Positions 1 through 64,000 of a stretch of DNA of 64,000 nt are shown here, piece by piece. Every line of letters begins with the position of its first letter. The stretch's first letter is position 1. The stretch is from contig NZ_CP018839.1 of NCBI RefSeq assembly GCF_001922305.1, positions 3,286,001 through 3,350,000 of the forward strand. Reading direction: 5' to 3'. Source of the stretch: Thauera chlorobenzoica (GTDB taxonomy: Bacteria > Pseudomonadota > Gammaproteobacteria > Burkholderiales > Rhodocyclaceae). The notes under the pieces are model-generated. The model was not told the DNA's origin, did not search any database, and worked only from the letters and a program-made list of their open reading frames with translations. The position numbers and the translations under genes were made by a program.

Positions 1-2
1 CG

Positions 3-344
3 CTGCGTGAGCTGGAATCCGAAGGCCTGCGCCTGACGATCGAGCGCGGGGCCGCCGCGCCGGTCGCAGGTCCGTCGCGCACGACGAAGCTCGCCCTGGT
101 CGGACACGACCGTCCGGGCATCGTGCGCGAAATCTCGGCCGCGCTGGCGCGTCACGGTGCCAGTATCGGCAAGCTCGAAACCGCCTGCGAGAACGCCTCG
201 TTCAGCGGCGAGCCGCTGTTCCGCGCCCGCATCGAAGTGCAGGTGCCCGCGTCCGTCGAGCCGGCAGTCCTGAAGGCAGAGCTGGAAGCGCTGGCGAACG
301 AGCTGATGGTGGATCTCAACCTGGAGGGCGAGTCCGCCGACTGA
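3..344 (+). CDS. ACT-domain protein, GcvR-like (C-terminal part)
   Basis: The reading frame is open from the window edge and ends in TGA; the start lies outside. The visible 113 residues contain an ACT-type domain, with LALVGHDRPGIVREIS giving the typical first strand, loop and helix of a small-molecule-binding ACT fold. Tandem ACT proteins of this kind (GcvR family) are annotated as regulators of the glycine cleavage system. The gene sits 75 bp upstream of gcvT on the same strand, which supports that role. The ligand and DNA-binding partner cannot be judged from this fragment. Confidence 0.75.
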   Translation: MRELESEGLRLTIERGAAAPVAGPSRTTKLALVGHDRPGIVREISAALARHGASIGKLETACENASFSGEPLFRARIEVQVPASVEPAVLKAELEALANELMVDLNLEGESAD

Positions 345-419
345 TCGAGCACCACCTGCCTGCGCGTGATGCAGGCGCAGGGCACGGTGTTCACCAACGT
401 ACTTGATAAAGGAAAGCAC

Positions 420-1550
420 ATGAGCGACACCCACTCCGACGCGCCGCTGCTGCGCACCCCGCTGTACGACCTGCACGTCTCCCTCGGCGCCAAGATGGTG
501 CCCTTTGCCGGCTACGCGATGCCGGTGCAGTACCCGAGCGGGATCATCAAGGAACATACCCACACCCGCACGCAGGCCGGCCTGTTCGACGTGTCGCACA
601 TGGGCCAGGTGTTCCTCGTCGGCCCGGAGGCCGCCGCGGCGCTGGAAACCCTGGTGCCGGTCGACATCATCGACCTGCCGCAGGGCATGCAGCGTTACGC
701 GCTGTTTACCAACGACACCGGCGGCGTCATGGACGACCTGATGGTGGCGAACTTCGGCGACCGCCTGTTCGTGGTGGTGAACGCGGCGTGCAAGGCGCAG
801 GACATCGCCCACATGCAGAAGCACCTGTCCGGCCGCTGCAAGGTCGAGGTCCTGGACGACCGCGCGCTGCTCGCGCTGCAGGGCCCCGCCGCCGCCACCG
901 TGCTCGCCCGCCTCGCCCCCGAGGTCGCCAGGATGGTGTTCATGAACAGCCTCACCGTGAACCTCCTCGGCGTGTCGTGCTACGTCAGCCGCTCGGGTTA
1001 CACCGGCGAGGACGGCTACGAGATCTCGGTGCCCGCCGACAAGGCCGAAGCCCTGGCGCGCGAGCTGCTGAGCCACCCCGAAGTCGCTCCGATCGGGCTG
1101 GGCGCGCGCGACTCGCTGCGCCTCGAAGCCGGCCTGTGCCTGTACGGCCATGACCTCGACGTGAACACCTCGCCGGTCGAAAGCAGCCTGCTGTGGGCGC
1201 TGTCCAAGCCGCGCCGTGCCGACGGCGCACGCGCGGGCGGCTACCCCGGCGCCGACGTGATCCTCGGCCACATCGCCAACGGCGTGTCGCGCAAGCGCGT
1301 CGGCCTGCGTCCGAACGCCCGCGTGCCGGTGCGTGAAGGCGCCGAGATCATCGACGCGGATGGCCGCAAGGTCGGCGTGGTGACCAGCGGCGGCTTTGGC
1401 CCGACGCTGGAAGCGCCCGTCGCGATGGGCTACGTCGAAACCGCGCTCGCCAAGGTGGGCACCCCGCTCTCTGCGATGGTGCGCGGCAAGCCGGTCCCGA
1501 TCGAAGTCGCCAGCACCCCCTTCGTGCCGCAGCGCTACTACCGCGGCTGA
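420..1550 (+). CDS. gcvT: Glycine cleavage system aminomethyltransferase (T protein)
   Basis: The 376-residue product begins MSDTHSDAPLLRTPLYDLH and has family landmarks: PFAGYAMPVQY near the N-terminus, FDVSHMGQ around residue 57, and YTGEDGYEISVP in the middle. GcvT moves the methylene carbon of the aminomethyl group on H protein to tetrahydrofolate and releases ammonia. I chose ATG 420 over the in-frame ATG 366 because AAAGGA lies just before it and the family starts here. Normally gcvH and gcvP follow, but here the next sequence is a MerR remnant and opposite-strand genes, so the rest of the system must lie elsewhere. Confidence 0.95.
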   Translation: MSDTHSDAPLLRTPLYDLHVSLGAKMVPFAGYAMPVQYPSGIIKEHTHTRTQAGLFDVSHMGQVFLVGPEAAAALETLVPVDIIDLPQGMQRYALFTNDTGGVMDDLMVANFGDRLFVVVNAACKAQDIAHMQKHLSGRCKVEVLDDRALLALQGPAAATVLARLAPEVARMVFMNSLTVNLLGVSCYVSRSGYTGEDGYEISVPADKAEALARELLSHPEVAPIGLGARDSLRLEAGLCLYGHDLDVNTSPVESSLLWALSKPRRADGARAGGYPGADVILGHIANGVSRKRVGLRPNARVPVREGAEIIDADGRKVGVVTSGGFGPTLEAPVAMGYVETALAKVGTPLSAMVRGKPVPIEVASTPFVPQRYYRG

Positions 1551-1562
1551 TGCCGCACCGGG

Positions 1563-1748
1563 GGGCACGGCATTGCTCACGACCGCGTCTACGCCCGCCC
1601 GCAACTGGAACGTCTGGCCTTCATCCGCCACTGCCGCACACTCGACCTGCCGTTGGCCGGGATCAAGCGTCTGCTCGATTTCGTCGCCCACCCGCAGGCC
1701 GACTGCGGCGACATCAACAGGCTGGTCGATGGGCAGTTGAGCCGCGTG
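1563..1748 (+). pseudogene. MerR-family regulator remnant (PbrR/CadR-like middle part)
   Basis: Frame 3 reads YARPQLERLAFIRHCRTLDL followed by a stretch containing DCGDINRLVD. This matches the middle of the intact PbrR encoded at 17867-18307 (AHIERLQFIRHCRSLDM, then DCGEVNTLLE), including the Cys of DCG that binds metal in PbrR-type regulators. There is no N-terminal helix-turn-helix start and no C-terminal Cys cluster. The remnant begins about 13 bp after the gcvT stop. It is a decayed metal-responsive regulator rather than an active gene. Confidence 0.75.
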
Positions 1749-1766
1749 CGGGCACGGCCGACCTCG

Positions 1767-2171
1767 CTACTCGCCCACCGTCCCCCGCCCTGCCTTCACC
1801 GCTGCGCGCCGCGCCTTGCCCTCCAGGCGCCGGGTCACCGAGGCGCGCGTCGGCCGGGTGGCGCGGCGCGCCTTGGGCGGTGCCGCCACGCGGTTGATCA
1901 GTTCTTCCAGCCGCCGCAGCGCTTCGGCCCGGTTCTTCTCCAGGCTGCGGAACTTCTGCGCCTTGATGATCACGACACCGTCCTTGCTGATGCGCTGGTC
2001 GCCCAGCTGCAGCAGCCGCGCCCGGATCTCCTCGGGCAAGGATGAGGCGGCGATGTCGAAGCGCAGATGAACCGCGGTCGACACCTTGTTCACGTTCTGC
2101 CCGCCCGCCCCCTGGGCGCGGATCGCGGTGATTTCGACTTCGTCGGGCGAGACGGTCACATGGGGGCGCAT
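1767..2171 (-). CDS. arfB: Alternative ribosome-rescue factor B (peptidyl-tRNA hydrolase)
   Basis: The 134-residue product has the release-factor catalytic motif in [18 protein letters not shown] near residue 21. It is followed by the usual domain and a basic, Ala/Arg/Lys-rich tail ([20 protein letters not shown]) that in ArfB/YaeJ enters the empty mRNA channel. The enzyme hydrolyses peptidyl-tRNA on stalled non-stop ribosomes. The length equals the family norm. AAGGCGG precedes the ATG. It lies 18 bp downstream of the RIO-kinase gene on the same strand and may be co-transcribed with it. Confidence 0.93.
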
Positions 2172-2189
2172 CGGTGTCCGCCTTGCGGT

Positions 2190-3044
2190 TCAGGCGTTGC
2201 CTGCCGCCGCTCGGCCGGCCTCGCGCGCCGCTTCTTCCCTGCGCGCCGCCTCGATGATCTGCATCACTTCGTCGACATCGGCGCATCCCTCTTCCGCCCT
2301 GAAGACCCCGGTGAGCACGCTCTCGGGCTGAAGCTGGCCCGATTCGTACAGCGACCAGATCTCGCTGCCGTAGTCGGTGTCCAGTAGCGCGGGGGCGAAT
2401 TGCCCGAAGTACGCGGCGAGGTTGGCGACATCGCGCTCGAGCATGCGGCGGGCGTTGTTGTTGGCCGCAGCATCGACCGCCTGCGGCAGGTCGATGATCA
2501 CCGGCCCGTCGCGGTCGATGAGCACGTTGTACTCGGACAGATCGCCATGCACGATGCCGGCGCACAGCATGCGTACGACCTCGCGCACGAGCACCGCATG
2601 GTAGCGGCGCGCATCCGCCTCGCTCAGCACGACGTCGTTGAGGCGCGGCGCCGGCTCGCCGTCTTCGTCGGCCACCAGTTCCATCAGCAGCACGCCTTCG
2701 TGAAAATCGTAAGGCGTCGGCACGCGCACCCCGGCAGCGGCGAGACTGCGCAGCGCGTCCACCTCGGCGTGCTGCCACGCAGCTTCCTGTTCCTGCCGCC
2801 CGTAGCGCGAGCCCTTGGCCATCGCACGGGCCTGGCGGCTGTTCCGGGTCTTGCGCCCTTCCGTGTAATCGACCGCGTGGTGAAAACCGCGCTTGTTGGC
2901 TTCCTTGTAGACCTTGGCGCAGCGCAGCGTGTCGCCGCACTGGACGACATAGACCATCGCCTCCTTGCCGCTCATCAGTTGCCGGATGACGGCGTCGACG
3001 AGGCCATCGGCCACCAGGGGCTGGATCCTGCTCGGGGTTTTCAT
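2190..3044 (-). CDS. RIO-type serine/threonine protein kinase
   Basis: This 284-residue protein has RIO1-like kinase features: the nucleotide-binding SGKEAMVYVVQCGD, the catalytic loop HGDLSEYNVLI and the metal-binding segment IIDLPQAVD in place of DFG. Bacterial RIO kinases of this length are known but their substrates are mostly undefined. The C-terminus is Ala/Glu/Arg-rich. The start codon overlaps the stop of the VF530-type gene by 4 bp (ATGA), indicating translational coupling with it. Confidence 0.88.
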   Translation of the reverse strand: MKTPSRIQPLVADGLVDAVIRQLMSGKEAMVYVVQCGDTLRCAKVYKEANKRGFHHAVDYTEGRKTRNSRQARAMAKGSRYGRQEQEAAWQHAEVDALRSLAAAGVRVPTPYDFHEGVLLMELVADEDGEPAPRLNDVVLSEADARRYHAVLVREVVRMLCAGIVHGDLSEYNVLIDRDGPVIIDLPQAVDAAANNNARRMLERDVANLAAYFGQFAPALLDTDYGSEIWSLYESGQLQPESVLTGVFRAEEGCADVDEVMQIIEAARREEAAREAGRAAAGNA

Positions 3045-3319
3045 GCCTTGGGGGTGCTCCTGGGCGCGGCGCCGTGAGTCGGGTGTCGTTGCGCTGCGTT
3101 ACTGCGCACCATGTGAAGGTAAAGCGCCTCGACCTTCTCCCGCGCCCACGGCGTGCGACGCAGGAACTTGAGGCTCGAGGCGATGCCCGGTTCGTGGTTG
3201 AAGCAGCGAATGTCGATCTGCCGTCCGAGCGCCGCCCAGCCGTAGCACGCCACCAGTTCGGTCAGGATCCGCTCCAGCGTGAGGCCATGCAGGGGATTGT
3301 TGGGTTGGGGTGCTGTCAT
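3041..3319 (-). CDS. VF530 family (DUF2132) small DNA-binding protein
   Basis: The 92-residue product has the full family signature: NNPLHGLTLERILTELV, then YGWAALGRQIDIRCFNHEPG, then SLKFLRRTPWAREKVE. VF530 proteins are small folded proteins proposed to bind DNA; the biological role is unclear. It is the first gene of a likely three-gene unit with the RIO kinase gene and arfB. The last about 20 residues are low-complexity and outside the conserved domain. Confidence 0.9.
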   Translation of the reverse strand: MTAPQPNNPLHGLTLERILTELVACYGWAALGRQIDIRCFNHEPGIASSLKFLRRTPWAREKVEALYLHMVRSNAAQRHPTHGAAPRSTPKA

Positions 3320-3969
3320 CGCGTTCTCTTGCGTCCGGGCCGGCGGTGGTGTGGGTCGATTGGCCTACGTGGTAACTCGCGACGCGGCCACGACGGTTTC
3401 GCTCACGTCATAATTTCGAACCCGGTCGCCCTCGCCCACCATGGCACGTTTCAAACATACCTTCGCAACCCATTGATTTGTATAGGGCGCGTGCGAAACC
3501 GCCTTTCGCACAAACAGAGAGTAGAGAGCCCTCTCTGCCTAATTTTTGTGCAGTTTATGACGAATGTGGTGTTTCAGACGCGACCGCACCTTTCGCACGC
3601 ATCGCTGGAACCCGCGCCAGTGCTGGCGTTACGGGCAGATAAGACAAAGCCCGGAGCGAGTCCGGGCTTTGAGGGTATTGGTGGTGCTGGGGCGACCGGG
3701 ATCGAACCGAATATTAGCACTTGTGGGTAACTGAGGGTAAGTGAGGGCAATCGACGTTTCCCGCCCGTGCAGCACGCGCGCCGAAGGTCGTCGGTCGAGA
3801 TCATCAACCCCAGGAAGGCAACCTCGTCGGCAATCAAAACGTGGAACTGGGTGCCGGCTTACGACCCAAACCAGCCGTCGGGCACTTTGTGGTGCGAACG
3901 GCAAGTAACCGAGTGAAGCCGTCACCTCGCATGACATGTTGGGCGACGTGAAATTGGTGCTTCGTTTAA
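3320..3969. other. 650-bp intergenic region with a tRNA/tmRNA-like 3' end and island-edge features
   Basis: No convincing gene was found. On the minus strand, positions 3712-3678 read like the T-arm and acceptor end of a tRNA or tmRNA: GGTTCGATCCCGGTCGCCCC, then a CACCACCA stretch, followed by a strong hairpin. No matching 5' half was found, so it is at most a 3' fragment of the kind left at integration sites. Beside it is a short imperfect tandem of GGGTAA/GGGCAA units at 3725-3750. The metal-resistance island begins just beyond, so this may be an attachment-site edge. Confidence 0.35.
3646..3670 (-). terminator. Hairpin terminator after the tRNA-like 3' end
   Basis: A perfect 9-bp stem, AAAGCCCGG and CCGGGCTTT, with a 7-base loop. 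Read on the minus strand it follows the CACCACCA end of the tRNA-like sequence and runs into a T-rich stretch. This is the normal layout of a stable-RNA terminator. Confidence 0.65.
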
Positions 3970-5013
3970 TCAATGTGAGTGCCGATGGTGGATGTCTGGA
4001 AAGTGCGGGTGCTTGTGGACCAGCCCCTCGTGGCGGTGCCAATGCTCATGTGGCTCGTCACTGTTCCAGGCGAAGTCGTGTTCGTGCTGGTGGTGTTCGT
4101 CATGGGTGTGCCGATGGCCATGCTCCATCGGCTCATGCGTGTGCTCGTGCTCGTGGTGCTCGGTGAGGTGTAGCCACACCCCCCAGCCCATCAGGGCTGC
4201 CGCAATCCAGAATGCGCTCGAGGTCGACTCGCCGAGCAGGGCCAGCGACACGGCCGCACCGATGAAGGGCGCGGTCGAGAAGTAGGCGCCGGTACGCGCC
4301 GTGCCCAGTCCGCGCAGCGCAAGCACAAAGAGCACCAGGCTGATGCCATAGCCGAACAACCCGACGACCATGGTGCCGAGCAGGACCGCGCCGTCCGGCA
4401 GGCTCGCGCCGAGCGCAAACGCCAGCCCGACGTTGACCGTGCCCGCCACTGCACCTTTCGTGGCCGCGATGAAGAGTGCATCGGAGGCCGACACGCGCCG
4501 CGTCAGGTTGTTGTCGATTGCCCAGCACAGACAGCCGGCAGCGATGGCGAGCGGGCCGATCCAATCGTTCGCGCTCCCTCCACCACCCGACCAGGACAGC
4601 ACGACCCCGCCGGCGACGATCGCGAGCATGCCGAGCACGATGCGGCGGTCGGCGTTCTCCCTGAATACGACCCACGCGATCACGGCGGTCAACACCGCTT
4701 CGAGGTTGAGCAGCAGCGACGCGGTCGAGCCGCTGGTGCGTGTGAGGCCGAACATGAGCGCGAGCGGGCCGAGCACGCCGCCGAAGAAGATCGCCCCCAG
4801 CAGCCACCGCCATTCACCCTCGGCCAAGCCGGAGGGCGTCCAGCCGCGATCGCGGATCAGGCGCGCCGCAGCGAGCCCGAGCCCGCTGCCAAGGTAGAGC
4901 AAGCCGGCCAGCAACCACGGCGACATCTCGCCGACCAGCAGCTTGGCGAACGGGGTGCTCGCGCCGAACAAGGCCGCCGCGAGCAACGCATGGATCACGT
5001 AGATGTTGTTCAT
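3970..5013 (-). CDS. DMT/EamA-family transporter with long His-rich C-terminal tail
   Basis: The first about 280 residues hold ten predicted membrane segments in two EamA repeats, starting IYVIHALLAAALFGASTPFAK. The last about 60 residues are extraordinarily rich in His, with clusters such as HEHEHTHEPMEHGHRH and HKHPHFPDIHHRHSH, most likely a cytoplasmic metal-binding tail. EamA proteins export or import small molecules; the tail suggests a divalent metal such as Ni, Co, Zn or Cu. It is the last gene of a leftward group with a TM-anchored protein, a HupE/UreJ-like protein and a His-rich peptide. Transport direction and substrate are not visible in the sequence. Confidence 0.85.
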   Translation of the reverse strand: MNNIYVIHALLAAALFGASTPFAKLLVGEMSPWLLAGLLYLGSGLGLAAARLIRDRGWTPSGLAEGEWRWLLGAIFFGGVLGPLALMFGLTRTSGSTASLLLNLEAVLTAVIAWVVFRENADRRIVLGMLAIVAGGVVLSWSGGGGSANDWIGPLAIAAGCLCWAIDNNLTRRVSASDALFIAATKGAVAGTVNVGLAFALGASLPDGAVLLGTMVVGLFGYGISLVLFVLALRGLGTARTGAYFSTAPFIGAAVSLALLGESTSSAFWIAAALMGWGVWLHLTEHHEHEHTHEPMEHGHRHTHDEHHQHEHDFAWNSDEPHEHWHRHEGLVHKHPHFPDIHHRHSH

Positions 5014-5084
5014 TGCCCTTGCCAGACCGGTGTGGCCAGAATGATCGGAAACGCCCCCACCCCGGCGGGATGGGGGCGCTGCGC

Positions 5085-5777
5085 TTACAACACTCGCTCG
5101 ATCTTGGTGTAATCGCCTTGGGTCTTGAGCGTGACCGTGACGTCGGAGCCGGAGCGGTTCCGCCAGAACCAGCCGTGCTTGCCATCGAACGCGGCAACCA
5201 GGTCGCCCTGGTTGCCGAGCTCGTTACGCCCCTTGCCGTAGCCGTGATAGAAGTTTTTCGGCGCGTCGTAGGGGTCGCCATGGGTGTCGAAGTTCACCGG
5301 GCCACCGGCGCTCGCCCACTCATAGCGGACACGGCTGTCCTTGTTCATCGTCAGTTTGACTTCGGCGCCCTGACCGGGTTTGAGCGTCACGGTCACCGTG
5401 TCTTGTCGTCCGGCGACAGGCTCGGGTGCGACCGCTGCGGGCGGCAGTGCGGCGACCGCGACTGGCGCAGGCGCCGGTGCCGGGACAGGCGCCGCTTCGG
5501 CACGAACCGTAGGGGCGACGGCTACGGGCTGTGCGGGCGCCGTTTCCGTAGCAACGCGCTCTTCTGCGCGGGCCTCGGCCGCCAGCGACATCTTGATTTC
5601 GCCCATCGGCGTCAGACCGAGTGCGCGGCCGATGCCCGTGGGGTCGATGCCGTACTCGGCGGGCAGCACGGTGGTGACGAGCAGTCCGCCGGCGATCAGG
5701 GCAGCCAGGGCGGTCGAGCGCAGCAGCTTGCCGGTGCTTGGCAGTTCGGCGCGGCGGGGAAGATCGGTGTTGTACAT
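5085..5777 (-). CDS. Single-TM anchored periplasmic protein with Ala/Pro-rich linker
   Basis: The 230-residue protein has a short cytoplasmic N-terminus, one membrane segment around residues 27-50 (ALAALIAGGLLVTTVLP), and a long Ala/Pro/Val-rich linker. A C-terminal domain begins near VTVTLKPGQGAEVKLTMN. Similar proteins are annotated 'transmembrane anchor protein' next to HupE/UreJ and metal genes. I chose this ATG, not the upstream one, because AAGGAGT lies just before it. The function is unknown; its place between two transporter genes suggests an accessory role in metal transport. Confidence 0.75.
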   Translation of the reverse strand: MYNTDLPRRAELPSTGKLLRSTALAALIAGGLLVTTVLPAEYGIDPTGIGRALGLTPMGEIKMSLAAEARAEERVATETAPAQPVAVAPTVRAEAAPVPAPAPAPVAVAALPPAAVAPEPVAGRQDTVTVTLKPGQGAEVKLTMNKDSRVRYEWASAGGPVNFDTHGDPYDAPKNFYHGYGKGRNELGNQGDLVAAFDGKHGWFWRNRSGSDVTVTLKTQGDYTKIERVL

Positions 5778-5797
5778 GGTGGATGACTCCTTGAATC

Positions 5798-6532
5798 TCA
5801 GGATACGAACAGGCCGGTGAGCTGATAGCCGATTAGCATGAACCCGGCGCACATCATGGCGACGTTGGCGGTATAGGCGTGCTGGAAGAAGCCGGCGCTG
5901 CGGCGCCAGAAGCCCATCGCGATCAGGATCGCGCCCAGCGCGAGCAACTGGCCGATCTCCACGCCGACGTTGAACGCCAGCAGGTTGGGCAGCAAGCCAT
6001 CGCGGGCGATCTCGAACTCCTGGATCTTGGCCGCGAGGCCGAAGCCGTGGAACAGGCCGAAGACCAGGGTCGCCACTTTGGTGTTCGGCTGCACGCCGAA
6101 CCAGCGCTGGAAGGCGCCGAGGTTGTCGAGCGCCTTGTAGACGACCGACAGGCCGATGATCGCGTCGATCAGGTAGGCATTGACGTTCACCCCGGCGTAG
6201 ACGCCGTACAGCATGGTGACCGAGTGCCCGATCGCGAACAGGCTGACGTAGAGCGCGATGTCCTTGAGCTTGTAGAGGAAGAAGATCACCCCGGCGAGGA
6301 ACAGCAGATGGTCGTAACCGGTGACCATGTGCTTGGCGCCAAGGTAGGTGAAGGGCAGCAGGTGCGTACCCGAGATCTCCTGGATGTAGCCCTTGTCGCC
6401 CTCGGCCACGCCATGGGCGTGCGCGAAAGCGGTCAGGAGCAGGTAGAGCAGTACGCCTGTGAAAGCGTGCAGCAGCGGCCCGGAGCGTGGCAGCACGGCT
6501 GCCCGCCCCCGGCTGGGGAAGGAGTGCGTCAT
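5798..6532 (-). CDS. HupE/UreJ-like membrane protein (putative metal permease)
   Basis: The 244-residue protein has about seven membrane segments and the conserved motif of this group, LGAKHMVTGYDHLLFLAGVI, with a second conserved stretch VFGLFHGFGLAAKI. HupE/UreJ proteins are linked to nickel supply of hydrogenase or urease, but the HupE/UreJ_2 branch often sits in metal-resistance islands. No hydrogenase or urease gene is in this window. The His residues in membrane helices may bind metal. GGAAGA precedes the ATG. Confidence 0.82.
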   Translation of the reverse strand: MTHSFPSRGRAAVLPRSGPLLHAFTGVLLYLLLTAFAHAHGVAEGDKGYIQEISGTHLLPFTYLGAKHMVTGYDHLLFLAGVIFFLYKLKDIALYVSLFAIGHSVTMLYGVYAGVNVNAYLIDAIIGLSVVYKALDNLGAFQRWFGVQPNTKVATLVFGLFHGFGLAAKIQEFEIARDGLLPNLLAFNVGVEIGQLLALGAILIAMGFWRRSAGFFQHAYTANVAMMCAGFMLIGYQLTGLFVS

Positions 6533-6593
6533 GAGAGTCTTCCGATGAAGTTTGCTGGGGGAGTCCGGCGCTTCACGCGCGGAACTCGACAGG

Positions 6594-7004
6594 TCAAACG
6601 ATCAGGAGACGTTTTGGCGGGCGCTCAAGCGTGGCGCAGGGCGCGGGATAGTCGGGTCGACGCTCGTCGGCGATCCACTGATTCGACAGCGGCGGAACAT
6701 CTACAGCGTGCGTGGGTGGCACGTTCGGCTTGTCATGGCTGTGATCAGCCGGGTTGTGACCGTGTTGGTGGGGGCCGCCCTCGTCCTCGACGTCATCATG
6801 GCGATGGCCATGATCGTCCTGCCCCGTGTCCGCATCGGCAAACGCATGCGCGTGGGTGGTTGCACGCAAGGGGTCGTGAGACAGGGAGATCGCACTCGAG
6901 AACGCGAACAGCGCATGCGACAGCATCAGCAGCCCGATCACCCCCCTCGCCAGCACGCGGGCGATCTTTTGCGAGAAGATGGGGTGGGCGGCAAACACGG
7001 TCAT
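6594..7004 (-). CDS. Small His/Asp-rich membrane-associated protein, unknown function
   Basis: The 136-residue product has one hydrophobic segment around residues 15-40 (VLARGVIGLLMLSHALFAF). A following domain is dense in His and Asp (DDHGHRHDDVEDEGG, HQHGHNPADHSHD), as in periplasmic metal-binding peptides beside efflux or uptake genes. I do not recognise a named family. It is the first gene of the leftward HupE/anchor/DMT group, with a 61-bp gap to the next. Start choice is uncertain. Confidence 0.6.
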   Translation of the reverse strand: MTVFAAHPIFSQKIARVLARGVIGLLMLSHALFAFSSAISLSHDPLRATTHAHAFADADTGQDDHGHRHDDVEDEGGPHQHGHNPADHSHDKPNVPPTHAVDVPPLSNQWIADERRPDYPAPCATLERPPKRLLIV

Positions 7005-7575
7005 GGAGGGGCAGTTTCGAGAGGGCTGGGCGCCTTCGGCGATCGGTGCGCCGTTTTATACAGGAGTCCGGCTTGTTGCGGGAAATTCGCAACGATTGGA
7101 AACGTCAGGGCCGTGGCGAAAATTGCCCCTCCCACGCGTGGGCGCAACTCCGTTGGCGGCACCAAGGTTTGGGGGCGAGGCAAGGAGAGCAGCAGGCGGG
7201 AGTGTGGCTCGGATGGCCGTCATCCCGATGCTGATGCGGTTTGCGAGGTCGCCGCAGAGCTTTCTAATAGCGAGAACGGAACGTTGTCGTTCAAACATCA
7301 GACAACACTCATCAGCTTGGGAAGTTCGGTTTTGAGCTATCTCGCACGTTTCGTGAGCCTGCCCAAGTCATCAACCGGCTGCATGCGCGTCTGCCGTTCG
7401 GTCAAGGCCTTGGGCTGACGAAACCCGGCTCGCCAACCCTGACCGTATCCTTTCATTCTCATGACTTAAACGTAATTGCCGGGTCACCGACCTGTCAGTA
7501 GTCGGCTCCTATGATGGGGTCCATGGTTACTCAAACAAGAGCAGCCAATCTGGACAACTGAACAAGGAGCCAATC
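7005..7575. promoter_or_regulatory. 571-bp divergent intergenic region
   Basis: No convincing gene; the short ORFs here are shadows without ribosome sites. It separates the leftward HupE/DMT group from the rightward czcE-like gene and should hold both promoters. I see no clear MerR-type dyad or TTACA-N4-TGTAA box. A strong ribosome site (AAGGAG) lies just before the czcE-like ATG. Confidence 0.5.
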
Positions 7576-7905
7576 ATGAAAAGGTCGATCATCGCCGTTC
7601 TCGCCGTCTCGGCGATCAGTACCCTTGGATCTTCGGCCGCTTTCGCACAGACCGAACGTGAGATGGCCGCGTATGGCTACACCAGCAACGCCACCCCCTC
7701 ACGCACCATTACCGTCAATGCGAGCACTCGCCATATCAACGTGACTCGCCTGGAGACCGTTGCACTGAAGGTCGGTGACAACAAGACGGTCACATGGACC
7801 TTCGACACCTTGGGAAAGAACAGCTTTCCGCTTTCGAAGATCGTCCCGGGGGCGGATCAGGTGACGGTTTATCTCGAAGAAAGCCCTCTGTACAGCGGTT
7901 CCTGA
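7576..7905 (+). CDS. CzcE-family periplasmic metal-binding protein
   Basis: The 109-residue product has a signal peptide (KRSIIAVLAVSAISTLGSS, cleavage after AFA). The mature domain matches the CzcE fold by eye: RHINVTRLETVALKVGDNK, VTWTFDT, and VTVYLEESPLY at the end. CzcE of Cupriavidus metallidurans binds copper in the periplasm. It stands before copK on the same strand, so the pair probably forms a copper-related unit. AAGGAG precedes the ATG. No Czc efflux gene is nearby. Confidence 0.78.
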   Translation: MKRSIIAVLAVSAISTLGSSAAFAQTEREMAAYGYTSNATPSRTITVNASTRHINVTRLETVALKVGDNKTVTWTFDTLGKNSFPLSKIVPGADQVTVYLEESPLYSGS

Positions 7906-8020
7906 TAGCGCCAACGTCCCATAGGGACCGAGGCAGGTAAGGCATCGGGCAATCTTCAAATGGAGGCGACCGATGCGATTCTTAGTTGGTATTTCCAGCA
8001 GTTCATTCAAGGAGAGGAGC

Positions 8021-8299
8021 ATGTTGAAGAAAGCATTGATGATCGCAGCACTTGTTGCTGCCACCACGTCGGCCTTCGCAGTTGATGCCGGGACGGTCGA
8101 GAAGTCCATTCCCCTGAAAGATGGTTCGACTGTCTACATATTCAAGGACGGGAAAATGGGGATGGAGGACAAGCTGGGACGTGCGGTGAGGATGAAGCAA
8201 GGCGAGGTCATGGAGACCAAGGATGGTCAGAAGATCATGATGCACGGCGACGAGGTCATGCGCCTCGACAGCGTTCTCCACAAGGATCACCGTAACTAA
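8021..8299 (+). CDS. copK: CopK-family periplasmic copper-binding protein
   Basis: The product has a signal peptide (KKALMIAALVAATTSAFA) and a mature domain of about 72 residues close to CopK of Cupriavidus metallidurans: VYIFKDGKMGMEDKLG, QGEVMETKDGQKIMMHGDE and a C-terminal His. The Met-rich strands match the Cu(I) site of CopK. I chose this ATG because GGAGAGGAG lies just upstream and the signal peptide starts here; the frame extends 16 codons further. A strong terminator follows. It lies 40 kb from the main copper cluster. Confidence 0.9.
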   Translation: MLKKALMIAALVAATTSAFAVDAGTVEKSIPLKDGSTVYIFKDGKMGMEDKLGRAVRMKQGEVMETKDGQKIMMHGDEVMRLDSVLHKDHRN

Positions 8300-8301
8300 A
8301 G

Positions 8302-8586
8302 CTACCGGGTGATCGATTTCCGAAACGGCTCCTGCGGAGCCGTTTCTTTTTTGAAGCAGCGAAGCCACAAGGGGCGGATTGCGCGGTGCAGGTCGGCCTC
8401 GGTTGCCCGGGCTACCTCGCCATGCAATGAGAGAGCAATCCGATTGAAGGCGTTGACCACATCCGCATCAAAATGCTGCATGGCCTCTCGCTCAAGAATT
8501 GCGAGTGCCTCCGAGGGCGAAATCGCCGCCTTGTAGGGCCGAGCCGAGACCAGGGCGTCAAACACGTCCACAACCGCGAATATGCG
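8302..8586 (-). pseudogene. HD-GYP domain phosphodiesterase, C-terminal fragment cut by IS21 element
   Basis: From the IS edge the frame reads RIFAVVDVFDALVSARPYK, the conserved C-terminal part of HD-GYP domains that degrade cyclic di-GMP, then continues to a stop at 8302. Everything upstream, including the catalytic HD and GYP motifs, is missing because the IS21-family left end starts at 8587. No continuation is found beyond the right end of the element, so the rest was lost by rearrangement. Confidence 0.8.
8322..8352 (+). terminator. Rho-independent terminator after copK
   Basis: An 11-bp stem (GAAACGGCTCC and GGAGCCGTTTC) with a TGC loop, followed by TTTTTT, begins 22 bp after the copK stop. 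It overlaps the end of the truncated opposite-strand HD-GYP fragment and could slow transcripts from both sides. Confidence 0.9.
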
Positions 8587-8699
8587 TGTTGGCGCCGGCC
8601 GAAAACTGGCCATGTAGAGGGGTGAATTCCGGCTGAAAACTGACCAGGGTGTTTAACCTCTCTGCCTCATTTTGCGGCAGAGGAACAGAGGTGATCACC

Positions 8700-9505
8700 A
8701 TGGAAATGCTGGGCAAGGTCAGAAGGATGCATTACCGGGACGGGCTGTCCCGCTCGGAGATTGCGCGACGCACGGGGCTGTCGCGCACGACGGTGAGGAA
8801 GTGGCTCGAGGAGGCCGATGCGGCGGCGCCCCGTTACCGTCGCACGAAGGCGCCGGGCAAACTCACGGCCTTCGATGCCACGGTGGTGGGCTGGCTGGAA
8901 GCCGATGCCCGCCGCCCGAAACGGGAGCGTCGGACGGCTCAAGCGATGCTCGCGCAGTTGAAGGCACAAGGCTTCGAGGGTGGTTACACGATCCTGACCG
9001 ATTTCATCCGCGACTGGCGGCACCGCAAGGGGACGAACGACCCGGGGCGGGCTTTCGTGCCGCTGAAGTTCGAACTGGGCGAGGCGTTTCAGTTCGACTG
9101 GAGCGAGGAGCGGCTGGTCATCGGTGGGGTGTGGCGCAAGCTGCAGGTGGCGCATCTGAAACTGTGTGCGAGCCATGCGTTTGTGCTGGTGGCCTACCCG
9201 AGTCAAGCCCACGAGATGCTGTTCGATGCGCACACGAGGAGTTTCAAGGCACTCGGCGGCATTGCCCGGCGCGGGATCTACGACAACATGAAAACCGCGG
9301 TCGACAAGGTCAAGAAGGGCAAGGGCCGGGTGGTCAATGCGCGTTTTTATGCGATGTGCTCGCACTACCTCTTCGATCCGGACTTCTGCAACGTGGCCAG
9401 TGGTTGGGAAAAGGGAATCGTCGAGAAGAACGTGCAGGACAGCCGGCGCCGAATCTGGCAACAGGCCGGTGAAGAGCGCTTTGGCTCGATGGCCGAGCTC
9501 AACAC
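8700..9505 (+). pseudogene. istA: istA 5' part (IS21-family transposase), interrupted
   Basis: The fragment encodes the N-terminal helix-turn-helix ([21 protein letters not shown]) and the first part of the integrase core ([14 protein letters not shown]). It ends in ELNT where the pbr transposon enters; the last five bases, AACAC, are the target duplication. The remainder resumes at 18358. Two residues differ from copy 2 (RRPK versus RCPK, and HLKL versus HLEL). Confidence 0.95.
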
Positions 9506-9543
9506 GGGATCGTCTCAGAAAACGGAAAATAAAGCACGTTAAG
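9506..9543 (+). repeat. 38-bp terminal inverted repeat, left end of the pbr transposon
   Basis: Begins GGGATCGTCTCAG and ends GCACGTTAAG. It matches the right repeat except at three positions. The final bases overlap the stop codon of the detached tnpA tail. Confidence 0.95.
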
Positions 9544-9610
9544 CCGGTGGCAGTGGTCGCAACGGTCTGAACTTGCCTGCGCCGACCTTGGTGCTGCTGC
9601 GCCAGAGGTA
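9539..9610 (-). pseudogene. tnpA: Detached last 22 codons of tnpA
   Basis: On the minus strand the sequence after the IS630 target TA reads Y-LWRSSTKVGAGKFRPLRPLPPA-stop, the expected end of a Tn21/Tn501-type transposase. IS630 separated it from the main tnpA frame, which now stops inside the IS630 end right after GDY. Confidence 0.9.
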
Positions 9611-10710
9611 CTAACTTTTCAATAAGTAGAGTCATTCCAGGATATAGCGGCACTCTGGCTGCCTGAAGAATGACTTCACGAGTTCAGGGAGTTTCTGGAT
9701 GCTGCGCAATGCGCCGAGAGCGAGCCGCTTCATCTCCTCGGCACTCTCGACCAACTGGCGCGCGACCTTCCGCTTCACATGAGCCCAGACCGTTTCATCC
9801 GGATTCAGATGCGGCGAGTACGGTGGCAGGTAGCAGAGTTTGAGCATGCCGTCCAAACTCTCGATGTAGCTCTTGACCATCTTTGCCTTGTGGATCGGAT
9901 GGCCATCGACGATCAGGAACACCGGCTTCTCGGCATTGACCATCAAGCGCTTGAGGAACTCGACAAACACCTTTGCACCGACGGATCCTTCATGCAGCAT
10001 GAACCGAAACTCACCCTGCGTGCCGACCGCCGAGATCATGTTCAGCGAGAAGCGCCGGCCCGTCGCCTGCACCACCGGCGTCTGGCCCTGCGGCGCCCAG
10101 GTCGTGCCGGTGTGGTAGTCCGAGCGGATACCCGACTCGTCGCCAAAGTAGATCGTTGCTCCGACCCGCTTGGCTTCAGCACGGATCGCGGGGTACGTCT
10201 CCGTCTCCCACGTGCGCACCAGCACAGGGTCTTGCTGCCATGCTTGGTAGAGCGGCTTCTGGGCGCTGAAGCCCAGGATTTTCATGAGGCGGTGGACCGA
10301 GGAGATCGACAACTCCTTCTTGAACTGGCGCTTGATCAGGTGACGGATCAGCGACAGCGTCCACAAGCCGAACTCGAACTTGAACTGCTGCGGGTTATGG
10401 TCACGAACGGCATTGGCGATCCACGACAACTCCTCGGCGCTGAGTTTGCTGGGGCGCCCCGGAATCGGCTTGGCCAGCAATGCGTTCTGCCCGCCATTGG
10501 CAAAGTCGGCGAGCCACCGGAAAACGCTGCGCTCATTCACGCCATACGCCGCCGCGACGCTTTGCACCGTCTGCCCCTCACGCACCGCTTTGACAGCCTG
10601 CTGCCGCATCACCTGCAAGGTGTGATGATCGAGGGCGCGGCCGTCGGAAGGTCGTTTGCATTTCATGGGGCATATTATCGCTCACATGACACTACTTACG
10701 GGAAAGTTAG
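9611..10710 (-). mobile_element. IS630-family insertion sequence inside tnpA
   Basis: The 1,100-bp element has imperfect about 23-bp ends beginning CTAACTTT (left) and, on the other strand, CTAACTTTCCCGTAAGTAG (right). It is flanked by TA at 9609-9610 and 10711-10712, the hallmark TA target of IS630/Tc1-type elements. It carries one intact transposase gene. Confidence 0.93.
9632..10666 (-). CDS. IS630-family transposase
   Basis: The 344-residue protein has an N-terminal helix-turn-helix (VQSVAAAYGVNERSVFRW) and a DDE nuclease domain with YFGDESGI, FLIVDGHPIHKA and YLPPYSPHLNPDETVW supplying the three acidic residues. No frameshift or stop is seen, so it may be active. The ATG is followed by KCKRPSDGRALDH. 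Confidence 0.95.
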   Translation of the reverse strand: MKCKRPSDGRALDHHTLQVMRQQAVKAVREGQTVQSVAAAYGVNERSVFRWLADFANGGQNALLAKPIPGRPSKLSAEELSWIANAVRDHNPQQFKFEFGLWTLSLIRHLIKRQFKKELSISSVHRLMKILGFSAQKPLYQAWQQDPVLVRTWETETYPAIRAEAKRVGATIYFGDESGIRSDYHTGTTWAPQGQTPVVQATGRRFSLNMISAVGTQGEFRFMLHEGSVGAKVFVEFLKRLMVNAEKPVFLIVDGHPIHKAKMVKSYIESLDGMLKLCYLPPYSPHLNPDETVWAHVKRKVARQLVESAEEMKRLALGALRSIQKLPELVKSFFRQPECRYILE

Positions 10711-13610
10711 TAATCGCCGGTCAGATTGATGTGTTCCCACCCCAGCGGTGACAGGTATTGAAACAGCGTCTCGTCTACCGGTTTGCCGTGCCCGTTCAAA
10801 GCATTGGTTGCCCGTTCCAGATAGGCCGTGTTCCAAAGCACGATGGCCGCCGTTACCAGATTGAGGCCGCTGGCCCGGTAGCGTTGTTGCTCAAAACTGC
10901 GGTCGCGGATTTCGCCCAGTCGGTTGAAGAACACCGCCCTGGCCAGCGCGTTGCGCGCCTCGCCTTTGTTGAGTCCGGCCTGCACGCGGCGGCGCAGCTC
11001 CACGCTTTGCAGCCAATCCAGTATGAACAGCGTGCGCTCAATGCGCCCCAGCTCGCGCAGTGCAACGGCCAGTCCGTTCTGACGCGGATAGCTGCCGAGC
11101 TTGCGCAACATCAGCGAGGCCGTCACCGTACCCTGCTTGATCGAAGTGGCGAACCGCAAGATTTCATCCCAATGGGCGCGTATCTGCTTGATGTTCAGCC
11201 GGTCGCTGCTAATCATCGGCTTGAGCGCGTCATAGGCGGCATCGCCCTTTGGGATGAATAGCTTGGTGTCGCCCAGGTCTCGGATACGTGGCGCGAATCG
11301 GAAGCCCAGTAGGTGCATCAGGCCGAAGACATGATCGGTAAAGCCCGCTGTGTCGGTGTAGTGCTCCTCGATCCGCAAGTCCGACTCGTGGTACAGCAGG
11401 CCATCGAGCACATAGGTTGAATCACGCACGCCGACGTTGACTACCTTGGTGCTGAAGGGCGCGTACTGGTCGGAGATATGGGTATAAAACGTCCGGCCTG
11501 GACTGCTTCCATACTTCGGGTTGATATGCCCGGTGCTCTCCGCTTTGCTGCCGGTTCTGAAATTTTGGCCATCCGACGATGACGTGGTGCCATCGCCCCA
11601 GTTTCCGGCAAAGGATTGCCGGAACTGCGCGTTGACCAGTTCGGCCAGCGCCGTTGAGTACGTTTCATCCCGGATGTGCCAGGCTTGCAGCCACGACAGC
11701 TTGGCGTAAGTCGTGCCTGGGCAGGACTCGGCCATCTTGGTTAGCCCGAGATTGATGCCATCAGCCAGGATCGTCGTCAGCAGCAAGGTTTTGTCCTTGG
11801 CCGTGTCGCCGGTCTTCAGATGCGTGAAATGCCGGGTGAAGCCTGTCCACTCATCAACTTCCATCAGCAGTTCGGTAATCTTGACGTGTGGCAGCAGCAT
11901 CGCCGACTGGTCGATTAGGGCTTGTGCGGTCTCCGGCACCGCCGCGTCCAGCGGCGTGATCTTCAGGCCGGACTCGGTAATGATGGCATCCGGCAGATCA
12001 TTGGCCGCCGCCATGCGGTTGACGGTGGCAAGCTGCTGTTCCAGCAATGCCAGTCGGTCGTGCAAATACTGATCGCAATCGGTGGCCACTGCCAGCGACA
12101 ATTCGTTGGCCAGCTTCAGAGTAGCGAACTTCTCGGCCGGCACCAGGTACTCATCAAAGTCCTTGAACTGGCGCGAACCCTGCACCCAGACATCGCCTGA
12201 TCGCAGCGCGTTCTTTAGCTCTGACAGGGCGCACAGCTCGTAGTAGCGCCGGTCAATGCCATCGTCCGTGAGCACCAGTTTCGCCCAGCGTGGCTTGATG
12301 AATGCGGTCGGCGCGTCGGCGGGCACCTTGCGGGCGTTGTCGCTGTTCATGCCGCGAAGCACCTCGATGGCATCGAGTACGCCCTTGGCGGCTGGTGCCG
12401 CCCGTAACTTAAGTACGTCCAGGAACTGCGGCGCGTAGCGGCGCAACGTGGCGTAGCTTTCACCGATGCGATGCAGAAAGTCGAAGCTCTCCGGCTGCGC
12501 GAGCTTTTGCGCCTCCGTGACGCTGGCGGCGAAGGTATCCCACGGCATTACGGCCTCGATGGCGGCGAACGGATCGCCGCCGCTCTGTTTGGCTTCCAGC
12601 AAGGCTTGGCCGATGCGGCCATACATCCGCACCTTGTCATTGATCGCCTTGCCGGAAGCCTGAAACTGCTGCTGATGCTTGTTCTTGGCGGCGTTGAATA
12701 GTTTGCCAATGATGCGGTCGTGCAGGTCGATGATTTCGTCGGTGACGGTGGCCATGCCTTCAATGGCCAGCGAAACCAGAGTGGCATAGCGTCGTTGCAT
12801 CTCGAACTTTGCCAGATCGGCAGGCGTCATCTGCCCACCCTCACGGGCGATCTTGAGCAGGCGGTTCTGGTGAACTTGTCGCTCGATGCCTGCGGGAAGG
12901 TCAAGCGCCTGCCAAGCCTTGAGGCGCTCGATGTGTTCAAGCATATGCCGAGAGTTCGGCTTGACGGGCGACTGGCGCAGCCATGCCAGCCACGTCAATT
13001 TGCTGCCGTCCTTGCGCTTGAGAAGTTCGTCCAGGCGCTGACGGTGGAGCGATAACAAAGAATCGGTCAACGCCGCGTAAATACGCCGGTTGGCACGGGT
13101 GATGGCCTCGGCGCTCGCGCGCTCGATGGCATTCATGGCGGGCAGGATGATGCTCTGCCGCCGCAGGTTTTCGACAAGGGTGCTGGCCAGCACAATCCCT
13201 TTATCGGTCTGCAAGGCCAGCTCGGTCAATGTATGCACGGCTTGCCGGTAGTGACTCATGGTGAAGGGCTTGAACCCGAACACCGTTTGCAGCTCGACCA
13301 AGTGCTCCCGCCGCGTCTGCTCGCGCTGGCCGTAATCGTTCCAACTTTCCACCGGCACCTTGAGTTGTGCGGCCACCATGCGCAACAGGGGCGGAAACGG
13401 AGGCTCATCGATGCCCAAGAAGATGCCAGGGAATCGCAAGTAGCAAAGCTGCACGGCGAAGCCCAATCGATTCGCAGCGCCGCGACGCTGGCGGATCACC
13501 GATAGGTCGGTTTCGTTGAACGTGTAGTGCCGTATCAGTTCGTCTTTGGCATCTGGTAGTGCCAGCAGGCTTTCGCGCTCGGTGGCGGACAGGATTGAGC
13601 GGCGCGGCAT
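10707..13610 (-). CDS. tnpA: Tn3-family transposase, C-terminus truncated by IS630
   Basis: The 967-residue product begins [15 protein letters not shown] and is of Tn21/Tn501 type throughout. It ends HINLTGDY with a TAA supplied by the IS630 end; the normal last 22 residues lie stranded at 9539-9610. The intact length would be 989, the usual size. It binds the 38-bp ends and makes the cointegrate. Whether the truncated protein is active is unknown; the lost segment is a short basic tail. The tnpR stop lies 2 bp upstream of its ATG, giving a tnpR-tnpA unit. Confidence 0.93.
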
Positions 13611-13612
13611 GA

Positions 13613-14170
13613 TCAGTCTTCCCGCAGGTACTGGTACAAGGTTTCGCGACTGATGCCGAAGTCACGGGCCACCAAGGTTTTTTGATCGCCTGCCGCGACT
13701 CGCTGTTTCAACTTGGCAATTTGTTCGCTGTTCAGCGATTTCTTTCGTCCCCGGTAGGCACCGCGCTGCTTGGCCAGCACGATTCCCTCGCGCTGGCGTT
13801 CGCGGATCAGTGCGCGCTCGAACTCCGCAAAAGCCCCCATGACCGACAGCATCAAATTGGCCATCGGTGAGTCATCGCCGGTGAACGCCAGCCCTTCTTT
13901 GACAAACTCCATCCGCACGCCCCGTTGTGTCAGCCCCTGAACGATGCGGCGCAGGTCATCGAGATTGCGTGCCAACCTGTCCATGCTGTGCACCACCACG
14001 GTGTCGCCCTCGCGCACAAAGGCCAGCAGCCTTTCAAGTTCGGGACGTTGCGTGTCCTTGCCGGAAGCCTTATCGGTGAATACCTTACCGACTTCGATTT
14101 GCTCCAGTTGCCGATCAGGGTTCTGGTCGAAGCTGCTGACGCGGATATAGCCAATGCGTTGACCTTGCAA
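13613..14170 (-). CDS. tnpR: Tn3-family resolvase (serine recombinase)
   Basis: The product begins [20 protein letters not shown], with the catalytic Ser in VSSFDQ. It has conserved [13 protein letters not shown] and [18 protein letters not shown] and a C-terminal helix-turn-helix ([18 protein letters not shown]). I chose the TTG at 14170 because TGGAGG lies 5 nt upstream and it gives the standard 185 residues; the frame extends to an ATG at 14239. The enzyme resolves cointegrates at the res site just upstream. Confidence 0.93.
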
Positions 14171-14290
14171 GGTGCCTCCAAAGGTAAAAGTGTCAGGATG
14201 AAATCCATTACCCTTGGCGGCTTGTGTCAATAAATACAAACTACAACTCTATTCTGACGTGCTTTGCGCCAAGCATCTGACATCAGGTTA
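14171..14290. promoter_or_regulatory. Probable res site and tnpR promoter
   Basis: In this transposon group the three resolvase binding sites lie directly upstream of tnpR. The stretch is AT-richer than its surroundings and contains several TGTCA/TGACA-like half-sites (TGTCAATAAATAC, TTCTGACGTGC, TCTGACATCAGG). I cannot assign subsites I to III with certainty. Confidence 0.5.
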
Positions 14291-14299
14291 GGGTATAGC

Positions 14300-15379
14300 T
14301 TAACCGGACACCTCGGCCTCTGTGCCTTTACTGCTTTTCGGTACAACCGTCAAGAACAGGCAGAGCGCTCCGATAGTTATCGCCACATCAGCGAGGTTGA
14401 AGGCGGGCCAGTGCGCAAGTCGCCAATGGAAGTCAAGGAAATCAACAACCTGTCCACGCAGCACACGATCCGCGACATTGCCCAGCGCACCGCCGAGGAT
14501 CAGGCTGTATCCCATCGCTTCGAGACGGGGCAATTGCTGGCACAGCATGCGTCCCAGCCAAGCAGAAACGACCAGGCCCAGCGTGATGAAAAAGTAACGT
14601 TGCCAGCCGCCAGCGTTCGCCAGAAAGCTGAATGCCGCGCCGGGATTCAGGACATGGACGAAGTTGAAGAAGGGCGTGACTTCGACCTGTTCACCGTAGG
14701 CAAACGTGCGGGTGATGGCGAACTTTGCGAGCTGATCGGTCATGACAGCACTGGCGGCCACTGCGAACCAGACCCAAGTCGATGTGCGGCGAGCCGATTG
14801 CCACACAGGGACGGCCAGCGGCATCAGCCACCCGGCGAGCGCCGTGCAACTCAATCCAAGTACCCACCCCGCCAGCACATCGGCAGGAAAGTGCATTCCG
14901 GCTGCGATGCGTGACCAACCGACCAATGCGGCGTACAACACCAAGCCGATGCGGCCACGACGGCCTATCAAAGGCCAGAGCGCGCCGACCACCAGCGCGG
15001 CATAGGTGGCATGCCCGCTGGGCAGGCTGTAGTGTCGTTCGATGCCCCCGATAACGCGCACCATGTCGCCAAAAACGGCAGGCGGGCGTGGAAAGTCGAT
15101 CCATAGCTTCAAGATGGTGGCGACGAGAAATGCCAACGCAAAGGCCACGCTAAAGACTCTGAGTCTGTACCGGATGGCATCGGCCCGCGTTGGGTCAGGT
15201 GCCGACTTTGACCATCCCCACATCGCCAAGAGCATCAGTGGTGCAGTCCAGTAGTTGCCTATCACAAGGTTGAAGAACGATGCCAGCGGTTCCAGCGCTG
15301 CAGGTGTGCTCATGTTGATGGCTTGGAACAACGCGATGTTCAGACCACCCCAGTCGTAGAGAAAGAATTTCCAGCTCAT
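14300..15379 (-). CDS. pbrBC: PbrBC fusion: PAP2-type phosphatase plus lipoprotein signal peptidase
   Basis: The 359-residue membrane protein joins two domains. Residues about 1-190 are a PAP2-type (undecaprenyl pyrophosphate phosphatase-like) domain with SLPSGHATYAALVVGALWP and GWSRIAAGMHFPADVLAGW. Residues about 200-359 are a type II signal peptidase (LspA) with the aspartate motifs GNVADRVL and FNLADVAI. In the pbr system the phosphatase is thought to release phosphate that traps exported lead outside the cytoplasm. The start overlaps the pbrA stop by 4 bp, so the two are coupled. Confidence 0.93.
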   Translation of the reverse strand: MSWKFFLYDWGGLNIALFQAINMSTPAALEPLASFFNLVIGNYWTAPLMLLAMWGWSKSAPDPTRADAIRYRLRVFSVAFALAFLVATILKLWIDFPRPPAVFGDMVRVIGGIERHYSLPSGHATYAALVVGALWPLIGRRGRIGLVLYAALVGWSRIAAGMHFPADVLAGWVLGLSCTALAGWLMPLAVPVWQSARRTSTWVWFAVAASAVMTDQLAKFAITRTFAYGEQVEVTPFFNFVHVLNPGAAFSFLANAGGWQRYFFITLGLVVSAWLGRMLCQQLPRLEAMGYSLILGGALGNVADRVLRGQVVDFLDFHWRLAHWPAFNLADVAITIGALCLFLTVVPKSSKGTEAEVSG

Positions 15380-17781
15380 TTGCGCAACAGCCTCAAGCCA
15401 TTGCCAACGACGAGCAAGCTGGCCCCCATATCAGCAAACACCGCCATCCACATGGTCGCTTGACCCGTGAAGGTCAGCACCAGAAATACTGCCTTGATGC
15501 CAAGGGCCAGCACAATGTTTTGCATCAGCACCTGCGCCGTCGCACGCGACAGGCGCACGAAGGTCGGAATCTTGCGCAGGTTGTCGTCCATCAGGGCCAC
15601 GTCGGCGGTCTCGATTGCGGTATCTGTGCCAGCCGCTCCCATTGCAAAGCCGATGTCCGCACGCGCCAAGGCCGGGGCATCGTTGATGCCATCACCGACC
15701 ATGCCAACCTTGCCGCTTCGGGCCAGTTGCTCCACTTCGCGCAATTTGTCATCTGGGAGTAGGTTGCCTTGCGCACGGTCGATTCCGGCTTGTGCGGCAA
15801 TGGCCTGTGCCGTATGGGGGTTGTCGCCGGTCAGCATCATGGTGTTGATGCCCAGTGCGTGCAGCTCGGCGATGGCGGTCCTGCTGCTGTCCTTGATGGT
15901 GTCCGCTACGGCGAATAAGGCATGTACCGCCTTTGCGCCTACCAACATCACGACGGTCTTGCCAGCGGTTTCCAGCGCAGCGATGCGCTGCTCCAGCTCT
16001 GGTGTGCACTGCCCCAGCTCTTCGAGCATCCGGTGGTTGCCCAGATGGTAGGTCGCACCGTTGATTTGGCCTTGCACACCCCGACCGGGCAGCGCGTTGA
16101 ATTCGGCCACGTCGAGCAAGGCAACCCCGTCCGTCTGCGCGGCCTGTGCCACCGCCTTGGATACAGGATGGTCCGAGCGGGCCGCCAGACTGGCAGCGAT
16201 GCTGCGGCTGTCCGAGGCGAGTGCATTGCCCCATGTGACAAAGTCGGTCTGTGCGGGCTTGCCGTGCGTGATCGTGCCGGTCTTGTCCAGAGCCAGCCAG
16301 CGCAGCTTGCGGCCTTCTTCCAGATAGACGCCACCTTTGATGAGAATGCCGTGGCGGGCGGCGGCGGCCAGGCCGCTGACGATGCTGACCGGTGTAGAGA
16401 TCACCAGTGCGCACGGGCAGGCGACCACCAGCAGAACCAATGCACGGTAGATCCAGTCGAGCCATGCCGCACCCATGAACAGCGGCGGCAACAACGCGAC
16501 GGCGATGGCAACGCCGAATACAACGGGGGTGTACCAGCGGGCGAACTGATCGACAAAACGCTGAGTCGGCGCACGACTACCTTGCGCAGCCTCTACCGCG
16601 TGAATGATCCGGGCCAAAGTGGAGTTGTTGGCCAAGGCGGTGACGCGGTACTCGAACGAGCCGGATTCGTTGATCGTGCCAGCGAACACCGAATCACCGG
16701 GGGATTTTTCGACCGGGAGGCTTTCACCCGTGATCGGGGCTTGGTTGACGGCAGAGCGGCCTTCCAGCACCTCACCATCAAGGGCGATGCGCTCACCTGG
16801 TTTGACCCGGACGCGGGCGCCGATGGTGATTTGCTTGGCGCCCACCTCGCGCCATGTGCCGTCAGCCTGCTGTACCGTGGCCTGTTCCGGGGTCAGGTCG
16901 AGCAGGCCACGGATAGCGTTACGAGCGCGATCCAGCGATTTGGCTTCGATTACCTCGGCCAGCGCGAACAGTACCATCACCATTGCCGCTTCGGGCCAGT
17001 GGCCGATCAACATGGCACCCGTGACCGCAATCGACATGAGGGCGTTCATGTTGAGATTACGGTTCTTGAGCGCAATCCACCCCTTCTTGTAGGTGGAGAG
17101 GCCACCCGTGAAGACCGCGACAAGCGCCAGAACGACAACCGACCAGTGATTGCCGTTGTGGAGCCAGTAGACCGCCTCGGCCGCCGATGCAGTGACCAAG
17201 GAGATGCCCAGCGGCCACCAGTTGGTCGGCGTGGTCACAGGGGCGGCGGATGGAGATGCGACCTCTGCCGTGTCCACGACCTGCGCCTCGAATCCAAGCG
17301 CTTGCAGTGCCACGAGCACGTCTGGCAGAACCTGGTTCGCATGGCGTACCGACAGCGTGCGCTGCATCAGGTTGAAATCGAGATCAGCAACACCGGCCAC
17401 GGTGCCGAGCTTGTTGCGGATCAACGTCTCTTCGGTCGGGCAATCCATCTTGGCAATGGACAGCTTGGTCGTCTGCTCGGCCGACGCCTGATCCATGCGC
17501 ACAGCTTGCATGCCGATGGCCTTCAGCGCCTGCTCGACGGGAGACAACGAAGGCAATTCGTGTCGCACGGCCAAGGTACGTTGCATCAGGTTGAATTCAA
17601 GACCCGCCACCCCCGCCAGACCGGCCAGTTTGCTTCGGATCAGCGCCTCTTCGGTCGGGCAATCCATGTTCTCGATGCGGTACACCGCTTGAGCCGATCC
17701 GGTTGCCAGCGGGGCCGGTGCCGTGGGTTGGATGATCGGCTCAGTCGTGCAGCCACACCCCTTTGAAGCGCATTCGCTCAT
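15376..17781 (-). CDS. pbrA: Lead/cadmium/zinc P-type ATPase PbrA
   Basis: The 801-residue P1B-type ATPase has a Cys-rich start (SECASKGCGCTTEP) and two N-terminal metal-binding domains, each with MDCPTEE. The metal-translocation motif is CPCALVIST, the phosphorylation site is ALDKTGTITHGKP, and the hinge is [20 protein letters not shown]. It exports Pb(II), Cd(II) and Zn(II) from the cytoplasm. Transcription starts from the PbrR-controlled promoter upstream. Confidence 0.95.
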   Translation of the reverse strand: MSECASKGCGCTTEPIIQPTAPAPLATGSAQAVYRIENMDCPTEEALIRSKLAGLAGVAGLEFNLMQRTLAVRHELPSLSPVEQALKAIGMQAVRMDQASAEQTTKLSIAKMDCPTEETLIRNKLGTVAGVADLDFNLMQRTLSVRHANQVLPDVLVALQALGFEAQVVDTAEVASPSAAPVTTPTNWWPLGISLVTASAAEAVYWLHNGNHWSVVVLALVAVFTGGLSTYKKGWIALKNRNLNMNALMSIAVTGAMLIGHWPEAAMVMVLFALAEVIEAKSLDRARNAIRGLLDLTPEQATVQQADGTWREVGAKQITIGARVRVKPGERIALDGEVLEGRSAVNQAPITGESLPVEKSPGDSVFAGTINESGSFEYRVTALANNSTLARIIHAVEAAQGSRAPTQRFVDQFARWYTPVVFGVAIAVALLPPLFMGAAWLDWIYRALVLLVVACPCALVISTPVSIVSGLAAAARHGILIKGGVYLEEGRKLRWLALDKTGTITHGKPAQTDFVTWGNALASDSRSIAASLAARSDHPVSKAVAQAAQTDGVALLDVAEFNALPGRGVQGQINGATYHLGNHRMLEELGQCTPELEQRIAALETAGKTVVMLVGAKAVHALFAVADTIKDSSRTAIAELHALGINTMMLTGDNPHTAQAIAAQAGIDRAQGNLLPDDKLREVEQLARSGKVGMVGDGINDAPALARADIGFAMGAAGTDTAIETADVALMDDNLRKIPTFVRLSRATAQVLMQNIVLALGIKAVFLVLTFTGQATMWMAVFADMGASLLVVGNGLRLLRK

Positions 17782-17814
17782 GAGTAACTCCTGAAAATCT
17801 TCTATTCAGCCTCC

Positions 17815-17845
17815 ATTAAAATCTCTATAGTCACTATAGAGTCAA
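17815..17845 (-). promoter_or_regulatory. PbrR-controlled pbrA promoter with MerR-type operator
   Basis: On the minus strand the -35 is TTGACT and the -10 is TTTAAT with a 19-bp spacer, the long spacer expected of MerR-type activated promoters. The spacer holds a perfect dyad, CTCTATAGT-C-ACTATAGAG (17823-17841), the PbrR/CadR-type operator. The divergent pbrR gene starts 26 bp beyond the -35. Confidence 0.93.
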
Positions 17846-17866
17846 GTGATAATTGGAGATTGATGC

Positions 17867-18307
17867 ATGGAAATCAGAATTGGCGACCTCGCCAAGCGCT
17901 CTGGGTGCGAGGTCGTGACCATCCGCTACTACGAGAAGGAAGGGCTACTGCCGAAGCCAGCGCGAAGCGGTGGCAACTTCCGGCTGTACGGTGAGGCGCA
18001 CATTGAGCGCTTGCAATTCATCCGTCATTGCCGTTCGCTCGACATGACGTTGAGCGAGATTCGCGCATTGCTGGGTCTGCGAGACAACCCGATGCAGGAC
18101 TGTGGGGAGGTCAACACGCTGCTGGAGGCCCATATTCAACAGGTGGAAATGCGTGTGTCCGCGCTGTTGCAGTTAAAACGGCACTTGGTTGATTTGCGCG
18201 AGAAGTGTTCTGGCTCTCGATCTGTAGAGGCGTGCGGCATTTTGCAAGGGTTGGGCAATTGCAATTGCCATGGTGAAAGTGCCACGAACAGTCAAACATC
18301 TGGGTAA
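17867..18307 (+). CDS. pbrR: Lead-responsive MerR-family regulator PbrR
   Basis: The 146-residue protein begins MEIRIGDLAKRSGCEVVTIR, the MerR helix-turn-helix. Cys residues fall at 14, 55, 79, 114, 123, 132 and 134; Cys14, 79 and 134 are those implicated in lead sensing by Cupriavidus PbrR. It represses pbrA without metal and untwists the 19-bp spacer when Pb(II) binds. It is transcribed divergently from pbrA across the shared operator. Codon use and position show it belongs to the transposon. Confidence 0.95.
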   Translation: MEIRIGDLAKRSGCEVVTIRYYEKEGLLPKPARSGGNFRLYGEAHIERLQFIRHCRSLDMTLSEIRALLGLRDNPMQDCGEVNTLLEAHIQQVEMRVSALLQLKRHLVDLREKCSGSRSVEACGILQGLGNCNCHGESATNSQTSG

Positions 18308-18314
18308 GTAAGGG

Positions 18315-18352
18315 CTTAGCGTGCTTTATTTTCCGTTTTCTGAGGCGACCCC
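18315..18352 (-). repeat. 38-bp terminal inverted repeat, right end of the pbr transposon
   Basis: Read outward-in on the minus strand it begins GGGGTCGCCTCAG and ends GCACGCTAAG. Differences from the left repeat are at positions 4, 8 and 34. AACAC, the target duplication, follows directly. Confidence 0.95.
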
Positions 18353-18357
18353 AACAC

Positions 18358-19051
18358 CTGGCTGCTGGCCCGTTGCCGCAGTCTCTGGCAGGAGTTGCGC
18401 CATCCGCAGTACGCGCTGACGGTTGCCGAGATGCTCGAGCACGAGCAAGCCCACCTGATGCCGATGATCGCGCCCTTCGATGGGTACGTCGAAGCGCCGG
18501 GGCGGGTATCGAGCACCTGCCTGGTGACGGCGGACCGCAATCACTACTCGGTGCCGTGCGAGTTGGCGGGCAAGCTGATCAGCAAGCGCTTCTACCCGGA
18601 GTGCATCGAGTTCGTGTTCGACGAGGTGATTGTGGCCAGCCACCCGCGTCTGTTCGAGCGCGAGCAGACCTGCTACGACTGGCGTCACTACCTGCCGCTT
18701 CTCGAACGCAAACCGGGTGCGCTGCGCAATGGCGCGCCGTTTGCCGAGATGCCCACCGCACTCCTGCGCTTGCAGCGCTTGCTGCTGCGTCGAGACGGCG
18801 GCGATCGGGTGATGAGTCAGGTACTCACGATGGTCCCCAAGGTCGGCCTGGAGCCGGTGTTGGTGGCCGTGGAACTGGTGCTCGACTCCGGCATGGTCAG
18901 CATCGAGCATGTGCTCAACGTGATCGCACGGCTGAACCAGGCGCCCCTACCGGAATCGGTCGAAACGAGTCTCGAACTCAAGGCGCTGCCGCTGGCCGAC
19001 ACGCGGCGCTACGACAGCCTGCGCGAACGACAGGAGGCCGATCATGCGTGA
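18358..19051 (+). pseudogene. istA: istA 3' part, interrupted
   Basis: The fragment resumes at [18 protein letters not shown] after the AACAC duplication. It carries the C-terminal half of the IS21-family transposase to a TGA overlapping the istB start. Joined to 8700-9505 it gives exactly 1,500 bp, equal to the intact copy 2 gene. An internal ATG at 18395 can start a 218-codon ORF, but no ribosome site supports it. Confidence 0.93.
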
Positions 19052-19161
19052 TATTGGCGCGGAACTGAAAAGCCTGCGTCTGTTCGGCATGGCCGCCGCC
19101 TGGAACGAGATCAGCGCTGACGACGGTGCGGCGGTACAGAGCTCACGCTGGCTGATCGAGC
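19044..19161 (+). pseudogene. istB: istB 5' part, interrupted by IS66
   Basis: This encodes [20 protein letters not shown] and the next residues up to SRWLIE, the N-terminus of the IS21 ATPase helper. The frame is cut by the IS66 element at 19162. GATCGAGC (19154-19161) is repeated on the far side at 21595-21602. Confidence 0.95.
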
Positions 19162-19249
19162 GTAACCGGTAACTGAGCGGCGTCCTTCTCGCGGCGTAGC
19201 GATCGTTGAATAATTCTCGCCATGTTCAACGACGACGGGATTGGCAGTG

Positions 19250-19561
19250 ATGGCATCGACGGTGAGGAGCAAATGGCGGCGACGCGGCCACGAGGAATGG
19301 CGGGCGGTGTTCGATCGCTTTGCGGCAAGCGGTCTGAGCATCCGGCAGTTCTGCGACAGCGAGGGCTTGAGCAAGTCGAGTTTCGAGCGCTGGCGCGGCC
19401 TGCTGGCCGGTGAGGCGTCGAGCGTCGCCGATCGCGGCGATGCGTGCGCTCGTGCGGGCTTTGTCGATGCGGGCCTGGTCGACGTTGGCGGCGGTGCAGG
19501 CCGGCTCGAGCTCAAGCTCGATCTGGGTGGCGGTGTCGTGCTGCATCTGGTGCGCGGCTGA
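19250..19561 (+). CDS. tnpA: IS66 accessory protein TnpA
   Basis: The product begins ASTVRSKWRRRGHEEWRAVF and has a helix-turn-helix-like stretch, SGLSIRQFCDSEGLSKSSFERW, as in IS66 OrfA proteins. It is about 103 residues from this ATG; a TTG three codons upstream is an alternative. Its stop overlaps the tnpB ATG by one base. Confidence 0.88.
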   Translation: MASTVRSKWRRRGHEEWRAVFDRFAASGLSIRQFCDSEGLSKSSFERWRGLLAGEASSVADRGDACARAGFVDAGLVDVGGGAGRLELKLDLGGGVVLHLVRG

Positions 19562-19920
19562 TGTTCTTCCCCGAAGGGGCGGTGCGGGTGCATGTCTATG
19601 GCCGCCCGGTTGACATGCGCAAGTCCTTCGATGGGCTGTACGCGCTCACCCGCCACGCACTTGGGTGCGATCCGCTGTCGGGCGAGCTGTTCGTGTTCAT
19701 CAACCGGCGCGGCACGCAGATGAAGGTGCTGTACTGGGATCGCAGCGGCTTTTGCGTGTGGGCCAAGCGCCTCGAGCAGGGACGGTTCGTGTCCGACTGG
19801 TCGCGGGTGCTCACTCGCCAGATGGACTGGACCGGGCTGAAGCTGTTGCTCGAAGGCATCGAGCCGGCGCGCTTCAAGCGCCGTTTCAAGCTCCCGGAAG
19901 TGGCCGCCAAGCCCGCATGA
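19561..19920 (+). CDS. tnpB: IS66 accessory protein TnpB
   Basis: The 119-residue product has the diagnostic IS66 Orf2 sequence: VYGRPVDMRKSFDGLYAL, then GELFVFINRRGTQMKVLYWD and GFCVWAKRLEQGRF. It starts at an ATG overlapping the tnpA stop and ends over the tnpC start. The biochemical role in transposition is not settled. Confidence 0.93.
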   Translation: MFFPEGAVRVHVYGRPVDMRKSFDGLYALTRHALGCDPLSGELFVFINRRGTQMKVLYWDRSGFCVWAKRLEQGRFVSDWSRVLTRQMDWTGLKLLLEGIEPARFKRRFKLPEVAAKPA

Positions 19921-21566
19921 ATGCTGGGTTTTACGGTAAAATTCCGGCCATGACGACGCCCGTTTCGCTGACCGTTCCGACGCCCGCCGAGGCCGCCCGC
20001 TGGGCGCCCGAGCAAATCGTCGCACTGGCCCAGGCGAACGCGGCCGCCGCCCGCCAACTCGATGCCCTGCAGCTCGAGTTCCAGGCGATGAAGCATCAGA
20101 TCGAGTGGTTCCGGCGCCAGCTCTTCGGGGCGAAGAGCGAGAAGCGCATCGTCGATGCGAGCCCGCATCAGATGAACCTGGGCGAGTTGCCGGTGCCCGA
20201 ATCCTCGCCGCCGCCCCCTGCCAAGGACATCGCCGCCCACACCCGCCGGGCCCGCACCACCGATTACGCGGCGGGCGACGCATCGGCGCTGTTCTTCGAC
20301 GAAGCCCGCGTGCCGGTCGAGACCATCGCCGTGGCGAACCCGGAAATCGACGGGCTCACCGCCGACCAGTTCGAGGTGATCGGCGAGAAGGTCAGTCACC
20401 GCCTGGCACAGCGCCCGGGCAGCTACGTGATCCTCAAGTATGTGCGTCCGGTGATCAAGCGCCTCGACACCCAGGCGATTTCCTGCCCGGCGGCACCCGA
20501 GGGGGTGATTCGCGGCAGCCGCGCCGATGTGAGCTTCGTCGCCGGGCTCATCACCGACAAGTTCTGCTACCACCAGCCGCTGTACCGCCAGCACCAGCGG
20601 CTCGGGGACAACGGCATCAAGGTTTCGCGCCCGTGGCTCACGCAGCTCACTCACGGGGCGCTGTCGCTGCTCGAACCCATCTTTACGGCCCAACTCGACT
20701 CGATCCGCGCGAGCCGCATCAAGGCGATGGACGAGACCCCGATCAAGGCCGGCCGGGCCGGCCCGGGCAAGATGAAGGGCGGCTACTTCTGGCCGGTCTA
20801 TGGCGAGCGTGACGAAATCTGCTTCGCCTATCACGAGGGGCGCAGTGGCAAGCACATTGCGCAGACCCTGGGCACCGACCCGCCGCCCGAGGGGGCGGTG
20901 CTGCTTACCGATGGCTATGCGGCCTACGAACGCTACGCGGAAAAATGCGGGCTCACGCACGCGCAATGCTGGGCGCACTCGAGGAGGAAGTTCTTCGATG
21001 CGCAGGCGCTCGAGCCCGAGCGTGCGGGCCAGGCGCTGGAGATGATCGGAAAACTGTACGCGGTGGAGAAGCACATCCGCGAGGCCAGGCTCGTCGGTGA
21101 GGCACGCCGCGCGCATCGGCTCGCGCAGGCCAAGCCCGTGCTCCAGCAGTTCTTCGCCTGGGTCGACGCCCAGTTCGAATCCCAGGGCCTGTTGCCCAGC
21201 TCACCGCTCACCACCGCCATGGCGTACGTGCGCGAGCGCCGGGCCGCCCTCGAGGTGTACCTCTCCGATCCCGAGGTGCCGATCGACACCAACCATCTGG
21301 AGCGGGCGCTACGCGTGGTGCCGATGGGCCGTCGCAACTGGCTCTTCTGCTGGACCGAGGTCGGGGCAAAGTACGTGGGCATCGCGCAGAGTCTGATCGC
21401 CACCTGCCGCCTGCACGACATCGACCCCTATACGTACCTGGTCGATGTGCTCCAGCGCATCGGCCAGCATCCGGCCGCCAACGTGGCGCAGCTCACCCCA
21501 AGGCTGTGGAAGCAACACTTCGCGGCCAATCCGCTGCGATCCGATCTCTTCGAAATCTCGAAGTAG
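19917..21566 (+). CDS. tnpC: IS66-family transposase TnpC
   Basis: The product has an N-terminal coiled coil ([20 protein letters not shown]) followed by LFGAKSEKR. It then has a zinc-finger-like segment, the transposase core ([33 protein letters not shown]) and a C-terminal segment with [17 protein letters not shown] 19917 overlaps the tnpB stop by 4 bp; ATG 19950 is the alternative and gives 538 residues. No damage was seen. Confidence 0.93.
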
Positions 21567-21602
21567 GCAAGGACGCCGGGCAGTTACCGCTTACGATCGA
21601 GC

Positions 21603-22294
21603 AACTGCTGCAGGCCGAGGGTACCGATCGTGCGATGCGCTCGATCCGCTACCAGATGAGTGCCGCGCGTTTCCCGGTGCACCGGGATCTGGCCGGTTTC
21701 GACTTCGAGCAGTCGTGCGTCGAGCGCAAGCTGATCAGCGAACTGAGCGATCTGGGCTTTGCCGACCAAGCCCACAATGTCGTGTTCGTCGGCGGCCCGG
21801 GCACCGGCAAGACGCATCTGGCCACCGCGTTGGGCATCTCGGGCGTCACCCGTCATGGGCGGCGGGTGCGTTTTTACTCCACCGTGGATCTGGTCAATGC
21901 GCTCGAACAGGAGAAGGCCGCCGGCAAGGCCGGGCGCATCGCGCTGTCGCTGCGCAACGTCGATCTGGTCATCCTGGACGAGTTGGGTTACCTGCCATTC
22001 AGCCAGGCCGGCGGTGCCTTGCTCTTCCACCTGCTCTCCAAGCTCTATGAGCACACCAGCGTGATGATCACGACCAATCTCACCTTTGGCGAGTGGGCGA
22101 GCGTGTTCGGCGACGCGAAGATGACCACGGCCTTGCTCGACCGCCTGACCCACCACTGCCACATCATCGAGACCGGCAACGCGTCCTGGCGCTTCCAGCA
22201 CAGCAGTGCGGCGGCCAAGTCACGCATCCAGTCGCGGGAGACGGCCCGGCGGGCCGCGCCGGCAAGCGAGGCTGAGGCATCTGAGCCGTTCTGA
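21603..22294 (+). pseudogene. istB: istB 3' part, interrupted by IS66
   Basis: The fragment restarts in frame at [14 protein letters not shown] and includes the ATP-binding motif [11 protein letters not shown] and [14 protein letters not shown]. Joined to 19044-19161 it gives 810 bp, the size of intact istB. A longer frame starting in the IS66 end at 21506 is an artefact of the junction. Confidence 0.93.
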
Positions 22295-22303
22295 GTCGGC
22301 GTC

Positions 22304-22352
22304 GCGCGGGGGAATCTGCTTCGGGCTACGCCCTTCGCAGATTCCCCCGCGC
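22304..22352 (+). terminator. Terminator-like hairpin after istB, copy 1
   Basis: A perfect 16-bp stem (GCGCGGGGGAATCTGC and its complement at 22337-22352) with a 17-base loop begins 10 bp after the istB stop. There is no T tract, so it may protect the element from outside transcription rather than be a classic terminator. Confidence 0.65.
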
Positions 22353-22509
22353 CACTTCACGCGCCCGAACACATCGAAACGAGAGATAGGAGGGAGTTCC
22401 CACCCCAGAATCCGCTACACTTATCCACAGTCGCCGCAATGACAGGCGGCTATCGTCCCTGGTCAGAATTCAACCGGAACACCTGGTCAGTATTGGACCG
22501 GCGCCAACA

Positions 22510-22638
22510 CGCGCGGAAATCAAGCGTCTCGCGGCGCTGGAGCTTGAAGCGTCCGATCTCTCCGGTCTCGGGACAGACGGTATGCAGTTGGATCACGCGC
22601 TTGGCGATGTCCATTCCGATTACGCTAATCTTCATCAT
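22510..22638 (-). pseudogene. IS110-family transposase, N-terminal fragment
   Basis: On the minus strand, after GGAGGGGCC, an ATG opens MMKISVIGMDIAKRVIQLH and then PETGEIGRFKLQRRE. This is the N-terminus of an IS110-type transposase with the first catalytic Asp in GMDIAK. After 43 codons the frame runs into the IS21 right end at 22509. The remainder is absent from the window. Confidence 0.85.
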
Positions 22639-22913
22639 GGCCCCTCCTGCTTGAGTGGTTTGAATCGACATCTCCACTTTGGCACTCAGATGCCGTTGCA
22701 GCGAGGGGCCCCCTATCGTCTTCAGAGCCCCTGCCGGCCCCGTTGCCGGGGGAGGCGTCCATACCATCTGATCAATTGATGTTCTGAGCACGCTCACCCA
22801 AGCCAGCCATTTTCGCCGACTCCGATGATCGATTTCTCCGCTTCTACCGCTGCTGTTCGAGGCCGTTCCGGCCCCGAGCACCCGTTTGATGAAAGTGATC
22901 ACTGGGCGCTCGA
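22639..22913. other. 275-bp region: IS110 leader remnant, no gene
   Basis: Directly upstream of the IS110 fragment this probably contains that element's untranslated leader and old end. I could not find its terminal boundary. No other gene, promoter or repeat is evident. It separates mobile DNA from ribA. Confidence 0.45.
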
Positions 22914-23618
22914 TTATGGCCGCGTACCCGCAAACTCCCCTGCAGCATCGAAAACATGCCCCATGCGGTCGGCCTTCGTGTCGAGGTAGGCTGTGTTGTG
23001 TGAGTTTCTCCCGCCCGGCAACGCAACCCGCTCGACGACCTCGAACCCCATCGCGCTCAGGGCTTCCGTCTTCGCCGGATTGTTCGTCATCAAGCGTAAC
23101 CGTCGAACGCCGATGTGCCTCAGCAAAGGAGCGCAGACCGCATAATCCCGGGCGTCTGCCGGAAATCCCAGGCGCAGATTGGCCTCGACCGTATCCGCCC
23201 CGCAATCCTGCAGACCATACGCCCTGATCTTGTTGTGCAGGCCGATTCCCCGCCCCTCCTGGCGCAGGTACAGCAGGGCTCCGCTGCCCTCGGCACCGAT
23301 CCGCTCCAGCGCGCTGCGCAGTTGATGACCGCAGTCGCAGCGCAGGCTAAACAGCGCGTCACCGGTGAGGCATTCCGAATGGATGCGCGCGAGCACCGGG
23401 TCTGCGCCAGAGACGTTACCCATCGTCAGAACCAAGTGTTCCTTATGAACCAAATCGATGAAACTGTGCGCAACGAACATACCCCACCGCGTAGGGAGCT
23501 GACTCGAGGCGACAAAACGCACCCCGCGGTGCGGCCGGCTGCGGACAGCATCGTTCCGCCCGGCCCCTCCTGCTGCTGCCGTCTTTTCGGGCTCTTCGAT
23601 CTCAGGCTGCTGGAACAT
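22914..23618 (-). CDS. ribA: GTP cyclohydrolase II
   Basis: The 234-residue protein has three zinc-ligand Cys at about 83, 94 and 96 ([17 protein letters not shown]), the GTP-binding segment [20 protein letters not shown] and the late motif [13 protein letters not shown]. It opens the imidazole ring of GTP to start riboflavin synthesis. The start is the ATG preceded by GGGGAGG, which overlaps the nadC end by 17 bp. It is the last gene of the leftward catabolic cluster. It is the short form without a RibB domain, which suggests an extra, dedicated copy. I infer it boosts FMN supply for UbiX/UbiD. Confidence 0.93.
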
Positions 23619-24477
23619 CGGGCCTCCCCTCATGAAGAGCGATCCGCATCGACAGGTCGATCGCCTTGACGTCCTTCGTGATGCTTCCGATCGAGATACG
23701 ATCGACACCGGTTTCCGCCACCGTGCGCAGATTGCTCAATGTAATCCCCCCGGACGCTTCGAGCTCCGCCCGACCTGCCGTGATCCGCACTGCATGGCGC
23801 ATCTGTTCAACGTTGAAGTTGTCCAAGAGAATGAGCTTGGCGCCGGCCACGAGCGCTTCCTCGAGCTCCGCGCAATTCTCAACCTCGATCTGCAGCGGGA
23901 TCCCGGCGGGTGCAATCTCCGCCGCAGCTCGCAGCGCCTGCGCAATCCCGCCCGCGACCGCGATGTGGTTCTCCTTGATCAGTACCCCTGCGTAGAGTCC
24001 CATGCGATGGTTGTGTCCGCCACCGACCCGCACCGCGTATTTCTGTGCGACGCGCAGACCCGGCAGCGTCTTGCGCGTGTCGTAGATGCACGCCCCCGTT
24101 CCGGCCACTGCTGCCACGTATGCCCGCGTCGCGGAGGCAGTCGCGGAGAGGGCTTGCAGAAAATTGAGTGCGGCCCGCTCGGCAGTCAGCAGCGCGCGAG
24201 CGTTGCCGTGGATTTCGCACAGCGTGTCCCCGGGCGACACCTCGGTCCCTTCCTTCGCACGCCAGTCGATGTCGACGGCCCCATCGATCTCTCGGAAACA
24301 CTGTTCGAACCACGGCGCCCCGCACAGTACGGCGCGCTCTCGGCTGATCACCGTCGCGTGCGCCCGGCGGTCCGCCGGAACCAGCATTGCGGTGAAATCG
24401 CACCCCCCGATATCCTCCTCGAGCGCCGCACGCACCAAAGTCGAGATCTCCGATTCGAAACTCCTGTCGTTGCTCAT
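23602..24477 (-). CDS. nadC: Quinolinate phosphoribosyltransferase (decarboxylating)
   Basis: The 291-residue product has the family blocks [63 protein letters not shown] and [12 protein letters not shown]. It converts quinolinate and PRPP to nicotinate mononucleotide, CO2 and pyrophosphate in NAD synthesis. The ATG follows GGAGGAGACGTC. nadA and nadB are not adjacent, so this looks like an extra copy placed in the cluster. Phthalate is a known quinolinate-site ligand and inhibitor of this family, which gives a reason for its presence here. Confidence 0.94.
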
Positions 24478-24501
24478 GACGTCTCCTCCTGCATCGGAGC
24501 A

Positions 24502-25131
24502 TCAAACGGCGACGTCGGGGTTCAGCGCGTAGCGGCCGGCCAGCGTCGCGGTGTCGAGCACGTGCGGGCGGATCGCCTCGATGACGTCGCGTGCGCCGAA
24601 AGTCCCCGCCAGTGGGCATTTCGCCGTGTCGAGTGCATACAGCGTAAAGACGTAGCGATGCGGGATTTCGTCATTCCATGGCGGGCACGGTCCGTCGTAG
24701 CCGAAATACTGTCCGGCCATGTGCTCGTCGCCGGCAAACCACTGCGTGTAATCGTTGAGCCCCTGACGGGTGCCGTGCGGCGCGTACGGCCCAGGCTTGC
24801 CGCGCGGAACGACACCGTTCGAAAATTCCCCTTTGCCGATACCTTGCAGTTCCGGGGATATATCGACAAGGGTCCAGTGATACAAGTCGACCCGCGGAAT
24901 TCCGGCGGCGACCAGCCGTCCTTCCTTGTTTAAATCGTCAAGCACCGACGGCACATCCGGATCGTGGCACACGATGGCGAGCGATCGGGTGCCCGCGGGC
25001 AGGTCGCTCCACGCCAGATCGGGATTGAGATTGCCCGAAAGGACGATATGCGTCTCGGGGTGAGGTGCAGCAAACGCACATTCCTCTGGAATTCTTCCAT
25101 TGTCGTCAAAGCAGGTACTGGTCAGTCGCAT
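24502..25131 (-). CDS. YbhB/YbcL (PEBP) family protein
   Basis: The 209-residue product has PEBP-fold motifs: LSGNLNPDLAWSDLPAGTRS, AIVCHDPDVPS, then YHWTLVDIS and YGYDGPCPPWNDEIPHRYVFTLYAL. These proteins bind small anionic ligands; no enzymatic role is established. I chose ATG 25131 because GAGAGGAAA precedes it. The gene lies 24 bp upstream of nadC on the same strand. A role in the aromatic pathway is possible but not visible. Confidence 0.85.
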   Translation of the reverse strand: MRLTSTCFDDNGRIPEECAFAAPHPETHIVLSGNLNPDLAWSDLPAGTRSLAIVCHDPDVPSVLDDLNKEGRLVAAGIPRVDLYHWTLVDISPELQGIGKGEFSNGVVPRGKPGPYAPHGTRQGLNDYTQWFAGDEHMAGQYFGYDGPCPPWNDEIPHRYVFTLYALDTAKCPLAGTFGARDVIEAIRPHVLDTATLAGRYALNPDVAV

Positions 25132-25206
25132 GACAATTTCCTCTCGTTGCAAGAATCATTCAGATCGCCGATTCCGCCGCCATCGGCGATACCGGAGGTA
25201 GTGGTT

Positions 25207-25272
25207 TCACAAGTTCGCCCGCTCGCGATAGAGCCAGGGCCGAAACAGTCTGGTGCGGAGCAAGTCAAGATA
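25207..25272 (-). pseudogene. Detached C-terminal piece of the monooxygenase-like gene
   Basis: Just beyond the IS3 end, the minus strand reads YLDLLRTRLFRPWLYRERAN-L-stop. This resembles the usual C-terminal end of membrane-anchored ABM-domain proteins, and the gene on the other side of the IS3 element lacks such an end. I infer the element split one gene. No clear target duplication joins the halves, so a few bases may also have been lost. Confidence 0.5.
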
Positions 25273-25285
25273 GTTGTCGCCTGAT

Positions 25286-26371
25286 TCATGCAGCCAACTG
25301 CTTTATGTCTTCAGCATTGCTATGGATAGCAGCGTCGCACTCCGGGTTGAGCGTCACGACCTCGATCGGCGACCAGTTGCGTGTGCCGCGGGACCAGCGG
25401 GCCGGGTTTCGCTCGCGCGCCTTCAGGTACGTCTCGTGACGCGCCTGCAGGATCGCTCGGTCCTCGAGGGCATGGCGCTGCGCCGGGGTGACGTAGCGGA
25501 TGCCGCTATGGCGGTGCTCGACGTTGTACCAGTGCACAAAGTCGCGCCCCCACTGGCGGGCATCTTCAAGGGTGGCGAAGCCACGCGCGGGAAACTCGGG
25601 GCGGTACTTCGCCGTCTTGAAGAGCGACTCCACGTAGGCGTTGTCGTCGGAGACGCGCGGGTGCGAGTACGACGGTTTGATGCTCAGCCAGTGCAGCAGC
25701 GCCAGGACGTTGGTCGCCTTGAGCGTGCTGCCGTTGTCTCCATGCAACACGGGCTTTTCGAGCATGGCGTGCACGCCCTCGGAGAGCGCCGTGCGCTTGA
25801 GCAAGCACACCGCATGGTCCGAATCATCGGCGTCGTGGATCTCCCAACCGACGATCTTGCGGCTGTACAGATCCATGATCAGGTAAAGGTAGAACCAGTG
25901 TCCCTGCACTGCCGTGGGCAGATAGGTCATATCCCAGCACCACACCTGGCCGGGTGCGGTAGCCACATGTGTGGTCGGCGTGCGCGAGGGCTGGGGCGCA
26001 CGGGTGCGGCCGCGGTGCTGCGTTTGCCCATGGGCGCGCAGCACCCGCTGGAAGCTCGATTCACTGGCGATGTAGATGCCTTCGTCGGCCAATGCCGGCA
26101 CGATGCGCGCCGGCGGCTGGTCGGCGAAACGCGGCTCGTTGGCCACCGCCAGGATGCGGGCGCGCTCCGCTTCGGTCAGCGCATGTGCAGGCGTCGGCCG
26201 CTCGGCCTCGGGCCGTCGGTCGCCGGTGCGAAGGCCCCCCTCGGCGGTCCAGCGCTGCAGCGTGCGCACGGTGATGCCGGCCTCCTCGCAGGCCGGGCGC
26301 AGGCGTGCACCGGCCGCATGAGCCGCCTCGATATTGCGGACCAGTGTGTGGCGATCTTCCAGGGCGATCAT
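25286..26371 (-). CDS. IS3-family transposase OrfB (DDE integrase)
   Basis: The frame from ATG 26371 begins MIALEDRHTLVRNIEAAH. The integrase core follows: WCWDMTYLPTAVQGHWFYLY, LHGDNGSTLKA and SDDNAYVESLFKTAKYRPEF supply the acidic residues. Its ATG overlaps the orfA stop (ATGA). The frame is also open upstream to a run of seven A at 26410-26416 on the minus strand, a typical slip site for making the OrfAB fusion. Confidence 0.93.
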   Translation of the reverse strand: MIALEDRHTLVRNIEAAHAAGARLRPACEEAGITVRTLQRWTAEGGLRTGDRRPEAERPTPAHALTEAERARILAVANEPRFADQPPARIVPALADEGIYIASESSFQRVLRAHGQTQHRGRTRAPQPSRTPTTHVATAPGQVWCWDMTYLPTAVQGHWFYLYLIMDLYSRKIVGWEIHDADDSDHAVCLLKRTALSEGVHAMLEKPVLHGDNGSTLKATNVLALLHWLSIKPSYSHPRVSDDNAYVESLFKTAKYRPEFPARGFATLEDARQWGRDFVHWYNVEHRHSGIRYVTPAQRHALEDRAILQARHETYLKARERNPARWSRGTRNWSPIEVVTLNPECDAAIHSNAEDIKQLAA

Positions 26372-26847
26372 GCGTCCTCGTCCTTGTCCGTCGGAAAGAT
26401 CGCCGACAGTTTTTTTCGCAGCACCAACAGCGCGGCGGCTTCGGCCAAGGCTTTGTCCTTGCGGCGCAGTTCGCGCTCGAGTTCCTTGATGCGGCGCCGA
26501 TCGGCCTTCGTGGCGCTCGGGCTTGCGCGCACCTCTTCCGGGGCGGCCAACGCCTGCGTGGCGGCTGCACGCCACTGCTCGAGATCCTGGGGATACAGGC
26601 CCTTCTCGCGGCACCACGCGCCCTTGGTAGCCTCGTCCATCGCCGCGGTCGCCAGCACCGCCTCAAATCGGGCCGGCGCTGTCCAAGCCCGCTCGCGAGC
26701 GGGCTTGGACAGCGCATCCGCGCGCCACCGCTCCAGCGTTGCCGCTGTGATGCACAACTCACGTGAAACCGTTTCCACCGATGCGCTCTCCGGGGGCAGC
26801 AACCTTGCCACCACCTTGTCTTTAAATGCTTGTCCGTATCTGGCCAC
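26368..26847 (-). CDS. IS3-family OrfA
   Basis: The 159-residue product begins ARYGQAFKDKVVARLLPPES with a helix-turn-helix (VETVSRELCITAATLERWR) and a C-terminal leucine-zipper-like stretch (RRIKELERELRRKDKALAEA), as in IS3 OrfA proteins. The AAAAAAA at 26416-26410 lies inside its last codons and probably allows frameshifting into orfB. Confidence 0.9.
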   Translation of the reverse strand: MARYGQAFKDKVVARLLPPESASVETVSRELCITAATLERWRADALSKPARERAWTAPARFEAVLATAAMDEATKGAWCREKGLYPQDLEQWRAAATQALAAPEEVRASPSATKADRRRIKELERELRRKDKALAEAAALLVLRKKLSAIFPTDKDEDA

Positions 26848-26882
26848 TTCGTTCTTCCGCTATCGCCCTCGAGTTTCAGATT

Positions 26883-27461
26883 TTATCGAGGCGACAACCA
26901 TTCTGACCCAGAGGGGGTGATCGAGGGCATGACGATGTAGGTCAGCAGGACCACCGCAATCGGCACCAGTACCATCGTCGCCACATAAAGCGGCAGGTGA
27001 TCGAGCACGGGTCGCAACACCATCAACAGCGGCGTGATCGTCAGATACACGCCGAGAGCGCTCGCGATCATCATCTTGTGGCGGGGCGGTGGAATCATCG
27101 GCTGGGGCGAACCGGCGTTTGCCGGCAACTGAAACCATGTTTCCAAACCCACCGCCTGCTCGATCAGCACCGGTGCGCTCTCGACTGATTCGAGCTGCCT
27201 CACCAGTTCCAGCCGTTGCGCAGAGTCCTCCCATTGCCGCAGACTTGCGAAGCTGTCGAAGCTCACGATAATCCGGTACGCACGTTCCCCGGCTCCGGTG
27301 GGCTTGAGGACGGTGGCGCCCAGGTTGCCAGGGAACTGGCGAGCCGCACGAAGCCCTCCGCTCATGAGGACTTCCCACTCCAACTCCCGCCCGGGTTTCG
27401 GCACCCGAGTGACCATTAGCGTTACAGGATCCTTGAGCGCAGCCTGCCCCTCAGCAATCAA
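26883..27461 (-). pseudogene. ABM-domain (monooxygenase-like) membrane protein, C-terminus replaced by IS3 end
   Basis: From a TTG preceded by GGAGGGACC, the frame encodes an antibiotic-biosynthesis-monooxygenase-like domain (VTLMVTRVPKPGRELEWEVL, RIIVSFDSFASLRQWEDS). It then has a C-terminal membrane part with three helices (LGVYLTITPLLMVL, MVLVPIAVVLLTYIVMP). The last residues, WLSPR, and the stop come from the IS3 end. The native tail probably lies at 25207-25272. It starts 30 bp after the TRAP permease stop and was probably co-transcribed. Function is unknown. Confidence 0.7.
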
Positions 27462-27490
27462 TTGCGGTCCCTCCGGTGGTGGATTGTCCG

Positions 27491-29422
27491 TCAGTAGGAT
27501 GAAGTCTCGCGACGCTCACCCGGCCTCGAACCGGCGCGCATCGCCATCCATGCTCCGAATACTGCGGCGATTCCCCCGGCTGCCTGAGCAAGAGGCGAGG
27601 GAGCCAACAGCGCAAATCCTGCGGCCAGGAAACACAGGCGATGCACGATGCCGAGCGGCCATTTCCAGAAACCTTCGGCCGCCAGACACAGACAGGCCAC
27701 GGCAAGGGTCACCCCCAGACAGGCAAATGCAATCTGCAGCGGCGCTCCCGAGAACAGAATGCCATTGTTGTACACGAAGGCAAAAGGAACGATGAACGCA
27801 ACCATCGCCATTCTTACCGCCGCGAGCCCGATGGCAAGAGGGTTGGCGAGCGCGATGGGGGCAGCAGCAAACGCGGCAACGGCGATCGGCGGGGTCATCG
27901 CCGACAGGCTGGCGTAATAGACAAGAAACAGATGCGCAGCGATCAGCGAAACGCCAAGCTTCGTGAGCGCCGGCGCGACCAGCACCGCGGCGAGGATATA
28001 CACGCTCGGGGTCGGCATTCCCATCCCCAGCACCAGCGTGATGACCGCGGCGACCACCAGCGACAGGAACAGATCCGTGCCGGCAAGGAGGAAGATGAGT
28101 TCGGTTACCTTGGCGCCGAGCCCGGTCATCGACAGCCCGCCCACGACCAGCCCCGCGGCCGCACATGCGGCGACTACCGGCATCACCCGCAGGGTCGCTT
28201 CCGCAAGAATCTCGTAGAACCCTCTGAAACTCAGGCGCGTCTCCCGCCTGCACATCGCCACCGCGATCACCGCGAGGGTGCCGAATGCGGCCACGAAATT
28301 GGGGGAGTATCCGATGAGCAGCGCAAGCACCAGAGCGATCAGCGGGACCAGGAACATCCCTCCTCGCCGCATCGTGTCGGCGAAAACCGGCACCTTGTCG
28401 AGCCCGGTAATCCCCAACTTGAGGGAGTTGAGGTGCACCTGCAGATAGACGCAGAAATAACAGAGGAATGCCGGCACGATCCCCGCCAGGGCGATATCCG
28501 TATATCGGATGCCGGTGAACTCGGCCATGATGAAGGCTGCCGAACCCATCACGGGGGGCAGGATGCTGCCGCCAGTGGATGCGGCGACCTCGATTCCGCC
28601 GGCAAGGGCACCCGAGTAGCCAAGCTTCTTCATCATCGGGATCGTGATCGACCCGGTGGTGACCACGTCGGCCGTGGGACTTCCGGAAATGGTCCCGTAG
28701 AGTCCCGACGAGACTACCGCGATTTTCGCGGGACCGCCGGGGCTCTTGCCGCTCACGGCTGAAGCGGCATCGAAGAAGAAATCGCCGCCTCCCGTGCGCG
28801 ACAGGAAGGTTCCGAACAGGCCGAACAGGAAGACGTACGTCAATGCGACTCTGATCGGCGCACCAAAGATTCCGTCGGTCGTGAACGCGAGGATATCGAG
28901 AAAGTGGAGATAGTCGATCGGACCGTGGCCGAGCACGCCCGGCAACCGGTCACCCCACAAATTGTAGGCAAGGAACACGAGCACGATCGACGTCAGCCCC
29001 GGGCCTACGGTGCGCCGTGTCGCTTCGAGAGTGATGAGCAGCAGCCCGCTTCCGCAAAGGATGTCCCACGCAGTCAGTTCGTCGAGCAGTGTAATGCGGG
29101 TCACGATCCGCTCGTTGTGGAACCAGAAATAGGCCGAGATGCCGATGCTCGCCGCCGCGAGGATCAGATCCCAGACGGGAACACGGTCGCGACTCGAGTT
29201 CGCGCTCGCCCCCGTCGTCAGGAAGACCAGCGCGAGCATCAGCCCGAGGAAGACGATCGTCATCGCATAGATCTGGACGATCTGGATCGTTGTCACCCAG
29301 ACGATGCCGAGCGCAACCAGCGCCGCAAAGGGTTTCAGCAGATGCCCCGCCCAACTGTCGGGGTCGCGGCGGGCACCGGTCGTCAGGAATCTGCTCAGGA
29401 ATGAAAGGCTAATGCTGGACAC
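27491..29422 (-). CDS. Fused TRAP transporter permease (DctQM-type)
   Basis: The 643-residue membrane protein joins a small 4-helix part and a large permease part. Family motifs include LFGTFLSRTGGGDFFFDAA, SGLYGTISGSPTADVVTTGS and GGSILPPVMGSAAFIMAE. Such fused permeases pair with TAXI-type binding proteins; the binding-protein gene lies 214 bp upstream. It should use a sodium or proton gradient to import a carboxylate, here most likely phthalate or a relative. The start is GTG, preceded by GAGGAGAACC. Confidence 0.92.
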   Translation of the reverse strand: MSSISLSFLSRFLTTGARRDPDSWAGHLLKPFAALVALGIVWVTTIQIVQIYAMTIVFLGLMLALVFLTTGASANSSRDRVPVWDLILAAASIGISAYFWFHNERIVTRITLLDELTAWDILCGSGLLLITLEATRRTVGPGLTSIVLVFLAYNLWGDRLPGVLGHGPIDYLHFLDILAFTTDGIFGAPIRVALTYVFLFGLFGTFLSRTGGGDFFFDAASAVSGKSPGGPAKIAVVSSGLYGTISGSPTADVVTTGSITIPMMKKLGYSGALAGGIEVAASTGGSILPPVMGSAAFIMAEFTGIRYTDIALAGIVPAFLCYFCVYLQVHLNSLKLGITGLDKVPVFADTMRRGGMFLVPLIALVLALLIGYSPNFVAAFGTLAVIAVAMCRRETRLSFRGFYEILAEATLRVMPVVAACAAAGLVVGGLSMTGLGAKVTELIFLLAGTDLFLSLVVAAVITLVLGMGMPTPSVYILAAVLVAPALTKLGVSLIAAHLFLVYYASLSAMTPPIAVAAFAAAPIALANPLAIGLAAVRMAMVAFIVPFAFVYNNGILFSGAPLQIAFACLGVTLAVACLCLAAEGFWKWPLGIVHRLCFLAAGFALLAPSPLAQAAGGIAAVFGAWMAMRAGSRPGERRETSSY

Positions 29423-29636
29423 GTTTGGTTCTCCTCGTACGGCTTGCGTCCCTCAGCCCCCACCAGACCTCGACCGGCGGCCACGCCCCATGGAGGAAGC
29501 GGCACGCATGATGGTGGAGATCGGTGGTAGCAGCGAACGGCCGGGACGCTGATGATCCGTGACCTTGCAACCGGCGATGACGGCAAGGACTAATAGCGCG
29601 GAGTGAAGGGAATGCCGCGGATTCGGTTCGTCGTAC
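29423..29636. other. 214-bp gap between TRAP genes, no gene seen
   Basis: Unusually long for two subunit genes of one transporter. It has no convincing ORF, hairpin or repeat. It could hold a second promoter or processing site for the permease, but nothing in the sequence proves it. Confidence 0.4.
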
Positions 29637-30617
29637 CTACTTGAGCAGGCCGGCTTCCCGGTAATAGGCTTCGGCGCCCTTGTGATACGGAATGACTTTC
29701 TGACTTGCGAGGAATTCAGGCGTGATCGCCTTCAGACTGCTATGTGCCCCCTGCAGCTTGTCGATGTGCTTATGCAGCGCCTCGGCGAGGTCATGGGCAA
29801 CCTTGTCTTCCATTTTGCTGTTGACCATGAGCACCGCTCCAAGCGCGACCGTCGGAACATCGACCGGTTGCCAGGGATAACTTCCGGCCTTGACGATGAA
29901 GGGCGCGACCTTCAGCTCTTGCGACACCGTATTGATTACGCGCTCGGAAACCGGCAGCAGCACAAGTTCGACCGCATCGCCGGCCTGGACAATGAAACTC
30001 GTCCGGACGAAAACCCCATTCGCGAACATGTCGATCCGCCTGTCCTTCATCAGGTCGCCCTGCTCGTCGGAGGCCGCGTAAATGACGTCGCCCCCCCATT
30101 TCTTGATGTCATCCACGGTCACACCGATCGCCTTGAACAGCTCGATGGCGACGTGCTCGGTGATGTTACCCCGCTTGTTCAGGGCGATCCGGAGCGGTGG
30201 CTTCTTCGCTGCGAGATCGTCAAAGCTGTGAATGCCGTATTTCTCGGCGAACGCCTTCGTGATGACCATCTGCATCGGCGCCCAGTTGTATAACAGGGCA
30301 ATCGCCCGGAGACTGGTAACCGGTCTTGCAAAGGGCTTCGCGCCGAGCGTCGCGATCTGAAGCTCGGCATCGTGCGCAATGCCCAATTCGACCTTTCCCT
30401 GGTCGATAAGCGCAATATTCGCGAGTCCACCTCCCGATGTCTGGTATGTGACGTCGGAACCCGGAAAGCTGTCCTTGATCGCCCCATCGATACCGACACC
30501 GATCATCGTCCATAACCCGCTCGGACTCGCGCCTGAAAGGGTCATCCGGTAAGGGTCCGCCGCTGCACTGAAACTCAATAACACAAAGGCAAGTCCGCAA
30601 ATGATGAATCGCAACAT
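29637..30617 (-). CDS. TAXI-family TRAP transporter solute-binding protein
   Basis: The 326-residue protein has a signal peptide (LRFIICGLAFVLLSFSAAA) and TAXI features: SGASPSGLWTMIGVGIDGAI, YQTSGGGLANIALIDQGKVE, LGIAHDAE and LRIALNKRGNITEHVAIEL. It acts in the periplasm, handing an organic acid to the fused permease. The cluster context points to an aromatic dicarboxylate, which is inference. AGGAGGAAACAAA precedes the ATG. It lies 295 bp downstream of the CoA-transferase genes. Confidence 0.92.
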   Translation of the reverse strand: MLRFIICGLAFVLLSFSAAADPYRMTLSGASPSGLWTMIGVGIDGAIKDSFPGSDVTYQTSGGGLANIALIDQGKVELGIAHDAELQIATLGAKPFARPVTSLRAIALLYNWAPMQMVITKAFAEKYGIHSFDDLAAKKPPLRIALNKRGNITEHVAIELFKAIGVTVDDIKKWGGDVIYAASDEQGDLMKDRRIDMFANGVFVRTSFIVQAGDAVELVLLPVSERVINTVSQELKVAPFIVKAGSYPWQPVDVPTVALGAVLMVNSKMEDKVAHDLAEALHKHIDKLQGAHSSLKAITPEFLASQKVIPYHKGAEAYYREAGLLK

Positions 30618-30776
30618 TTTGTTTCCTCCTTGTAGTTCTTTATGAAACGTCGGCTGTATCGGAGCAGTGTCCCGGTAAGGGACTTATCTGTCTTGTAAGT
30701 GCGTGCTATATCTCTTTCTTGACCGGATTATCTTTACGGTAATGGTCGCGATCAACGGAACCAGGCTTGCAGAACC

Positions 30777-30809
30777 GAAATAAACATCCACAATCTGGAT
30801 GTTTATTTC
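30777..30809. terminator. Strong hairpin between the CoA-transferase and TRAP genes
   Basis: A perfect 14-bp stem, GAAATAAACATCCA and TGGATGTTTATTTC, with a 5-base loop (CAATC). It is AT-rich and not followed by a T tract on the minus strand, so it may be a transcript stabiliser, processing site, or operator dyad as well as an attenuator. The rest of the 295-bp gap (30618-30912) shows no gene. Confidence 0.6.
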
Positions 30810-30912
30810 TGGTCCGTGCGGGCCCGGTTCACACCATTGTTCTGACCCGCCAACTATCGGTGCATGCGAAAATCAATGGCGGATCCGACGCCGGGCATGA
30901 TCGCCATGCCCG

Positions 30913-32133
30913 TCACTGAAACGCCCCCTCTCGCTCGCAGGCCATGTATTCGTCCACGGTCATGCCGAGAAGCTCCTGGAACACGTAAGCGTTGTCCTGC
31001 CCAATTCGTGGGGCGGCTGCGGTGACATCACCCGGCGTCGCCGACAGATCGAAGGCCGAGAAATAGCACGCCACGTCGCCGATACTGCCGTGCAGGCGAC
31101 GACGCCAGATGCGCCGGTACGCAAGCTGCGGATCGCAGAACAAGTCTGCGATCGTATTGACCGGATAGGCGTGAACCCCGACCGCCTGAAGCTGCGCCGC
31201 TGTCTGCTCGGCGGCACGCGTTAGCATGCACCGGGAAACGATCTCGTCGAGTTCCCCCACGTTCGCGTGCCGGCTCGCGTGCGTCGCGAACCGGTGGTCG
31301 GATCGGAGTTCAGGACGCCCCAACACGTTCGCGAAACGCCCAAACTCCTCATCGGACCAGCACGACAGCGCAAGCCACGCTCCGTCGCTGCACTGATAGG
31401 CATTGTGCGGAGCGGCATCCGGATCGCGGTTGTCCGCGCGCTCGGCCACACGACCATTGCGGTGGTAGTCGAAAAGTGCGCCGGCGATGAACATCAAGCC
31501 ACTCTCGTATTGCGCCAGATCGATCCACGCGCCCTCGCCCGTCCGTCGCTGGCGGTCGACCGCCGCCAGGACCGCAGTTGCACCCAGCGTCGAGGCAATA
31601 AAGTCGATGTACGGGCCGTAGAGCAGCATTGGCGGACCGTCGGGACTGCCGGTCAACCCGCAAAATCCGGCGAGCGCCGACAACTGAGAGCCGAACCCCG
31701 GCGTCTGCGCACGCGGGCCGGTCTGACCCATGTTGCAACTCGAGATCATGACAATCCCGGGGTTCAATTCTCGCGCCGCCTCGTAACCGAGTCCCAGCCG
31801 ATCCATGACTTCCGGTCGCATGTTCTCGACGACGATATCCGCCCAGCCGACCAGCCGCCGCGCGAGGTCGGTACCGGCCGAGGTCTTCAGGTCCAGCGTT
31901 ACGGCATGCTTCGAGTCATTGAAGATCGCGAAACAGCCGCCCCGGTCGGGGCCCGGCTTACCGTCCTTGAATGGCGGATACTCTGTGCGGAAACCATCAG
32001 GACGCTGATGTGACTCCACGTGCACGACGGTCGCGCCGAAGGTTGCGAGCATCTTGCCGATGTGCGGCCCTGCCGCGTACGCGCCAAACTCGGCCACCTT
32101 GACTCCGGCCAAGGCTTGAGAAATCGCGCTCAT
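30913..32133 (-). CDS. Family III CoA-transferase, catalytic-type subunit (probable succinyl-CoA:phthalate CoA-transferase)
   Basis: The 406-residue CaiB/BaiF-type protein has GVKVAEFGAYAAGPHIGKML at the start, VENMRPEVMDRLGLGYEAA in the middle, and the expected catalytic Asp at about 177 in YGPYIDFIASTLGATAVLAA. Family III enzymes form an aspartyl-CoA anhydride and move CoA between acids. ATG 32133 overlaps the stop of the partner gene by 4 bp and follows AAGGAGGGG. Paired with the next gene and UbiD it matches the known phthalate-activating enzyme (phtSa/phtSb-type naming in the literature). Substrate is inferred from context. Confidence 0.88.
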   Translation of the reverse strand: MSAISQALAGVKVAEFGAYAAGPHIGKMLATFGATVVHVESHQRPDGFRTEYPPFKDGKPGPDRGGCFAIFNDSKHAVTLDLKTSAGTDLARRLVGWADIVVENMRPEVMDRLGLGYEAARELNPGIVMISSCNMGQTGPRAQTPGFGSQLSALAGFCGLTGSPDGPPMLLYGPYIDFIASTLGATAVLAAVDRQRRTGEGAWIDLAQYESGLMFIAGALFDYHRNGRVAERADNRDPDAAPHNAYQCSDGAWLALSCWSDEEFGRFANVLGRPELRSDHRFATHASRHANVGELDEIVSRCMLTRAAEQTAAQLQAVGVHAYPVNTIADLFCDPQLAYRRIWRRRLHGSIGDVACYFSAFDLSATPGDVTAAAPRIGQDNAYVFQELLGMTVDEYMACEREGAFQ

Positions 32134-33332
32134 ACGAGTTGCCCCTCCTTCTCCATCACCGTCGCCCCCGCGACGTCCACCGGCTTCGATCCCGCACGGC
32201 ATTCATTGAGCAAGGTCACAACATCGATCTCCTCACCGGGCCGATGACGCAGGGGTTGCCGGGCCTGGTCGACAATCGCGAAGCTGCCGCAATGCCGCTG
32301 CAACTCGCCGTCGGGACCCTGCAGGTCGTCCCAGAACGCGCGGGCGCCGAGTTGCGGATCGGTGGCGATATCCTGCATCGTGGAAACCGGATAACCGAGC
32401 ATCTCCCGCCGACTCGCCTGCTCAAGAAATTCTCGCTTCGGGATACCCAGAAAGAACGCAGCGATCGGGCGTTCCATCTCGTCGACTTCCTCCTGGCTGG
32501 CAAGCTTCGGATCGAAGCGCTTCCAGTCGGTCTGTGTCAGCACCCCGAGATCCGCCCCGCACTCACGCATCCACTCGACGAGCCGCGCGTTGGTCCGTCG
32601 CCCGGCCGGACCACCGTACAGCACGAAGTTCAGATAGCCGTCGGCGCAGGGCCAGAATGCGCGGAAGCGCGCGCCCTTTACGGAGCGGCCGCTGACAAAG
32701 GCGCCGGCACGCGTCGGATTCGTGCGTTCCATATCCCAGAACGCCGGCGCATGGGACAGCGCGAGGATGACGGAAGCTTGTGCAGACACGTCAATACGCT
32801 GGCCTACACCCGTCGCCGTTCTGTGAATCAGCGCCGTGAGGACACCGACTGCAGCCTGAGCGCCAGCCCAACAATAGGACTGCGGCACGGTCACGCGCAG
32901 CGGGGTCTCACCGGGCTCGCCGGCAAGCGACATCGCACCACCTGCGGCCATCAGCTCAAGATCCGAAGCAAGCCACCCGGCGCGCGGGCCTTCGGCACCA
33001 AACGGTGTCACCGACACCTGGATCAGCCGAGAGTTGCGTTGCCGCAACCGCTCGGGGTCCAGCCACGACGCGAACGGCGTGCCCGGCTGCGCCGATTCGA
33101 CGAGGATATCCGTGTGATCGATCAGGTGATCGAACTGCGACCGTCCTTCGGGCGTTTCGAGATCAAGCCGCAACAGGCGCTTATTAACGTTGTAGGCCTG
33201 CCAGTCTGGATCGTCGACGGGCATCCCAGGTGCCTCAATCTTGATTACGTCTGCCCCGAGATCGGCCAGCAACCGCCCGGCGAGCCAGCCGATGCGGTTG
33301 CTGAGATCCAGGACGCGGTATGCGCTTAACAT
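32130..33332 (-). CDS. Family III CoA-transferase, partner subunit lacking the catalytic Asp
   Basis: The 400-residue protein has the CaiB/BaiF fold: MLSAYRVLDLSNRIGWLAGR, RLLADLGADVIKIEAPG and WLASDLELMAAGGAMSLAGE. Aligned by eye at the catalytic position it reads VPQSYCWAGAQAAVGVL, with Tyr/Cys where the Asp should be. That suggests a non-catalytic partner in a hetero-oligomer, as in other two-subunit family III enzymes. AAGGAGCGCCC precedes the ATG. It follows ubiD by 28 bp and overlaps the next gene, so ubiX, ubiD and both transferases form one operon. Confidence 0.87.
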   Translation of the reverse strand: MLSAYRVLDLSNRIGWLAGRLLADLGADVIKIEAPGMPVDDPDWQAYNVNKRLLRLDLETPEGRSQFDHLIDHTDILVESAQPGTPFASWLDPERLRQRNSRLIQVSVTPFGAEGPRAGWLASDLELMAAGGAMSLAGEPGETPLRVTVPQSYCWAGAQAAVGVLTALIHRTATGVGQRIDVSAQASVILALSHAPAFWDMERTNPTRAGAFVSGRSVKGARFRAFWPCADGYLNFVLYGGPAGRRTNARLVEWMRECGADLGVLTQTDWKRFDPKLASQEEVDEMERPIAAFFLGIPKREFLEQASRREMLGYPVSTMQDIATDPQLGARAFWDDLQGPDGELQRHCGSFAIVDQARQPLRHRPGEEIDVVTLLNECRAGSKPVDVAGATVMEKEGQLV

Positions 33333-33360
33333 GGGCGCTCCTTGTCGTCCTGGCGGTCTC

Positions 33361-34944
33361 TTAACGGCCGGTGCGGGCGAGCGACAGCACCCAGCCGGCC
33401 ATGCGCGACTTCATCTTGTCGATGTCCTTGGCGTCGAAGAAGTTCTCCGGCTTGACCAGATCGACGCCATACACCGGCCGGTGGAAGTCGCTCTCGTAGC
33501 CGTACGGCACCGTCGCGTCGATGCCCATGCCGCCTTCGAACTGGGTGTTGGAAGCGGTCCATTGCTTGTCACCCGAGGTCATGCGTTCGGCCGGCATGAA
33601 GGTCTGACCGCGCCCACCCGGCAGCGGATTGAGGATGTCGGTCTGCGGATTCACGCGGGTGGTGAGACACCACATGATGTCGTCCATCGAGTAGATGTCG
33701 ACGTCTTCGCTCACCGCAATGGCCAGCCGCATGCCCTGCGAGCAGGCGAGGATGGCGGCGAGGAAGTTGCGCTGCCAGCCTTCCTCGATCTGGTTGCGCT
33801 TCTTCACCTGGATGATGCAGCCGCCCCAGTCGGTCATGCAGTACGGAATATGCACGTTCTGCACGATGCCCGGTTGCAGGCGCTCGCACAGGGCGAAGAT
33901 CGCCGATTCGCGCACCGAGGTGTCAATGTTGGCGTCGTCCGCGGTGTGCACGCCGAGCGGGAAGATGATCGGCTTGCTCTCGCGGCGGCGCATCGTGATC
34001 GCGGTGACGTGGAAAGTCGGCGCCTTGTAGGCCTTGCCCATGTAGCCCGCCCATTCCGGATGGAAGTGGAAGCGGCCCTGGATGTCGGCGGCTTCCGACT
34101 CGGCGGTCTCGTAGCGCTTGTCGCGCGGATGCAGGTAGCCTTCGAGCACGTATTCCGCATCGGCCAGCGTGTAGGCGTCGATGGTGCGGCACTTGACCAG
34201 ACGCACCGGCGAGCCCTGGATCGCCCCGGCGATGCCGATCTCGTCACAGCCCTTCGGCAGGATCGCGTAGTCGAAACCCGCGCCGGCGACGTAGGTGCAC
34301 GACGGCGGCACGCCGAAGCACATCGTCAGCGGAATCGGCTCGTCGTCCTTGTAGTGCTCGGTCATCACCTGCCACATGTGCGATCCGGGCGAGATCTGGA
34401 AGGTGCCGACGTTGCCCCAGCGGAAGTTCATGCGGTTGTAGCCGATATGGCTGCCGCCATCGAAGTACGGGCCGACCACGCACGAGATGCCCGAGCCGAT
34501 CGTCATCTCCGTCTCGAGCGGCGTGTGGCGGATCGCGGTGAGCCACTTGTTGACGTCGAGATCGGTGGTCAGCACTTCCTCCTGCACCGGAGCCTCGTCC
34601 TGGCCGATGATCACCGGCTTCAGGGGGTGATCGATGGCGCGGGCGACCTTCTTCACGCGGTCCAGCGAATTCTCCCAGCCAAACAGTTCCTCGACGACGC
34701 GGATGTCGCCGAACAGGTTGGTGATGGCACGCGCATGCGGCATGTCCTTCACGTTGTTGAACAGCATCGGCAGGCTGCCGTCGAAGATCTTCTGCAGCCC
34801 CGTGATTTCGAGGTCCGGATTGACCTCCTTGTTCGTTTCGACCAGATAGCCCTTGCTGCGGAACCACTCCAGCGCCGCGCGCAAGTCCTTTTCGCCCACC
34901 CGCTCCGCCGCTTCGCTGATTCCCTTCGTTGCCAGATCGTTCAT
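33361..34944 (-). CDS. UbiD-family decarboxylase, probable phthaloyl-CoA decarboxylase, copy A
   Basis: The 527-residue protein has UbiD-family blocks: MPHARAITNLFGD, HIGYNRMNFRWGN with RM near 171, SPGSHMWQ with His about 189, ADAEYVLEGYLHP with Glu about 267, and PEWAGYMGKAYKAP with Glu about 297. By eye these fit the prenylated-FMN and metal site. UbiD enzymes reversibly decarboxylate aromatic or unsaturated acids. Next to two CoA-transferase genes the best match is phthaloyl-CoA decarboxylase, which yields benzoyl-CoA. GGAGGCAGTGCG precedes the ATG. A ubiquinone-pathway role is unlikely in this context. An identical gene lies at 41867-43450. Confidence 0.9.
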   Translation of the reverse strand: MNDLATKGISEAAERVGEKDLRAALEWFRSKGYLVETNKEVNPDLEITGLQKIFDGSLPMLFNNVKDMPHARAITNLFGDIRVVEELFGWENSLDRVKKVARAIDHPLKPVIIGQDEAPVQEEVLTTDLDVNKWLTAIRHTPLETEMTIGSGISCVVGPYFDGGSHIGYNRMNFRWGNVGTFQISPGSHMWQVMTEHYKDDEPIPLTMCFGVPPSCTYVAGAGFDYAILPKGCDEIGIAGAIQGSPVRLVKCRTIDAYTLADAEYVLEGYLHPRDKRYETAESEAADIQGRFHFHPEWAGYMGKAYKAPTFHVTAITMRRRESKPIIFPLGVHTADDANIDTSVRESAIFALCERLQPGIVQNVHIPYCMTDWGGCIIQVKKRNQIEEGWQRNFLAAILACSQGMRLAIAVSEDVDIYSMDDIMWCLTTRVNPQTDILNPLPGGRGQTFMPAERMTSGDKQWTASNTQFEGGMGIDATVPYGYESDFHRPVYGVDLVKPENFFDAKDIDKMKSRMAGWVLSLARTGR

Positions 34945-34986
34945 CGCACTGCCTCCATTGAATTGAGCCTGGAATTGAGAGTTGAG

Positions 34987-35589
34987 TTATTGCTTTTGCG
35001 GCTGAAGATTCGCGATCTTCCGACCGCGCATCTCCCCCTCCCACCGCCGCGCAAATTCGGCCGGAATGCCGAATTGATCGAGAATCCGGGCCACCACGTG
35101 ATCGACCATGTCGTCGAGCGTCGCCGGATGGTTATAGAACGCCGGCATCGGCGGCATGATCGTCGCCCCCATGCGGGAGAGCTTCAGCATGTTTTCCAGA
35201 TGAATGTCGGAGAGCGGCATTTCGCGCGCGACCAGCACCAGCCGACGACGCTCCTTCAGGATCACGTCCGCGGCGCGGTGCACGAGGTGGTCCCCCGTGC
35301 CGTGCGCAATCGCCGCGAGGCTGCGCATCGAACACGGCGCGATCACCATGCCTTCGGTCATGAACGATCCCGACGAGATCGACGCCCCCATGTTGCCCTC
35401 GACGTGATCGACGTCGGCCAGCGCGCGAACCTGCTTCGCCGTGTACGGCGTCTCGTGCTCGATCGTCTGGATCGCCCACTTGCTCAGCACGAGGTGCGTT
35501 TCGACATCCGATTCCTGCAGCGCCTCGAGCAGGCGAACGCCGAAAATCACGCCCGTCGCGCCGGTGATGCCCACAATCAGTCTTTTCAT
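34987..35589 (-). CDS. ubiX: UbiX-type flavin prenyltransferase, copy A
   Basis: The 200-residue protein starts MKRLIVGITGATGVIFGVRL, the FMN-binding start. It has MGASISSGSFMTEGMVIAPCSMRSLAAIAHG, ending in the conserved Pro-Cys-Ser, and a late RMGATIMPPMPAFYN motif. It attaches a dimethylallyl group to reduced FMN to make the UbiD cofactor. I chose the ATG preceded by GAGGATCAA; a TTG five codons upstream is possible. It is the first gene of the catabolic operon and lies 42 bp before ubiD. Idi at 37095-37673 could supply its prenyl donor. Confidence 0.95.
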   Translation of the reverse strand: MKRLIVGITGATGVIFGVRLLEALQESDVETHLVLSKWAIQTIEHETPYTAKQVRALADVDHVEGNMGASISSGSFMTEGMVIAPCSMRSLAAIAHGTGDHLVHRAADVILKERRRLVLVAREMPLSDIHLENMLKLSRMGATIMPPMPAFYNHPATLDDMVDHVVARILDQFGIPAEFARRWEGEMRGRKIANLQPQKQ

Positions 35590-36083
35590 TTGATCCTCGC
35601 TCAAGGGGGAAACGCGATCCAGGTCTCGCCAGAACAGTCCATATTACGAACTACAAATCAGCATCACCACCGACAACAAACCACTGTTTTGACGACTTGT
35701 TGGCAACTCTAGGCATGTGCACATGCACAAACAACCCGCCCGGCTCAATTCTTGTTCCATATTTTGGACTTTTGCAGAACACCCTCGGCAATGGCGGATT
35801 CAACAGCCGGCGGCGGAGAGAATGAGGCGGACGTGGCGGCCCGCCACGCGCTTCGCGCAGCGACATCGAACCCGACGTTTCGATTTCACCGGAAAACAGA
35901 CTGACTTGCGGACATGCCACCGCAAACCGCACCAGCGAATGCGGGCAGTCAGGCGCTCCCAATCAGGAATTCAGCGAAGCAGATAAACAACCCCAGCAAG
36001 GAAAACGACCATGCGCATCGCAGGCGCGAATCACAGCCCCGCACCGCGGAGATGACACCCAGGGGATTGCGTCGATACACCCC
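35590..36083. promoter_or_regulatory. Control region of the ubiX-ubiD operon
   Basis: No gene is seen in these 494 bp. Two dyads stand out: a perfect 14-bp palindrome GCATGTGCACATGC (35713-35726), and TCCATATTTTGGA (35756-35768), a size and form that could suit an IclR-type operator. Both lie within the repeated block and so also precede ubiX copy B. The IclR-family gene sits directly upstream. Binding is not proven. Confidence 0.55.
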
Positions 36084-36872
36084 TCACGGGTGGACGGTAT
36101 CGCTCACCGCCGCTTCGAGATTGACGATTTCGGACCGAATGAGCGCAACCAACTCCTTCTGGCGCTTCTCGGCCATCCGCTCGGAAATGGCGCCTATGCT
36201 GATTGCGAGAAAGGGTTCGCCGGAGCGCGAGCGTATCGGCAACCCGACCGAAGTCGCGCCAGGCGTGATATGGGCATCGTTCAGCGCATAACCCAGTTCG
36301 CGGCATCGCTTCAGCAAACGCATCAGCGCGGGCACCGTCAGATTGTTGTATGCCCCGAGCCGCAGCGCATTGGCTGACACGATATCCTCGATAGCTTCAT
36401 CCGCCAGGGACATCAGCAATGCCAGCCCGCCCGCACCAACCCCCAACGGGCGCCGCGTGCCCACGTCCAGCGTGAGCGTCTTGATCGGAAACGATCCCTC
36501 GGCGCGATCGACACACACAGTATCGAAACCACTGCGTATCGTCAGGAAGACCGTGTCGCCGGTCTGCTCGGCGAGCCTCGCCAATGCCGGCCGGCAAATG
36601 TCGCGCAGGTTGAAGCTGGATGAGGCGGCAAGCCCGAGTTCGAAGGTCAGACGCCCCAGAAAGTAACGACGCGTCTCAGCATCCTGGCTGACCAGCCCCT
36701 CCGTAATCAGGCATTTCAATATCCGATGCACTGTCGGCCGCTCGAGCCTGGCGTGGCTGGAGATATCCACCAGGCGCAGGCCGGTGCCATTGCGTGAAGC
36801 GATGATGCGCAGCACATGGGCCGCACGCTGGATGCTCTGTGTTCCTGAACCGGGGGAAGCGTGGTCACTCAC
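36084..36872 (-). CDS. IclR-family transcriptional regulator
   Basis: The 262-residue protein has an N-terminal winged helix (SIQRAAHVLRIIASRN, then RPTVHRILKCLITEGLVSQD). A C-terminal effector domain follows (VGAGGLALLMSLADEAIEDI, GYALNDAHITPGATSVGLPI). IclR proteins often control aromatic-acid pathways and respond to the substrate or an intermediate. The start is GTG preceded by AAGGAATT. It lies between the catabolic operon and the rightward idi-aroC pair, so it may control both; the ligand is unknown. Confidence 0.92.
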   Translation of the reverse strand: MSDHASPGSGTQSIQRAAHVLRIIASRNGTGLRLVDISSHARLERPTVHRILKCLITEGLVSQDAETRRYFLGRLTFELGLAASSSFNLRDICRPALARLAEQTGDTVFLTIRSGFDTVCVDRAEGSFPIKTLTLDVGTRRPLGVGAGGLALLMSLADEAIEDIVSANALRLGAYNNLTVPALMRLLKRCRELGYALNDAHITPGATSVGLPIRSRSGEPFLAISIGAISERMAEKRQKELVALIRSEIVNLEAAVSDTVHP

Positions 36873-37094
36873 GGCACAATTCCTTATTTAGGTCCACATA
36901 TTGAAATTTTATTGCCAGCCTTTGGCTTGTCAATCTTCATTCCGAAGAATAGATTCGATTCCACAAAACACGCGACCCGGTCGTGCGGCTCAAGACAAGT
37001 CTGCATGTTGGACATTATCACGGCGTGCGTACCGTTGCAGCGGCGAGTGGCGCTGCAACCCCTGCAGCGCTTGTTTTTGAAATATGGAGCGCTT
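36873..37094. promoter_or_regulatory. Divergent promoter region between iclR-type gene and idi
   Basis: AT-rich around 36880-36920 (CCTTATTTAGGTCCACATATTGAAATTTTA), in contrast to the surrounding coding DNA. TCCACATATTGAA resembles the TCCATATTTTGGA dyad upstream of ubiX, which would fit shared control, but the match is short. No small gene was found. Confidence 0.45.
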
Positions 37095-37673
37095 ATGGAA
37101 GACCAAGTGATTCTGGTTGACCTGAACGACAATCAAGTCGGCTTCGCCGGCAAGATGGCGGCGCATCGCAGCGGCGAGCTTCACCGCGCCATTTCGATAT
37201 TCGTCTTCGACGCTGCCAGCCGGGTCCTGCTGCAAAAGCGCGCCTCGACGAAATATCATTCCGGGGGACTTTGGAGTAATACGTGTTGCAGCCATCCGCG
37301 CCCAAATGAAGACACCACCGATGCGGCGCGCCGCCGGTTGCGCGAGGAAATGGGTTTCGATTGCGAACTTCAGGAAGTGTTCAGCTTCGTGTACCAGACA
37401 AGGTTCGACAACGGCCTCATCGAGCACGAATATGATCACGTCTTTTTCGGACATCATGATGACAAGCCCGTATTGAATCCGGAAGAGGCCGAAGACTGGA
37501 AGTGGATGGACATGAGGCAATTGGCCGCCGATATACGTGAACACCCGGAGAGCTACAGCGTCTGGCTGGCGGCATGTGTTGACCGCGTTGTCAGTTTTCG
37601 GACTTCAGGGCACTCCGGCCACCTTACGGAGGAGACATGTCGGGAAATTCGATCGGCAAACTCTTTGTCGTAA
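37095..37673 (+). CDS. idi: Isopentenyl-diphosphate delta-isomerase, type I
   Basis: The 192-residue Nudix-fold protein has [16 protein letters not shown], the catalytic Cys in [14 protein letters not shown] (about 64-65) and the catalytic Glu region [13 protein letters not shown] (about 110-112). It interconverts IPP and DMAPP. Many bacteria using the MEP route do not need it, so its place here suggests a special demand for DMAPP-derived dimethylallyl groups for UbiX. GGAGC precedes the ATG. Its end overlaps the aroC start by 37 bp, so the two are coupled. Confidence 0.94.
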
Positions 37674-37785
37674 GCAGCTTCGGCGAAAGCCACGGCCCCG
37701 CACTGGGAGGCGTGGTCGACGGCTGCCCCCCGGGGCTCGAGTTGTCGGAGTCGGATATCCAGCCCGATCTCGACCGCCGCAAACC
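37637..37785 (+). pseudogene. aroC: Chorismate synthase gene, 5' part, interrupted by IS4-family element
   Basis: From ATG 37637 (CGGAGGAGAC before it) the frame reads [40 protein letters not shown] and DLDRRKP, the chorismate-synthase N-terminus. The IS4-family element starts at 37786; the 9-bp target duplication CCGCAAACC is at 37777-37785. Precise removal of the element would restore an open frame reading [12 protein letters not shown]. Confidence 0.95.
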
Positions 37786-39198
37786 CATTCCATTACACAC
37801 AATTCATTCATCATGCTGGTCACGCGCGTACTTGAGCCCCGCCGCGAAATCCATGACGCGCTGAAGACCGATCCAGATCGTCTTCACGCCGGGCTCGCCG
37901 TCGCCCTTGCGCCCGAGAAAGCCGCCGAGCATGGCCACCAGACGCACCATCTCGTTGAGTGCAGGCGGTTTCTCAGGAGGACGCTGCTTGTTCAGGATGA
38001 AGGCCGCCTGCCATTCGTCACGCTCGAAGAGCAATTCGGCCTCGAGCTCGGGACAGGTTCGGCCCAGTCGCATCAGCCGGGCAATACGCCAGGCCACCAC
38101 CATGAACAGCGCCAGCGCGCGCTCCAGGCGCGGCACCGTCGCCAGTTGCAGCGCCTCGACCTTGCAGCCGTTCTTGAGCACGTGGAAGAAGAGTTCGATC
38201 TCCCAGCGCGCCCGGTACCAGTCGATGAGTTCGCTTGCCGCCTCGAAGCTGGCCGCCTCGCGGTTGGTGAGCAGCCGCCATTCGACCGGCTTCACGCCGG
38301 CCGGTGCACCGATCTCACGGGCGATCACGCACGTCGCCTCGAGGTGATCGCGGGGCCCGGCCTTGAGCTTGACGCGCGAGGACCAGACTTGCTGACGCAC
38401 CTGCCGCGCCTTTTGCCCCTTGCGCGCAGGGATCGTGAAGCGGATCTCCCCCAACGGTTCTGCGCCCAGCACGCGCGGCCAGAGCTTATCGCCGCCGGGC
38501 AGCGCGCGGTTGTGCTGCGAGCGCAGCAGCCAGTCGGCCGGGCAACCCAGCTCGCGCGCCCGCGCCATCAGCGCGACGATATCGGCTTCCCGATCCGCGA
38601 CATACACCAGGCGGGTGGCGGGCAACGTTGCCGCGCGTTCGGCGATCCGCTCGTAGCCTTCGATCCAGCGCACGCTCTCGGTGAGGCCGCCGCGCGTGCC
38701 ATCGTCGGCCTTCGGTTCGCGCGCCCACATCCACGCATCGAGCACGCCCAGGGGCTCGCGCGCCGGCGACACGGCGTAGGTCGGGTGCAGGTACATCCCG
38801 CGCTGCGCTTCAAACGACAGCGGTCCCAACCCCTCGATCGCCTGGCCGTTGAAGTCGAGTTCGGTCGTGTCCTGGATGCACAGCACCACCGCATGGGCCG
38901 CCATGCGTTCATCGGTGCGCGCCAGGTGCGGTGCCAGGATGTCGGCCCAGCCGATGTCGTCGTCCGACAGCAGCCGGTACGCCGCCTGCGTCTCCGCCCA
39001 GCCGCCACAGGCGGCCGGGATGCTGGCCGTCGGTTGCGCCCCCAGCCGCTCGGCCAGCAACACCGTGCGCCGGTTCAGGCGCTGGTCGCCCAGGTCGATG
39101 GTTTCAAATTCGTCGGCAGCCCAGCTCATGGATGGTGTCGTCAGATCGGAAAGGTCAGGAGCTTACGCAATGACGTTCGCGTTGTGTGTAATGGAATG
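37786..39198 (-). mobile_element. IS4-family (IS50-like) insertion sequence in aroC
   Basis: The 1,413-bp element has perfect 17-bp inverted ends, CATTCCATTACACACAA, and a 9-bp target duplication, CCGCAAACC, at 37777-37785 and 39199-39207. It has one transposase gene on the minus strand. The clean duplication indicates a simple and fairly recent insertion. Confidence 0.96.
37804..39129 (-). CDS. IS4-family transposase
   Basis: The 441-residue product begins [20 protein letters not shown] and has the IS50-type signatures [25 protein letters not shown] and [23 protein letters not shown], which hold the DDE residues. The frame is intact, so the element may be active. Confidence 0.94.
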
Positions 39199-40144
39199 CC
39201 GCAAACCAGGGCAATCGCGCTATACGACCGCACGTTCTGAAAACGACAGGGTAGAAATCCTCTCGGGAGTTTTCGAAGGACGTACTACCGGAACGCCCAT
39301 CGGTCTTCTGATCCGCAACACCGATCAGCGCTCAAAGGACTATGCCCGGATCAAGAATCTTTTCCGCCCCGGCCATGCCGACTACACCTATCAGCAGAAG
39401 TACGGCATACGGGACTATCGCGGTGGCGGCCGATCGTCGTCGCGCGAGACTGCTGTGCGGGTCGCGGCGGGGGCCATCGCGAAGAAGTATCTGAGGGAGC
39501 GCTTCGGGGTGCATATCCGCGGCTACCTGGCCAAGTTGGGGCCGATTGCCGCGATGCAGCTGGACTGGGACGAGATCGGGCGCAATCCGTTCTTTTTTCC
39601 CGATGCATCAAGGGTGGATGAACTCAAGCACTACCTGGACGCATTACGCAAGGACGGAGATTCGGTCGGTGCCCGCATAAACGTGATCGCCCACAGCGTG
39701 CCGGTGGGACTCGGAGAGCCGGTGTTCGACCGGCTCGACGCCGATATCGCACACGCACTGATGAGTATCAATGCCGTCAAGGGGGTGGAGATCGGCGACG
39801 GATTTGCCTGCGTTGAACAGCGGGGCAGCGAACACCGCGACGAAATCATGCAGAACGGATTCGCGAGCAACCGGGCGGGCGGAACCTTGGGAGGCATCTC
39901 GTCGGGCCAGGACATCCTCGCCAGCATCGCGCTCAAGCCGACGTCGAGCATCCGAACCCCGGGAAAAACCGTCGACATCACAGGGGATCCCGCTGTGATC
40001 GAGACACACGGAAGGCATGACCCCTGCGTTGGAATACGCGCAGTCCCGATCGCAGAAGCCATGCTGGCCTTGGTCCTGATGGACCACGTGTTGCGCGACC
40101 GCGGCCAGAACGCCGATGTACCCCGGCCACTGCGTGAAAGGTGA
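39199..40144 (+). pseudogene. aroC: Chorismate synthase gene, 3' part
   Basis: After the second copy of CCGCAAACC the frame continues [60 protein letters not shown] and the C-terminal [19 protein letters not shown]. It is complete to its TGA. The normal enzyme makes chorismate from EPSP and needs reduced FMN. As no other aroC is in the window, a housekeeping copy must exist elsewhere if the cell makes aromatic amino acids. Confidence 0.95.
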
Positions 40145-40150
40145 CCAATC

Positions 40151-40666
40151 ATGCAAGCCGATTCGACCCAGGAACCGCTCACCTATCTCCAGCGCCACCA
40201 CGTGATGACCCTCGCAACCCATGGCGCCGGGGGCCCGTGGGCGGCGGCAGTATTCTATGTGAATGACGGCGCGGACCTGTATTTCCTGTAAGCGCCAGGC
40301 ACACGGCATGCACGCAACCTCGAAAGCGACACGAGTATTGCCGCGACCGTACAGGAAGATTACTCCGAGTGGCAAGAAATCCGCGGGATCCAACTGGAGG
40401 GGGAAGCGATGCGGTTGAACGCACCGGATAGCCTGCGCGCCGCCGCCCTCTTCGCCCGCAAATTTGCCTTTACAACCCCCGGCCGCACGGATGGCGCGAT
40501 TGCCACAGCGATGAACAAGACTACCTGGTACAGACTCCGACCTTCCAGGCTGTACTTTATCGACAACTCTCGCGGACTTGGTTGCCGCGAGCAGTTCGAC
40601 GTCATTTGCATCGAGGGACCGAAGTCGGTCGCCGAATTGTCGGCGCCGCCACAAAAGACGACTTGA
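40151..40666 (+). pseudogene. Pyridoxamine-phosphate-oxidase-like FMN-binding protein, nonsense mutation
   Basis: From ATG 40151, 6 bp after the aroC stop, the frame reads TYLQRHHVMTLATHGAGGPW and NDGADLYFL, then TAA at 40289-40291. It continues in the same frame with APGTRHARNLESDTSIAATV, QEIRGIQLEGEAMR and WYRLRPSRLYFIDNSRG to a stop at 40666. The domain is a split-barrel flavin-binding fold. The stop sits where related proteins usually have a small residue such as Ser; one base change (TCA to TAA) would explain it. Confidence 0.85.
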
Positions 40667-40768
40667 AATGGAATGCGGCTCTGCAACACGGGGCCAAGCC
40701 GTTCCCCCGTCAGCGGGCCGATCCTCTTCAACGATTGTGGCGCTGACCACCAGGCGCACCGCCGCGCT

Positions 40769-41716
40769 TCAGTTCAAACTGTCTAGCCAGACCTCCAAGC
40801 CTTGGGCATTGACGTCCAGCTCGTCGCTGAAGATATCGAACAATTCGGCGTCGGCGATTTGCCATCCCTGGCGGACTCGCTCCTCAACCAACAACTGGCG
40901 CAACGCATTGACGAGACGGCTATGCCGCTCCCCCTTCCCATCGGCGTGAACCTTCCGCGCCAGATCGCAGTGAGCATCAACCAGCCTGTGCAGATCGCCT
41001 CCAAGGCGACGCACGTCAGTGACCTGCCCAAAATGCGCGAGATAGATCGCTCCCGGTTGCTCCGCGAGAATATTGGCTATCGACGTGTGTATGGCTTGAG
41101 GATCGAATTGCACTGGCGATGTCAGCGCAAAAACGAACGCGCGGCCATCGACATCGATCTCGCGATAGGAAACACCGAACGCGTCGCCCGCAAAAATGTG
41201 CCCCGTCCGGCTGTCCCGCAAACAGATATGGTGTTTCGCATGTCCAGGGGTGTCAAGCACGGTAAGAATTCGTCCAGCGAGGTCCAACGCCATTCCGTCG
41301 CGGGCTTCCACAATCCGCGAGAGCGACACAGGCTTGAGATCGCCATATAGCGCCTGCGCCGTTGCTTCGCCGTAAACTGCCCGGACCCCCTCCACCAGTC
41401 TCGACGGGTCGGCCATATGCCTTGCGCCACGCGGGTGCACCACCAGTCTGGCATTCGGAAAGACTTCCATCATCGCGCCGGCACCTCCGGCATGATCAAG
41501 ATGGACATGCGACGGAACGATGAATTCGACCCCGCTCGTGGACACCCCAAGGGATTCAAGGGCGTAAAGAACCTGCGGCACCGAAGCGTTTGTCCCGCAG
41601 TCAAATATGGCAGCACGGCCGTTTTGAATGATCAAATAGATCGCCGCGAGACCAGGTCGGATGTACATGGCATCGACAGCGTAAATGCCATCGACGTATG
41701 AAATCACTGGACTCAT
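40769..41716 (-). CDS. Metallo-beta-lactamase-fold hydrolase
   Basis: The 315-residue protein has the zinc site motif SHVHLDHAGG, the bridging Asp in HIFAGDAFGVSY, and a later His in YLAHFGQ. A helical C-terminal domain ends in DVNAQGLEVWLDSLN. MBL-fold enzymes hydrolyse thioesters, lactones or phosphodiesters; the substrate here is not visible. It lies directly downstream of the second ubiX-ubiD copy on the same strand, so it may be expressed from that repeated promoter. A thioesterase role in the CoA pathway is only a possibility. Confidence 0.88.
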   Translation of the reverse strand: MSPVISYVDGIYAVDAMYIRPGLAAIYLIIQNGRAAIFDCGTNASVPQVLYALESLGVSTSGVEFIVPSHVHLDHAGGAGAMMEVFPNARLVVHPRGARHMADPSRLVEGVRAVYGEATAQALYGDLKPVSLSRIVEARDGMALDLAGRILTVLDTPGHAKHHICLRDSRTGHIFAGDAFGVSYREIDVDGRAFVFALTSPVQFDPQAIHTSIANILAEQPGAIYLAHFGQVTDVRRLGGDLHRLVDAHCDLARKVHADGKGERHSRLVNALRQLLVEERVRQGWQIADAELFDIFSDELDVNAQGLEVWLDSLN

Positions 41717-41838
41717 GGACAGGATCTCGTGTTCACATAACCGGCCGCCGCTGTAACAGCGCGTAGATCGGCCAGCAACCGCCCGGCGAGCCAGCCGATG
41801 CGGTTGCTGAGATCCAGGACGCGGTATGCGCTTAACAT
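41713..41838 (-). pseudogene. Truncated start of the CoA-transferase gene at the repeat edge
   Basis: Copy B of the repeat carries the CoA-transferase ATG and 25 codons, ending LAGRLLADL. The frame then crosses the junction and adds RAVTAAAGYVNTRSCP before a TGA that overlaps the MBL start codon. This is a by-product of the duplication, not a functional gene, but it could couple ribosomes to the MBL start. Confidence 0.85.
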
Positions 41839-41866
41839 GGGCGCTCCTTGTCGTCCTGGCGGTCTC

Positions 41867-43450
41867 TTAACGGCCGGTGCGGGCGAGCGACAGCACCCAG
41901 CCGGCCATGCGCGACTTCATCTTGTCGATGTCCTTGGCGTCGAAGAAGTTCTCCGGCTTGACCAGATCGACGCCATACACCGGCCGGTGGAAGTCGCTCT
42001 CGTAGCCGTACGGCACCGTCGCGTCGATGCCCATGCCGCCTTCGAACTGGGTGTTGGAAGCGGTCCATTGCTTGTCACCCGAGGTCATGCGTTCGGCCGG
42101 CATGAAGGTCTGACCGCGCCCACCCGGCAGCGGATTGAGGATGTCGGTCTGCGGATTCACGCGGGTGGTGAGACACCACATGATGTCGTCCATCGAGTAG
42201 ATGTCGACGTCTTCGCTCACCGCAATGGCCAGCCGCATGCCCTGCGAGCAGGCGAGGATGGCGGCGAGGAAGTTGCGCTGCCAGCCTTCCTCGATCTGGT
42301 TGCGCTTCTTCACCTGGATGATGCAGCCGCCCCAGTCGGTCATGCAGTACGGAATATGCACGTTCTGCACGATGCCCGGTTGCAGGCGCTCGCACAGGGC
42401 GAAGATCGCCGATTCGCGCACCGAGGTGTCAATGTTGGCGTCGTCCGCGGTGTGCACGCCGAGCGGGAAGATGATCGGCTTGCTCTCGCGGCGGCGCATC
42501 GTGATCGCGGTGACGTGGAAAGTCGGCGCCTTGTAGGCCTTGCCCATGTAGCCCGCCCATTCCGGATGGAAGTGGAAGCGGCCCTGGATGTCGGCGGCTT
42601 CCGACTCGGCGGTCTCGTAGCGCTTGTCGCGCGGATGCAGGTAGCCTTCGAGCACGTATTCCGCATCGGCCAGCGTGTAGGCGTCGATGGTGCGGCACTT
42701 GACCAGACGCACCGGCGAGCCCTGGATCGCCCCGGCGATGCCGATCTCGTCACAGCCCTTCGGCAGGATCGCGTAGTCGAAACCCGCGCCGGCGACGTAG
42801 GTGCACGACGGCGGCACGCCGAAGCACATCGTCAGCGGAATCGGCTCGTCGTCCTTGTAGTGCTCGGTCATCACCTGCCACATGTGCGATCCGGGCGAGA
42901 TCTGGAAGGTGCCGACGTTGCCCCAGCGGAAGTTCATGCGGTTGTAGCCGATATGGCTGCCGCCATCGAAGTACGGGCCGACCACGCACGAGATGCCCGA
43001 GCCGATCGTCATCTCCGTCTCGAGCGGCGTGTGGCGGATCGCGGTGAGCCACTTGTTGACGTCGAGATCGGTGGTCAGCACTTCCTCCTGCACCGGAGCC
43101 TCGTCCTGGCCGATGATCACCGGCTTCAGGGGGTGATCGATGGCGCGGGCGACCTTCTTCACGCGGTCCAGCGAATTCTCCCAGCCAAACAGTTCCTCGA
43201 CGACGCGGATGTCGCCGAACAGGTTGGTGATGGCACGCGCATGCGGCATGTCCTTCACGTTGTTGAACAGCATCGGCAGGCTGCCGTCGAAGATCTTCTG
43301 CAGCCCCGTGATTTCGAGGTCCGGATTGACCTCCTTGTTCGTTTCGACCAGATAGCCCTTGCTGCGGAACCACTCCAGCGCCGCGCGCAAGTCCTTTTCG
43401 CCCACCCGCTCCGCCGCTTCGCTGATTCCCTTCGTTGCCAGATCGTTCAT
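41867..43450 (-). CDS. UbiD-family decarboxylase, copy B
   Basis: Encodes the same 527 residues as the gene at 33361-34944, with the same ribosome site and the same gap to ubiX. All motifs described there are present. Differences in context: downstream is a truncated CoA-transferase start and the MBL gene instead of the CoA-transferases. It should add gene dosage of the decarboxylase only. Confidence 0.9.
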   Translation of the reverse strand: MNDLATKGISEAAERVGEKDLRAALEWFRSKGYLVETNKEVNPDLEITGLQKIFDGSLPMLFNNVKDMPHARAITNLFGDIRVVEELFGWENSLDRVKKVARAIDHPLKPVIIGQDEAPVQEEVLTTDLDVNKWLTAIRHTPLETEMTIGSGISCVVGPYFDGGSHIGYNRMNFRWGNVGTFQISPGSHMWQVMTEHYKDDEPIPLTMCFGVPPSCTYVAGAGFDYAILPKGCDEIGIAGAIQGSPVRLVKCRTIDAYTLADAEYVLEGYLHPRDKRYETAESEAADIQGRFHFHPEWAGYMGKAYKAPTFHVTAITMRRRESKPIIFPLGVHTADDANIDTSVRESAIFALCERLQPGIVQNVHIPYCMTDWGGCIIQVKKRNQIEEGWQRNFLAAILACSQGMRLAIAVSEDVDIYSMDDIMWCLTTRVNPQTDILNPLPGGRGQTFMPAERMTSGDKQWTASNTQFEGGMGIDATVPYGYESDFHRPVYGVDLVKPENFFDAKDIDKMKSRMAGWVLSLARTGR

Positions 43451-43492
43451 CGCACTGCCTCCATTGAATTGAGCCTGGAATTGAGAGTTGAG

Positions 43493-44095
43493 TTATTGCT
43501 TTTGCGGCTGAAGATTCGCGATCTTCCGACCGCGCATCTCCCCCTCCCACCGCCGCGCAAATTCGGCCGGAATGCCGAATTGATCGAGAATCCGGGCCAC
43601 CACGTGATCGACCATGTCGTCGAGCGTCGCCGGATGGTTATAGAACGCCGGCATCGGCGGCATGATCGTCGCCCCCATGCGGGAGAGCTTCAGCATGTTT
43701 TCCAGATGAATGTCGGAGAGCGGCATTTCGCGCGCGACCAGCACCAGCCGACGACGCTCCTTCAGGATCACGTCCGCGGCGCGGTGCACGAGGTGGTCCC
43801 CCGTGCCGTGCGCAATCGCCGCGAGGCTGCGCATCGAACACGGCGCGATCACCATGCCTTCGGTCATGAACGATCCCGACGAGATCGACGCCCCCATGTT
43901 GCCCTCGACGTGATCGACGTCGGCCAGCGCGCGAACCTGCTTCGCCGTGTACGGCGTCTCGTGCTCGATCGTCTGGATCGCCCACTTGCTCAGCACGAGG
44001 TGCGTTTCGACATCCGATTCCTGCAGCGCCTCGAGCAGGCGAACGCCGAAAATCACGCCCGTCGCGCCGGTGATGCCCACAATCAGTCTTTTCAT
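43493..44095 (-). CDS. ubiX: UbiX-type flavin prenyltransferase, copy B
   Basis: Encodes the same 200 residues as the gene at 34987-35589. It lies 42 bp upstream of ubiD copy B and keeps the same promoter region for 242 bp upstream. The control dyads (14-bp palindrome and TCCATATTTTGGA) are retained at 44219-44232 and 44262-44274, so both operons should respond to the same regulator. Confidence 0.94.
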   Translation of the reverse strand: MKRLIVGITGATGVIFGVRLLEALQESDVETHLVLSKWAIQTIEHETPYTAKQVRALADVDHVEGNMGASISSGSFMTEGMVIAPCSMRSLAAIAHGTGDHLVHRAADVILKERRRLVLVAREMPLSDIHLENMLKLSRMGATIMPPMPAFYNHPATLDDMVDHVVARILDQFGIPAEFARRWEGEMRGRKIANLQPQKQ

Positions 44096-44337
44096 TTGAT
44101 CCTCGCTCAAGGGGGAAACGCGATCCAGGTCTCGCCAGAACAGTCCATATTACGAACTACAAATCAGCATCACCACCGACAACAAACCACTGTTTTGACG
44201 ACTTGTTGGCAACTCTAGGCATGTGCACATGCACAAACAACCCGCCCGGCTCAATTCTTGTTCCATATTTTGGACTTTTGCAGAACACCCTCGGCAATGG
44301 CGGATTCAACAGCCGGCGGCGGAGAGAATGAGGCGGA
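44096..44337. promoter_or_regulatory. Control region copy B, cut by IS21-family left end
   Basis: Repeats the first 242 bp upstream of ubiX copy A, including both dyads, then stops at the IS end. Sequence farther upstream in copy A (35832-36083) and the IclR gene are not duplicated. Confidence 0.6.
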
Positions 44338-44450
44338 TGTTGGCACCGGCCGAAAACTGGCCATGTAGAGGGGTGAATTCCGGCTGAAAACTGACCAGGG
44401 TGTTTAACCTCTCTGCCTCATTTTGCGGCAGAGGAACAGAGGTGATCACC

Positions 44451-45950
44451 ATGGAAATGCTGGGCAAGGTCAGAAGGATGCATTACCGGGACGGGCTGTC
44501 CCGCTCGGAGATTGCGCGACGCACGGGGCTGTCGCGCACGACGGTGAGGAAGTGGCTCGAGGAGGCCGATGCGGCGGCGCCCCGTTACCGTCGCACGAAG
44601 GCGCCGGGCAAACTCACGGCCTTCGATGCCACGGTGGTGGGCTGGCTGGAAGCCGATGCCCGCTGCCCGAAACGGGAGCGTCGGACGGCTCAAGCGATGC
44701 TCGCGCAGTTGAAGGCACAAGGCTTCGAGGGTGGTTACACGATCCTGACCGATTTCATCCGCGACTGGCGGCACCGCAAGGGGACGAACGACCCGGGGCG
44801 GGCTTTCGTGCCGCTGAAGTTCGAACTGGGCGAGGCGTTTCAGTTCGACTGGAGCGAGGAGCGGCTGGTCATCGGTGGGGTGTGGCGCAAGCTGCAGGTG
44901 GCGCATCTGGAACTGTGTGCGAGCCATGCGTTTGTGCTGGTGGCCTACCCGAGTCAAGCCCACGAGATGCTGTTCGATGCGCACACGAGGAGTTTCAAGG
45001 CACTCGGCGGCATTGCCCGGCGCGGGATCTACGACAACATGAAAACCGCGGTCGACAAAGTCAAGAAGGGCAAGGGCCGGGTGGTCAATGCGCGTTTTTA
45101 TGCGATGTGCTCGCACTACCTCTTCGATCCGGACTTCTGCAACGTGGCCAGTGGTTGGGAAAAGGGAATCGTCGAGAAGAACGTGCAGGACAGCCGGCGC
45201 CGAATCTGGCAACAGGCCGGTGAAGAGCGCTTTGGCTCGATGGCCGAGCTCAACACCTGGCTGCTGGCCCGTTGCCGCAGTCTCTGGCAGGAGTTGCGCC
45301 ATCCGCAGTACGCGCTGACGGTTGCCGAGATGCTCGAGCACGAGCAAGCCCACCTGATGCCGATGATCGCGCCCTTCGATGGGTACGTCGAAGCGCCGGG
45401 GCGGGTATCGAGCACCTGCCTGGTGACGGCGGACCGCAATCACTACTCGGTGCCGTGCGAGTTGGCGGGCAAGCTGATCAGCAAGCGCTTCTACCCGGAG
45501 TGCATCGAGTTCGTGTTCGACGAGGTGATTGTGGCCAGCCACCCGCGTCTGTTCGAGCGCGAGCAGACCTGCTACGACTGGCGTCACTACCTGCCGCTTC
45601 TCGAACGCAAACCGGGTGCGCTGCGCAATGGCGCGCCGTTTGCCGAGATGCCCACCGCACTCCTGCGCTTGCAGCGCTTGCTGCTGCGTCGAGACGGCGG
45701 CGATCGGGTGATGAGTCAGGTACTCACGATGGTCCCCAAGGTCGGCCTGGAGCCGGTGTTGGTGGCCGTGGAACTGGTGCTCGACTCCGGCATGGTCAGC
45801 ATCGAGCATGTGCTCAACGTGATCGCACGGCTGAACCAGGCGCCCCTACCGGAATCGGTCGAAACGAGTCTCGAACTCAAGGCGCTGCCGCTGGCCGACA
45901 CGCGGCGCTACGACAGCCTGCGCGAACGACAGGAGGCCGATCATGCGTGA
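44451..45950 (+). CDS. istA: IS21-family transposase IstA
   Basis: From ATG 44451 (AGAGG upstream) the 499-residue protein starts [16 protein letters not shown]. It has a helix-turn-helix ([21 protein letters not shown]), a DDE core ([22 protein letters not shown]) and the C-terminal Mu-type domain ([19 protein letters not shown]). Its stop overlaps the istB start by 8 bp. Confidence 0.95.
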
Positions 45951-46752
45951 TATTGGCGCGGAACTGAAAAGCCTGCGTCTGTTCGGCATGGCCGCCGCCT
46001 GGAACGAGATCAGCGCTGACGACGGTGCGGCGGTACAGAGCTCACGCTGGCTGATCGAGCAACTGCTGCAGGCCGAGGGTACCGATCGTGCGATGCGCTC
46101 GATCCGCTACCAGATGAGTGCCGCGCGTTTCCCGGTGCACCGGGATCTGGCCGGTTTCGACTTCGAGCAGTCGTGCGTCGAGCGCAAGCTGATCAGCGAA
46201 CTGAGCGATCTGGGCTTTGCCGACCAAGCCCACAATGTCGTGTTCGTCGGCGGCCCGGGCACCGGCAAGACGCATCTGGCCACCGCGTTGGGCATCTCGG
46301 GCGTCACCCGTCATGGGCGGCGGGTGCGTTTTTACTCCACCGTGGATCTGGTCAATGCGCTCGAACAGGAGAAGGCCGCCGGCAAGGCCGGGCGCATCGC
46401 GCTGTCGCTGCGCAACGTCGATCTGGTCATCCTGGACGAGTTGGGTTACCTGCCATTCAGCCAGGCCGGCGGTGCCTTGCTCTTCCACCTGCTCTCCAAG
46501 CTCTATGAGCACACCAGCGTGATGATCACGACCAATCTCACCTTTGGCGAGTGGGCGAGCGTGTTCGGCGACGCGAAGATGACCACGGCCTTGCTCGACC
46601 GCCTGACCCACCACTGCCACATCATCGAGACCGGCAACGCGTCCTGGCGCTTCCAGCACAGCAGTGCGGCGGCCAAGTCACGCATCCAGTCGCGGGAGAC
46701 GGCCCGGCGGGCCGCGCCGGCAAGCGAGGCTGAGGCATCTGAGCCGTTCTGA
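45943..46752 (+). CDS. istB: IS21-family ATPase helper IstB
   Basis: The 269-residue AAA+ protein has an N-terminal helical part ([20 protein letters not shown]), Walker A in [15 protein letters not shown], Walker B in [14 protein letters not shown] and sensor I near [12 protein letters not shown]. It loads target DNA for IstA. CAGGAGG precedes the ATG. It lets the damaged copy 1 be read correctly by comparison. Confidence 0.96.
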
Positions 46753-46761
46753 GTCGGCGTC

Positions 46762-46810
46762 GCGCGGGGGAATCTGCTTCGGGCTACGCCCTTCGCAGAT
46801 TCCCCCGCGC
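46762..46810 (+). terminator. Terminator-like hairpin after istB, copy 2
   Basis: Same 16-bp perfect stem and 17-base loop as at 22304-22352, 10 bp after the istB stop. Lacks a T tract. Confidence 0.65.
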
Positions 46811-46967
46811 CACTTCACGCGCCCGAACACATCGAAACGAGAGATAGGAGGGAGTTCCCACCCCAGAATCCGCTACACTTATCCACAGTCGCCGCAATGA
46901 CAGGCGGCTATCGTCCCTGGTCAGAATTCAACCGGAACACCTGGTCAGTATTGGACCGGCGCCAACA

Positions 46968-47137
46968 GTCTACCTTTCTCAGGATCGGCGGGTGTGATTG
47001 ATCAAACTCACTCTGCCCTGCACGCATGCGTGGAGCCCCAAGCTCAAAGGCGCCTTGCTTGCAGACAATGAGCAATCTGCGCGGCGGCATCTCCCTCTAC
47101 TTCGCAAGCTGCGCTCGGCACCAAACGGTCCATCGAA
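46968..47137. other. 170-bp junction between IS21 copy 2 and the copper island
   Basis: No gene or clear regulatory site. It includes a small palindrome, GCATGC, with weak symmetry around it. It is the far side of a rearrangement, as the IS lacks a target duplication here. Confidence 0.4.
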
Positions 47138-47767
47138 CTACCGCAGGCGAGGAATGAACGCCGGCGTGCGCTCGCGGTATGAGCGATAGGCGTCCCCGAA
47201 CGCCTCGATCGCGTCGAGCTCTTCCCGGCGGGCAAGCCTGGCGTACACGATCAACAGAACCGGGAACATGATCAGCGTGATCAAGGTCGGCCACTGCAGC
47301 AAGAAGCCGAACATGACCAGAACGAACGCGACGTATTGCGGGTGTCGAATGCGGGCGTAGGGGCCGCTGTCGGCGACGCGGCGGGTGCGCTGAGCCTCGA
47401 GGAGTACGGGCCAGGCCTTTGCCAGGAGCCAGAAGCCACCGACGATGAACAAGGTGCTCAAGAGGTGAAACGGGCCGAAGTGCGGGTTACTGCTCCATCC
47501 GAACATGACCTCCAAGAGGTGCCCTGAGTCGTGGGCAAAAAAATCGATTCCCGGAAATTTCGAAGACAGCCACCCCGAGAGCAGGTAGATCGTCAACGGA
47601 AAGCCGTACATCTCGGTGAAGAGCGCCAGGATGAAGGCCGAGTAAGCGCCCAAGGATCGCCAGTCCCGGCTTGTGCGGGGACGCGTGAAGCTGAAGGCGA
47701 AGGCGATGAAGAACAGCGAGTTGATGATGACCAGTGACCACAAGCCGTAACTCGACGTCTCATTCAT
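47138..47767 (-). CDS. ICMT/phospholipid-methyltransferase-like membrane protein
   Basis: The 209-residue protein has about five membrane segments and the conserved C-terminal methyltransferase pattern SGPYARIRHPQYVAFVLVMFG, followed by a second conserved Glu region (ARREELDAIEAFGDAYRSYRERTPAFIP). Related proteins are common in metal-resistance islands, with unknown substrates. The ATG at 47767 follows CGGGAGATCGAG; an ATG six codons upstream overlaps the preceding stop. It is the last gene of the copper-ATPase operon. Confidence 0.82.
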   Translation of the reverse strand: MNETSSYGLWSLVIINSLFFIAFAFSFTRPRTSRDWRSLGAYSAFILALFTEMYGFPLTIYLLSGWLSSKFPGIDFFAHDSGHLLEVMFGWSSNPHFGPFHLLSTLFIVGGFWLLAKAWPVLLEAQRTRRVADSGPYARIRHPQYVAFVLVMFGFLLQWPTLITLIMFPVLLIVYARLARREELDAIEAFGDAYRSYRERTPAFIPRLR

Positions 47768-47784
47768 CTCGATCTCCCGTGGCA

Positions 47785-48039
47785 TTACGCATCATGGTTA
47801 CCTTGGTCTTCAGTCGGCGTGTGTTTTCCCTTGTGGCCGTGACCGTGATGCATGAAGACGTGCATCAGGGGGCACGCAAGCAAGATGAGCCACGGTAGGT
47901 AGCCGAGCACATGGAGCCGGTGCTCGGCGATAAGGAGAACGGCCGCCAGTACGACGAAGACCGGAAATACGCGGCGAACCCTTAAGTTCGATTCAGCCCG
48001 ACCGGATGGACGGGGCTCGGCTTCCGTCTCGGCTTTCAT
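47785..48039 (-). CDS. DUF2933-type small membrane protein
   Basis: The 84-residue protein has two hydrophobic stretches (VFPVFVVLAAVLLIAEH and LPWLILLACPLMHVFMHH) and a His-rich end (HHGHGHKGKHTPTE). The CPLMHVFMHHGHG motif is typical of DUF2933 proteins found beside copper P-type ATPases. AAGGAGC precedes the ATG. A similar protein is encoded at 50930-51178. Function unknown; the Cys-Pro-Leu-Met-His segment could bind Cu(I). Confidence 0.85.
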   Translation of the reverse strand: MKAETEAEPRPSGRAESNLRVRRVFPVFVVLAAVLLIAEHRLHVLGYLPWLILLACPLMHVFMHHGHGHKGKHTPTEDQGNHDA

Positions 48040-48156
48040 GAGACAGCTCCTTGTGCGCAAACATCGACACGCTGACGCCGGCATGCCTCCCAACGAACGA
48101 AGTACCCGTCACGCAGTTCGTCTGCCCAGCTTTCCGTGCGGGCGGATTGAGGTCGA

Positions 48157-50505
<2,349 letters not shown>

Positions 50506-50529
50506 GATGCTTCTCCCCGGCGTTTGTTG

Positions 50530-50928
50530 TTATCGAATGCCGACCTTGCGCTGTTCACCACGGATGAATGCCGTGACATGAGCGACCTCGTCCGACGTCA
50601 GGCCGGGAACAGGTGCCATGTCGCCGAACTGCCAGTGGTGGGCGCGCACACCGTTCGCTACCGCCAACTGAAAGGCGATATCGGCGTGATGACTGGGTTC
50701 GTAGACCTTATGGAGCATGGGCGGCCCCTTGTCCGAGCCCTTGAGGTCGGTCCCATGGCAAGCGGCACAGTGCTGTGCGTAGAGTCCCTTTCCTTGCGCC
50801 GGATTGGGCATCAGCCCCGGAGAGGGCTGCGGGATCTTCCAGCCTTGCGCCGCTGCGCTCGAAATCAAGACGCCCGAAAGCGCCGCGATGACGACGCCAC
50901 GGCCAAGGCACGCCCCTGTCATCGACAT
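50530..50928 (-). CDS. Periplasmic c-type cytochrome
   Basis: The 132-residue protein has a signal sequence (VVIAALSGVLISSAAAQG), one haem site CAACHG and a distal Met candidate in FGDMAPVPGLTSDEV. Similar small cytochromes are common in copper islands, where they may pass electrons in copper oxidation. GGAGAAGC precedes the ATG, which overlaps the DUF2933 stop. Partner proteins are not known. Confidence 0.88.
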   Translation of the reverse strand: MSMTGACLGRGVVIAALSGVLISSAAAQGWKIPQPSPGLMPNPAQGKGLYAQHCAACHGTDLKGSDKGPPMLHKVYEPSHHADIAFQLAVANGVRAHHWQFGDMAPVPGLTSDEVAHVTAFIRGEQRKVGIR

Positions 50929-50929
50929 C

Positions 50930-51178
50930 TCAGCGCTTCTCCGAATCGGTGTCGTTGCTGCGGTGCCCGCCGTGATGTCCTCCATGGCCAAACAGGTGCA
51001 TCAGGGGACACAGCAACAGGATCAGATACACCCAGTTGCCCGACACATGCGCCCAGTGTTCGCGCAACAGGAAGAACAGTGCGATCGCCGCCAGCATCAG
51101 GCCGGCGATGACGCCGGGGGAGCGATACCAGGCGACAGATCGAGGGAGTCCAGGATCATGAGCAGGCTTTGTGTTCAT
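50930..51178 (-). CDS. DUF2933-type small membrane protein (second copy type)
   Basis: The 82-residue protein has two hydrophobic segments (GVIAGLMLAAIALFFLL and VYLILLLCPLMHLFGHGGHH) with the same CPLMH core as the protein at 47785-48039. A His-rich end follows. The two are diverged, so this is an old pair, not a recent duplication. It starts 4 bp after the stop of a newly noted small ORF and is the second gene of the operon. Confidence 0.85.
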   Translation of the reverse strand: MNTKPAHDPGLPRSVAWYRSPGVIAGLMLAAIALFFLLREHWAHVSGNWVYLILLLCPLMHLFGHGGHHGGHRSNDTDSEKR

Positions 51179-51182
51179 GGCT

Positions 51183-51326
51183 TCATACCTTGCGGGTCGG
51201 CGAATGGCGAACGGCTGCGGGCGGCTTCGAGCAGCACGGCGAGAGCGGGGCATCCCGGTGGGCTCGCTCGTTCTCGCGACACCAATTCCTGAAGGATTGC
51301 CAGAGGGATTTCAGCCACGCAAGCAT
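51183..51326 (-). CDS. Short ORF with Cys-Cys motif, first gene of the copper-ATPase operon (candidate small protein)
   Basis: From the ATG at 51326, with GAGGAG eight bases upstream, the minus strand encodes 47 residues. It begins MLAWLKSLWQSFRNWCRENE, continues with PLSPCCSKPPAAVR and stops at TGA (51183-51185). The first 20 residues form an amphipathic helix with Trp and basic residues, suitable for membrane association; the Pro-flanked Cys pair could bind Cu(I). Its stop is 4 bp before the next ATG, as expected for a coupled operon. The short length means it is easily missed. No named family was recognised. Confidence 0.6.
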   Translation of the reverse strand: MLAWLKSLWQSFRNWCRENERAHRDAPLSPCCSKPPAAVRHSPTRKV

Positions 51327-51420
51327 CGCACTGCTCCTCGTCACGTTCAGCGGCAGCCTCGGGAACGGGGCCTTGGAAACAGGCTACGCCCCCGATGCTG
51401 TCGCGCCGCTGACCGGTGCA

Positions 51421-54400
51421 TTACAAATTCGACACCGTGACCAGCGCCTGCGCGGGTGCTGTCTTGGCGCTGCGGCGCAACTCCCACTGCTTGACCAGCG
51501 CATACAGCGCCGGAATCACCGCCAGCGTCAGCACGGTCGAGGACACCATGCCGCCGACCATCGGTGCGGCGATACGGCTCATCACCTCGCTGCCGGTGCC
51601 GCTGCTCCACATGATCGGCAACAGGCCGGCCATGATCGCGACCACGGTCATCATCTTCGGCCGCACGCGCTCGACCGCGCCTTCCATGATCGCTTCGTAC
51701 AGATCGGCGACCCCGGCCGCGCGGCCTTCAGCCTGGCAGCGCGCACGGACCTCTTGCCACGCGTGATCGAGGTAGATCAGCATGATCACGCCGGTCTCGG
51801 CGGCCACCCCGGCGAGCGCGATGAAGCCGACCGCCACCGCCACGCTCATCTGGTAGTCCAGCCACCACATCAGCCACACCCCGCCCACCAGCGCGAAGGG
51901 CACCGACAGCATCACGATCAGCGTTTCGGTGAGCCGCCGGAAGTTGAGGTACAGCAGCACGAAGATCAGCATCAAGGTCACCGGCACGACGACCTTCATC
52001 TTCTCCTTGGCCCGCTCCATGTTCTCGAACTGACCGCTCCAGGTGGCGTAGTAGCCCTGCGGGAAGGCGACTGCTTCGGCCACCGCCTGCTGCGCGCGCT
52101 TGACGAAGGCGCCGAGGTCGGCCTCGCGGGTGTCGACATACACATAGGCCGCGAGCAGCGCGTTTTCGGTGCGGATGCCGGGCGCGCCGCGGGTCAGCTT
52201 CACTTCGGCGACCTGGCCGAGCGGGATCGGGCCGTTCATCGTCGGCACATAGACGTCGGACGCAAGGCGTGCCGGATCGTCGCGCAGGCCGCGCGCGTAG
52301 CGCACCGACACGCCGTAGCGCTCCAGGCCCTCGACCGTGGTCGTCACCATCTCGCCGCCGAGCGCGGTGGCGATCACGTCCTGCACCCTGTCGATGGTGA
52401 GCCCGTAGCGCGCGAGCTGGTCGCGGCGCGGCACGATGTCCACGTAGTAGCCGCCGGCCACGCGCTCGGCGTAGGCGCTGCTCGCGCCGGGGACCTTGCG
52501 CACCGCCGCTTCCACCGCCTGGGCGACTTTCTCCAGCGTCTCCAGGTCCTTGCCGAACACCTTCACCCCCACCGGGGTGCGGATGCCGGTGCTGAGCATG
52601 TCGATGCGGGCCTTGATCGGCATCGTCCACGAGTTGGCGAGGCCGGGGAACTTGAGCGCGGCGTCCATCTCGGCGATCAGGGTGTCGGTCGTCACTCCTG
52701 GGCGCCACTGGTCCTGCGGCTTCAAGTTGATCACGGTCTCGAACATCTCGAGTGGCGCCGGATCGGTCGCAGTGTTGGCGCGGCCGGCCTTGCCGTAGAC
52801 CGATTCCACTTCGGGGAAAGTCTTGATGATGCGGTTGGTGGTAGCGAGCAGGCGCCCGGCTTCGGTCACCGACATCCCCGGCAGCGCCGCCGGCATGTAG
52901 AACAGCGTGCCTTCGTTCAAGGTCGGCATGAACTCCGAGCCGATCTGGCGTGCGGGCACCAGGGTCGCGGCCATCGCCAGCACGGCCAGCACCAGCGTGA
53001 CGAGCTTGAACCTCAGCACGCCCTGGATGATCGGCCGGTACACCCAGATCAGGAAGCGGTTCACCGGGTTCTTCGCCTCGGGCAGGATCCGCCCGCGCAC
53101 GAAGAACAGCATCAGCACCGGCACCAGGGTCACCGACAGCAGCGCGGCGCCGGCCATGGCGAAGGTCTTGGTGAAGGCGAGCGGCGAGAACAGCCGCCCC
53201 TCCTGGCCTTCGAGCGCGAACACCGGCAGGAAGGAGACGGTAATGATCAGCAGCGAGAAGAACAGCGCCGGCCCGACCTCCTTGCACGCGAGCACGATCG
53301 CGGCGCCGCGCTGCTTCTGGGTCGCGCCTGCGGGCAGCCGCTCGATGTGCTTGTGCGCGTTCTCGATCATCACGATCGCCGCATCGACCATCGCCCCGAT
53401 CGCGATCGCGATGCCGCCCAGACTCATGATGTTCGAGCCCAGGCCGAGCGAACGCATGGCGATGAAGGCGAACAGGATCCCGAGCGGCAGGGTGATGATC
53501 GCCACCAGCGCGCTGCGCACATGGAGCAGGAAGATCACGCACACCGCGGCGACGATCAGGCTCTCCTCGAGCAGGGTCCATTTCAGGTTGGCGATTGCAC
53601 GCTCGATCAGCTCGGAGCGGTCGTACACCGGCACGATCTCGGTGCCCGCGGGCAGGCCGGGAGCGATCTCGGCGATCTTGGCCTTGACGTTGGCGATCAC
53701 GTCGAGCGCGTTCTGGCCGAAGCGCGCCATGACGATGCCGGAGGCGACCTCGCCTTCGCCGTTGAGCTCGGCGATGCCGCGCCGCTCGGCCGGCACCAGC
53801 TCGACGCGGGCGACGTCGCCCACCCGCACCGGGGTGCCGCGCTCGGCCTTCAACACGATGTCGGCGATGTCTTCCACGCTGCGCAGGTAACCGCGCCCGC
53901 GCACCATGTATTCCTTTTCGGCGAGTTCGACGACCCGGCCGCCGACGTCGCGGTTGGAGGCGCGGATCGCCTGCGTCACCGCATCGAGGGTGATGCCGTA
54001 GCCGGCCAGGCGCAGCGGATCGACGGTGACCTGGTACTCGCGCACGAAGCCGCCCAGGCTCGCCACCTCGGACACGCCTTGCGCCTTGGTGAGCTGGTAG
54101 CGCACGTACCAGTCCTGCACGCTGCGGGTGTCGGCCAGGCTCATGTCGCGGCCGAGCACCGCATATTGGTAGACCCAGCCCACGCCGGTGGCGTCCGGCC
54201 CGATCTGCGGCGACACCCCCTGCGGCAGGCGGCCGGCGGCCGAGCTCAGGTACTCGAGCACGCGCGAGCGCGCCCAGTAGATGTCGGTGCCGTCCTCGAA
54301 GATCACATACACATAGGAGGCACCGAACATCGAGAAGCCGCGCACCACCTTCGCCCGCGGCACCGCCAGCATCGAGGTGGTGAGCGGATAGGTGACCTGG

Positions 54401-54660
54401 TCCTCGACCACCTGCGGCGCCTGGCCGGGGTAGTCGGTGTAGACGATCACCTGCACGTCGGACAGGTCGGGCAGCGCGTCGAGCGGCGTGTGCTTGACCG
54501 CATACACGCCACCCCCGATCAGGAACAGCGTGGCCAGCAGTACCAGGAAGACGTTGCGCGCCGACCAGTCGATGACGCGGTCGAGCAGGCCGGGTGCTGC
54601 CGGTCTGGCTGCCGCGTCGGTTGGCACGACGTTCGAAGAGTCTGTCACAGGGGCATGCAT
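51421..54660 (-). CDS. cusA: HME-RND efflux pump CusA (Cu/Ag)
   Basis: The 1,079-residue inner-membrane pump has twelve expected membrane segments and RND motifs including DVQVIVYTDYPGQAPQVVED, LGGIAIAIGAMVDAAIVMIE and KWTLLEESLIVAAV. The sequence VGVKVFGKDLETLEKVAQ is typical of the heavy-metal branch (CusA/SilA), and Met-rich loops fit Cu(I)/Ag(I). It expels metal with CusB and CusC across both membranes. ATG 54660 follows the cusB stop directly. Confidence 0.94.
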   Translation of the reverse strand: MHAPVTDSSNVVPTDAAARPAAPGLLDRVIDWSARNVFLVLLATLFLIGGGVYAVKHTPLDALPDLSDVQVIVYTDYPGQAPQVVEDQVTYPLTTSMLAVPRAKVVRGFSMFGASYVYVIFEDGTDIYWARSRVLEYLSSAAGRLPQGVSPQIGPDATGVGWVYQYAVLGRDMSLADTRSVQDWYVRYQLTKAQGVSEVASLGGFVREYQVTVDPLRLAGYGITLDAVTQAIRASNRDVGGRVVELAEKEYMVRGRGYLRSVEDIADIVLKAERGTPVRVGDVARVELVPAERRGIAELNGEGEVASGIVMARFGQNALDVIANVKAKIAEIAPGLPAGTEIVPVYDRSELIERAIANLKWTLLEESLIVAAVCVIFLLHVRSALVAIITLPLGILFAFIAMRSLGLGSNIMSLGGIAIAIGAMVDAAIVMIENAHKHIERLPAGATQKQRGAAIVLACKEVGPALFFSLLIITVSFLPVFALEGQEGRLFSPLAFTKTFAMAGAALLSVTLVPVLMLFFVRGRILPEAKNPVNRFLIWVYRPIIQGVLRFKLVTLVLAVLAMAATLVPARQIGSEFMPTLNEGTLFYMPAALPGMSVTEAGRLLATTNRIIKTFPEVESVYGKAGRANTATDPAPLEMFETVINLKPQDQWRPGVTTDTLIAEMDAALKFPGLANSWTMPIKARIDMLSTGIRTPVGVKVFGKDLETLEKVAQAVEAAVRKVPGASSAYAERVAGGYYVDIVPRRDQLARYGLTIDRVQDVIATALGGEMVTTTVEGLERYGVSVRYARGLRDDPARLASDVYVPTMNGPIPLGQVAEVKLTRGAPGIRTENALLAAYVYVDTREADLGAFVKRAQQAVAEAVAFPQGYYATWSGQFENMERAKEKMKVVVPVTLMLIFVLLYLNFRRLTETLIVMLSVPFALVGGVWLMWWLDYQMSVAVAVGFIALAGVAAETGVIMLIYLDHAWQEVRARCQAEGRAAGVADLYEAIMEGAVERVRPKMMTVVAIMAGLLPIMWSSGTGSEVMSRIAAPMVGGMVSSTVLTLAVIPALYALVKQWELRRSAKTAPAQALVTVSNL

Positions 54661-54661
54661 C

Positions 54662-56218
54662 TCAGTGCCCCCCGTGACCGCCGGCGCTCGGTGCAGGCGC
54701 AGTGCCTGCAACCGGCTCGATCCCGGTGATGATGTACTCGCCTGGCTCACCCGCCTCGAAGACGAACCGCACCGGCGAGCCTGGGGCGATGCTCTTCACC
54801 AGCGCCGGATCGGCAATCATGAAGTCCATGGTCATCGCCGGCCACTGGAGGGCCGGGATCTCGCCATGCGTCATCGTCACGCTGCCGCCTTCGGCGTCGA
54901 GTGCATCGAACGTCCCTTGCGCTTCGTAACGGGTCGGGCTCGCTTGGGACTGATCGCCGGCATCGGGCTCGACCAAGTTGGAGAGTGCCGCCTTGAGCTG
55001 GCTTTCCGAGTCGATCAGGAAGTTGGCTGACACCACGACGCGATCGCCCGTCGCCACGCCTTCGAGCACCTCGACCACCTCGCGGCCGCGCTCGCCCAGC
55101 TTCACCGGCTGCGGCTTGAAGCGCCCTTCGCCGAGCGCGAGCAGCACGACCCGGCGCTCGCCATCGTCGATGATCGCCGAGGTCGGCACCACCGCCTTCG
55201 GGGTGGCGTCGCCGGCCGCGAGCGCGACCTGGGCGAACATCCCCGGGCGCAGCAGGCCCTCCGGGTTGTCGAGTTCGAGGCGCATGCGGGTGCTGCGCGT
55301 CGCCGCGTCGAGCGTCGGATAGAGATAATCGACCCGCGCCGCGAAGCTGCGCCCCGGGTAGGCGTCGAGGGTGACCTGCGCCGCCTGTCCGACCCGCACG
55401 CGGGCGAGGTCCTGCTCGTAGACGTCGGCGATGATCCACACCTTCGACAGGTCGGCGATGCGGAACAGCGCCTCGCCGGGCATGAAGCGCCCGCCCTCGA
55501 TCGCCATCTTGTCCAGTACCACGCCACTCACCGGGGCGTGGAAGACCTGGCGCGCCCCGGCCTGGCCGGCCACCTCCAGATTGCGCAGGCGCGTCCGCGT
55601 CGCCTCGGCCAGGCGCCGGGCGGATTCGCTGGCGACCGGGTCGTGGGCGGCGCTCTGGCGGGCCAGGCGCTCGGCGATGCGCAATTCCTCACCGGTCGAT
55701 TGCAACTCGGGGCTGTAGGCGGTGAACAGCGGCTGGCCCTTGTTCACCGGATCGCCCACCGCATTCACGTGCAGGCGTTCGATCCAGCCCTCGAAGCGCG
55801 GCGCGACCACGACCTGGGTGCGCTCGTCGATCTCGATCCGGCCGCTGGCACGCACCGCGGCGTCCACCGCGCGCAGTTCGACCTCGGCGGTCTTCACCCC
55901 CAGGGTCTGGATGCGCACCGGACTGACCGCCACCGCGCCGCTATCGTCCGGTTTGTCGTCGGCATAGACCGGGATGTAGTCCATGCCCATCGAATCCTTC
56001 TTCGGCACCGGCGAGGTATCGGGCAGGCCCATCGGGTTGCGGTAATAGAGGATCTTGCGTTCGCCTTCGGCCGGGGCCGCGCGATCGGCCTGCGCCTGGC
56101 TTGCGCCGATCGGCGGAACTGGATTTCCGGTATTTTGCAGGTGCGCAACCCCGTACCCTGCGCCTGCGGCAATCGCCACGCCCACCGCGATCGCCGTCAT
56201 TCGAACGGCTGAGCTCAC
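54662..56218 (-). CDS. cusB: CusB membrane-fusion protein with C-terminal CusF-like domain
   Basis: The 518-residue protein has an N-terminal anchor, then YYRNPMGLPDTSPVPKKDSM (metal-binding domain). Barrel-sandwich and beta-barrel domains follow (RIEIDERTQVVVAPRFEGWI; APVSGVVLDKMAIEGG). At about 430-500 is a CusF-like fold (GGSVTMTHGEIPALQWPAMT) with the Met/Trp copper site. It ends in a His tail. GTG 56218 overlaps the cusC stop by 4 bp; ATG 56200 is the alternative. The fused chaperone domain resembles SilB-type proteins. Confidence 0.92.
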   Translation of the reverse strand: MSSAVRMTAIAVGVAIAAGAGYGVAHLQNTGNPVPPIGASQAQADRAAPAEGERKILYYRNPMGLPDTSPVPKKDSMGMDYIPVYADDKPDDSGAVAVSPVRIQTLGVKTAEVELRAVDAAVRASGRIEIDERTQVVVAPRFEGWIERLHVNAVGDPVNKGQPLFTAYSPELQSTGEELRIAERLARQSAAHDPVASESARRLAEATRTRLRNLEVAGQAGARQVFHAPVSGVVLDKMAIEGGRFMPGEALFRIADLSKVWIIADVYEQDLARVRVGQAAQVTLDAYPGRSFAARVDYLYPTLDAATRSTRMRLELDNPEGLLRPGMFAQVALAAGDATPKAVVPTSAIIDDGERRVVLLALGEGRFKPQPVKLGERGREVVEVLEGVATGDRVVVSANFLIDSESQLKAALSNLVEPDAGDQSQASPTRYEAQGTFDALDAEGGSVTMTHGEIPALQWPAMTMDFMIADPALVKSIAPGSPVRFVFEAGEPGEYIITGIEPVAGTAPAPSAGGHGGH

Positions 56219-57522
56219 TTCAAATCCCCCGTCAGTTTCTTGATTTCGGTCAGCGCCAGGCGCGTGTCGAGCTCGGCCTTCAAGCGTTGAGTCCGGATGT
56301 CGATGAGCTGGCGCTCGGCTTCGATCACGCTGTCGAAGTCGACCTTGCCGCTGCTGAGCGCGGCCTGACTGGCATCCCGCGTGGCCTGCGCCTGCGGCAG
56401 CAGCGTATGTTCGAGCAGGCGCAAGGTTTCGCGGCCCTGCGCGTACATCGACCAGGCGGTGCCGAGCTCCCCCGACGCGCGCGCCCTGGCGTCCTCGCGC
56501 CGTGCCTCGGCCGCCATCAGCATGTACTCGGCTTCGCGCTCCCTGGCGCGACGGCTGGACTGCTGCAGCGGGATCATCACCTCGAACATCACATCCCACG
56601 AGGACTTGCCTTCGTACGGCCGGTTGTTGGTCACGCCGACGGCGAAGTCCGGCAGGCGGTCGCGGTAGGTGCGCTCGCGCCCGGCGCGGGCGACGTCGAT
56701 GTCGTTGGCGGCGACCTGGACCTCCGGGTTGGTACCGGCGGCCGCCTCGAACAGGGCACCTGGCGCCAGCCCCTCGGGCAGGAGCGGCGGATCGGCGGGC
56801 GCGGCGAGCGGCGCGTCGTGCGCGCGGCCGAGCAGGCCATTGAGCCCCGTCGCGAGGCCCTTGCGGCGCTGCTCGACCTCGACCAGCGCGAGGCGCTGGG
56901 AGGTGATCTCGCGCTGCATGCGCAACACCGCCTGCTGCGGCAGCAGACCCAGCGCGTAACGGGCCAGTGCAAGCTCTTCCAGGCTTTGCAGCAGGGTCAG
57001 CCCCTCGCGGTTGAGGACCCGCTCGCGGTCGGCGGCGTAGTAGCGCAACCACAGCGTCTCGATCTTCGCCGCAAGCTCGGCCCAGGCGGCGTCACGCATC
57101 GCATCGGCCTGGGTCGCCTGCGCCTCGGCGGCCTTCACCGCCAGGTCGCGCTTGCCCCACCCGGGCAGCGGCTGGGTGATGCGGTAGCGCGTCTCCCCCA
57201 CCTGGCCGGGCAGCAGCGAGGCCGGGCGCCCGTTCATGGTGTTGGTGGCGTCCATCAGCTCGACCTCGAGCGTCGGGTCGGGCAGCGCACCCGCAGGGGT
57301 CACGCGCTCATACGCTGCGGACGCTTCCGCGCGGGCGGCGGCAAAGCCGGGGTTGCGTTGGCGCGCATATTCAACCAGCGCCTGGGGGCTCGTGCCGAGC
57401 GCCGGAGTATCGGACGAGCCCTGGGTCCAGGCACTGCCGCTTCCCAGTGTGAATGCCAACACCAGTGCAAGCGCTGCAGGACGGGGCAGGCGGGATGAGG
57501 GTACTGCGAACGGGGATTTCAT
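56215..57522 (-). CDS. cusC: CusC-type outer-membrane efflux protein
   Basis: The 435-residue TolC-like protein has a signal sequence (LALVLAFTLGSGSAWTQG) and two long coiled-coil halves with repeated patterns (VKAAEAQATQADAMRDAAW; AEYMLMAAEARREDARAR). It forms the outer channel for CusAB. I chose ATG 57522, the start of the signal peptide; the open frame extends 17 codons further. The ribosome site is weak, so translation may be coupled to the cusF transcript. Confidence 0.9.
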   Translation of the reverse strand: MKSPFAVPSSRLPRPAALALVLAFTLGSGSAWTQGSSDTPALGTSPQALVEYARQRNPGFAAARAEASAAYERVTPAGALPDPTLEVELMDATNTMNGRPASLLPGQVGETRYRITQPLPGWGKRDLAVKAAEAQATQADAMRDAAWAELAAKIETLWLRYYAADRERVLNREGLTLLQSLEELALARYALGLLPQQAVLRMQREITSQRLALVEVEQRRKGLATGLNGLLGRAHDAPLAAPADPPLLPEGLAPGALFEAAAGTNPEVQVAANDIDVARAGRERTYRDRLPDFAVGVTNNRPYEGKSSWDVMFEVMIPLQQSSRRAREREAEYMLMAAEARREDARARASGELGTAWSMYAQGRETLRLLEHTLLPQAQATRDASQAALSSGKVDFDSVIEAERQLIDIRTQRLKAELDTRLALTEIKKLTGDLK

Positions 57523-57655
57523 CGAGAAACGATTCCGGCAGGCGGTCGAGTGCATGCACAGGCACTTCGCCACCCGCCTCAGCGTTGATCCAGCCGGGAG
57601 AGCATGCCCGGGGTGGATGGTCAGAGTGGAGCACGACGTACCTGCAGGGTCCGTG

Positions 57656-58003
57656 TCACTGGACAGTTTCGAGAGACGTCACGGTCAGCACACCACCGAC
57701 CCTCTCGACGGAAAAGCGGATCTTGTCGCCGACCTTGACCTGATCGAGCAGGCCCGGCTGGGCCGCGCGGAACACCATGGTCATCGCCGGCATGCCCAGC
57801 GACTCGAGCGGGCCATGGGCAATGGTGAGCTTGCCGGCCGGCTTGTCGAGCTTCTTCACCGTGCCGTCGGCCAGCCTGGCGTCAGCCTCGCTCGGGGCGC
57901 TCGCCCCGCCGTGATGGGCGCTGTGATCGGCCTGCGCCAACGCCATCGGAGCGGTGCCACCGAGCAGGGCCAGGAGTGCCGTGGTGATGAGGGTCTTCTT
58001 CAT
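57656..58003 (-). CDS. cusF: CusF-like periplasmic copper chaperone
   Basis: The 115-residue product has a signal peptide (KKTLITTALLALLGGTAPMA), a His-rich linker (ADHSAHHGG) and a CusF barrel with LTIAHGPLESLGMPAMTMVF. The His-Met-Met residues match the Cu(I) site, although a Trp as in E. coli CusF is not evident. It delivers Cu(I)/Ag(I) to CusB. It is the first gene of the leftward cus operon. Confidence 0.9.
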   Translation of the reverse strand: MKKTLITTALLALLGGTAPMALAQADHSAHHGGASAPSEADARLADGTVKKLDKPAGKLTIAHGPLESLGMPAMTMVFRAAQPGLLDQVKVGDKIRFSVERVGGVLTVTSLETVQ

Positions 58004-58093
58004 GATCGGTTTTTCCAGGGGTTGAAATTCTGGGTGGATTCGAACGTCGGCGCCATTATGCGAAGCGCTCACCGACGGGACGCTGACGCAGGG

Positions 58094-58109
58094 ATTACAT
58101 TTCCGTCAG
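58094..58109. promoter_or_regulatory. Copper-box-like site upstream of cusF
   Basis: ATTACATTTCCGTCAG, matching ATTACATTTCTGTAAG in the copR promoter at 13 of 16 positions. It lies about 90 bp before the cusF ATG and overlaps the stop of the cupredoxin gene, so it can give the cus operon its own CopR-dependent promoter. The right half is degenerate. Confidence 0.65.
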
Positions 58110-58606
58110 CCAACCTTGATCGTGCCGATCATCCCGGCCTGGAAATGGCCGGGGATCAGGCAGGCGAACTGGAACTCCCCCGCACTGTTGAAGTGCCAGA
58201 TCATCTCGCCGCGCCCGCCGGGCGCGACATGCGCCATCCATGGCTCGTCATGTTCCATCCCGGGGAAGCGCTGCATCAGCTCCGCGTGCTCGGCAAGCGT
58301 CGCGGGCGTGCCGACCACCATCTCGTGCATCACCGCGCCTCGATTCTCGTGGGTGAAGCGGATCGTCTCGCCCAGGCGGACCTCGATGTGGCCGGGTACG
58401 AAGCGCATTTCATCGGTCATCACGATGGCGATCGTGCGCGAGACCGATCTCCCATCGCCCGCAATCCCCCAGTCCAGCTGCTCGCTGGGGGGCGCGGACG
58501 CGGCTTTGGCGGCATGCTCGGCATTGCCATGGGCGAACGCGCTGCGGTGAACGGCAAGCACACCGGCGGCAAGGCTGGTGGCCAGAAATCGGCGACGACT
58601 TTTCAT
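58106..58606 (-). CDS. Tat-exported cupredoxin
   Basis: The 166-residue protein has a Tat signal (KSRRRFLATSLAAGVLA) and a cupredoxin domain. Type 1 copper ligands are suggested by VMHEMVV (His), FACLIPGHFQAGMIG (Cys, His, Met). Such proteins are found with copper oxidases, where they may bind or transfer copper in the periplasm. It is downstream of the multicopper oxidase in a leftward operon. Confidence 0.9.
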   Translation of the reverse strand: MKSRRRFLATSLAAGVLAVHRSAFAHGNAEHAAKAASAPPSEQLDWGIAGDGRSVSRTIAIVMTDEMRFVPGHIEVRLGETIRFTHENRGAVMHEMVVGTPATLAEHAELMQRFPGMEHDEPWMAHVAPGGRGEMIWHFNSAGEFQFACLIPGHFQAGMIGTIKVG

Positions 58607-58676
58607 GGGAATCTCCTTCTCTGTGGGTTGAATCTTGTTGGTGTTGTCGTGGGGGCTGATTACGAGGCGATCGACT

Positions 58677-60080
58677 TCAATGCCCCTGATGGCCGGCAGG
58701 CTTGCGAACCGTCATCTCGACCGATCGCGCAGGCTCGGTGCGCGGCATGCTCGAGGGTCCGGCTGCAGCACTGCGCGCCGGTTCGGGTAGCGCCGCGCCC
58801 GCCCACTCGTAGGCCACCGTCCCCTTCGGGTGCTTGAACCAGCCCGGGTCGCGGTAGTCGCCCCGCTGCTGCTCGCGGCGCACCTTGAGCACGGTGAACA
58901 TGCCGCCCATCTCGACGGCGCCGAACGGCCCCTGCCCGGTCATCATCGGCAGGGTGTTGTCGGGCAGGGGCATCTCCATCTCGCCCATGTCGGCCATGCC
59001 GCGCTCGCCCATCAGCATGTAATCGGGCACCAGCTTCTGGATGCCCTCGACCAGGCCGCGATGGTCGACGCCGATCATGGTCGGCACGTCGTGCCCCATC
59101 GCGTTCATGGTGTGGTGCGACTTGTGGCAGTGCATCGCCCAATCGCCCTCCTCGTCGGCGATGAACTCGATCTGGCGCATCTGGCCGACGGCGACGTCGG
59201 TGGTGACCTCGGGCCAGCGCGACTCCGGCCGCGTCGGCCCGCCGTCGGTGCCGGTAACCTCGAACTCGTGGCCGTGGATGTGGATCGGGTGGTTGGTCAT
59301 GGTCAGGTTGCCGATGCGCACCCGCACCCGGTCGCCCTTCCTGACATTGAGCGAGTCGATGCCCGGAAAGGCGCGGCTGTTCCAGGTCCACAGGTTGAAG
59401 TCGAGCATCGTGTTGATCTTGGGCACGTAGCTGCCGGGCTCGATGTCGTAGGCGTTGAGCAGGAAGCAGAAGTCGCGGTCCACGCCCGCGATGTGCGGGT
59501 GCGGCGCGCGCGGATGCGTGACCCACATGCCCATCATGCCCATCGCCATCTGCACCATCTCGTCGGCGTGCGGGTGGTACATGAAGGTGCCGGGGCGGCG
59601 GGCGACGAACTCATAGACGAAGGTCTTGCCCGGCGGGATCTGCGGCTGGTTGAGGCCGCCGACCCCGTCCATGCCGTTGGGCAGGCGCTGGCCGTGCCAG
59701 TGGATGGTGGTGTGCTCGGGCAGGCGGTTGGTGACGAAGATGCGCACGCGGTCGCCCTCGACGACCTCGATCGTCGGCCCGGGCGACTGGCCGTTGTAGC
59801 CCCACAGCCGCGCCACCATGCCGGGGGCGATCTCGCGCTCGACCGGCTCGGCGACGAGGTGGAACTCCTTCACGCCGTTGCGCATGCGCCAGGGGGCGGT
59901 CCAGCCGTTCAAGGTGACGACCGGGTCGTAGGGGCGTCCGTCTGGTGGCGACAGTGGGGCCGCCGTTACGGCGCTGGTCTGGATCACGGGCTCGGGCAGC
60001 GCCGCGAGCGCGGCGCGGTTGACGGTTCCGGCAGCGGCCAGCAGGCCTGCCCCGGCGAGAAAGCTGCGTCGGGTGGTCAT
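58677..60080 (-). CDS. Multicopper oxidase (CopA/CueO type)
   Basis: The 467-residue Tat-exported protein (TTRRSFLAGAGLLAAAGTV) has all four copper-binding motifs: TTIHWHGQRLPNGMDG, MYHPHADEMVQ, HPIHIHGHEF and HCHKSHHTMNAM. It oxidises Cu(I) to less toxic Cu(II) in the periplasm using O2. A Met-rich stretch (ADMGEMEMPLPDNTLPMMTG) resembles CueO-type substrate-binding segments. It sits between a TolC-like lipoprotein and a cupredoxin gene. Confidence 0.94.
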   Translation of the reverse strand: MTTRRSFLAGAGLLAAAGTVNRAALAALPEPVIQTSAVTAAPLSPPDGRPYDPVVTLNGWTAPWRMRNGVKEFHLVAEPVEREIAPGMVARLWGYNGQSPGPTIEVVEGDRVRIFVTNRLPEHTTIHWHGQRLPNGMDGVGGLNQPQIPPGKTFVYEFVARRPGTFMYHPHADEMVQMAMGMMGMWVTHPRAPHPHIAGVDRDFCFLLNAYDIEPGSYVPKINTMLDFNLWTWNSRAFPGIDSLNVRKGDRVRVRIGNLTMTNHPIHIHGHEFEVTGTDGGPTRPESRWPEVTTDVAVGQMRQIEFIADEEGDWAMHCHKSHHTMNAMGHDVPTMIGVDHRGLVEGIQKLVPDYMLMGERGMADMGEMEMPLPDNTLPMMTGQGPFGAVEMGGMFTVLKVRREQQRGDYRDPGWFKHPKGTVAYEWAGAALPEPARSAAAGPSSMPRTEPARSVEMTVRKPAGHQGH

Positions 60081-60097
60081 GATCGTCTCCGGATAGG

Positions 60098-61510
60098 TCA
60101 GTGGCCACCACCGGCTTGCGCCGGTGATGCGCTTGATTGAAGGCTGAGCGGCGCGATCGGCTGGCCGAGCAGGCTGGCCTTGAGCCCAGCCTCGGCGCGC
60201 CAGAAGTCGCGTTCGGCCTCGATCGCCTGCACCACGCTCGCCGACTGCGCGCGCGCGGCGGCAAGCAGCTCGAACACGCCGATCAGCATCCCGTTGTACT
60301 GGAGCACCGACTCTTCGGTGATGTTCTGACGCAGCGGGACCACCTCGTTGCGGTAGTGGCGCGCGAGATCGTATGCACTGCGATAGCCCTCGTAGGCTAC
60401 CCGGACCTGGGAGCTGGCGTTACTGGCAAGCTCGAGCGTGCGATTGAAGGCCGCGAGATAGCGGGCCTCGCCGCCGGCGCGCGCCGCGTCGCCGAGGTCG
60501 AACAGCGGCAAGGGCAGCTCGAGCTCGAAGCCGCGCTGGGTCGATTCGCCGGTCTCGCTGTTGCGCACGCCGGCCACATGCAGGCCATTGACGACGCTGG
60601 TGACCCGCGTGAGGCCCAGGCTCTTCGCCGTCCGGTCGAGATCGGTGCGGGCGATGCGCACGTCGAGCCGGTTCTCCAGCAACGCCGCACCGGCGGTGGC
60701 TTCGTCCATCGGCGCCTCGGGCAAGGCCGGCAACTGATCGGGCAGACGCAGCGCCTGCGCCTGGCTCGGAGTGAGGCCCAGACGCTGGATCAGGGTTTCG
60801 CGTGCGGCGGTGGCGTTCTGGCGGGCGCGGATCAGGTTGGCCGTTTCCTCGGCGGCGAGCGCCTGTTCGCGCGCGCGCTGCAGGCGGCTGAAGTTGCCGG
60901 TGGCCTGCATCCGACGGGCGAGCTCGGCAGCGGTCCCGGCGGCCGTGGCCACCTCCTCGCGGTAGCGCGCGACCTGTCGCGCCGCGACCGCATCGACCCA
61001 GGCCTGGCGCACTTCAGTGACGGTGCTCAACAGCGCAATCGAGGACTGCAGCCGGGTCTGCTGCTGGCGGAACTCGGCCTGCTCCAGCCGCGCGGGCAGA
61101 AACAGCAGGTCGAACAGCGAGATGCCGAGCGAACGGCCGATGTCGAGTTCGCGCCCCTCGGCGCCCGAGCGAAACAACCGCTCGAAGGTGAACACCGGAT
61201 TGCCGATGCGGGCCGAACCGGTCGCATCCGCCGAGGCCACGGCGGCTTCCGCCAGCAGGGACTGGAACGCCGGGCTGTAGCCCAGCGCGATGCGCACCGC
61301 GTCGTCGATCGCCAGCGGCTGTGCGAGCAGGCGATCGACCTCGGCGCGCATCGCCTCGCGCTCAGGGTCCGAGCGCAGCCAGCGCACCTCGCTACCCGTC
61401 TGCTCGCGCGCAAAGCGCTCGACCTCAGCGAAGTTCTCATCGATCGCAACGCTGGCGCACCCGGTCAGCACGGTGGCGGCCAGCAAGGATATGGGGAGAC
61501 TGGCTCTCAT
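60098..61510 (-). CDS. TolC-family outer-membrane lipoprotein in the copper operon
   Basis: The 470-residue protein has a lipobox (LLAATVLTGCASV) and the repeated coiled-coil pattern of TolC-type proteins (DDAVRIALGYSPAFQSLLAE; ARIARTDLDRTAKSLGLT-like segments). It differs from CusC and has no RND partner next to it; it lies between a small secreted protein and the multicopper oxidase. The start overlaps the previous stop by 4 bp. GAAAGGGGGC precedes the ATG. Confidence 0.88.
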   Translation of the reverse strand: MRASLPISLLAATVLTGCASVAIDENFAEVERFAREQTGSEVRWLRSDPEREAMRAEVDRLLAQPLAIDDAVRIALGYSPAFQSLLAEAAVASADATGSARIGNPVFTFERLFRSGAEGRELDIGRSLGISLFDLLFLPARLEQAEFRQQQTRLQSSIALLSTVTEVRQAWVDAVAARQVARYREEVATAAGTAAELARRMQATGNFSRLQRAREQALAAEETANLIRARQNATAARETLIQRLGLTPSQAQALRLPDQLPALPEAPMDEATAGAALLENRLDVRIARTDLDRTAKSLGLTRVTSVVNGLHVAGVRNSETGESTQRGFELELPLPLFDLGDAARAGGEARYLAAFNRTLELASNASSQVRVAYEGYRSAYDLARHYRNEVVPLRQNITEESVLQYNGMLIGVFELLAAARAQSASVVQAIEAERDFWRAEAGLKASLLGQPIAPLSLQSSASPAQAGGGH

Positions 61511-61803
61511 CGCTCGCCCCCTTTCGAAGTCGGCGTGAGGTGGCCCATGTGCCCGCCGAGACGTCCAGCCTCGTCGTTGGCATCCTTCCACGACCGCAAG
61601 GGCTCATCGACACGGTAGGGCCGATATTCGTTCAGGGGCGAGCGATACGCCGGCACGCGCTGTGGCTTGGGTGACCCAGACTGGGTCGCGGCAGGCGCGT
61701 GGTCAGCGGGATTAGACGGAGAGGAGGGCTCGGCCTGCGCGCCCGACACGAGCGCCACGGCGACGGCCAATCCTCCACCGAGGTGGATGAGTCGTCTCTG
61801 CAT
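61507..61803 (-). CDS. Small secreted protein of the copper operon, unknown function
   Basis: The 98-residue product has a signal peptide (HLGGGLAVAVALVSGAQA) and a mature part rich in Pro, Ser and Arg with the core AYRSPLNEYRPYRVDEPLRS, WKDANDEAGRLGGHMGH. Related short proteins occur with copper TolC-like genes; I do not know a named function. It overlaps the TolC-like gene by 4 bp. Confidence 0.8.
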   Translation of the reverse strand: MQRRLIHLGGGLAVAVALVSGAQAEPSSPSNPADHAPAATQSGSPKPQRVPAYRSPLNEYRPYRVDEPLRSWKDANDEAGRLGGHMGHLTPTSKGGER

Positions 61804-61881
61804 GGGGAATGTCTCTTTGTTGGTCTTGTGATGAATCGGACGCGGGGCGATCGACGAGGTCGCCGCTCCGCGTCCCGATGC

Positions 61882-62331
61882 TCAGTTGGGCATCGCCGGC
61901 TTGGCGGCCGGATGCATCTTCATCATGTTCTGCATCATGCCCATGTGCTCTTGCATCATCTTCATGTGCTCCTGCATGAGCTTGGGATCCATCATCATGC
62001 CGCCCATGGGTCCAGCCCCGGGTCCAGGACCACCACCCTTCATCATCGGACCAGCCCCCATCTGCCCCCCCATCATCGGGCAACCAGTGGGCGTGCCCTG
62101 CGATGCAGCCTCCAGGGCCTTGACCTGCTCTTCCATCAGGGCCATGCGACGTTCCGGGTTGGTCTCGGCACGGATCGACTTCATACGTTCCTGAAGCGCG
62201 GGGACACTCGCTGCGGGCGGCCAGGCCTGCACCGGATCGGTCGTCTGCGCGACGACCGGACTGCCATGCAAGGCTGCAGCCAGAGCGACGACGGGCATGA
62301 GCCCGGCGAGACGGTACAAACGCAGTTTCAT
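61882..62331 (-). CDS. Met/His-rich periplasmic protein, first gene of the copper operon
   Basis: The 149-residue protein has a signal peptide (LYRLAGLMPVVALAAALHG), a helical part with NPERRMALMEEQVKALE, and a long C-terminal run of Met, Gly and His (MMGGQMGAGPMMKGGG; EHMKMMQEHMGMMQNMMKMH). Such Met-rich tails bind Cu(I) or Ag(I). The frame is open further upstream, but ATG 62331 begins the signal peptide. It is divergent from copR across the copper box. Confidence 0.87.
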   Translation of the reverse strand: MKLRLYRLAGLMPVVALAAALHGSPVVAQTTDPVQAWPPAASVPALQERMKSIRAETNPERRMALMEEQVKALEAASQGTPTGCPMMGGQMGAGPMMKGGGPGPGAGPMGGMMMDPKLMQEHMKMMQEHMGMMQNMMKMHPAAKPAMPN

Positions 62332-62431
62332 GATCGATCTCCCATTGGTCGCGGGGTTCCGTCGCGGTACGGAACGCTGTGCCACGCAGAGCATCTTGCG
62401 CCCGCCTGCCTGTCGTTGGCCTGACCTGGAA

Positions 62432-62447
62432 ATTACATTTCTGTAAG
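62432..62447. promoter_or_regulatory. CopR-type box in the divergent promoter
   Basis: ATTACATTTCTGTAAG contains the inverted repeat TTACA-N4-TGTAA, the known form of binding sites for the CopR/CusR/PcoR group. It lies about 100 bp before the Met-rich gene start and 70 bp before copR, so it can serve both directions. Confidence 0.75.
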
Positions 62448-62517
62448 CCCGGGGGTTATCCAGCACCCCGGGCGCAAAATCGGGCACAGGCAGCACGAAG
62501 CGCGTAGGAGCGAAACA

Positions 62518-63198
62518 ATGAAAATTCTGATCGTCGAAGACGAAGTGAAGACCGGCGACTACCTCCGCCAGGGGCTCACCGAAGCCGGGTTCGTCGTCGA
62601 CCTTGCAAGAGATGGCCTCGATGGGCTCCACCTCGCCCTTAACGGTGACTACGACCTGGTCGTGCTCGACGTGATGCTGCCAAGGCTGGACGGCTGGGGC
62701 ATCCTGCAAACACTGCGTCGCAGCAGTCGTGAGACCCCCGTGTTGTTCCTGACTGCCCGTGACCAAGTTGAGGATCGGGTCCGTGGTCTTGAGCTCGGCG
62801 CCGACGATTACCTGGTCAAGCCCTTCGCGTTTTCCGAGTTTCTCGCGCGCGTTCGCACGCTGCTGCGCAGGGGAAGAAACCACGAACCGGAGACCCTGCG
62901 CTCAGCGAACCTGGAGCTCGATTTGCTTCGCCGCCGGGTGAACCGATGCGGGCAGCGCATCGATCTGACCGCCAAGGAGTTTGCCTTGCTTGAACTGCTC
63001 CTGCGACGCAAGGGTGAAGTATTGCCCCGCTCACTCATCGCTTCGCAGGTGTGGGATATGAACTTCGACAGCGACACGAACGTGATCGAAGTTGCCGTGC
63101 GCAGGTTGCGCGTAAAGGTCGACGACCCCTTTGAGCCGAAGCTGATCCACACCGTGCGGGGTATGGGCTACGTGCTTGAGGCGATGGAGCCGATCTGA
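62518..63198 (+). CDS. copR: Heavy-metal response regulator (CopR/CusR type)
   Basis: The 226-residue OmpR-family regulator starts [19 protein letters not shown]. Its phosphorylation Asp is 51 in [12 protein letters not shown], the conserved Lys is in [14 protein letters not shown], and a winged-helix output domain ends [26 protein letters not shown] precedes the ATG. It probably binds the ATTACATTTC-type boxes. The sensor gene copS starts 2 bp after its stop. Confidence 0.95.
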
Positions 63199-63200
63199 CG

Positions 63201-64000
63201 ATGATCCGCATTCACTCGCTGACGGCGAGACTGGCAACACTATTTGCCGTCCTCGCTGCGAGCCTGCTTGTGCTGGCAGCGATGCTCTTTGGGCGCATGT
63301 TGGACATGCATTTCCAGGAGCTGGACATGCACGAGTTGCAGGGCAAGGTCACGCTCATCCGCAACGCGCTGCAAAGTGTTGATGCGACTGGGGGGCGATC
63401 GGAACGCATTGAGGCGCTCGAACGCTCCTTCGTTGGACATGAAAGTGTCGGTGTCCTGGTTCGCGACGTCGAGGGACGCGTCCTGTACATCATCCATCCC
63501 GAGCATTTCACCGCCTCCCAGCGGGCAGGCGAACCCCTTTCACGCGCGTTAACCGACTGGACCGTGGATGAGCGCCCCCATCGAGGGCTCGAGGTCAGCA
63601 TCGCGCTACCGAGCCTTGGGGCGAAGGAGCAGACGATCGAGGCGCTGGTCGCAGTGGATCTGTCGCATCACGTCCACTTCCTCGCGTCGGTACGTCATGC
63701 AACTTGGGCGGGCGTCTTCGTCGCTGCCTTGGCGGCGGCGCTATTCGGCTGGTTTGCTGCGCACCGGGGCCTCGCCCCCCTGCGCCGGGTCACCGAAACT
63801 GCCCGTCGGCTGTCGGCAAGGCAACTCGGCCAGCGTCTCGCCATCGATGATGCGCCGCTGGAAGTGCGCGACCACGTCGAAGCCTTCAATGGCATGCTCG
63901 CTCGGCTCGAAGCCGCTTTCCAGCGGCTCGGCGATTATTCGGCGGATATAGCCCACGAACTGCGTACGCCGATCTCGAACTTGATGACCCAGACCCAGGT
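63201..64000 (+). CDS. copS: Heavy-metal sensor histidine kinase (CopS/CusS type), partial
   Basis: The visible 266 residues have a first membrane segment (LATLFAVLAASLLVLAAML), a periplasmic sensor domain, a second membrane segment (HATWAGVFVAALAAALFGW) and a HAMP domain (APLRRVTETARRLSARQLG). The H-box is SADIAHELRTPISNLM with the autophosphorylated His. The gene runs past the window end. It senses periplasmic copper or silver and phosphorylates CopR. Confidence 0.93.
   Translation, partial: MIRIHSLTARLATLFAVLAASLLVLAAMLFGRMLDMHFQELDMHELQGKVTLIRNALQSVDATGGRSERIEALERSFVGHESVGVLVRDVEGRVLYIIHPEHFTASQRAGEPLSRALTDWTVDERPHRGLEVSIALPSLGAKEQTIEALVAVDLSHHVHFLASVRHATWAGVFVAALAAALFGWFAAHRGLAPLRRVTETARRLSARQLGQRLAIDDAPLEVRDHVEAFNGMLARLEAAFQRLGDYSADIAHELRTPISNLMTQTQ

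Follow-up and report, generated by a model that had tools for sequence, protein, structure and literature searches.

Genes that may feed, and perhaps protect, the host within the anaerobic phthalate cluster of Thauera chlorobenzoica

The anaerobic phthalate cluster of Thauera chlorobenzoica probably constitutes a regulon that includes genes feeding, and perhaps protecting, the host around the pathway, and we put the probability of this reading at roughly 0.6. The analysis covered the window, i.e. the whole stretch of 64,000 nucleotides from this genome, together with related loci. In the proposed scheme, the isomerase Idi would convert IPP to DMAPP for the flavin prenyltransferase UbiX, thus filling the abundant decarboxylase UbiD with prenylated FMN, a step that we consider quite probable. 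RibA, which catalyses the initial reaction of flavin synthesis, would add FMN, for which the chances are evenly balanced. Imported phthalate, a mimic of quinolinate, would occupy the housekeeping NadC, while the extra NadC of the cluster, with pocket changes that would favour quinolinate over phthalate, would sustain NAD synthesis; here the odds lean slightly against. The combined idea of an operon that builds its cofactor through idi and ribA and shields its host through NadC self-resistance to phthalate as an antimetabolite is tentative. We know of no settled account of how the cofactor is supplied to an abundant prenyl-FMN enzyme in bacteria. In the literature, as far as titles, the beginnings of abstracts and term counts reveal, idi, nadC and an IclR operator have not been linked to phthalate clusters, and an earlier mention of idi may exist.

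The identity of the pathway is anchored in UbiD (33361-34944, minus strand), in which 527 of 527 residues are identical to the crystallised phthaloyl-CoA decarboxylase PDB 8pmk, and UbiD is therefore this enzyme. The structures 8pmk, 8oz5 and 8p02 concern the enzyme itself, and neighbouring supply genes lie outside their subject. The adjacent UbiX (34987-35604, minus strand; TIGR00421 258.3 bits, cut-off 108.9) is encoded 42 bp from ubiD. Two proteins of family PF02515, the family III CoA-transferases A (32130-33332) and B (30913-32202), are putative succinyl-CoA:phthalate CoA-transferases, and they are accompanied by a TAXI solute-binding protein (29637-30617; TIGR02122) and a TRAP fused permease (27491-29422; TIGR02123), all on the minus strand. 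The presence of TAXI-TRAP uptake genes near phthalate catabolic genes is a feature described in PMC13040137. By sequence, the assignment to a denitrifier-type anaerobic ortho-phthalate catabolic cluster is supported. The earlier note had proposed an anaerobic phthalate pathway, which the identity to 8pmk bears out, and profile searches recovered all the genes it had named, namely ribA, idi, ubiX, ubiD, two CoA_transf_3 proteins, TAXI and the fused TRAP permease; its gene list had overlooked nadC, pebp, abm, iclR and an IS-broken aroC.

The remainder of the cluster on the minus strand consists of a gene for a stand-alone GTP cyclohydrolase II of 234 aa, ribA (22914-23618), a second quinolinate phosphoribosyltransferase gene, nadC (23602-24477), a YbhB/PEBP-family gene, pebp (24502-25131; PF01161), an ABM-domain gene, abm (26883-27461; PF03992 23.8 bits against 23.1), that is kept in Aromatoleum evansii and A. 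aromaticum EbN1, and the gene for an IclR-family regulator (36084-36872; PF01614, PF09339). An IS3-type element with an rve integrase domain (25286-26847, minus strand) parts pebp-nadC-ribA from the remaining cluster. On the plus strand lie idi (37095-37673) and the 5' piece of the chorismate synthase gene aroC (37637-37785), which overlaps the end of idi; an IS4/Tn5-type element with 9-bp flanking repeats (37786-39198, minus strand; PF02281, PF14706, PF01609) separates it from the 3' piece (39199-40144; PF01264), and the stretch 38849-40144 comprises the edge of the element and this 3' piece. Beyond these lie a gene for a metallo-beta-lactamase-fold (MBL) protein (40769-41716, minus strand; PF00753) and a second copy of ubiX-ubiD (41765-44337, minus strand), an exact repeat of 2573 bp (33259-35831 = 41765-44337) that carries its own operator pair (44143, 44261). 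Searches of the window with Rfam at gathering thresholds and a tRNA scan gave no matches.

The case for cofactor supply is carried mainly by idi, which encodes a type I isopentenyl-diphosphate isomerase (PF00293; TIGR02150 117.6 bits against a cut-off of 105.8; PRK03759 165.3 against 127). Among 150 genomes of the family, idi was found in 5 of the 6 that are UbiD-positive versus 1 of the 144 that are UbiD-negative (Fisher 6e-8, uncorrected for the relatedness of the genomes). In four of these five, idi lies inside the cluster, and in G071 it is on another contig. Further away, none of five genomes at 76-80% UbiD identity and none of three genomes of the order sample at 75-80% carries idi, and at 74-75% a distant idi (43-51%) lies close to three loci but lacks an operator pair. 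Five genomes with UbiD identity of at least 84% also have no idi. Had idi and ribA been absent from related phthalate clusters, the supply role proposed in the earlier note would have been in doubt; idi is kept in the close clade, and the picture for ribA is mixed. IspH yields both DMAPP and IPP, and since the host genome also encodes IspH, idi is an addition to an existing source. The supply role of Idi draws indirect support from co-occurrence, predicted operators and idi-ubiX neighbourhoods at other loci.

Predicted operators point to a common control of idi and ubiX-ubiD. A matrix was trained on ubiX upstream regions only, and both the matrix and the pair limits were set after the sites had been seen. 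In the window, the training sites 5' of ubiX are a proximal (35637-35651, score 19.9) and a distal one (35755-35769, score 22.8) spaced 118 bp apart; the gap between iclR and idi holds two predicted sites outside the training set (36892-36906, score 16.9; 36999-37013, a weak 10.4) at a spacing of 107 bp. The weak site is outscored by sites at transporter genes (30786, 13.4; 28496, 12.0). Palindrome pairs were found 5' of idi at nine distinct loci, the window included. Altogether 48 pairs, overlapping loci being counted repeatedly, were detected in the window and the fetched loci (1.87 Mb combined); shuffling each locus once gave 1.92 Mb of control sequence, in which none appeared. They adjoin ubiX, iclR, idi or nadC/MBL, save one in L011 (again in L184) near an unlabelled gene and five others in L187, L188 and L193, where the fetched piece has no labelled gene; the pairs of L188 are those of ubiX in the A. 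evansii locus again, and those of L187 are the L005 ubiX pairs again. One locus with idi and no cluster (L203) has a single site of score 15.1 just 5' of the gene. The IclR-family protein would read these sites, with phthalate or a product relieving repression, and idi is apparently switched on together with ubiX-ubiD. If so, the conserved operator-linked idi offers a direct genetic handle on prenyl-FMN demand, and this part may aid the expression of UbiD enzymes elsewhere.

The same genes might instead make the island independent of its host in a general way, boosting common cofactors and chorismate for rapid growth on any aromatic acid, with nothing specific to prenyl-FMN or phthalate toxicity. 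RibA, NadC and AroC do feed FMN, NAD and chorismate generally, and the host possesses counterparts of its own. We regard this explanation as rather unlikely, as the predicted operators tie idi to ubiX-ubiD and as two genomes have another idi adjacent to a different ubiX, EbN1 on its chromosome (at a gap of 385) and A. toluclasticum (at a gap of 70); in L044, it lies 198 bp before ubiD. Extra copies are also uncommon: a second aroC was seen in 2 of 11 genomes, exactly the two with a phthalate-locus aroC, and among the 150 family genomes only that of the window has two full nadC genes. AroC requires reduced FMN; it would belong to a fuller gene set, and its gene is broken in the window, with intact cluster copies in A. 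evansii and G137.

It is less likely still that a mobile catabolic island rich in IS elements simply picked up idi, aroC, pebp, nadC and ribA, which would then play no role in phthalate use. The IS elements, the exact duplication, the broken aroC and the plasmid location of the phthalate clusters of EbN1 and A. buckelii speak for such hitch-hiking. The A. evansii KB740 locus (L004) speaks against it, having the same gene set and arrangement from aroC through ribA (aroC-idi divergent from iclR-ubiX-ubiD-CoAT-CoAT-TAXI-TRAP-abm-pebp-nadC-ribA) with small gaps. This uninterrupted order indicates that the grouping is no accident of the window and rules out chance assembly. Unlike the window, that locus is free of IS elements among these genes and has an intact aroC, and its fetched part has a single ubiX-ubiD copy and no detected MBL gene. 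The trio pebp-nadC-ribA is also found together in L012 and L007. Rough dN/dS values between the window and A. evansii (nadC 0.130, ribA 0.130, idi 0.138, at dS of 0.88 to 1.45) suggest purifying selection on idi and likewise on nadC and ribA. Operator pairs stand 5' of idi even where it lies apart from iclR (L011, L014), and idi occurs in 3 of 399 order genomes, which rules out that it is simply widespread in this group.

The cofactor-supply reading is weaker for ribA, which the earlier note had placed beside idi in the same role. Its product matches TIGR00505 (251.2 bits, cut-off 205.85) and PF00925, and its probable start at 23618 gives an overlap of 17 bp with nadC. The gene was found at five loci (the window and 4 of 80 examined), always behind nadC. 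In the window, it lies behind the IS element, and among the 25 best window sites none with a score of at least 10 falls between 25131 and 26883, leaving pebp-nadC-ribA without a predicted operator. The supply role is plausible and is set against this narrow distribution. EbN1 plasmid 2 (NC_006824) resembles the window in having idi divergent from iclR, ubiX-ubiD, an abm-like gene, two CoA-transferases, TAXI-TRAP, operator pairs 5' of idi and of both ubiX, and a UbiD 93.7% identical. It differs in that nadC, ribA, pebp and aroC were not found within the 33.6 kb fetched, and in that a transporter, a porin and a further ubiD gene lie between its two ubiX-ubiD copies. Both nadC and ribA are likewise absent from the G137 cluster and from the fetched part of A. 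buckelii. Since EbN1 is described as a phthalate degrader, nadC and ribA are not essential.

The cluster NadC (TIGR00078 306.5 bits, cut-off 198.4) is 59% identical to the host's own NadC and conserves the pocket residues DTRKT 133-137, HR 157-158 and KENH 168-171. The cluster isozymes differ from other NadCs in two substrate-pocket segments, and Tyr132 and Ala163 of the window protein are diagnostic of the lineage: Tyr or Phe at 132 occurs in 29/30 members of the clade versus 0/130, and Ala163 in 27/30 versus 0/130; Ala163 is also present in PDB 3gnn. NadCs of Sterolibacterium-type phthalate loci have neither Tyr132 nor Ala163. Five cluster NadCs form one clade (support 100/99) and three Sterolibacterium-type NadCs another, with weak support for their sisterhood (0.465), and nadC may have been recruited once or twice. 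Six genomes, that of the window and five others, hold a phthalate-locus NadC and another NadC, which rules out capture of a single-copy nadC in these six; in G006 and G119, the phthalate-locus NadC was the only copy found and such capture may have occurred. G161 has two full NadCs (48 and 47%) and no nadC in its fetched phthalate locus.

From these sequence features, we infer that the cluster NadC may be a phthalate-tolerant bypass copy. Human QPRT binds phthalate with a Kd of 5.2 uM and quinolinate with 4.8 uM (PMC4726147). If true, the idea would explain a NAD-biosynthesis gene within a xenobiotic operon, and bacteria that lack the isozyme would be expected to have their NAD synthesis strained by plasticiser phthalate. 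It is very improbable that the extra NadC serves to import or degrade pyridine dicarboxylates, quinolinate among them, that enter by the same transporter: quinolinate does resemble phthalate, and an aerobic phthalate dioxygenase acts on it (PMC13040137), but UbiD is phthaloyl-CoA decarboxylase, the non-exhaustive annotation of the cluster ORFs contains no pyridine-degrading gene, and NadC, which uses PRPP and makes NaMN, would be a poor carbon route.

G006 matches G168 in contig and coordinates. Relatives of the MBL protein occur at the related loci L006, L011, L055 and L153, and in the first of these, from a Nitrosomonadales MAG, an operator pair lies between the MBL gene and nadC.

The window spans bases 3286001-3350000 of a genome that consists of a single contig of 3.74 Mb. 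On the minus strand, in order of transcription, iclR, ubiX, ubiD, two genes for family III CoA-transferases and those for a TAXI solute-binding protein and a fused TRAP permease are followed by an ABM-domain gene, an IS3-type element, a PEBP-family gene, nadC and ribA, while idi diverges from iclR and is followed by an interrupted aroC. The window UbiD is identical to PDB entry 8pmk, named as a phthaloyl-CoA decarboxylase (527/527 residues, zero differences), and the phthalate assignment, which the earlier note had proposed, is therefore firm. The setting fits the chromosomal, transposon-bearing phthalate genes described for Thauera chlorobenzoica in PMC8269228. Overall this is a catabolic cluster of known kind that includes a gene for DMAPP supply, idi, which is conserved and apparently co-regulated; in part of the group a gene for flavin supply and second copies of NadC and AroC are present as well.

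A species-genome collection scanned with the window UbiD yielded 207 relatives, the best 80 of which were kept and gave 79 loci; EbN1 plasmid 2 (L083) completed a set of 80. By tblastn, idi was found in 9/80 loci (6 of the 17 whose UbiD is at least 84% identical, and three at 74-75%), ribA in 4/80 and nadC in 6/80, all of which are lower bounds as some loci end at contig ends; the idi of A. buckelii, for example, lies just beyond the border of locus L005. The Aromatoleum evansii locus (L004) reads iclR-ubiX-ubiD-CoAT-CoAT-TAXI-TRAP-abm-pebp-nadC-ribA without interruption, with idi-aroC divergent. The EbN1 cluster resembles the window in having idi, and its 33.6 kb fetched contain neither nadC nor ribA. 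ribA was seen solely alongside nadC (window, L004, L006, L007 and L012). Phthalate loci often hold a further, divergent UbiD (23-26% identical) and other transporters (L007, L009, L011, L055/L158, L083, L005), and two nadC-bearing ones hold a zinc-type dehydrogenase gene (L006 4247-5251; L158 16626-17633). A UbiD of the same family (73%) also turned up in L061, whose contig is assigned to a Klebsiella pneumoniae MAG; that label is probably mistaken, through faulty binning or naming.

Among 150 genomes sampled from the family, idi was present in 5 of the 6 with a window-type UbiD (E <=1e-100) and in 1 of the 144 without (Fisher 6e-8, kinship ignored); in G071 the two genes are on separate contigs, and the sixth UbiD-positive genome (G119), in which idi had no match, is an 87% complete assembly. 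At the level of the order, idi occurred in 3/399 genomes, and among the four with UbiD (E <=1e-180) only in the window's own, the UbiD identity of the other three being 75-80%. Ten of 20 genomes picked for their UbiD loci had idi, which was absent from all five with UbiD at 76-80% and from five with UbiD at 84% or above. By these counts, idi and UbiD are strongly associated within the close clade; farther out the association is weak or missing. Two more idi copies, on the EbN1 chromosome (L163 8820-10310) and in A. toluclasticum (L197), adjoin a different ubiX (53-54% identity) and are without the operator pair described below, and idi precedes ubiD by 198 bp in a Hyphomicrobiales MAG; idi thus accompanies prenyl-FMN genes more widely.

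In the window, in A. evansii, at both EbN1 copies and in G137, the region preceding ubiX contains repeated palindromes of the type GTCCAnnnTATGGAC. A matrix built from twelve such sites, with none from idi regions, was used to scan the loci, a pair being defined, with limits chosen after inspection of the sites, as two sites each scoring at least 10, summing to at least 26 and lying 90-136 bp apart (actual spacing 94-133 bp). Pairs were located upstream of idi at nine distinct loci (window, L004, L083, L187 of A. buckelii, L009, L011, L014, L055 and L193 of A. toluclasticum), including L011 and L014, where idi has its pair even though it is apart from iclR. Shuffled sequence totalling 1.92 Mb (two-base blocks, one shuffle per locus) gave no pairs. 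The second idi-side site of the window, at 10.4, is weak and is outscored by single sites at 30786 and 28496. In the Nitrosomonadales MAG locus L006 a pair lies between the metallo-beta-lactamase-fold gene and nadC. The Sulfuritalea idi, on the cluster's contig and more than 50 kb off, has one strong and two weak sites (L190), that of G137 a single site (L153), and L203 a lone site (score 15.1) immediately upstream of idi; no pair was detected in L127, L128, L194, L196, L197, L202 and L203, nor in L044, L048 and L051. From their position, the predicted operators may be bound by IclR. A lone operator-like site also precedes the TAXI gene in the window (30786, score 13.4) and in L004 (14145, score 14.4), possibly marking an internal promoter.

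The earlier note proposed that the cluster makes its prenylated FMN to order, with idi and ribA in the supply role. For idi this is well supported by the co-occurrence with UbiD in the close clade and by the operator pairs; for ribA, found in the window and in four of the 80 loci, it may hold.

Phthalate is quinolinate with a benzene ring replacing the pyridine. Human QPRT binds the two with Kd values of 5.2 uM (phthalate) and 4.8 uM (quinolinate) and in a highly similar mode, according to PMC4726147, and an enzyme-phthalate-PRPP structure from M. tuberculosis is described in PMC3633916. Since the human enzyme holds phthalate about as it does quinolinate, import of phthalate would be expected to strain a cell's own NadC, and the second NadC may be an answer to it; the literature searched gave neither a bacterial inhibition constant of phthalate for NadC nor this reading.

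In the tree, the window NadC groups with those of L004, L006, L007 and L012 in a single clade (support 100/99), which grew to 30 members once 25 database relatives were added. Five positions (132, 163, 159, 63 and 252) separate it from 130 other NadCs (35 from the family and 95 among the nearest database relatives), three of them (132, 159 and 163) in substrate-binding segments. At position 132, 29/30 members have Tyr or Phe, against Met, Val or Leu in the other 130; at position 163, 27/30 have Ala and all 130 of the others Asp; and at position 159, Met occurs in 25/30 versus 11/130. Mapped by a constant offset from named pocket residues, residue 132 corresponds to M. tuberculosis Arg136, listed in PMC3633916 among the residues holding the 3-carboxylate, and residues 159 and 163 fall in the lid, loop L of PMC4726147. 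Of 38 further loci checked (some repeating earlier genes), 37 were readable and four were the cluster genes again; the remaining 33 had neither Tyr/Phe132 nor Ala163. Counting against a diagnostic reading, Ala at position 163 is also present in the sequence of PDB 3gnn, and the NadCs from Sterolibacterium-type phthalate loci lack both Tyr/Phe132 and Ala163.

A phthalate-locus NadC is accompanied by another in the window's genome, G150, G152, G153, G156 and G157, and is the only copy found in G006 (same contig and coordinates as G168) and G119; G161 has two NadCs, neither found in its fetched phthalate locus. In six of the 20 UbiD-bearing genomes a search at E 1e-20 found no NadC (G158, G160, G165, G166, G167 and G169), reflecting either incomplete assemblies or another NAD route.

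On the window's chromosome are also a second NadC (59%), a second RibA homologue (49%), a second aroC (67% identical to that of A. evansii) and IspH. The 5' part of the cluster aroC overlaps the end of idi, and the gene is split by an insertion of IS4/Tn5 type bordered by a 9-bp repeat; unbroken cluster copies occur in A. evansii (L004) and G137. An exact duplication of 2573 bp (33259-35831 and 41765-44337) comprises ubiX-ubiD and the upstream region, operators included. Two ubiX-ubiD copies were also observed in EbN1 and A. buckelii, which suggests repeated selection for dosage. The region is a metal-resistance and catabolic island; the cluster flanks (10707-17781 and 48157-57052) carry a Tn3 transposase, two metal-type P-type ATPases, a CusB/HlyD-like protein, an IS66 element and a probable IS21 element.
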